From Solirubrobacteraceae bacterium (GTDB lineage: Bacteria; Actinomycetota; Thermoleophilia; Solirubrobacterales; Solirubrobacteraceae): a stretch of DNA of 22,823 nucleotides. The notes under the pieces were generated by a model that searched no databases, was not told the DNA's origin, and saw nothing but the letters and a program-made list of their open reading frames with translations. The position numbers were made by a program, and so were the translations under genes. The stretch lies in the NCBI GenBank assembly GCA_024710825.1, contig JANJUA010000365.1, positions 1 to 22,823 on the forward strand, read 5' to 3'. Shown here one piece after another: positions 1 through 22,823 of this stretch (position 1 is the stretch's first letter; each line of letters starts with the position of its first letter).

Positions 1-1206
1 CGATCTTGCTGTGCAGGTAGCGGTTGGTGGTGCGCAGCTCGGCGTGGCCGAGCACGTCGCGGACGGTCACGAGGGGCAACGAGCGGGCGAGGACGGAGCC
101 GGTCGCGTGGCGCAGGCCGTGGAGCTTGAGCGGGCGCAGGCCAGCCGCCTCGGCGGCGCGCTTGTAGCGGCGGCGCACGGCTGAGGGATCGAGGCGGCGG
201 CCGAGCCGGTTGCAGAACACGTAGTCCTCGGGACCGGTGAAGTGGTCGCGCTGCCCGAGCCGGGCGAGCGCCTCGACGGCGGGGCGCGGGATGGGCCCCT
301 GACGGCCGCGTGTGCCCTTCGGCTCCTTCTCGACGCCGGCGCTCACCGCCTGCTCGACGTTGATGATCGCGCCCGAGAGGTCGGGCAGGAAGCGGACGCA
401 CCGCCAGCGCAGCGCGACCAGCTCGCCGAGCCGCATGCCGCTGTAGAAGGCGACGCGGAACAGCTCGGCGTCCTGGCGATCCTCCGCAGCGCGCGCGGCC
501 TCCTCGTCATCGCTGAGCACGTTCGGCCGCCCGCGATAGCTCGGCGGCCCCGTGCGGTGCTCGCCGCGCTCGCACGCGCGCGCGACTCCAGCTCCGCGAC
601 CTCGTAGTGGTCGAGCGGTGGCGGCGGCTGGTAGCGCTTGTCGGTGGCCGCCACCGGGTTCGATGGCAGCGCGTACGTGTCCGGCCTCATCGCGTAGACG
701 AAGACCGAGTGCAGCACCGCGCGGTGCTCGTTGACGTCGTGCGCTGACATGCCCGCTCTGTCCAGCTCGCGCAGGAACGTCGAGACCTCACGCGTCGTGA
801 CGGCGTCGATCGGGCGGTCACCGAAGCGCACCATGATGCGGCCCTTCGACTCGCCGCTCCCGCGCTTGTGCGGCGCCCCCGGCTCGCGCAGCAGGATCTC
901 GTTCTCGCGCAGCGTCGACGGCGCGCCGCCCTTCACGTCACGCTTCCATGCGAGCCACTCGTGCACGACCCGTCGCACAGTCGGGGTACCCGCACGCCGC
1001 GCAGCCTCTGCCGTGGCCGCGCGCTCCCCCTCCACAGCCGCAACCTTCTCCGCCGCCGCGACGTGCGCCGAGCGCTCGTCCACCCAGCCCGGCGGGGTGC
1101 GCCCGCGGCGCTTGGCCCAGCCTCCCTCGCTGCCCTGCTCCAGCCACGCCGAGCCGACGCTTGACGTGATTGCCGACCGGCCCGTATCAATGGCTATACA
1201 GCCGGC
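1..1206 (-). pseudogene. Tyrosine recombinase (phage/island integrase), frameshifted, runs off the left edge
   Basis: Site-specific recombinase of the tyrosine integrase family. From a GTG at 1083 the first frame gives a core-binding domain (TVRRVVHEWLAW, then VTTREVSTFLREL and LHSVFVYAM). At about 560-585 the frame breaks after ELESRARA, and the catalytic domain continues in another - frame: Arg in SGMRLGELVALRW, HGLRH (the HxxR box), LGHAELRTTNRYLH with the second His and the Tyr nucleophile. So every catalytic residue is encoded but across two frames. In-frame codons continue upstream of 1083 (SAWLEQGSEGGWAKRRGRTP, resembling integrase N-termini) to a TAG at 1207-1209 without a usable start, so the N-terminus also looks truncated. 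The gene sits 35 bp from a tRNA-Ala 3' fragment, the usual place for such an integrase. A single sequencing indel could explain the internal break, but not the missing N-terminus. Identification is firm; loss of function is likely. Confidence 0.85.
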
Positions 1207-1240
1207 CTAATCTGCCCGTACTTAAGCGCTTCGACCTCAA

Positions 1241-1290
1241 AGCGCCTGGATCGCACCCAGGAGGTCGGGGTTCGAGTCCCCCTAGCTCCA
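1241..1290 (+). tRNA. 3' half of tRNA-Ala(CGC), probable attachment-site remnant
   Basis: The stretch reads as the 3' part of a tRNA. It has a 5-bp anticodon stem CCTGG/CCAGG (1245-1249 and 1257-1261) around the loop ATCGCAC with anticodon CGC at 1252-1254, a T-arm with TTCGAGT, and the acceptor end TAGCTCCA typical of tRNA-Ala. The sequence before 1241 does not form a D-arm or a 5' acceptor strand, so the gene is not complete. The T-stem has one G fewer on its 5' side than a perfect 5-bp stem needs. Such 3' fragments are what integrases leave at the far end of an element that entered a tRNA gene. Here the orientation places the intact tRNA-Ala to the left of the window. Confidence 0.75.
1279..1290 (+). 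repeat. 12-bp direct repeat, left copy (CCCCTAGCTCCA)
   Basis: Identical to 2393-2404. The two copies flank the IS481-like element, with 3 extra bases (TCG) between this copy and the TGT of the left terminal repeat. It is the acceptor end of the tRNA-Ala fragment. It is either a long target-site duplication or a second att core. Confidence 0.8.
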
Positions 1291-1293
1291 TCG

Positions 1294-1318
1294 TGTGATG
1301 TCTCGGGACATGTGTCTC
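1294..1318 (+). repeat. IS terminal inverted repeat, left
   Basis: Begins TGTGATGTCTCGGGACAT. It matches the right end at 19 of 25 positions: blocks TGT, GTCTC, GGACAT and TGTC are shared. Confidence 0.75.
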
Positions 1319-1339
1319 ATGTGTCTCGGGGCAGCGGTC

Positions 1340-2230
1340 TCAGGTTGAGGAGCCCGGCCAGCGGCCGGGCTCTTTGTTTTGGTTGCGCCAGTAGCTCTTG
1401 GTCGGCTCGATGAGGTGGACGGAGAGGACTTCGCCGGTGGTGAGGTCGGCGACCGTGACGCGGGTGTCGTCGGCGAAGGCGAGGACGCGTTTGCGGGCGT
1501 GGGCGGCGCCGATGGCGAGGTGGTGCATGCGGCCGGCGCGCCGCAGGGTCATGCGGCCGTTTTGGTCGAGGCGGTCGTAGCGCAGGCGGTAGCGGCCTGG
1601 GGCGTGTGCGTTGGTGGCTGGGGCGGCTTTCGGGGTCGCTCGGTAGGCGTCGCCCGGGGTGCTGCGGCGCAGCGCTCGGTGCGGGCGTTGTTCGTTGTAG
1701 TGCTCGCGGAACTCGTCGAGCTGGCGCTACAGCTCGGGAAGGGCGCGGGCGGGAGGCCTGGCGCTGAGCCAGCGTTGCAGCGTCTGGTGGAAGCGCTCGA
1801 TCTTGCCTTGGGTCTGGGGGTGGCCGGGGGACCCGTTCTTCTGGCGGACACCAAGGAGCGACAGGAGGTATTCGAAGGCGTTGCGCCAGCCCGGCCTGCT
1901 TGAGGATCCGGCTGATCGTCGCTGTCGCCGGTGCTTTGTAGCCCTCGCGCTGCAGGTGCCAGGCGATCGTGTGCGCCCCCGCGTCCAGCCCGGCAGCGGT
2001 CAGCTGCACGCACAGCTCGATCACCCTCGCGCGAACCTCGTCGCTGGTCGCCGTCGGCGTCGACTTGGGACGGCGCGACCGTGGCTGCAGCGCGTCCAGG
2101 CCCCCATCGCGATAGCGCGCCAGCAGGCGGAAAGCAGGTGTCGGCGCGAGATCCCGTGCGTGGCGGCGGCCTCGGTGACCGACAGCTGCTTGGACACGAT
2201 CTGCAAGACGGCGACGCGAGCACGGGACAT
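1340..2230 (-). pseudogene. IS481-family transposase, frameshifted, nonsense-mutated and internally deleted
   Basis: The N-terminal helix-turn-helix part starts at ATG 2230 (MSRARVAVLQIVSKQLSVTE), then shifts frame at about 2130-2140. The reading continues as RLLARYRDGGLDALQPRS, then VIELCVQLTAAGLDAGAHTI and ISRILKQAGL. Directly after this a further frame gives FEYLLSLLGVRQKNGSPGHP and QGKIERFHQTLQRWL, which carries the final Glu of the DDE triad. The segment that should hold the two catalytic Asp residues is missing, an internal deletion of roughly 100 or more codons compared with normal IS481 transposases. A TAG at 1727-1729 interrupts the C-terminal part, which ends at 1340 after ALRRSTPGDAYRAT and LSVHLIEPTKSYWRN. 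The element cannot move by itself but might be mobilised in trans. Confidence 0.85.
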
Positions 2231-2367
2231 GCCCGCAACCGTCCGGGCCCGTCCGGACGCGCCCCGGGGCGATCGCCGCTGCGGCCTCGCCCTACGGACT
2301 CGGCCTCCGCGGCGATCGCCCGGGAAGACTGTGACCTATGTCCCGAGACATGAGGGACCCATCAGTA

Positions 2368-2392
2368 GGGACATATGTCCTGAGACCAGACA
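2368..2392 (-). repeat. IS terminal inverted repeat, right
   Basis: Read inward on the - strand it begins TGTCTGGTCTCAGGACAT, paired with 1294-1318. A second inward-facing copy of the GTCTCxGGACAT core lies at 2338-2351. Confidence 0.75.
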
Positions 2393-2404
2393 CCCCTAGC
2401 TCCA
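2393..2404 (+). repeat. 12-bp direct repeat, right copy (CCCCTAGCTCCA)
   Basis: Abuts the right end of the IS and equals 1279-1290. It is followed within 5 bp by the terminator hairpin, as expected if this was the original chromosomal sequence just downstream of the tRNA. Confidence 0.8.
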
Positions 2405-2408
2405 CTCC

Positions 2409-2435
2409 GAGAACCCCTGCACCGCGGGGGTTCTC
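2409..2435 (+). terminator. Hairpin downstream of the tRNA-Ala end
   Basis: Perfect 9-bp stem GAGAACCCC/GGGGTTCTC with a 9-nt loop (2418-2426). It lies 5 bp past the tRNA acceptor sequence and is followed by CGCGTCTCGTC rather than a T-run. It is plausible as the native tRNA transcription terminator, now cut off from the tRNA by the IS. Confidence 0.6.
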
Positions 2436-2594
2436 GCGTCTCGTCGGTCGATCGGCGCTTCGGGATCTCGGCTACGCGAGCCGCGAAAACGGCCCAGACG
2501 TGCCAAAACTCCCGCGAAAACAGGCCATCTCGGGGCCATGTGGAGGCGCAAGCGGACCGTCGGCAAGAATCGGATTTCGCTCGCCAAGGAGCGC

Positions 2595-2860
2595 TCAACC
2601 GGTGAGGTTGGCGAACGGGCGCCGTCCGCTGCGCTGCTCCGCAAACGCGGCGAGCAACCGTCGCTCGTAGTCTCGCGCGGCCTCGCCCCAGGTGATCTCG
2701 TGCCACGCGACCAGCAGGTCGCCAGCGTCGGCGAGTTGCCAGATCAGCCGGCCGCCACGGTGTCCTACCGGCTCGCCGGCACCGAACTGGCCGAACTGGG
2801 TCAGCCGTCGCCGCAGGACGTCCGCCTTGCCGATGTAGACCACCTGAGGCGTTGCCGTCG
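2595..2860 (-). pseudogene. GIY-YIG-nuclease-like fragment
   Basis: About 85 residues beginning at PQVVYIGKADVLRRRL (the YIG half of a GIY-YIG domain), then FGQFGAGEP, GGRLIWQLADAGDLLVAW and ending RRPFANLTG before the TGA at 2595-2597. The GIY strand that should precede it is absent; instead the reading frame runs into the remains of the ParB-like gene. I read it as a 5'-truncated gene joined to its neighbour by deletion. No start codon of its own is evident. The function of this actinobacterial subgroup is not known to me. Confidence 0.55.
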
Positions 2861-3433
2861 TCGAGGTAGGCGATGACGGCGTCCAGCAAGGTCGGGGGCG
2901 ACGGTGCCGATCGTGCGGAGTTGGTCGACGGCGGCCAGGTGGGATGACGCCTTCGCCGATGAGCTGCTGCGCGCGCTCAGGTAGCTCGAGCACCTTCACG
3001 CGCGCGGTGACGCGCTGCTTGGGCCAGCCGAGCGCCTGCGCGGCGCCGTCCTCGGTCAGGCCGCGCTCGAGCATCGTGCGGACGGCCTTGGCCTCCTCGT
3101 AGGGGTTGAGCTGCTTGCGCGTGATGTTCTCCACGGCGCGATCGGCGTCCTCGGTCTGCGCGTCGCGGACGACGGCGGGAACGACGGCGAGGGCGAGTGA
3201 CCGGGCGGCCGCGACGCGGTGGAAGCCGGCGCGACCAGCTCGAAGCCTTCGCCGTCGTTGCGCACGACGACGGGGACGAGCATGCCCTGCAGCTCGATCG
3301 ACCCGGCCAGCGCCAGCAAGCCCTCCTTGGCTGCGCCAGCCAGCTCGCCCAACGCCTCCCGCACCCGTTGCGGCAGCCGCTCGATGCGGCCTTCGCCGAC
3401 GACCTCGTCGGCCTTGTGATCTACGGTTCCCAT
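2850..3433 (-). pseudogene. ParB-like (ParB/Srx N-terminal domain) DNA-binding protein, multiply frameshifted
   Basis: Starts at ATG 3433, chosen because AGGAGG lies 7 nt upstream. The first frame covers MGTVDHKADEVVGEG to SIELQGMLVPVVVRNDGEG, the start of a ParB nuclease-like fold. It breaks at about 3225-3235 (ELVA, then GFHRVAAARS in the next frame). The middle frame carries ENITRKQLNPYEEAKAVRTM and the helix-turn-helix EDGAAQALGWPKQRVTARVK. Two more shifts, near 2945 and 2887, are needed to follow LAAVDQLRTIGTVAPDL and LDAVIAYLDDGNA. After that the gene ends abruptly in the GIY-YIG fragment. Free-standing ParB-like genes of this kind are common on integrated elements and plasmids. Family assignment is good; the gene is clearly broken unless this stretch is badly sequenced. 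Confidence 0.7.
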
Positions 3434-3534
3434 GGCGGCTCCTCCTGTCTCAATGGACTTGTTCGCACTCGCCACGCTCCCAACGGCAGCGGACGAGACG
3501 GGAGGACCGCCGTCCACCAACTTCTACGGGCTAC

Positions 3535-3690
3535 GGGACAACCTCAACCCGGCTGCACCTGCATCGCAACTCGCTGCGTTACTGGCTCACGCCGATCGAG
3601 CAGATGCTCGGCGCGCCGCTGCAGGCGCCCGCGACTCTCGCGAACGCGAAGGCCGCGCTGATCACCGCCCGGATCCTCGATAGCCGGTAG
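3535..3690 (+). pseudogene. C-terminal helix-turn-helix remnant of a PucR-family regulator
   Basis: About 50 codons ending at TAG 3688-3690. The string LHLHRNSLRYWLTPIEQMLG matches the C-terminal helix-turn-helix of PucR-type activators (consensus LHVHRNTLRYRLxRIEELLG), followed by ALITARILDSR. Nothing of the upstream PucR or GGDEF-like domains is seen before it. It lies 160 bp before the intact PucR gene in the same orientation but is clearly divergent from that gene's own C-terminus, so it is the relic of a second regulator, not a duplication of the neighbour. Confidence 0.65.
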
Positions 3691-3780
3691 GCGTCGCACG
3701 CGCCGACCTTCAGCGCAGACGGACCGAGCAACCGCCGCCGACAGGGCGATCGCACAACGCTCCATCAGCAGGATAGACTT

Positions 3781-3791
3781 TTCACAGTGCG
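3781..3791 (+). promoter_or_regulatory. Candidate operator TTCACAGTGCG upstream of the pucR-type gene
   Basis: The 11-mer is identical to 10937-10947 in front of M20 copy A. It contains the near-palindrome CACAGTG. A TAGACT hexamer, an acceptable -10 box, lies immediately upstream (3774-3779). It may be the binding site of the regulator encoded next to it (autoregulation), but that is inference. Confidence 0.35.
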
Positions 3792-3850
3792 TGGGCGCGT
3801 TATCGCTCGTAGGGTCGGGCCGACCGCGCCCCGCGGTTAGAGGTGTCCGC

Positions 3851-5401
3851 GTGCCCTTGCCCACGTCTCCCCTGGTGCTCGGCGATCTACTCGCTGAGGA
3901 GAGCTTTGGTCTCCGCCTCGTCGCCGGCGGCGACGCTGCCCTCCGCCGGTCGGTCGCCGGCGTCCACCCGATCGAGGTCGACGCGCCGACACGCTGGCTC
4001 GCTCCAGACTGGGTGATGCTGACCACCGGCATACGCCTGCAACGGCGACCGGCCGCCGAGCGTGCGCTAATCCGTGAGCTGTGCGAGAGCGGGATCGGAG
4101 CCCTCGGCTACGGCGTCGGGGTAGTTTCCGAGGTGACCCCGCCCGCACTGCTCGACGAGGCACGCCGCTGCGAATACCCGCTCTTCGAGGTGCCCTTCGG
4201 AACGCCGTTCCGCGAGATCGCCCGTCACGCCAACCGGTTACTGCTGATACCCGAGGTCCGGGCCTACGCGAGGCTGCCGGCGATCCACCGCTACATGTTC
4301 GACGCGCTCGCGCAGCCCGACCCAACGCGGACGCTTCTCGAGCGGCTCGCGTCGCTCGTCGACGCCCACGCCTTGTTCTTCGACGAGGATGGAGAGGTCG
4401 CCTTCACCACCGACGACCGTCCCGCCGCACCGATCTGGGAGCAGATCGAGCGGCGTGCCGACTCGCACCTAGTGGAGTTCGAGCACGACGGCCGTCACGT
4501 GGTCGCGGTACCGACCGCGATGGCGATAACCGGCACACACTGGTGGATCGCCGCCTATCCACGTTGGGCCCAATCCGCCAACCCGCTGCTCAAACCCGCG
4601 GTCCAGGCCGCCGCAACTCTGGCTGCCGCGATCAAAAGGATCGACGACGTTGGTCTCGAGCGGGAGCGCCGGCAGCGCGCCGCAGCCCTAGTCGCCGCGC
4701 TCGACGCCCGGAGCGAAGAGGGGCTGCGCGAGACCACCGAGCGGGCGCTCCGCTTCGGCATCGACTTCTCCGCACCCGTCCATCTGGTCCGCGTATCGCC
4801 GAGCACCGAAGCGCCGTCCACGCTGGTCGAGACCCTCGGCCGGGCGATCCAGCGCAAGCTCCACCGAGTCGACGCACCGGGGCTCGTCGTCGTGCGCGAG
4901 GGCACCGCGGTGGCACTCGTCCAGCTTCCTGCCGAGGAGTTGCGCGAGCTGCTCGCCGCGGTGCTCGGCGGGCACCCGGCGGCGCGCGCCGGCGCCAGTT
5001 GCCCGCTGAGCGACATGACCCAGATCCCGGTCGCGGACCGCGACGCCCAAAAGGCGCTGGCGATCGCTCACGAGAGCGGCGACGGCTCCCCTGTCTTCTT
5101 CGTCGAGTGCGACATCAGTGCGCTCCTCGTGAGCCAGGCCGAGAACGCGACGCTGCGCCGCACAATCACCCGCCGGCTGGAGCCGCTCCGCGACCATCCA
5201 CAGCTCTACGAGACGCTGAGTTGCTTCTTCGCCGCGTCGCTGGATATCGGCGCGTCAGCCAAGGCTATGTACGTCCACCCGAACACGATGCGAAACCGGA
5301 TCGCACGAATCGAGGAGGTAATCGGTGGCAGCCTGCGCGAGCCGGCGATCATCGCCGAGGTCCACCTGGCGCTGACCGCGATGCCGACACCGCGAGCCTA
5401 G
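3851..5401 (+). CDS. PucR-family transcriptional regulator
   Basis: Likely activator of the facing catabolic genes. The N-terminal half (from PLVLGDLLAEESFGLRLVAG, through LAPDWVMLTTGI to FREIARHANRLL) is the PucR purine-catabolism domain. A middle region carries the GGDEF-like fold of this family (FSAPVHLVRVSPSTEA, LRELLAAVLGGHPAARAGAS). The last ~60 residues hold the helix-turn-helix (LDIGASAKAMYVHPNTMRNR, IARIEEVIG). I chose GTG 3851 because AGAGG sits 8 nt before it and the conserved domain begins within 10 residues (516 aa). An in-frame GTG at 3791 would give 536 aa without a good ribosome site. The gene converges on the M24 hydrolase gene and is separated from it by a strong hairpin. 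Members of the family respond to small metabolites such as purine-degradation or amino-acid intermediates; the effector here is unknown. Confidence 0.85.
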   Translation: MPLPTSPLVLGDLLAEESFGLRLVAGGDAALRRSVAGVHPIEVDAPTRWLAPDWVMLTTGIRLQRRPAAERALIRELCESGIGALGYGVGVVSEVTPPALLDEARRCEYPLFEVPFGTPFREIARHANRLLLIPEVRAYARLPAIHRYMFDALAQPDPTRTLLERLASLVDAHALFFDEDGEVAFTTDDRPAAPIWEQIERRADSHLVEFEHDGRHVVAVPTAMAITGTHWWIAAYPRWAQSANPLLKPAVQAAATLAAAIKRIDDVGLERERRQRAAALVAALDARSEEGLRETTERALRFGIDFSAPVHLVRVSPSTEAPSTLVETLGRAIQRKLHRVDAPGLVVVREGTAVALVQLPAEELRELLAAVLGGHPAARAGASCPLSDMTQIPVADRDAQKALAIAHESGDGSPVFFVECDISALLVSQAENATLRRTITRRLEPLRDHPQLYETLSCFFAASLDIGASAKAMYVHPNTMRNRIARIEEVIGGSLREPAIIAEVHLALTAMPTPRA

Positions 5402-5409
5402 GCGCGAGT

Positions 5410-5447
5410 TGATGCGGACTCGCCAGCTCACGCGCGAATCCGCATCA
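5410..5447. terminator. Bidirectional terminator hairpin between convergent genes
   Basis: TGATGCGGA (5410-5418) pairs with TCCGCATCA (5439-5447); after a C.A mismatch the stem continues TCGC/GCGA around a 10-nt loop (5424-5433). It lies exactly between the stop codons of the PucR gene and the M24 gene, so it could terminate both transcripts. No long T-run is present, which is usual at this GC content. Confidence 0.7.
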
Positions 5448-5458
5448 GCATGCGTGGT

Positions 5459-6628
5459 TCAGCCGTCGAGGCCGGGCGAGAGTGCGCTGAGGCGTTCGTG
5501 GCCGCCCTCGACGACGGCGATCGGCTCGCCGATGTAGAAACAGAAGCCCGCGTCGACGTCGGTGATCCCGGCGAAGTAGAAGAAGGTCATGCCACGGCGC
5601 AACTCGCGGCCGTCGGTCGCCTTCAGGCGCAGCGGCTCGAGCCACGACGGCGGGTAGCCGATCCCTATGCCGTAGCCGACGTGGCGCCCGCCCCGGTCGA
5701 GCCCGGCGGCGCGCAAACCCGCCTGCACACGCTCCGAGAGCTCGAGGGTCGGCCGCCCCGGCTCGATCAGGTCCCGGGCGCCGTCGAGCGCCGAAATGAT
5801 CCCCTCGTGGACAGCCTTCATCCGGGCAGTCGGTATCCCCGCCACCCGCGAGTGCGCGCCGACGGCGTGGTACCGGCGAGACACGCCACCGATCTCGATC
5901 GTGACCGGATCGTTGGGCTGGATCACCCGGTCGCTCGCACCGACGTGGGTCTGCGACAGCGTTCGCGGGCCGGATGCGATCGGAGGGTGGACCGCCGAGA
6001 ACTCGCCGCCGGCCCGGTACATCGCGCTGGTCGCCGCCGCGTGTAGATCGCACTCGCGGACCCCCGGCGCGAGGATCTCGAACGCGGCCTCGAAGCCAGC
6101 GTCCATGACCTTACCCGCCTTGCGCATGTGAACGAGCTCGGCGTCGGACTTCTCGTGGCGGAGCTCGTTGACGATATCGGAGGCGTCGACCAGCTCGGCG
6201 TCGCCGGGGAACGCATCGCGCAGCATGTCGTAGTAGTACGGCTGGAGACTGTATGTCCGCCGCTCGATGCCGATCCGGACCCCAGGCTTCAGCAGCCCCC
6301 GTTCACGGAGGATGTCGACGGTAATCTGGCCCGGGTCGCGCGGGCTGTCGTCGAGCCAGGTGCGCACGTCGTCGAGGAACGGCGACTCGCGGATCAGATG
6401 CTCATCGGCGTTGCGGCAGAGCACCGTCGGCGACTCGTCCACCGCTGGCACCACAGCAGTCTGGTACACCCAGTAGCCGATCTGGTCGTATCCGTACAGG
6501 TAGTACAGGCTCTCTTGCTGGAAGAGCAGAACGGCGTCGAGGTTCGCCGCCTCCATAGCCAGGCGGAGTCGCGCCTGGCGGGCCGCGTACTCGGCCGGCT
6601 CGAACGCGAGCGGATTGATCTTCGTCAT
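5459..6628 (-). CDS. M24-family (pita-bread) hydrolase lacking metal ligands; ectoine-hydrolase/creatinase-like
   Basis: 389 aa from ATG 6628, chosen because AGAAGGA lies just upstream and the ATG overlaps the preceding stop (ATGA). The N-terminal domain has YLYGYDQIGYWVYQTAVVP and the C-terminal pita-bread fold spans about 165-380. Metal-dependent M24 peptidases need two Asp, one His and two Glu. Here those positions read IEIGGVSRRYHAVGAHSRV (245 region), HVGYGIGIGYPPSW (316-329), MTFFYFAGI and GFCFYIGEP, so the ligand set is not there. The YPPSW and IEIGG...RYH patterns resemble DoeA/EutD ectoine hydrolases and related Xaa-Pro-like proteins. In EutD, as I recall, a Glu is the nucleophile; Glu245 could take that part. 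It is the last gene of the M20-oxidase operon, so a substrate related to N-acyl or cyclic amidine amino acids is likely. Peptidase activity is unlikely. Confidence 0.8.
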   Translation of the reverse strand: MTKINPLAFEPAEYAARQARLRLAMEAANLDAVLLFQQESLYYLYGYDQIGYWVYQTAVVPAVDESPTVLCRNADEHLIRESPFLDDVRTWLDDSPRDPGQITVDILRERGLLKPGVRIGIERRTYSLQPYYYDMLRDAFPGDAELVDASDIVNELRHEKSDAELVHMRKAGKVMDAGFEAAFEILAPGVRECDLHAAATSAMYRAGGEFSAVHPPIASGPRTLSQTHVGASDRVIQPNDPVTIEIGGVSRRYHAVGAHSRVAGIPTARMKAVHEGIISALDGARDLIEPGRPTLELSERVQAGLRAAGLDRGGRHVGYGIGIGYPPSWLEPLRLKATDGRELRRGMTFFYFAGITDVDAGFCFYIGEPIAVVEGGHERLSALSPGLDG

Positions 6629-6981
6629 CGGTCCTTCTCTTCTAGTTCGGGAGTGGCGGCGCGGTGGCCCGTGGGGCTCCCCGCACCAGGCACGGCACCG
6701 CGATCGGCGGCGGGCTCGTCGCCGCGCAGCGGGGTCGCGGCGAGATCGCCGACCGTCAGCGGACGCGCCGGCAAGCGGTAGGTGAACGCGACCGCGCTCG
6801 GCGCCGACGGCAGCACCCAGTCGAACAGCGGACGGCAGGTGCGTCCCCCGCACATCCCCATACCGGCGCGCGAACGGTGCTTGAGCTGCGTGACGTTGAG
6901 GTCGTCCTCGGCAAGCGCCCTCCGGAGATCGCCGAGCGTGACGTCCTCGCAGCGGCAGACGATCACATCGTCGTCGGACAT
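6625..6981 (-). CDS. BFD-like [2Fe-2S] protein, subunit of the flavoprotein dehydrogenase
   Basis: 118 aa from ATG 6981, with GGAGG 4 nt upstream. Cys9, Cys11, Cys44 and Cys49 (VCRCED..., MGMCGGRTCRPL) form the C-x-C...C-x4-C set of bacterioferritin-associated-ferredoxin-like domains. In HcnB/OoxA-type proteins this domain is normally the C-terminal part of the FAD/NAD-binding subunit. Here it is a separate gene overlapping the end of that subunit's gene by 19 bp and overlapping the M24 start by 4 bp. About 65 further residues after the cluster are rich in Pro, Ala and Gly and resemble nothing I know. It probably relays electrons between the flavin subunits and an acceptor. Confidence 0.85.
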   Translation of the reverse strand: MSDDDVIVCRCEDVTLGDLRRALAEDDLNVTQLKHRSRAGMGMCGGRTCRPLFDWVLPSAPSAVAFTYRLPARPLTVGDLAATPLRGDEPAADRGAVPGAGSPTGHRAATPELEEKDR

Positions 6982-8195
6982 GCTCCCTCCCATCGGCGCT
7001 GCATCTCGCGCCGTCCTTCGATCACGTGCCGGTCAAACCGGACCGGTGCGGCGCGGCGGGCGCGCTCCAGCTCGTCGCGAGCGACAGCCACAGCCGACGC
7101 CGTCGCCCCTGGCGTGCGCAGGTACGCGGCCGCGGCGAGGCCGGCGACCGTGCCTTGGCGCTCGCACACGGCGGAACCCTCGACCCCGGTCGCGCCGCCG
7201 GCGACGTACAGGCCCGGGACGGTGGTCTGCTGGCGATCGCCGTGTAGCGGCACCGGCCCGCTCAGGCCGAGAACGTCGATGAGGCCGCAGCCGGTCGACC
7301 CGGTGAGCTCGATCAGCGGCTGCAGGCCCGCTCCCAGGCAGACGACGTCGACGTCGACCTCGCGCGCCGCGTCACGACGTGGCGTGCCGTCGCCGGAAAT
7401 CGGCGCGATCACCGCCGACTCGACGCGGTCGCCCCCCCGCAGCTCGAGGGCGACCTCGTCGAGCCGCAGCTCGACCCCGGCGATGCGGCAGGGAGCGAGC
7501 CGGGCCGCCAGCGTCGAGAGTGCCCGGCGCCGGGCGATCGCGCTGCCCCAGCGCGCCAGCCACGTCGGCGCCGCCCGACCGACGGTGTGCGCCAACTCGT
7601 GGAGCGAACCACCGGGAGTCGGAAGCGCCCCGAGTGCGCCGGACCAGGCGGCGTGAACCCCGACGACGTCGACGCCGGTCGCGCTGAGCACTTGCGCGAC
7701 CTCCAGCCCGAGCGGCCCGAGGCCGGCAACGAGCGCCCGCCCTCCCGGGACCACGCCGTGGACGTTGACCATCGTCTGCAGCCCGCCCGGCGTCATCACA
7801 CCGGGAAGCGTCCATCCGGGGAGCGGGGCGGGCACCTCGGTCGCGCCCGTGGCGAGCACGACGACCCGAGCGCCGCAGAACCGCGGGCCGTCGGCGGCGC
7901 CGTCGAGGAAGAGGTCCCACGCCGGCTCAAGACCCCACACGGTCGTGCCCGTGACGATCCCCACGCCGGCCTCGCCGGCGGCGGCTGTAAGCCGTTCCGC
8001 GTCGTCGCGGCCACTGTGCCACCGCCGGCCGTCGCCGTGGTGCACCTGGCCGGGTAGCCGACCGCCGGGCTGCATCCCCTCGTCGAAGACGACGGTGGTC
8101 AGCCCGAGGCGCGCGCCGGCGGTGGCCGCCGCCAGGCCCGCTGGGCCGGCCCCCACGACCGCGAGGTCCACGTCTAGTCGCGCGTCACCGGTCAT
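6963..8195 (-). CDS. FAD/NAD(P)-binding oxidoreductase subunit (HcnB/OoxA/LhpE-like)
   Basis: 410 aa from ATG 8195. It opens with the FAD-binding fold VDLAVVGAGPAGLAAATAGA, has the second nucleotide fold at ALVAGLGPLGLEVAQVL, and ends the FAD domain with VPGLYVAGGATGVEGS. It corresponds to the A/B subunit of hydrogen-cyanide synthase, opine oxidases and D-hydroxyproline dehydrogenase. It stops short of the BFD-type iron-sulfur domain that usually follows, which is encoded by the next gene. The start overlaps the previous gene's stop by 11 bp, indicating translational coupling. With its neighbours it should form a membrane-associated or soluble dehydrogenase for a secondary amine or imino/amino acid. 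The substrate cannot be read from the sequence. Confidence 0.85.
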   Translation of the reverse strand: MTGDARLDVDLAVVGAGPAGLAAATAGARLGLTTVVFDEGMQPGGRLPGQVHHGDGRRWHSGRDDAERLTAAAGEAGVGIVTGTTVWGLEPAWDLFLDGAADGPRFCGARVVVLATGATEVPAPLPGWTLPGVMTPGGLQTMVNVHGVVPGGRALVAGLGPLGLEVAQVLSATGVDVVGVHAAWSGALGALPTPGGSLHELAHTVGRAAPTWLARWGSAIARRRALSTLAARLAPCRIAGVELRLDEVALELRGGDRVESAVIAPISGDGTPRRDAAREVDVDVVCLGAGLQPLIELTGSTGCGLIDVLGLSGPVPLHGDRQQTTVPGLYVAGGATGVEGSAVCERQGTVAGLAAAAYLRTPGATASAVAVARDELERARRAAPVRFDRHVIEGRREMQRRWEGACPTTM

Positions 8196-8514
8196 GCGCC
8201 CGGCTCCCCCTCGGGTCGCGGTGGCGGCGGACCACCATGCCGGCCTCGACCGGGGTCAGGCAGGCCCGGCGCATGCCGGCGCCCTCGACGACGACGCGAC
8301 ACTCGAGGCACTGGCCTATCGCGCAGTAGAGCCCGCGCGGCTCGCCGCGGCGCGAGACCCGCAGCGTACGGATCCCGGCGGCCAGCAGCGCCGCGCCGAG
8401 CGACTCGCCCGCGTGGGCGGTCACCGGCGTTCCCTCGAACGAAAACTCGACCTCGGGACCCCGTTCGAAAGGACCGAGCAGGGGGTGCTCGGCGAGCCGT
8501 ATCGGCTGATTCAT
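8185..8514 (-). CDS. (2Fe-2S)-binding protein, small dehydrogenase subunit (HcnA/LhpF-like)
   Basis: 109 aa from ATG 8514. Cys64, Cys69, Cys72 and Cys85 (LYCAIGQCLECRV, then RRACLTPV) give the C-x4-C-x2-C-x12-C spacing of plant-type [2Fe-2S] ferredoxin domains as found in HcnA-like subunits and the N-terminus of sarcosine oxidase alpha. The ATG overlaps the TGA of the upstream oxidase gene (ATGA), and the 3' end overlaps the FAD-binding subunit by 11 bp. The complex of this protein with the two flavoproteins and the BFD protein carries electrons from an amine substrate to the respiratory chain or another acceptor. Confidence 0.85.
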   Translation of the reverse strand: MNQPIRLAEHPLLGPFERGPEVEFSFEGTPVTAHAGESLGAALLAAGIRTLRVSRRGEPRGLYCAIGQCLECRVVVEGAGMRRACLTPVEAGMVVRRHRDPRGSRAHDR

Positions 8515-9641
8515 GTCGCCGTCCCGTCGTCGATGTTGTCCACGGTCCCGGTCGCCGAGAACCGCTCCATCCCGAACGGCTCGAGCACGTCCGGGCGCTG
8601 GCCGCTCGCGATCCACCGCGCCATCCGCCGGGCCACCGCGGGAGCGAGCCCGAACCCGTGCCCGGACGAGCCGGCGGCGACGAACAGCCCGGGAAGCCCG
8701 GGCGTTTCGCCGATGATCGGCATCTGGTCGATGCTGACGTCGAGCACACCACCCCAGGCCCGGATCACGGTCAGGTCGGCGAAGATCGGGAAGGCGGCGA
8801 TCGCCTTCCGTGACGCACGGACCGCATCGGCCCCGAACACCTCGTTGCCCGAGCGCACGTAGTCCTCGGTCAGGTCGCCGTAGAGCAGGTTGCCGCTCAC
8901 GGTCTGGCGGGTGAAGGTCTTGTGGTCCCAGTCCTGGACGAACTGGTCGAACAGCGGCGGCAACGGCTCCGTGACCATCGTCTGGACCCGGGCGTTGAGG
9001 ATCGGCAGCGAGAAGCCCGCCCAGTTACAGACCTCGACCGCTCCGGAGCCGGCCATGTTGACGACGACCTCCGCCTCCAGCGTGCCACGCGGGGTCGGCA
9101 CCCGCCAGCCGTAGGCGATGCGCTCGAGGCCGGTCGCCGGTGTTCCCTCGAGAATCTCGGCGCCTCGACGGCGGGCGGCCCCAGCAAAAGCCAACGTGCT
9201 CAGCAGCGGGTTCGCGTGTCCGTCGTGGGGACAATAGAGCGCGGCCTTCGCCGTCGGCCCGACGATCGGCAATAGCTGCTCAAGCTCGCGCCGCTCGACG
9301 ATCCGGCTGTCCAGGTCAAACCCCTCCTGGCGGGCCAAGCGGTTCTCGATCCGGGCGAGCTGCTCGTCGGACCCACCGATCAGCAAGTTGCCGCGGCGCG
9401 TGTACTCGGTCGGCGCGGCCAGCTCGGCGTCGAGATGCGGCCAGAGCTCCAGCGCCTCCATCGCCAGCGGGATCTCCGGGCGCACCCGGCCCTGCTGACG
9501 AACGCCGCCGGTGTTGCGTCCTGAGCCGGCGTCGCCGACTCCGCGCCGCTCGAGCACCGTGACGGCGCGCCCCTCCGCGCGAAGGTAGTACGCGAGGGCG
9601 CACCCCTGCACGCCTCCGCCGATGACGATGACATCCGGCAC
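8511..9641 (-). CDS. FAD-dependent amine/amino-acid dehydrogenase, catalytic subunit (DAO family, HcnC/OoxB/LhpB-like)
   Basis: 376 aa if it starts at GTG 9641, immediately before the dinucleotide-binding motif DVIVIGGGVQGCALAYYLRA. The Shine-Dalgarno is weak, and no ATG exists between the upstream stop at 9701 and this point. A DAO-type fold follows, with GSGRNTGGVRQQGR near residue 45 and a C-terminal FAD contact region IGETPGLPGLFVAAGSSGHG. It is the catalytic subunit type that oxidises sarcosine, glycine, D-proline/hydroxyproline or opines. It lies 60 bp after the M20 hydrolase and overlaps the ferredoxin gene by 4 bp, so the hydrolase product may be the oxidase substrate. Assignment of family is firm; substrate unknown. 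Confidence 0.88.
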   Translation of the reverse strand: MPDVIVIGGGVQGCALAYYLRAEGRAVTVLERRGVGDAGSGRNTGGVRQQGRVRPEIPLAMEALELWPHLDAELAAPTEYTRRGNLLIGGSDEQLARIENRLARQEGFDLDSRIVERRELEQLLPIVGPTAKAALYCPHDGHANPLLSTLAFAGAARRRGAEILEGTPATGLERIAYGWRVPTPRGTLEAEVVVNMAGSGAVEVCNWAGFSLPILNARVQTMVTEPLPPLFDQFVQDWDHKTFTRQTVSGNLLYGDLTEDYVRSGNEVFGADAVRASRKAIAAFPIFADLTVIRAWGGVLDVSIDQMPIIGETPGLPGLFVAAGSSGHGFGLAPAVARRMARWIASGQRPDVLEPFGMERFSATGTVDNIDDGTAT

Positions 9642-9700
9642 GGCGTCAAGCGGCGTGGGAGACGGCCGGAGCGGCAGCGGCCCGCGCGGCAGGCGAGCGC

Positions 9701-10891
9701 TCAGGCATCGAGCACCCCACGCAGCGCGGTGATCGTGAGCACCCGGGCGCCGCCGATCGCGACGTCGATTGCTCCGGGTGCCATCGCGGCGGCCGCGAAC
9801 TCCGGCGAGTGCAAGCCGGTGCCGCGTGGCGCCAGCTGGACACCAACCTCCAGGGCACGGGTGGCCTGGCTGACGTTGCCGAAGTCCGTCGAGCTGATCG
9901 AAATCGCCTCGACGTCCGGCTCGAGCGCGTAACCGCACTCGCCCATGACCTCCTTGGCGACTTCGACCAGCGCCGGGTCCTGGCGGATCTCCGCATAGAG
10001 CGGTGCGTACTCGCGCGCGTCGAACCCGCAGCCGGAGGCTAGCGCCACGGCTCGCGCAGCGTCGACTATGCACTCCTTCAGCGCGTCGACCTCGGGAACG
10101 GTCGGCGCACGCAGGCGGTAGCGCAGCCGGGCGTAGTCGGGGACGACGTTGGCGCTCTCACCGCCCTCGGGGATGATCGCGTTCATGTAGTGGCCCCGCG
10201 GCAGCTGATCGCGTAGACGGGTGATCGCGACGTACGCGCTGACGGCGGCGTCGAGGGCGTTGAGGCCGCGGCCGGGGCTGGCGACGGCGTGGGTGGCTCT
10301 ACCGCGGAACTCGAAGTCGATGCCCCGCGCCGCGAGGCTTCCGTGGAGTACGACCATGTCGCGGTCGTACGGATGCAGCATCAGCGCGGCGTCGATGCCC
10401 TCGAAGACGCCTGCCTCGAGCAGACGGACCTTGCCGCCTGCGCCGTCGACGGCGCTCTCCTCGGCGGGACAGCCGATCAGCTCGACGGTGCCGTGCGGCA
10501 GCATCCGCGCCAAGGTGAGGTAGGCGCCGATCGCCACGGTGGCGATCACGTTGTGGCCGCACGCGTGGCCGAGCCCGGGAAGCGCGTCGTACTCCGCCAG
10601 GATCGCCACCCGCGGTCCGGAGGTCATGCCGACGGTCCGAGCCCGGAACGCGGTGTCCATGCCGGCCAGGCCGACCTCCGCCTCGTGGCCGTGCGCCCCG
10701 AGCAGCCGCACGAGCTCGGCCACCGCGTGGTGCTCCTGATAGCCGAGCTCGGGGTTCGCGCCGATCGAGCGGAGGACCCCGTCGAGCTCGTCGCGCAGGA
10801 CGTCGAGCTCCCGGTCGACGTGCGCCCGCAGGGCAGCGATGCCGGACGACGACGTCGGCGCGGCTGCGCACGGTTGCTCATTCACGGTCAC
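9701..10891 (-). CDS. M20-family amidohydrolase, copy A
   Basis: 396 aa from GTG 10891, with GGAGG 9 nt upstream; a longer in-frame reading to 11101 is rejected because it runs through the conserved leader. Zinc-hydrolase motifs of the M20D type are present: EYDALPGLGHACGHN (100-114, Cys111 and His113), CPAEES (Glu145), LHPYDRD (His173) and a C-terminal TGLHSPEF His. A dimerisation domain follows the middle (FRGRATHAVASPGRGLNALD). The group includes AbgB/aminobenzoyl-glutamate hydrolases, IAA-amino-acid hydrolases and PM20D2 dipeptidases, so it should cleave an N-acyl or peptide-like amide in the cytoplasm. It is strongly similar to the second copy at 15625-16818. It opens the operon that continues into the flavoprotein dehydrogenase and the M24 hydrolase. 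Confidence 0.88.
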   Translation of the reverse strand: MTVNEQPCAAAPTSSSGIAALRAHVDRELDVLRDELDGVLRSIGANPELGYQEHHAVAELVRLLGAHGHEAEVGLAGMDTAFRARTVGMTSGPRVAILAEYDALPGLGHACGHNVIATVAIGAYLTLARMLPHGTVELIGCPAEESAVDGAGGKVRLLEAGVFEGIDAALMLHPYDRDMVVLHGSLAARGIDFEFRGRATHAVASPGRGLNALDAAVSAYVAITRLRDQLPRGHYMNAIIPEGGESANVVPDYARLRYRLRAPTVPEVDALKECIVDAARAVALASGCGFDAREYAPLYAEIRQDPALVEVAKEVMGECGYALEPDVEAISISSTDFGNVSQATRALEVGVQLAPRGTGLHSPEFAAAAMAPGAIDVAIGGARVLTITALRGVLDA

Positions 10892-10936
10892 GATCAGAAG
10901 CCTCCAGGAGCGGGGCCCGTACGACGAGAGAAGAGG

Positions 10937-10977
10937 TTCACAGTGCGCCCGCCTTGAACTGGAACATCTCACTGTGC
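10937..10977 (-). promoter_or_regulatory. Conserved leader element of M20 copy A
   Basis: Read on -, the element is CAGTGAGATGTTCCAGTTC, then AAGGCGGGCGC and ACTGTGA. The near-palindromes CACAGTG (10939-10945) and CACTGTG (10970-10976) are centred 31 bp apart, about three helical turns. The same layout precedes M20 copy B (16866-16904), and the distance from CAGTGAGA to the GTG start is 83 bases here and 84 there. It is probably a regulator-binding or promoter region. Confidence 0.5.
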
Positions 10978-10993
10978 GCTGCCCGAGAGGAGC

Positions 10994-11018
10994 GGCTTCG
11001 CCGACCGGTTGGCGAGCC
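10994..11018. terminator. Hairpin after the carbon-nitrogen hydrolase gene
   Basis: GGCTTCGCC and GGCGAGCC pair with one bulged base around an 8-nt loop (11003-11010). It lies 29 bp past the stop of the hydrolase gene and before the leader element, so it may separate the transporter operon from the M20-oxidase operon. There is no T-run. Confidence 0.4.
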
Positions 11019-11046
11019 TCGCCCGGAGAAGCGACGCGGCAGCGGC

Positions 11047-11946
11047 TCAGCCACGGTTGCGATTGTGGCCGGTCGCCGCGGCGAGCTCGGCAGCCGACCA
11101 AACGCCGCCGTAGACGTCCCGGCGCCGATCATCGAGCCGGTCGTTCGTCGCGTTCCAGCGCCGGGCGGCACGTGCCCGTCGCAGGTCGACGTCGGCGTAC
11201 AGGATTTCCTCGGCGTGCTCCCCCGCCGGCCCGGCGATCGGCCGGCCGTCGGGGTCGACCACCACGCTTTGCCCGATGAAGGCCTGGCCGCGCTCGGTCC
11301 CGACGCGGCTGGCGGTGGCGACGTACAGCGCGTTGACGTGCGCCCCCGCGACGCAGAGCACGTTGGCCATCGCGAGCGGCTCGACCGGCGACGGGTACGG
11401 CAACCAGTTGGTGGGGATGCAGACGATCGCCGCATCCTGCTCCGCCGCGGCGCGGAAGCTCTCCGGGAACCAGGTGTCGTAGCAGACGATCATGGCGATC
11501 CGACCGATGGGCAGGTCGAAGACCGGCAGGCCGCGGTCACCAGGCCGGAAGTGGTCATGCTCGCCGTCCCAGACGTGCAGTTTCCGGTAGGTACCGATAT
11601 GCCCGCCTGGGCCGATCACCACCGCCGAGTTGTACACCGCGTCGCCGTCGCGCTCGCAGACCCCCGCCACGAGGTACAGGTCGAGCTCCGCGCAGAGCGC
11701 CTCCCACGCCGTGCACGAGCGCCCGCCGGGGAACGGCTCGGCCAGCGCCGCCGACTCGCTCGGATCGTGGAACACGTAGCCGGAGTTGCACAGCTCCGGC
11801 AGCACCATCAGGCGCGCGCCGCCCGCCGCGGCCGTCCGGATCAGCTCCGACGACCGCGCCAGGTTGTGCGCCGGGTCGCCGACCCGGGGCTCCATCTGGA
11901 GGCAGGCGACCCGCAGCTCACCGGTCTCGGGGCGCGCGCCGGTCAC
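11047..11946 (-). CDS. Carbon-nitrogen hydrolase (nitrilase superfamily)
   Basis: 299 aa from GTG 11946, chosen because it overlaps the permease stop (GTGA) and places the first strand LRVACLQMEPRVGD at residue 11; an ATG at 11976 would overlap the permease by 34 bp. The Glu-Lys-Cys triad is visible: LPELCNSGY (Glu51), YRKLHVWD (Lys122) and IVCYDTWFPE (Cys155). Such enzymes hydrolyse amides, N-carbamoyl compounds or, rarely, nitriles, in the cytoplasm. Its place as the last gene of the importer operon suggests that it acts on the imported compound or an early intermediate, for example an N-carbamoyl or omega-amide group. The sequence does not let me choose between amidase, carbamoylase and nitrilase. 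Confidence 0.88.
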   Translation of the reverse strand: MTGARPETGELRVACLQMEPRVGDPAHNLARSSELIRTAAAGGARLMVLPELCNSGYVFHDPSESAALAEPFPGGRSCTAWEALCAELDLYLVAGVCERDGDAVYNSAVVIGPGGHIGTYRKLHVWDGEHDHFRPGDRGLPVFDLPIGRIAMIVCYDTWFPESFRAAAEQDAAIVCIPTNWLPYPSPVEPLAMANVLCVAGAHVNALYVATASRVGTERGQAFIGQSVVVDPDGRPIAGPAGEHAEEILYADVDLRRARAARRWNATNDRLDDRRRDVYGGVWSAAELAAATGHNRNRG

Positions 11947-12935
11947 GCCGTGCTCCGCGCCGCCTTGCGGGCCCACTGATCGAGAGCGACGGCCACGATG
12001 ATGATCGCCCCCTGCACCACCGACTGGTAGAAGGGGTTGATGCCGAGCAGGTTGAAGCCGTTGTTGATCAGCGCGATCAGCAGCACGCCAAGCACCGACC
12101 GCCAGACTGCGCCCTCACCACCGTAGATGCTGGTGCCGCCGATCACGATCGCGGCGATCGCCGACAGCTCGAGGCCGACGCCGCCCGCCGCGCTCCCGGT
12201 CGCGTCCTGCGACGCGGCAAGCATCCCGGCGATGCCGGCGCACATGCCACTGATCGCGAAAGTCGCGACCCGGATCCGGTTGACGTGGATGCCCGACAGG
12301 CGGGCCGCCTCGGGGTTGCCGCCGACCGCGTAGACGTAGCGGCCGAACGCCGTGCGCGCGAGGACGAACCCGAGCGCGACGGCGGCCGCAGCGAAGATCC
12401 AGATGGTGAACTTCATGGAGAACAGCTCGTAGGTCCCTGCGACGGTGAACGCGTCGCTCGTGACCGCGACCAGGAACCCGCCAGTCAGCAGCGTGGCGAT
12501 CCCACGGAACACGTAACTGGACGCGAGCGTCGCGATGAACGTGTTCACTCGCAGCCGGGTGATGATCATCCCGTTGACCACACCGAGCAGCACCCCGGCA
12601 AGGATGCCCGCAAGCAACCCTACGATCGGGTCGACGTGGTTGGCGACCCCGGCCGCGGCAACGCTAGCGAAGGCGAAGATAGCCCCGACCGACAGGTCGA
12701 AGCCACCGGCGATGATTACCAGGGTGCCCCCGCAGGCGATGATCCCGACCATCGCGCTCTGGTCGAGGATGTTCAGCAGGTTCGTCGAGGTTAGGAACGC
12801 CGACGATGACAGGCTCAGGGCGACGAACAGGACGACGAACGTGACGACAATTCCGTAGTCGCGGATCCGACCAAGGCGGCCCTCACCGCCAGATCGCCCG
12901 ATCGCAGTGCTAGGCACCGTTTGGAGAAGTTTCAT
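11943..12935 (-). CDS. ABC importer permease, ribose/sugar type (RbsC-like)
   Basis: 330 aa from ATG 12935, which overlaps the ATPase stop (ATGA). It is strongly hydrophobic with roughly eight to ten membrane segments. Family landmarks are GGFDLSVGAIFAFASV, NGMIITRLRVNTFIATL, YAVGGNPEAARLSGI (the cytoplasmic loop contacting the ATPase) and SAIAAIVIGGTSIYGGEG. This carbohydrate-uptake-2 type is best known for pentoses, but members carry autoinducer-2, nucleosides, purines and polyols. In this context an N-containing small molecule, possibly a glycoside or nucleoside-like compound, is as likely as a sugar. Confidence 0.9.
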   Translation of the reverse strand: MKLLQTVPSTAIGRSGGEGRLGRIRDYGIVVTFVVLFVALSLSSSAFLTSTNLLNILDQSAMVGIIACGGTLVIIAGGFDLSVGAIFAFASVAAAGVANHVDPIVGLLAGILAGVLLGVVNGMIITRLRVNTFIATLASSYVFRGIATLLTGGFLVAVTSDAFTVAGTYELFSMKFTIWIFAAAAVALGFVLARTAFGRYVYAVGGNPEAARLSGIHVNRIRVATFAISGMCAGIAGMLAASQDATGSAAGGVGLELSAIAAIVIGGTSIYGGEGAVWRSVLGVLLIALINNGFNLLGINPFYQSVVQGAIIIVAVALDQWARKAARSTA

Positions 12936-14452
12936 GCTGCAACCTGCGCTGTTTCGGTGCCGAACGCGGCGTGCATCACGCGCTCCGGATTGGCGTCTTC
13001 GCGAGATAGCTCCCGGGCGATCCGCCCCTGGCGCATGACGAGCACACGGTGCGCCAGCCCCAGAACCTCCTCGAGCTCGGACGAGATCACCAGCACGCCC
13101 ATCCCCTCGCCCGCGAGGCCGGCGATGATCTCGTAGATCGCGAGCTTCGCCCCGATGTCGACGCCCCGGGTCGGCTCGTCGGCGATCAGGACCTTCGGGT
13201 GCCGCAGCAACCACTTGCTGAAGAGCACCTTCTGCTGGTTTCCGCCCGAGAGCGTTCCGACGATCTGCCGGGGGTCCCCGGGACGGATGTCGAACTCGTC
13301 GATCGCCCGCGCCACCTCGGCCCGCTCCCGATGCGGCTGCACCACCCCGCGGCGGGTGATCGTGTGCAGGTGGGCCATCGTCACGTTGCGGGCGACTGTC
13401 GCGTCGACGAACAGTCCCTCGTCCTTGCGGCTCTCGGGGATCAGCGCGATCCCCGCGTCGATCGCGTCTTTCGGGCTGCGCATGACGACCGGCTCGCCGT
13501 CGACCTCGACGGTTCCGGCGTCGAGCTGATCGGCGCCAAAGAGCGCGCGAGCCAGTTCGCTGCGCCCGCTGCCGACCAGGCCGGCGAGGCCAACGATCTC
13601 TCCCGCCCGTATCTCGAGCGAGACGTCGCGTAGGACGTCGGAGCGACGAACCCCCCGCGCCGACAGCACCACGGGCGCGTCAGGACTGCAGGGAGCGATC
13701 GTGGGGAACGCGCTCTGGAGCGAGCGCCCGAGCATGGCCTCGACAAGTTGCGGCGCGCTGATCTCCGCGGCCGGGCGCGTGGTGACCAACTCGCCGTTGC
13801 GCAACACGGTGATCGCGTCGGCGATCTCCTTCACCTCCTCGAGCCGGTGTGACACGAAGACGATCGTGGTGCCGCGCTCGCGGAGACGCTTGATCGCCGC
13901 AAGCAGGTGCTCGACCTCGTCGACGCCGAGCGCCGCCGTCGGCTCGTCCATCACGACCAGCCGGGCGTCACGCGCCACGGCGCGCATGATCTCGACCTTC
14001 TGCTGCTCGCCAGTGCGCAGCACACCGACGGAGCCGATCGGCGAGACGTTGAAGCGCAGGCTCTCCCTCAGCTCGTCGAACCGACGACGCATCGCGCGGG
14101 CGTCCGGCAGCCCGCGACGGCGTGGCTCGCGACCCAGGAACACGTTCTCGACCGCGGTGCGCGCCGGAACCAGCGCAATCTCCTGCTGGATCGCGGCGAT
14201 GCCCGCGGCAAGCGCGTCGGCCGGCGACCGGAACGTCACCGGTACGCCGTCGACGCGCATCTCGCCGTCGTCAGGGCGGACGACGCCGGCGATCACCTTT
14301 CCGAGAGTCGACTTCCCCGCCCCGTTCTCGCCGACGAGCGCGTGGACCGTCCCCGGGGTGATGTCGAGGTCGATGCCGGTGAGCGCCGTGACCCCGGAGA
14401 ACCGCTTGCCGAGGCCACGGACGCTAACGAGTGGGGTTTCTACGTGTGCCAT
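12932..14452 (-). CDS. ABC importer ATPase with two nucleotide-binding domains (RbsA-like)
   Basis: 506 aa from ATG 14452, which lies inside the end of the binding-protein gene (13-bp overlap). Domain 1 has Walker A GENGAGKST (41-49) and Walker B LVVMDEPTAAL; its signature region reads LRTGEQQKVEI, a departure from the usual LSxxxQQ. Domain 2 has the degenerate Walker A typical of this family (GLVGSGRSELARALFG), a full signature GTLSGGNQQKVLFSKW and Walker B VLIADEPTRGVDIGAK. It energises the permease encoded next. The longer open frame to 14986 only overlaps the binding-protein gene and is not used. Confidence 0.92.
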   Translation of the reverse strand: MAHVETPLVSVRGLGKRFSGVTALTGIDLDITPGTVHALVGENGAGKSTLGKVIAGVVRPDDGEMRVDGVPVTFRSPADALAAGIAAIQQEIALVPARTAVENVFLGREPRRRGLPDARAMRRRFDELRESLRFNVSPIGSVGVLRTGEQQKVEIMRAVARDARLVVMDEPTAALGVDEVEHLLAAIKRLRERGTTIVFVSHRLEEVKEIADAITVLRNGELVTTRPAAEISAPQLVEAMLGRSLQSAFPTIAPCSPDAPVVLSARGVRRSDVLRDVSLEIRAGEIVGLAGLVGSGRSELARALFGADQLDAGTVEVDGEPVVMRSPKDAIDAGIALIPESRKDEGLFVDATVARNVTMAHLHTITRRGVVQPHRERAEVARAIDEFDIRPGDPRQIVGTLSGGNQQKVLFSKWLLRHPKVLIADEPTRGVDIGAKLAIYEIIAGLAGEGMGVLVISSELEEVLGLAHRVLVMRQGRIARELSREDANPERVMHAAFGTETAQVAA

Positions 14453-15543
14453 TCGGCGTTGAAGGGCTTCTTGGTCTTCTGGTCGAACGACGGACCGATC
14501 GGGCTCAGCTCGCGGACGTTGACGTTGGTCTCGTCCGTCGGCAGCTCCTGACCCCGCACCGCCTTGATCACGAGCTCGGCGTCGAGCCGACCCTCGGTGT
14601 ACGGCAGGTAGAGCAGGGTGGCGAACCAGTCGCCGGCCTTGACTGCCTCGATGCCCTGCTTCGAGGCGCCGGTGCCGATGAGCGAGATCTCGCCGAGCTT
14701 GCCGACGCCCTTGACGGCGTCTTGCGCCCCGACCGTCATCTGATCGCCGGACGTCGCGATTACGTCCACATCGGGGTGCGCCTGGAGGATGTCCTGCGCG
14801 GCCTTGCGCCCGTTGGGTCGGAGGAAGTCTCCCTGCCCAGACGCCACCAGCTCGACCTCCGGCGCGCTCGACGCGGCGAGCGTCTTCTTCAGCGCTCGGA
14901 TCGATGCTTGCTCGGTCGCCACCGCGAAGTTGCCGTAGATGAACGCCGCCTTGCACGGGTCGGCACCCGCGTGCTCCGTCTTGCATGCCTCGATGATCGT
15001 CTCGGCCAGCGCGTTGCCGTCCCGCGGCTGCTCGTGCCAGACCGTTGCGAGGACACCGTCGACCTGCGGCTTGCCCTGGAGCGGGTCGGAGCCGATCGGT
15101 GCCTGTCCGGCCACGACCTTGATCCCCTTGGCGATCGCCTTCTTGATCGGCTGGATCACCGTGGTGCCATCGACGACGAGCACGACGTAGGCGTCGAACT
15201 TGCCGGTCGCGTTGGCGTCCTGGATTTGCGCCGCCTGTGTGCGTCCGTCGAACTTGCCGTCGAAGGTCGAGACCTCGACCTCGCCCATCTCCGCGGCCTG
15301 TTCCTTGATCCCCTTCACCACGGCCTGGCCGTAGGTATTGGCGGTCGAGGTCATGAAGACCGCGATCCTGACCTTCTTGTTGGGATCAGCCTTGGCCGCG
15401 GCGCCGGAGCCGGTCGTCTTCTCGGTGCCTGAGCTGACGGCTCCACAGCCGGTGACCGCGGCACCAAGGGCGACGACCGTCAGCGCCAGGCCCCAGCGAC
15501 GCCCTGTGCGCGCGAACGGCCTGTACGTACGAGAACCTCTCAT
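14440..15543 (-). CDS. ABC importer substrate-binding lipoprotein (periplasmic-binding-protein family 4)
   Basis: 367 aa from ATG 15543, with GGGAGAG just upstream. The N-terminus is a lipoprotein signal: basic start, hydrophobic WGLALTVVALGAAV and lipobox VTGC with Cys33, so the mature protein is anchored outside the membrane. The two-lobed sugar-binding-type fold starts at KKVRIAVFMTSTANTYGQAV and includes DAYVVLVVDGTTVIQPIKKA, DVDVIATSGDQMTVGAQDAV and WFATLLYLPYTEGRLDAEL. It heads the transporter genes, 82 bp after M20 copy B with a GC-rich hairpin between, a common way of raising binding-protein expression. The ligand is unknown; surrounding enzymes argue for a nitrogenous compound. Confidence 0.9.
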   Translation of the reverse strand: MRGSRTYRPFARTGRRWGLALTVVALGAAVTGCGAVSSGTEKTTGSGAAAKADPNKKVRIAVFMTSTANTYGQAVVKGIKEQAAEMGEVEVSTFDGKFDGRTQAAQIQDANATGKFDAYVVLVVDGTTVIQPIKKAIAKGIKVVAGQAPIGSDPLQGKPQVDGVLATVWHEQPRDGNALAETIIEACKTEHAGADPCKAAFIYGNFAVATEQASIRALKKTLAASSAPEVELVASGQGDFLRPNGRKAAQDILQAHPDVDVIATSGDQMTVGAQDAVKGVGKLGEISLIGTGASKQGIEAVKAGDWFATLLYLPYTEGRLDAELVIKAVRGQELPTDETNVNVRELSPIGPSFDQKTKKPFNAEWHT

Positions 15544-15571
15544 CTCTCTCCCTCGTGTCTGGGGGATGGCA

Positions 15572-15590
15572 CCGCCGGGGGGCCCGGCGG
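15572..15590. promoter_or_regulatory. GC hairpin between M20 copy B and the binding-protein gene
   Basis: Perfect 8-bp stem CCGCCGGG/CCCGGCGG with a 3-nt loop, 29 bp upstream of the binding-protein start. It could be an mRNA-stabilising or partial terminator structure. The nearby string TCACAGCGCG on - (15600-15609) resembles the TCACAGTGCG motif of the M20/pucR leaders with one change. Confidence 0.4.
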
Positions 15591-15624
15591 CCAGATCGAC
15601 GCGCTGTGAGAAGCGCGATGTCGC

Positions 15625-16818
15625 CTACGCCGCGAGGACCCCTCTCAGGGCCGTCAGGGCGAGAATGCGGGCGCCGCCGACGGCCACGTCGGTCGCGCCG
15701 GGGCCTATGGCGGCCGCAGCAAAGTCGGGGGTGTGCAGGCCGGTGCCGCGCGGCGCCAGCTGGACGCCGATCTCCAGCGCGCGGGTGGTCTGGCTGACGT
15801 TGCCGAAGTCGGTCGATCCGACAGAGATCGACCCGCCGTCCGGCTCCACTGTGTAGCCGCAGGCGTCCATCACCTCACGGGCCACGGCGACCAGTTCGCG
15901 ATCCGGGCGCATCTCGGCGTAGAGGGGGGCGAACTCGCGCACCGTAAACTCGCAGCCGGCGGTCGTAGCGACGTCCCGGGCGGCGGTGACTACGCGGTCG
16001 CGTAGTGCGTCGACCTCGGGGACGGTCGGGGCACGCAGGCGGTAGCGGATGCGCGCCCAGGAGGGGATCATGTTGGCGCTCTCGCCGCCCTCGGGGATGA
16101 TCGCGTTCATGTAGTGGTCGGGGGGCAGCTGGTCGCCGAGGCGCTGGATCGCCACGAACGCGTCGACCGCGGCCTCCAGGGCGTTGATGCCGGCACCCGG
16201 GTCGGCGACGGCGTGGGCCGGCCGACCGCGGAACTGGAGGTCGACGCCGCGCGCCGCGAGGTTGCCGCGGGTGACCACCATGTCGCGGTCGTAGGGGTGG
16301 GCCATCAGCGCCGCGTCGACGCCGTCGAAGACGCCGGCTGCAAGCAGGCGGACCTTGCCGCCCGCGCCGTCGACGGCACTCTCCTCCGCGGGACAGCCGA
16401 TCAGCTCGACCGCCCCACGCGGAAGGACGCGAGCGAGCGCTAGGAATGCGCCAACGGCGACGGTCGCGATCACGTTGTGCCCGCAGGCGTGCCCGAAGCC
16501 CGGCAGCGCGTCGTACTCCGCCAGGAACGCCACACACGGTCCCGCGGTCCCGCTGTCGACGCGCGCGCGAAAGGCGGTGTCCATCCCGGCCAGGCCGACC
16601 TCGGCCTTGTGCCCGTAGGCGGCCAGCAGGCCGACCAGCTCGGCCACCGCGTGGTGCTCCTGGTACCCAAGCTCGGGGCGCTCGCCGATCGAGCGCAGCA
16701 CGCCGTCAAGCTGCGGCCGCAGGCCGTCGAGCTCGCGGTCGATGCCGGTCCGCCCGTCGGCGACCCCCACGCCGGACGGCGTCGTCTCGCACGCGTCCTG
16801 CTCTTGGATCCCGGTCAC
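15625..16818 (-). CDS. M20-family amidohydrolase, copy B
   Basis: 397 aa from GTG 16818; no clear Shine-Dalgarno precedes it. It is a close paralogue of copy A along its whole length: identical runs such as LGYQEHHAVAELV, AEVGLAGMDTAFRAR, CGHNVIATVA and QLAPRGTGLH. Zinc-site motifs are EYDALPGFGHACGHN (Cys112, His114), CPAEES, MAHPYDRD and TGLHTPDF. The differences cluster in the N-terminal 30 residues and in scattered surface positions, so both are probably active with related substrates. It stands between the imidazolonepropionase-like gene (107 bp upstream) and the ABC importer operon, and has the same leader element as copy A. Confidence 0.88.
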   Translation of the reverse strand: MTGIQEQDACETTPSGVGVADGRTGIDRELDGLRPQLDGVLRSIGERPELGYQEHHAVAELVGLLAAYGHKAEVGLAGMDTAFRARVDSGTAGPCVAFLAEYDALPGFGHACGHNVIATVAVGAFLALARVLPRGAVELIGCPAEESAVDGAGGKVRLLAAGVFDGVDAALMAHPYDRDMVVTRGNLAARGVDLQFRGRPAHAVADPGAGINALEAAVDAFVAIQRLGDQLPPDHYMNAIIPEGGESANMIPSWARIRYRLRAPTVPEVDALRDRVVTAARDVATTAGCEFTVREFAPLYAEMRPDRELVAVAREVMDACGYTVEPDGGSISVGSTDFGNVSQTTRALEIGVQLAPRGTGLHTPDFAAAAIGPGATDVAVGGARILALTALRGVLAA

Positions 16819-16865
16819 GCGGAGCAGGATCGAGCAGTGCCCGCAAAAGTGGGAGAGGGGACGAT

Positions 16866-16904
16866 CACAGTCTCGCCCCCGCCGAAATGGAACTTCTCAC
16901 TGGC
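16866..16904 (-). promoter_or_regulatory. Conserved leader element of M20 copy B
   Basis: Read on -, CAGTGAGAAGTTCCATTTC, then GGCGGGGGCG and GACTGTGA, aligned base for base with the copy A leader apart from a few changes and one extra base. The paired motifs (CACAGTC at 16866-16872 and CACTGGC at 16898-16904 on +) are less symmetrical than in copy A. Confidence 0.5.
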
Positions 16905-16924
16905 CCCGGCCGGGGCGAACGTGC

Positions 16925-18205
16925 TCAGGTGGGTCGGCTGGCGGCGGCCCCGAGCACCGGACGACCGTTGATCACGACCTCGTCGAGCAGCGGCCGGCCG
17001 ATCCCCAGGCAGACGGCGTCGGGGTGCGGCGCGTCGAGCAACAGCAGGTCGCCGCGCTTGCCAACGTCGAGCGAGCCGCGGTCGTGGTTGCGGCCCAGTG
17101 TGTATGCCGCGTTGAGCGTGGCGCCGACGATCGCCTCTCCGGGCAACATGCCGTACCAAGGAGCGGCGAACGCCACGGTGTGCAGCAGCGACGTGGCGTG
17201 GATCGATGAGGAGAAGTCGGTGGCGATCGCGACTGGCACACCGCTATTCACGAACGCGCGCGCCTGCGCGCGGCGATCGCAGAGGTAGGTCAGCTCCGCA
17301 ACCGGCAAGAGCACGGCAATCGTGTCGGCGGCGCCGACCTCGCGGATCGCAGACGCCGGTGTGTAGGTCAGGTGGTCGGCGCAGACGGCTCCGCCCGCGA
17401 CCGCGGTCTGCCACCCCTCGGACGGCGACCATGCGTCAGCGTGGACCCGGGTGGCAATTCCCAGTTCGCGCGAGCGGTCGAGCATCCGTGCCACCTGGGC
17501 GGGCGTGAACAGGCCTTCCTCGCAGGTCACGTCGTGGTACTCCGCCATTCGCCCGGCGACGACCGCCGGCAGCATCTCATCGAGGACCATGTCCGTGTAG
17601 CGGTCTCCGTCGGAGACGTCGGGCGGCACGACGTGTGCCCCGAGGAACGAGATCACGAGGTCGATCGGAGTGATCGCCCGCGACGCCTCCAGCAACCGCA
17701 GGGCGTGCAGCTCGTGTTCGACGGTCAGACCGTAGCCCGACTTGACCTCGAGTGTGGTCACTCCGCCGCGGAGGATGTCGTCATAGGCGCGCGCGGCGCT
17801 GGCCAGCAGCACGTCGTCCGATGCGTTTCGCGTCGCCTCGACGCTCTTCCAGATGCCCCCGCCGGAGGCCGCGACTTCCTGGAGCGTGGCTCCGGCGAGG
17901 CGCGCGGCGTACTCGTTGCAGCGCTCGCCCGCGAAGAGTGGGTGGCTGTGGCACTCGACGAGTCCGGGCATCACGGTGCGACCGGTGGCGTCGATGCTCC
18001 GCACCCCGTCGTCGCCGAACCGCGCGAGGACATCCGCGGTGGGCCCGACCGCCGCGATCACGCCGTCGCGGATCGCGACCGCGCCATCGGCGAGCAGGTC
18101 CATCTCGCCCTGCTCGGCGCCGCGCCGCGGTTCGCCGCGGTCGAGCACGCGCACCAGCTGCGCGGCGTGGATGACGTTGAGATCGGAGGCGCTTCGGTCG
18201 GGCAT
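16925..18205 (-). CDS. hutI: Imidazolonepropionase-like amidohydrolase (HutI family)
   Basis: 426 aa from ATG 18205. It is an amidohydrolase-fold metal enzyme: CHSHPLFAGER (His86, His88), KSGYGLTVEHEL, LGAHVVPPD (His191), HADAW (His255), CADHLTYT (His278) and ATDF (Asp330). These, with overall pattern and length, match HutI, which opens the ring of 4-imidazolone-5-propionate to N-formimino-glutamate. The metal-site Asp is followed by SSS, whereas imidazolonepropionases normally carry Asn-Pro-Gly after TDx. No urocanase, histidase or formiminoglutamase gene is nearby. The true substrate may be a related cyclic amide, such as imidazolone-acetate or a hydantoin-like ring. It is transcribed divergently from the aspartase-type gene. 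Confidence 0.8.
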   Translation of the reverse strand: MPDRSASDLNVIHAAQLVRVLDRGEPRRGAEQGEMDLLADGAVAIRDGVIAAVGPTADVLARFGDDGVRSIDATGRTVMPGLVECHSHPLFAGERCNEYAARLAGATLQEVAASGGGIWKSVEATRNASDDVLLASAARAYDDILRGGVTTLEVKSGYGLTVEHELHALRLLEASRAITPIDLVISFLGAHVVPPDVSDGDRYTDMVLDEMLPAVVAGRMAEYHDVTCEEGLFTPAQVARMLDRSRELGIATRVHADAWSPSEGWQTAVAGGAVCADHLTYTPASAIREVGAADTIAVLLPVAELTYLCDRRAQARAFVNSGVPVAIATDFSSSIHATSLLHTVAFAAPWYGMLPGEAIVGATLNAAYTLGRNHDRGSLDVGKRGDLLLLDAPHPDAVCLGIGRPLLDEVVINGRPVLGAAASRPT

Positions 18206-18269
18206 CGCGCGTCCACGTTATCCGGCGAATCGCGGCTTTTGGGCCGTCTTCGGCTGGTTTCGCGACTTC

Positions 18270-18283
18270 TGTGGGAACCCACA
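18270..18283. promoter_or_regulatory. Palindrome TGTGGG-AA-CCCACA in the hutI/aspA divergent region
   Basis: Two perfect 6-bp arms with a 2-bp spacer, in the 145-bp region between the divergent starts. It is a candidate operator for either gene or both. No convincing -10/-35 boxes are visible. Confidence 0.4.
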
Positions 18284-18333
18284 TCAACGGCCTTGCGCGC
18301 GGGGAAGATCCCCTCTTGTGGGCGCGGTCACCG

Positions 18334-18343
18334 CCATCGATGG
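18334..18343. promoter_or_regulatory. Palindrome CCATCGATGG just upstream of the aspartase-type gene
   Basis: Perfect 10-bp palindrome, extended by CC/GG after one mismatched pair, 7 bp before the ATG at 18351. Its position overlaps the expected ribosome-binding region, so it could be an operator or a leader structure, or be fortuitous. Confidence 0.3.
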
Positions 18344-18350
18344 TGGCACG

Positions 18351-19766
18351 ATGCCGCCCACACGCCGCGAACACGACCTGCTCGGGGAGCGCGATGTCCC
18401 GGCCGACGCGCTGTGGGGCATTCACAGCCTTCGCGCCCAAGAGAACTTCGCCCTTAGCGGTGTCAGCGTCAGCGATCACCCACGGCTCGTCATCGGCCTG
18501 GCGGCCGTGAAGGAGGCGGCGGCGTTGGCCAACCACACACTCGGGCTCCTGGACGGCGAGCGGACCGAGGCGATCCTTGCTGCGTGCGAGGAAATCCGCC
18601 GCGGCCGGTTACACGACCAGTTCGTGGTCGACGTCGTCCAGGGTGGCGCCGGAACCTCGACGAACATGAACGCCAACGAGGTGATCGCGAACCGCGCCCT
18701 CGAACGGCTGGGGCGTCCGCGCGGCGCCTACGAGCACCTCCACCCCAACGAGCACGTCAACCTCTCGCAGTCCACTAACGACGTGTATCCGACCGCCGTG
18801 CGGCTGGCGACGATCGAAGGTCTGGCAAGTCTGCGGAGCGCACTGCTGCGGCTCGCCGCGGGCCTGCGCGAGCGTGGTGACGAGCACCACGACGCCGTCC
18901 GGCTGGGCCGCACACAGCTGCAGGACGCGGTGCCAACGACGTTCGGCCGCACGTTCGTCGCTCACGCCCACCTGATCGAGGACGCGGCGGCCGAGCTCGA
19001 GCGCAGCGCCTCCCCGCTCCACACGGTGAACCTCGGGGGGACGGCGATCGGTACCGGAATTGCCGCGCCGGCGCCGTTCGGCGATCTCGCTTGCGAGCAG
19101 CTGGCTCGGATCGTCGGGCGTCCGGTGCGACCGGCGGTCGACCGGGTCGCCGCCACCCAGGACACCGGCGGGCTGGTTCAGGCTTCGGCTGCGACCCGTC
19201 GCGTAGCGGTCGTGCTATCGCGGTTGGCCAACGATCTGCGACTCCTCGGATCGGGTCCAGCCGGGGGTCTCGGCGAGTTGCGGCTGCCCGCGGTCCAGGC
19301 CGGGTCCTCGTTGATGCCTGGGAAGGTCAATCCGGTGATCCCTGAGCTCGTCAACCAGGTAGCGTTCGAGGCGATCGGTCGCGACCTGACGGTGACGCTC
19401 GCCGCCGAGGCCGGGCAGCTGGAACTCAACGCGTTCGGTCCGACAATCTTCCGGGCGGTGGACCAGAATCTGAGTCAGCTCGCTTCAGCGTGCGACCGGC
19501 TGAATACGCGCTGCGTCGCCGGTATGGTACCTGTGGTGACGCGGGCGCGGGAGGCCGTGGAGCGCTCCCCGGTCGCGCTGGTCACGGCGCTCGCGCCGCG
19601 GATCGGTTATGCGGCCGCGACGTCGATCGCCAAGAAGGCGGCGACAACCGGACAGTCGATTGCCGAGCTGGTAGCCGCCGACGGCCTGCTCGAAGCGGCG
19701 GAGTGGGATGCGGTGGTCGCCGACGCGGGAGGCATTTCGTTGGCGCCGGCGGAGGGCGCTAGCTGA
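18351..19766 (+). CDS. aspA: Aspartate ammonia-lyase (aspartase/class II fumarase superfamily)
   Basis: 471 aa from ATG 18351; longer readings extend back across the divergent hutI-like gene and are rejected. It follows aspartase end to end: EHDLLGERDVPADALWGIHS, GGAGTSTNMNANEVIANRAL, HPNEHVNLSQSTNDVYPT, GRTQLQDAVPTTFG, and the superfamily catalytic loop GSSLMPGKVNPVIPE (318 on) with its Ser. Length equals that of typical aspartases (about 470). The expected reaction is L-aspartate to fumarate and ammonia, in the cytoplasm, feeding the TCA cycle and nitrogen supply. The neighbouring catabolic genes suggest it handles aspartate (or an aspartate-like product) released by them. Superfamily members also act on fumarate, N-substituted aspartates or ergothioneine, but motif agreement favours aspartase. 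Confidence 0.88.
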   Translation: MPPTRREHDLLGERDVPADALWGIHSLRAQENFALSGVSVSDHPRLVIGLAAVKEAAALANHTLGLLDGERTEAILAACEEIRRGRLHDQFVVDVVQGGAGTSTNMNANEVIANRALERLGRPRGAYEHLHPNEHVNLSQSTNDVYPTAVRLATIEGLASLRSALLRLAAGLRERGDEHHDAVRLGRTQLQDAVPTTFGRTFVAHAHLIEDAAAELERSASPLHTVNLGGTAIGTGIAAPAPFGDLACEQLARIVGRPVRPAVDRVAATQDTGGLVQASAATRRVAVVLSRLANDLRLLGSGPAGGLGELRLPAVQAGSSLMPGKVNPVIPELVNQVAFEAIGRDLTVTLAAEAGQLELNAFGPTIFRAVDQNLSQLASACDRLNTRCVAGMVPVVTRAREAVERSPVALVTALAPRIGYAAATSIAKKAATTGQSIAELVAADGLLEAAEWDAVVADAGGISLAPAEGAS

Positions 19767-19876
19767 GCGGCGCGCGGCGAGGCCCACGGGCCGAGCCGGC
19801 ACGCCGTCGCGGCAGGGTACGACGGTGGGAGTCCGGATGCCGGCACGGCTCCATCGGATGGAGGCCTGCTTCGGCG

Positions 19877-19892
19877 GGGGCTCCGCAGCCCC
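19877..19892 (+). terminator. Weak hairpin candidate downstream of the aspartase gene
   Basis: GGGGCT/AGCCCC 6-bp stem with a 4-nt loop, followed by TCTAT, 110 bp past the stop. It is the only compact hairpin I noted in 19767-20014, a 248-bp stretch where I see no gene. Confidence 0.35.
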
Positions 19893-20014
19893 TCTATCGA
19901 GATCGAGGGTGCCTAGGCGGCACGTCGTGCGACGCCGCGCCAGCGCTGCCGTGAGTCCGTCGCTCGGCCGAGCCCAGCCGGGCGCTCGCGGGAAGCGATG
20001 GACCGCCTGCGCTC

Positions 20015-20408
20015 TCACTCGCCGAGGCCGCGGAGCGTCGCCTCGATCTCGGACGCGAGCAGGTAGAGGCGGGCCTCGGTGGGATCGTCCGGATGGAAGG
20101 GGTGGAAGCCGAGGCGCTCCCACCACCAGCGCGCGTGAGGGCTGAGTGCGCTGACGACGACGGCGCGACAGGCCGTTTTCGTGTTCAGCTGGATCGCGAT
20201 CGCCAGGACGTAGGCGACGAGCGCGCCTCGCGTACGCGACGACCCTGTCGTCCGGCGTGGCGATCACCCAGGTGGCGGCGGTGTCGCGGCGGCGGTTCTA
20301 GCCCGCGTAGCGCCGTAGCCGGGCGTCGAGCGCGGGCTCGCCGGAGTCGAAGCGACCGCGATCGCGCCGAGTCTGGTCGAGCAGCTCGAGGTGCCGGGGG
20401 TCAGTCAA
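20015..20408 (-). pseudogene. GNAT acetyltransferase remnant
   Basis: From about TTG 20408 the frame reads LTDPRHLELLDQTRRDRG, then GRFDSGEPALDARLRRYAG, like the start of GNAT-type acetyltransferases, including those of toxin-antitoxin pairs. A TAG at 20298-20300 stands where a Gln codon would fit (next residues NRRRDTAATWVIATPDDRVVAYA). A frameshift and probable deletion near 20230 then lead to RAVVVSALSPHARWWWERLG and FHPFHPDDPTEARLYLLASE, the GNAT C-terminus, ending at TGA 20015-20017. The acetyl-CoA-binding loop (R/QxxGxG/A) is gone. So the gene has at least one nonsense, one frameshift and one deletion. No antitoxin gene is seen beside it. Confidence 0.65.
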
Positions 20409-20998
20409 CCCAGCGGAATTGCCATGAGCGATCGAGCGCTGCGGCAAGCCGCTGCAGGCGTTGTTCCTTGGCGATCGTCTCGGCCGGGTCGTCGACGTAC
20501 AACTCGATGCGGTCCTCTCCCACCGCCTCCTTGAGCGCCTCCGGGCTGCCCGTCGCCACCAGCTCGCCATGGCCGACGATCGCGATCCGCTCGCAGCTCT
20601 CGGCCTCCTCCATGTTGTGGGTGGCGAGGAACGTCGTGATCCGCTCGCGGACGCGCAGCTCGGCGATGTAGCTCCAGATGCGGCTGGGTGTCTGGGGGTT
20701 GAGGCCGAGCGTCGGCTCGCCGCGAAACAGCACCTGCGGCGAGTGCATCAGCCCGCGCGACGTCGAAGCCGGCGACGCTCGCGCCGCCCGCGCTCGGACC
20801 CAGCAGCGTGTAGAAGATCGAGATCGTCGTCGTCTTGCCGGCCTCGTTCGGGCCGAGGAAGCCGAGCGCCTCCCCCGGCGCGACGCCGAAGCTCACGCCG
20901 CTCACCGCCTCGAGCCCGTCGAAGCGCTTGGCCAGGTCGCGCACGGCGATCACCGGCCCAGGATGCTCGACGAGCGCCGCCACCGGCTCGTCTCGCAT
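20401..20998 (-). pseudogene. ABC transporter ATPase (DrrA-like) remnant
   Basis: The N-terminal part (VIAVRDLAKRFDGLEAVSGV, Walker A GPNEAGKTT with Glu in place of the usual Gly) runs to GGASVAGFDVARA. A jump in frame and in content then leads to MHSPQVLFRGEPTLGLNPQT, where the Walker B Asp is replaced by Gly, then TFLATHNMEEAESCERIAIV (the H-loop His is present), ending at TGA 20401-20403. The Q-loop and the LSGGQ signature between them are missing, some 60-80 codons compared with normal drug-export ATPases. No permease gene follows. The pattern is of a long-dead gene. The start is ambiguous among GTG 21010 and ATGs at 21004 and 20998. Confidence 0.75.
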
Positions 20999-21199
20999 GC
21001 CCATCGCCACTACATCCTCGGGCTCTCAGGGCGCGGCTGAGCCGGTTGCGAGACGGGCGCCACGTCGGCGCTAGCCGGGCTACTCCGCCAGCCGCCCATG
21101 CGCGCCCGGATGGACGGCCTCGTTGTGGCGCCCAAACACGACGAAGCCGGGACGACTCACGTAGCGTTCCATGCTCCCGACGACAAGGAGGCACCAGCC

Positions 21200-21700
21200 A
21201 TGCCGGGCTCAGCGGGCTCTCGCGACATCCTCTCCGACGACCAGGCCGATGCTCGCGCAAAGATCGTCGAGCTGCTCACGCAGGCCTACTGGATGGAGAT
21301 CGAGACGGTGATGAGCTACATCGCCAACTCGACCAACCCCGACGGGGTGCGCGCGCAGGAGGTCGTCAGGTCGCTCGCCGCCGACGTCGCCGAGGAGCTC
21401 GGCCACGCGCAGCTCTTCGCCAAGCGCATCAAGGAGCTGTACGGCACCGTCCCGGGATCGAAGGCGTTCGCCGCGAGTCAGGACGCGCTGCAGCCGCCGG
21501 CCGACTCGCTGGACATCGAGTACGTGATCCGCGGCGTCATCGACGCCGAGCGCGGCGCGATCCGCCACTACACGCGCCTCATCGCGGCGACCGAGGGCAT
21601 CGACCCGGTCACTCAGGACATGCTGACGACGATCCTCGCCGACGAGCAGAACCACCTGCGCACCTTCGAGGGCTTCCTGCGCGAGTACCAGCAATCCTGA
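21200..21700 (+). CDS. Ferritin-like diiron protein
   Basis: 166 aa from ATG 21200, with a strong AAGGAGG 8 nt upstream; a longer frame from 21098 lacks such a site. It is a four-helix-bundle sequence with the ligand pattern of ferritin-like carboxylate proteins: Glu35 (WMEIETVMSY), Glu66/His69 (AEELGHAQ), Glu117 (DAERGAIRHY) and Glu149/His152 (ADEQNHLR). The two ExxH boxes, one on helix 2 and one on helix 4, define a diiron site as in bacterioferritin and rubrerythrin relatives. It lacks a rubredoxin domain. It probably takes part in iron storage or peroxide detoxification in the cytoplasm. It stands alone, with no operon partner. Confidence 0.85.
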   Translation: MPGSAGSRDILSDDQADARAKIVELLTQAYWMEIETVMSYIANSTNPDGVRAQEVVRSLAADVAEELGHAQLFAKRIKELYGTVPGSKAFAASQDALQPPADSLDIEYVIRGVIDAERGAIRHYTRLIAATEGIDPVTQDMLTTILADEQNHLRTFEGFLREYQQS

Positions 21701-21781
21701 GCGCCGGCGCGCTCCAGCCGCCGTGCGCCGGGGCGCGAAGCTCGTGATGTCGCGCTTGGCCGCCGGGCGTACGATCCGTCG

Positions 21782-21982
21782 ATGGCTGGCGTCACCCATG
21801 GGGAGCCGGCGATCGCCGGCGAGGCCGCGGCAGCGCCCACGGCCGCAAGGTCCGGGGACTCCGCGCGGACCAGCGGGGTCGCGCTGCTGCGGGAGCGGCG
21901 GCACGAGGAGGGGAAGCTCGACCGGACCCTCGCCGAGAGCTTCCCCTGCAGCGACCCGCCGGCTACTTGGGCGGGTCCCTGA
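21782..21982 (+). CDS. Small protein with C-terminal FPxSDPPA motif
   Basis: 66 aa from ATG 21782. The N-terminal 35 residues are Ala/Gly-rich and low in complexity. The C-terminus KLDRTLAESFPCSDPPATW matches a short motif (LDxALxESFPASDPPA) that I recall from many small, uncharacterised bacterial proteins; Cys replaces the usual Ala. No clear Shine-Dalgarno is seen. The function of the motif is unknown to me. It follows the ferritin-like gene by 81 bp in the same direction. Confidence 0.6.
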   Translation: MAGVTHGEPAIAGEAAAAPTAARSGDSARTSGVALLRERRHEEGKLDRTLAESFPCSDPPATWAGP

Positions 21983-22159
21983 TCGGCAGGCGGCTCGGCG
22001 GCAGGCGGCGCGCGCGCGGCCGCACCGCGTCCGTCGCCGACGAGGCGCCGTGCCGGGTCGTCGTGATCCCGCCGACCGCGCGAGAGCTCGGCTCGTGAGC
22101 GCCGCCGGGAGGCGCGCCGCGCCGGCGATCAGCCGCCGGGCGCGGTGTCGCACGCCGCG

Positions 22160-22643
22160 AGCAGCGTAAGGAGGCTGTCGCCGTCATCCGGGGGATGTGG
22201 TCGCAGGAGCGCTCGGTGAAGGTCGAGGGCGAGCACTACCGCGTCATCGGCGCCCATCCCGGGCCGACGCCGGCACACCCGATGGGGATCTGGCTCGGCG
22301 CCTACGGCCCGCGCATGCTGCGCCTCACCGGTCGGCTCGCCGACGGCTGGCTGCCGAGCCTCGGCGGGCGCTACATGCAGCCGCAGGACGCGCCCGCGAT
22401 GCACGCCGCCGTCGACGAGGCCGCGCGCGGCGCGGGCCGACGCCCCGAGGAGACGGTGAGCGCCCTCAACGGAATGGCGCTCACCTCCAGCCCGGCCGGC
22501 TGGGCCGACGAGCTGGCGCGAATCGCCGACGGCTTCGCTTCCCCACGCTGCTCGTCAGCGTGCCCGCCGACAACCCGGTCGACTTCGTTCGCCGCCTGGG
22601 CGAGGAGGTCGCGCCGCGCGTGCGGGAGCTGGTCGGCTACTAG
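22160..22643 (+). pseudogene. Luciferase-like monooxygenase (LLM class) C-terminal remnant
   Basis: The first frame reads EAVAVIRGMWSQERSVKVEG, then PAHPMGIWLGAYGPRMLRLT and LADGWLPSLGGRYMQPQDAP, the second half of F420/FMN-dependent luciferase-like oxidoreductases. Near 22530-22540 it shifts to another frame: RFPTLLVSVPADNPVDFVRR, ending RVRELVGY at TAG 22641-22643. The N-terminal half of the barrel (usually about 150 residues) is absent; the 177 bp between 21983 and 22159 show no match to it. So it is a 5'-truncated and frameshifted gene. Confidence 0.75.
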
Positions 22644-22728
22644 CGGTGCCCGCTGCCGACCGTTCGGCCGTTACGCTCGCCGCAGGTCGAGCGGCTGGGG
22701 CTCGTTCTCCGCATGGAGGTGCTTCGCA

Positions 22729-22823
22729 ATGGCTGAGGGGAAACGCGTAACGAAGGCCACACAGCGGTCCGCCGAGAGGGCCGCCGGCAACGTGTCCGGG
22801 GGGTTCACGGAAGAGGAACGAGA
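22729..22823 (+). CDS. N-terminus of a probable DUF1801-type protein, cut by the window edge
   Basis: ATG 22729 with GGAGG 9 nt upstream opens MAEGKRVTKATQRSAERAAG and continues to SGGFTEEER at the window end. The Lys/Ala-rich start followed by GFTxEER resembles the beginning of YdhG/DUF1801 proteins, which usually continue AAMKERAxELK. Only 31 residues are visible, so the assignment is tentative. Confidence 0.5.
   Translation, partial: MAEGKRVTKATQRSAERAAGNVSGGFTEEER

Follow-up and report, generated by a model that had tools for sequence, protein, structure and literature searches.

Gene content and layout of the island

The window, that is, the whole stretch of 22,823 nucleotides analysed here, comes from an uncultured Solirubrobacteraceae bacterium (contig JANJUA010000365.1). 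It carries 12 intact minus-strand genes in a row, with a divergently oriented gene at either end, for a PucR regulator and an aspartase, respectively. The row looks like an operon for the import and breakdown of a nitrogen-rich compound. Five of its 11 junctions, with start codons chosen among candidates, are four-base ATGA/GTGA overlaps (M24/BFD, BFD/Pyr_redox, Fer2/DAO, CN_hydrolase/permease, and permease/ATPase). The others comprise two overlaps of 11 and 13 bases and four gaps of 59 to 155 bases, so that the 'near-continuous' overlaps of a preliminary description, made from the sequence alone, were slightly generous. The HutI-like gene is the first of the row and is separated from the next gene by 106 bases. 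No tRNA or Rfam family was found within the window.

Table 1. Genes of the island, with positions in the window, strand, and supporting profile matches or motifs.
Feature	Position	Strand	Evidence
PucR-family transcriptional regulator, divergent from operon end	3791..5401	+	PF07905 75.6 bits; PF13556 63.8 bits
M24 creatinase/ectoine-hydrolase-like hydrolase without metal ligands	5459..6628	-	PF00557/PF01321
BFD-type [2Fe-2S] subunit of flavoprotein dehydrogenase	6625..6966	-	PF04324 41.9 bits (cut-off 26); four Cys
FAD/NAD-type (alpha, HcnB-like) subunit (Pyr_redox)	6963..8195	-	PF07992 59.3 bits; soxA 80.1 bits, below cut-off
Small [2Fe-2S] (HcnA-like) subunit (Fer2)	8185..8514	-	PF13510 91.6 bits; motif C-X4-C-X2-C-X12-C
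DAO-family catalytic (HcnC/proline-dehydrogenase-beta-like) subunit	8511..9641	-	PF01266 225 bits; Arg-X-Trp motif is RAW
M20D amidohydrolase a (M20a)	9701..10891	-	TIGR01891 182.2 bits (cut-off 153.75)
Nitrilase-superfamily amidohydrolase (CN_hydrolase)	11047..11946	-	PF00795 180 bits
CUT2-type permease	11943..12935	-	PF02653 (BPD_transp_2) 157 bits
CUT2-type double ATPase	12932..14452	-	PF00005, two stretches
Ribose-type substrate-binding protein	14440..15543	-	PF13407 (Peripla_BP_4) 122 bits
M20D amidohydrolase b (M20b)	15625..16818	-	TIGR01891 182.5 bits (cut-off 153.75)
HutI-like hydrolase of a separate (non-histidine) clade; proposed imidazolone-acetate hydrolase	16925..18205	-	TIGR01224 344.9 bits (cut-off 298.15)
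Aspartate ammonia-lyase, divergent from HutI-like gene	18348..19766	+	NF008909 605 bits (cut-off 510); PF00206 279 bits

The five hydrolases named in the preliminary description (M24, M20a, CN_hydrolase, M20b, and HutI-like) are all present with open reading frames between positions 5459 and 19766. The two M20 enzymes, described there as paralogous, are 73-74% identical to each other, and both belong to the M20D amidohydrolases by the curated TIGR01891 cut-off; the best solved relatives of M20b were HmrA (204 bits) and Xaa-Arg dipeptidase (158 bits). The nitrilase-type amidase scored 206 bits with NF040852 and 142 bits with TIGR03381, both below cut-off. The full ribose-type importer was recovered as a CUT2-type system consisting of Peripla_BP_4, double ABC_tran, and BPD_transp_2 proteins, of which the substrate-binding protein reached 67.6 bits with the D-allose SBP model (cut-off 335). 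The aspartase had been named correctly, but its gene is on the opposite (plus) strand and points away from the HutI-like gene; its family match begins near the Met at 18348, compared with a mechanical ORF start at 17853.

The split flavoprotein dehydrogenase consists of four pieces (DAO, Fer2, Pyr_redox, and Fer2_BFD), and the PF04324 match bears out the separate BFD subunit. These four domains, the small-subunit Cys motif, and the Arg-X-Trp motif, with motifs as given in PMC4575208, place the complex in the HcnABC/proline dehydrogenase type, and it is predicted from sequence to be an amine-type dehydrogenase. The best solved relative of the DAO subunit was 1y56_B (126 bits). The four Cys of the BFD subunit include a long spacing of about 32 residues, compared with the motif C-X-C-X15-20-C-X4-C in PMC4575208, where a supplement legend also mentions a delta subunit.

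A HutI-like hydrolase probably outside the histidine pathway

The preliminary description took the HutI-like protein for an ordinary ring opener of the HutI family. This did not hold: although it exceeds the TIGR01224 cut-off, the protein falls in a separate clade with changed conserved residues. HutI has a conserved Tyr, a conserved Gln (Glu in 2bb0), and an N-P-G-[ST] loop, which line the substrate pocket. We compared these positions between the 120 best-scoring of 4351 homologues, a sample that includes the window protein and whose uniformity is partly due to selection, and 87 ordinary HutI, mostly from Hymenobacter. The latter remained from 92 loci after two weak matches (L110, L111) were dropped and the window itself (L145) and two clade members (L035, L036) were set aside. 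In the clade, the Tyr was replaced in 120/120 (Leu in 119, Val in 1), the Gln was Ala in 120/120, the Asn was lost in 120/120, and the following Gly in 117/120, whereas all 87 ordinary HutI kept the four residues. Compared with the solved HutI structures 2bb0, 2puz, and 2oof, the window protein retains the metal-binding His/Asp and the conserved Arg, Tyr, and His, but it has Leu for Tyr, Ala for Gln/Glu, and S-S-S-I (C-S-S-I in most of the clade) for the NPG loop. The loop is one residue shorter in the window protein, L035, and L036; the Arg, Tyr, His, and metal-binding His are retained across the clade.

HutI scored above the cut-off in 15 of 61 genomes (the window's own and 60 relatives). 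All 14 other HutI-bearing relatives have a urocanase (HutU), whereas none was found in the window's genome, the sole such case among the 15, in an assembly that is about 90% complete. Because no urocanase was found and the Tyr, Gln, and Asn are missing, the HutI-like protein is probably not an enzyme of histidine degradation. That it is nevertheless an ordinary imidazolonepropionase, as the TIGR01224 score by itself would suggest, is very improbable, even if a genome about 90% complete leaves some room for a missed urocanase. Ordinary histidine utilisation was rejected on the urocanase result and the changed residues.

We examined the gene neighbourhoods of 13 other loci carrying members of this clade. 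An oxygenase-type gene occurred in 12/13 and RidA in 11/13. An amine-oxidising gene was present in 10/13, as histamine dehydrogenase in eight and an omega-aminotransferase-type gene in two. The oxygenase count takes in ACAD-like flavoproteins, presumed oxygenases whose Pfam domains are those of acyl-CoA dehydrogenase; FMO and Rieske types also occur among L172-L180. One dehydrogenase (L174) scored 957 bits with the solved histamine dehydrogenase 3k30 versus 504 with trimethylamine dehydrogenase. The window protein nests with members from its own family, and three of their four loci carry histamine dehydrogenase or an omega-aminotransferase-type gene. Among the 13, L179 and L180 are without histamine dehydrogenase, L187 extends over 6.3 kb without an amine-oxidising gene, and L186 has neither RidA nor oxygenase matched by the queries used. 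The 73 ordinary HutI loci, mostly Hymenobacter and few of them independent, gave no match above 100 bits to the histamine-type neighbour queries.

In the window itself, tblastn with these queries matched no RidA, oxygenase, histamine dehydrogenase, copper amine oxidase, or aminotransferase. In the window's genome, a search that covered the HpaB type among the oxygenases, run with no positive control, gave no match, and histamine dehydrogenase gave only two weak pieces (best 28.5 bits). In another organism, a HutI-like homologue (P0124) and an M20D homologue (P0244) may share one contig, as judged only from the coincidence that both are listed with the same number of contigs and a longest contig of 12,814 bases. 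For P0002, the homologue closest to M24, the contig is 30,872 bases long, a length that none of the 120 listed M20D homologues has for its contig.

Judged from its clade and neighbours, the most likely role of the HutI-like protein is that of an imidazolone-acetate hydrolase in the breakdown of histamine or imidazoleacetate. This catabolism ends in aspartate, so the assignment fits the adjoining aspartase. In the literature, at the level of titles and abstract openings, we found no description of a HutI-type enzyme that takes part in histamine catabolism. At least 120 protein clusters, called imidazolonepropionase wherever a source name is attached, are predicted to act outside histidine degradation, and their neighbours suggest a specific reaction, imidazolone-acetate hydrolysis, which is one step of bacterial histamine breakdown.

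A core shared with Conexibacter arvalis and its M24 enzyme

Seven genes (PucR, M24, BFD, Pyr_redox, Fer2, DAO, and M20) occur together in Conexibacter arvalis, with PucR in the same place (47% identical) and M24 72% identical. Because they recur together in another genus, the grouping is more than chance. The co-location elsewhere envisaged in the preliminary description was seen for these seven. In the 30 kb of C. arvalis, no match was obtained for HutI, CN_hydrolase, aspartase, or the permease and binding protein of the ribose-type importer; a polyamine-type importer and ectoine-utilisation-like genes are present there. We conclude that the island is a mosaic. Since the core is present in C. 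arvalis without a HutI-like gene, it has a substrate that needs no HutI-like step. The earlier proposal that the cluster imports and mineralises one nitrogen-rich compound agrees with the importer, the hydrolases, the amine-type dehydrogenase, and the route to fumarate, but not with the lack of one fixed gene set; the operon may fully mineralise a single compound.

The M24 enzyme lacks the metal ligands, as noted before. In a profile alignment to prolidase 1pv9, the five ligand positions are occupied by E, V, Y, F, and G, and the picture in DoeA is similar. Alignments to 6twk and 1pv9 and the window sequence also revealed the motifs R-Y-H-A and Y-P-P-x-W, as in DoeA. The family profile scored 208 bits with DoeA (6twk) versus 78 bits with creatinase (1chm), and creatinase was rejected as its identity. 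The best NCBIfam model, NF038259 (ectoine_DoeA_2), gave 212.6 bits and missed its cut-off of 575, and another curated ectoine hydrolase model gave 153.1 of the 613 bits required. Plasmid records were uninformative on the neighbourhood of M24: the best match (Microvirga, 47%) lies among transposases and genes of no related function; in two further neighbourhoods the annotation lists neither HutI nor an Hcn-type or M20 gene, and one more is without annotation. Fifteen other stretches with DoeA-like M24 had a PotA-like ATPase in seven and a DAO-type match in six, with no HutI, Fer2, or M20D match among the matches listed.

Candidate pathway and comparison with known systems

We tentatively propose that the operon imports and degrades a compound that includes, or gives rise to, an imidazole side-chain acid of the kind found in histamine/imidazoleacetate catabolism. 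This reading is based on the gene content, the operon-like layout, the HutI clade membership, the lack of a urocanase in the assembly, and the recurrent neighbours. Imidazole-acetate and histamine derivatives were among the candidates of the preliminary description, and the HutI clade analysis now favours them. The ribose-type ABC system would import a conjugated or N-acylated imidazole compound, from which the two M20D enzymes and the nitrilase-type amidase would strip acyl or amide groups. The four-subunit Hcn-type flavoprotein would then oxidise the amine, in the place taken in related loci by histamine dehydrogenase, copper amine oxidase, or aminotransferase. The HutI-like enzyme would hydrolyse the lactam of 4-imidazolone-5-acetate to N-formimidoyl-L-aspartate, a hydrolase (the amidine-type M24 or an M20 being candidates) would release L-aspartate, and the aspartase would convert this to fumarate and ammonia. 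Since the ring-oxidation step is absent from the window, it would be encoded elsewhere, or the imported compound would already be an imidazolone.

Several observations run against an imidazole compound, namely the missing RidA, oxygenase, and amine-oxidising matches in the window, the genome searches for the HpaB-type oxygenase and histamine dehydrogenase, the C. arvalis core without a HutI-like gene, and the exceptions L179, L180, L186, and L187.

In an unlikely alternative, the operon encodes a Gram-positive ectoine-like pathway. An ectoine-type ring would be opened by M24 and the product deacylated by M20D, oxidation of the amino acid would fall to the Hcn-type complex, and HutI-like would be an accessory enzyme. 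DoeA is indeed the closest relative of M24, and the C. arvalis version has EutA-like (181.9/318 bits) and EutE-like (64.4/402.7 bits) proteins, both below cut-off. We take the amidohydrolase AbgB to be an M20 protein. Section 8 of a 2026 paper (PMC13188858) provisionally assigns to ectoine some Gram-positive clusters that comprise pucR, eutD, and abgB, a putative amidohydrolase gene, and ectoine breakdown also ends in aspartate there. However, the ectoine hydrolase cut-offs were missed by far, the HutI-like gene stays unexplained, and the scanned window proteins contain no PALP, ornithine-cyclodeaminase, aldehyde-dehydrogenase, or aminotransferase domain, hence nothing that would point to eutB, eutC, ssd, or atf. 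Slightly less probable still are two unrelated modules side by side, with the HutI-like and aspartase genes as histamine-type remains next to an M24/Hcn/M20 core with its own substrate. The core without HutI-like in C. arvalis, the lack of M24, Fer2, DAO, or PucR among the matches listed for the 13 other HutI-like loci, and the position of the HutI-like gene at the start of the row, 106 bases from its neighbour, are consistent with such a split; the common strand and short gaps, the possible P0124/P0244 contig, and the M20 adjoining the HutI-like gene, which is a member of the core's own narrow M20D group, argue against it.

Creatinine-like and hydroimidazolone rings contain the same type of bond, the lactam of an imidazolone, that is opened in the HutI-type reaction. 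An arginine- or guanidine-adduct pathway is accordingly conceivable but improbable: HutI-like would open such a ring, a creatinase-like M24 would remove the amidino part, an Hcn/opine-dehydrogenase-type complex the N-alkyl group, and a carbamoyl-type nitrilase would act on the ureido product. Consistent with this are the Xaa-Arg dipeptidase among the relatives of M20b, the resemblance of the amidase to N-carbamoylputrescine amidase (142 bits, below cut-off), and the fact that some Hcn-type dehydrogenases act on nopaline and octopine, which are arginine opines (PMC4575208). It also requires no oxygenase, and no searched oxygenase type lies within the window. On the other hand, the HutI-like protein nests among histamine-linked enzymes, and M24 is nearer DoeA than creatinase. 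We give still less weight to the idea that the operon degrades a preformed imidazolone without an oxygenase, such as arginine-derived hydroimidazolones (glycation adducts) or creatinine-like compounds, with HutI-like recruited from histamine catabolism for ring opening, the creatinase/DoeA-like M24 cleaving the amidino group, and the Hcn/opine-type complex removing the N-alkyl part. A variant imidazole-compound pathway is the best reading, with only a candidate substrate because the oxygenase and RidA of other loci are absent from the window.

The window places an enzyme of the HutI-like clade in a different operon, beside an Hcn-type dehydrogenase and an ectoine-hydrolase-like enzyme. It thereby opens a way to find out what the PucR/M24/M20 module degrades; in PMC13188858, similar versions of this module appear only as provisional ectoine catabolism. 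With DoeA/EutD and the pucR-eutD-abgB clusters of that paper, it shares the metal-less M24, PucR, an amidohydrolase, and a route to aspartate, but it scores far below the ectoine models, lacks eutBC, ssd, and atf, and has the Hcn-type complex, the nitrilase, and HutI-like in addition. The HcnABC, opine, D-hydroxyproline, and L-proline dye-linked dehydrogenases treated in PMC4575208 have DAO, Pyr_redox, and small [2Fe-2S] subunits with the same motifs as in the window, where the BFD is on a separate fourth subunit with longer Cys spacing.

The hin set of Pseudomonas putida U includes an FAD-monooxygenase, two amidases, an enamine deaminase, and an aspartase (PMC6467879). The aspartase (HinI) and amidases have counterparts in the window, and HinL (an enamine deaminase) and HinF can be compared with the RidA-family gene and the often present flavin monooxygenase-type gene, respectively, beside relatives of the window's HutI; Table 3 of that paper lists no HutI-like enzyme. 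The window has the predicted aspartase as a last step and no match to the queried amine-oxidising enzymes, RidA, or ring monooxygenase; M24, M20D, the Hcn-type complex, and the ribose-type importer set it apart from the hin set.

Organization of the gene run

The operon-like gene set of the preliminary description is real: twelve consecutive genes occupy the minus strand, flanked by a PucR regulator gene and an aspartase gene, in a window of 71% G+C. At five of the eleven junctions within the run the neighboring genes share an ATGA/GTGA overlap, at two more the overlap measures 11 and 13 bases, and at the remaining four a gap of 59-155 bases separates them; we infer that the twelve genes form one transcript. 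Searches of an open-licence literature collection yielded no description of this combination of genes. Immediately upstream of the intact PucR gene lies an ORF with only the PucR C-terminal helix-turn-helix (HTH), possibly the remnant of a second PucR gene.

Features of the window and their positions
Feature	Position	Strand	Remark
Tyrosine recombinase, partial	2-520	-	contig start; XerC-like, 68 bits, below model cut-off
ORF with integrase SAM-like domain	343-1083		overlaps partial recombinase
ParB-type HTH ORF	within 2595-3690	-	GIY-YIG match below cut-off
PucR C-terminal HTH ORF	within 2595-3690	+	
PucR regulator	3791-5401	+	
Twelve-gene run	5459-18205	-	in order: HutI-like, M20b, binding protein, double ATPase, permease, CN_hydrolase, M20a, DAO, Fer2, Pyr_redox and BFD subunits, M24
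Aspartase	18348-19766	+	
Drug-exporter-type ABC ATPase ORFs	within 20401-21700	-	past aspartase
Ferritin/Dps-like protein	21098-21700	+	past aspartase

Reassignment of the HutI-like protein

The HutI-like protein scores above the HutI cut-off (344.9 against 298.15 bits), as would an ordinary imidazolonepropionase of histidine degradation. Across the window's own genome and 60 relatives, HutI exceeds the cut-off in 15 of 61 genomes and urocanase is present in 14, namely the same genomes minus the window's own. This genome, in which HutI is present but urocanase was not found, is an assembly of 444 contigs and 3.04 Mb with 90.2% completeness and 2.3% contamination, and the window is one of its contigs.

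For the residue comparison, the window protein was pooled with its 119 best-scoring homologues (n = 120) and set against 87 ordinary HutI proteins from the fetched loci, mostly from Hymenobacter. The pooled proteins retain the metal-binding positions as well as the Arg, Tyr, and His, whereas four residues invariant in the ordinary proteins (87/87 each) are replaced in the HutI-like clade: Tyr by Leu (119/120) or Val (1/120), Gln by Ala (120/120), Asn by Cys or Ser (120/120), and Gly by Ser (117/120). The same positions were inspected in the solved HutI structures 2bb0, 2puz, and 2oof, and we take them to line the substrate pocket. In the alignment, the window protein and those of two other loci, L035 and L036, all have a loop shortened by one residue. 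In the tree, a long branch (1.08) separates the clade from ten ordinary HutI proteins, and the window protein falls inside a 29-member group together with the other four loci of its family (support 0.999). Within it, the window protein belongs to a subgroup of five that departs from the rest at five further positions. Assignment to ordinary histidine degradation was rejected, given the missing urocanase and the changed conserved residues. We conclude with high confidence that the gene and its clade belong outside histidine degradation and, with somewhat lower confidence, that the clade serves imidazolone-acetate hydrolysis; this reassignment is the strongest result of the analysis.

Neighborhoods of the HutI-like clade

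At a threshold of E < 1e-120, no clade member besides the window's was found in 396 genomes drawn evenly across the phylum; members occur in 9 of 298 genomes of the order to which an Acidimicrobiales assembly (G614) belongs and in 5 of 232 genomes of the window's order, the window counted. Neighborhoods were fetched for 13 loci besides the window. Twelve carry an oxygenase-type gene from one of four families (FMO-like, acyl-CoA-dehydrogenase-like, HpaB-like, Rieske), 11 carry RidA, and 10 carry an amine-oxidising gene (histamine dehydrogenase in eight, an omega-aminotransferase-type gene in two more). The dehydrogenase of locus L174 matches the solved histamine dehydrogenase 3k30 with 957 bits, and the L174 enzyme shares 68-84% identity with those of the other seven loci. 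ArgE-type M20 is present in 8/9 Acidimicrobiales loci, and a complete polyamine-type (Pot-type) importer gene set with LysR in 5/9. Around 73 ordinary HutI loci, mostly from Hymenobacter, none of the neighbor-gene queries exceeded 100 bits.

The hin histamine set of Pseudomonas putida, as described in PMC6467879, comprises an FAD-monooxygenase of EC 1.14.13.5, two amidases, an enamine deaminase, and an aspartase. The clade enzyme would open the imidazolone-acetate ring to give N-formimidoyl-aspartate, and the gene context makes this hydrolysis the probable reaction of the clade. By these queries, L179 and L180 lack histamine dehydrogenase, L187 (6.3 kb) lacks an amine-oxidising gene, and L186 lacks both oxygenase and RidA; these exceptions count against uniform neighborhoods.

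Five of the Acidimicrobiales loci (L173, L174, L175, L177, L178) share a conserved run of LysR, Pot-type importer, ArgE-type M20, flavoprotein oxygenase-type gene, RidA, HutI-like gene, and histamine dehydrogenase, apparently a complete operon for histamine utilisation; the literature searched yielded no description of it. L179 and L180 combine the HutI-like gene with Rieske oxygenase, FMO, M20, and RidA, and L179 further encodes members of the PALP and ornithine-cyclodeaminase families, to which EutB and EutC belong, and an ALDH; this gene content may point to another imidazole substrate. In L189 (1532-10079), HpaB-type oxygenase, HutI-like gene, RidA, primary-amine oxidase (score above its curated cut-off), and histamine dehydrogenase lie together, two different amine-oxidising enzymes adjoining.

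The core module and the split dehydrogenase

Conserved synteny of the gene set, which the preliminary description had proposed to look for, holds in part. The core recurs in the same-family relative Conexibacter arvalis, with identities of 47% (PucR), 72% (M24), 53% (Pyr_redox), 61% (Fer2), 61% (DAO), and 66% (M20D), and a BFD subunit (PF04324); but the 30 kb fetched there gave no match for HutI, CN_hydrolase, the ribose-type (CUT2) permease and binding protein, or aspartase. This version also includes a Pot-type importer and genes resembling EutA and EutE. Among the 232 genomes of the order, a close M24 (>850 bits) occurs only in the window and C. arvalis, and three more have a distant one (205-226 bits). 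Among the matches listed, the narrow M20D group (at least 61% identity) comprises two proteins of the window, one of C. arvalis, and three others, the next homologue listed being at 54%.

For the HutI-like homologue P0124 (74%) as for the M20D homologue P0244 (66%), the longest contig is given as 12,814 bases and the number of contigs as two, and these shared values indirectly suggest a HutI-M20D link in a second organism. Among the listed M20D homologues there is no counterpart to the 30,872-base contig of P0002, an M24 homologue, which speaks against a fixed gene set. That the whole operon serves an imidazole compound is the favored but a less certain reading, because the oxygenase and RidA of the other loci are missing here and the core can occur apart from the HutI-like gene. 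Should the genome truly have no ring-oxidation step, import of an imidazolone formed beforehand would be the more interesting possibility.

Of 15 other stretches with a DoeA-like M24, 6 have a DAO-type gene no more than about 3 kb away from it, a pairing that suits an M24 releasing the amine substrate of a DAO-type dehydrogenase. In three genomes of one genus (L192, L197, L198) the two adjoin and the rest of the core is absent; a fourth (L193) gave no DAO match. Among solved structures, the DAO subunit matches 1y56_B best (126 bits), an entry deposited as sarcosine oxidase and presumably a proline dehydrogenase subunit.

A 2026 study treats pucR-eutD-abgB clusters of Gram-positives as provisional ectoine pathways (PMC13188858, section 8). 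The window M24 scores far under the cut-offs of ectoine models. The Fer2 small subunit has the motif C-X4-C-X2-C-X12-C and the DAO subunit Arg-X-Trp, both described in PMC4575208 for dehydrogenases that contain flavin and act on opines, hydroxyproline, or proline. Four Cys are present in the BFD subunit as well, with a long spacing of about 32 residues, where the motif in that source has 15-20.
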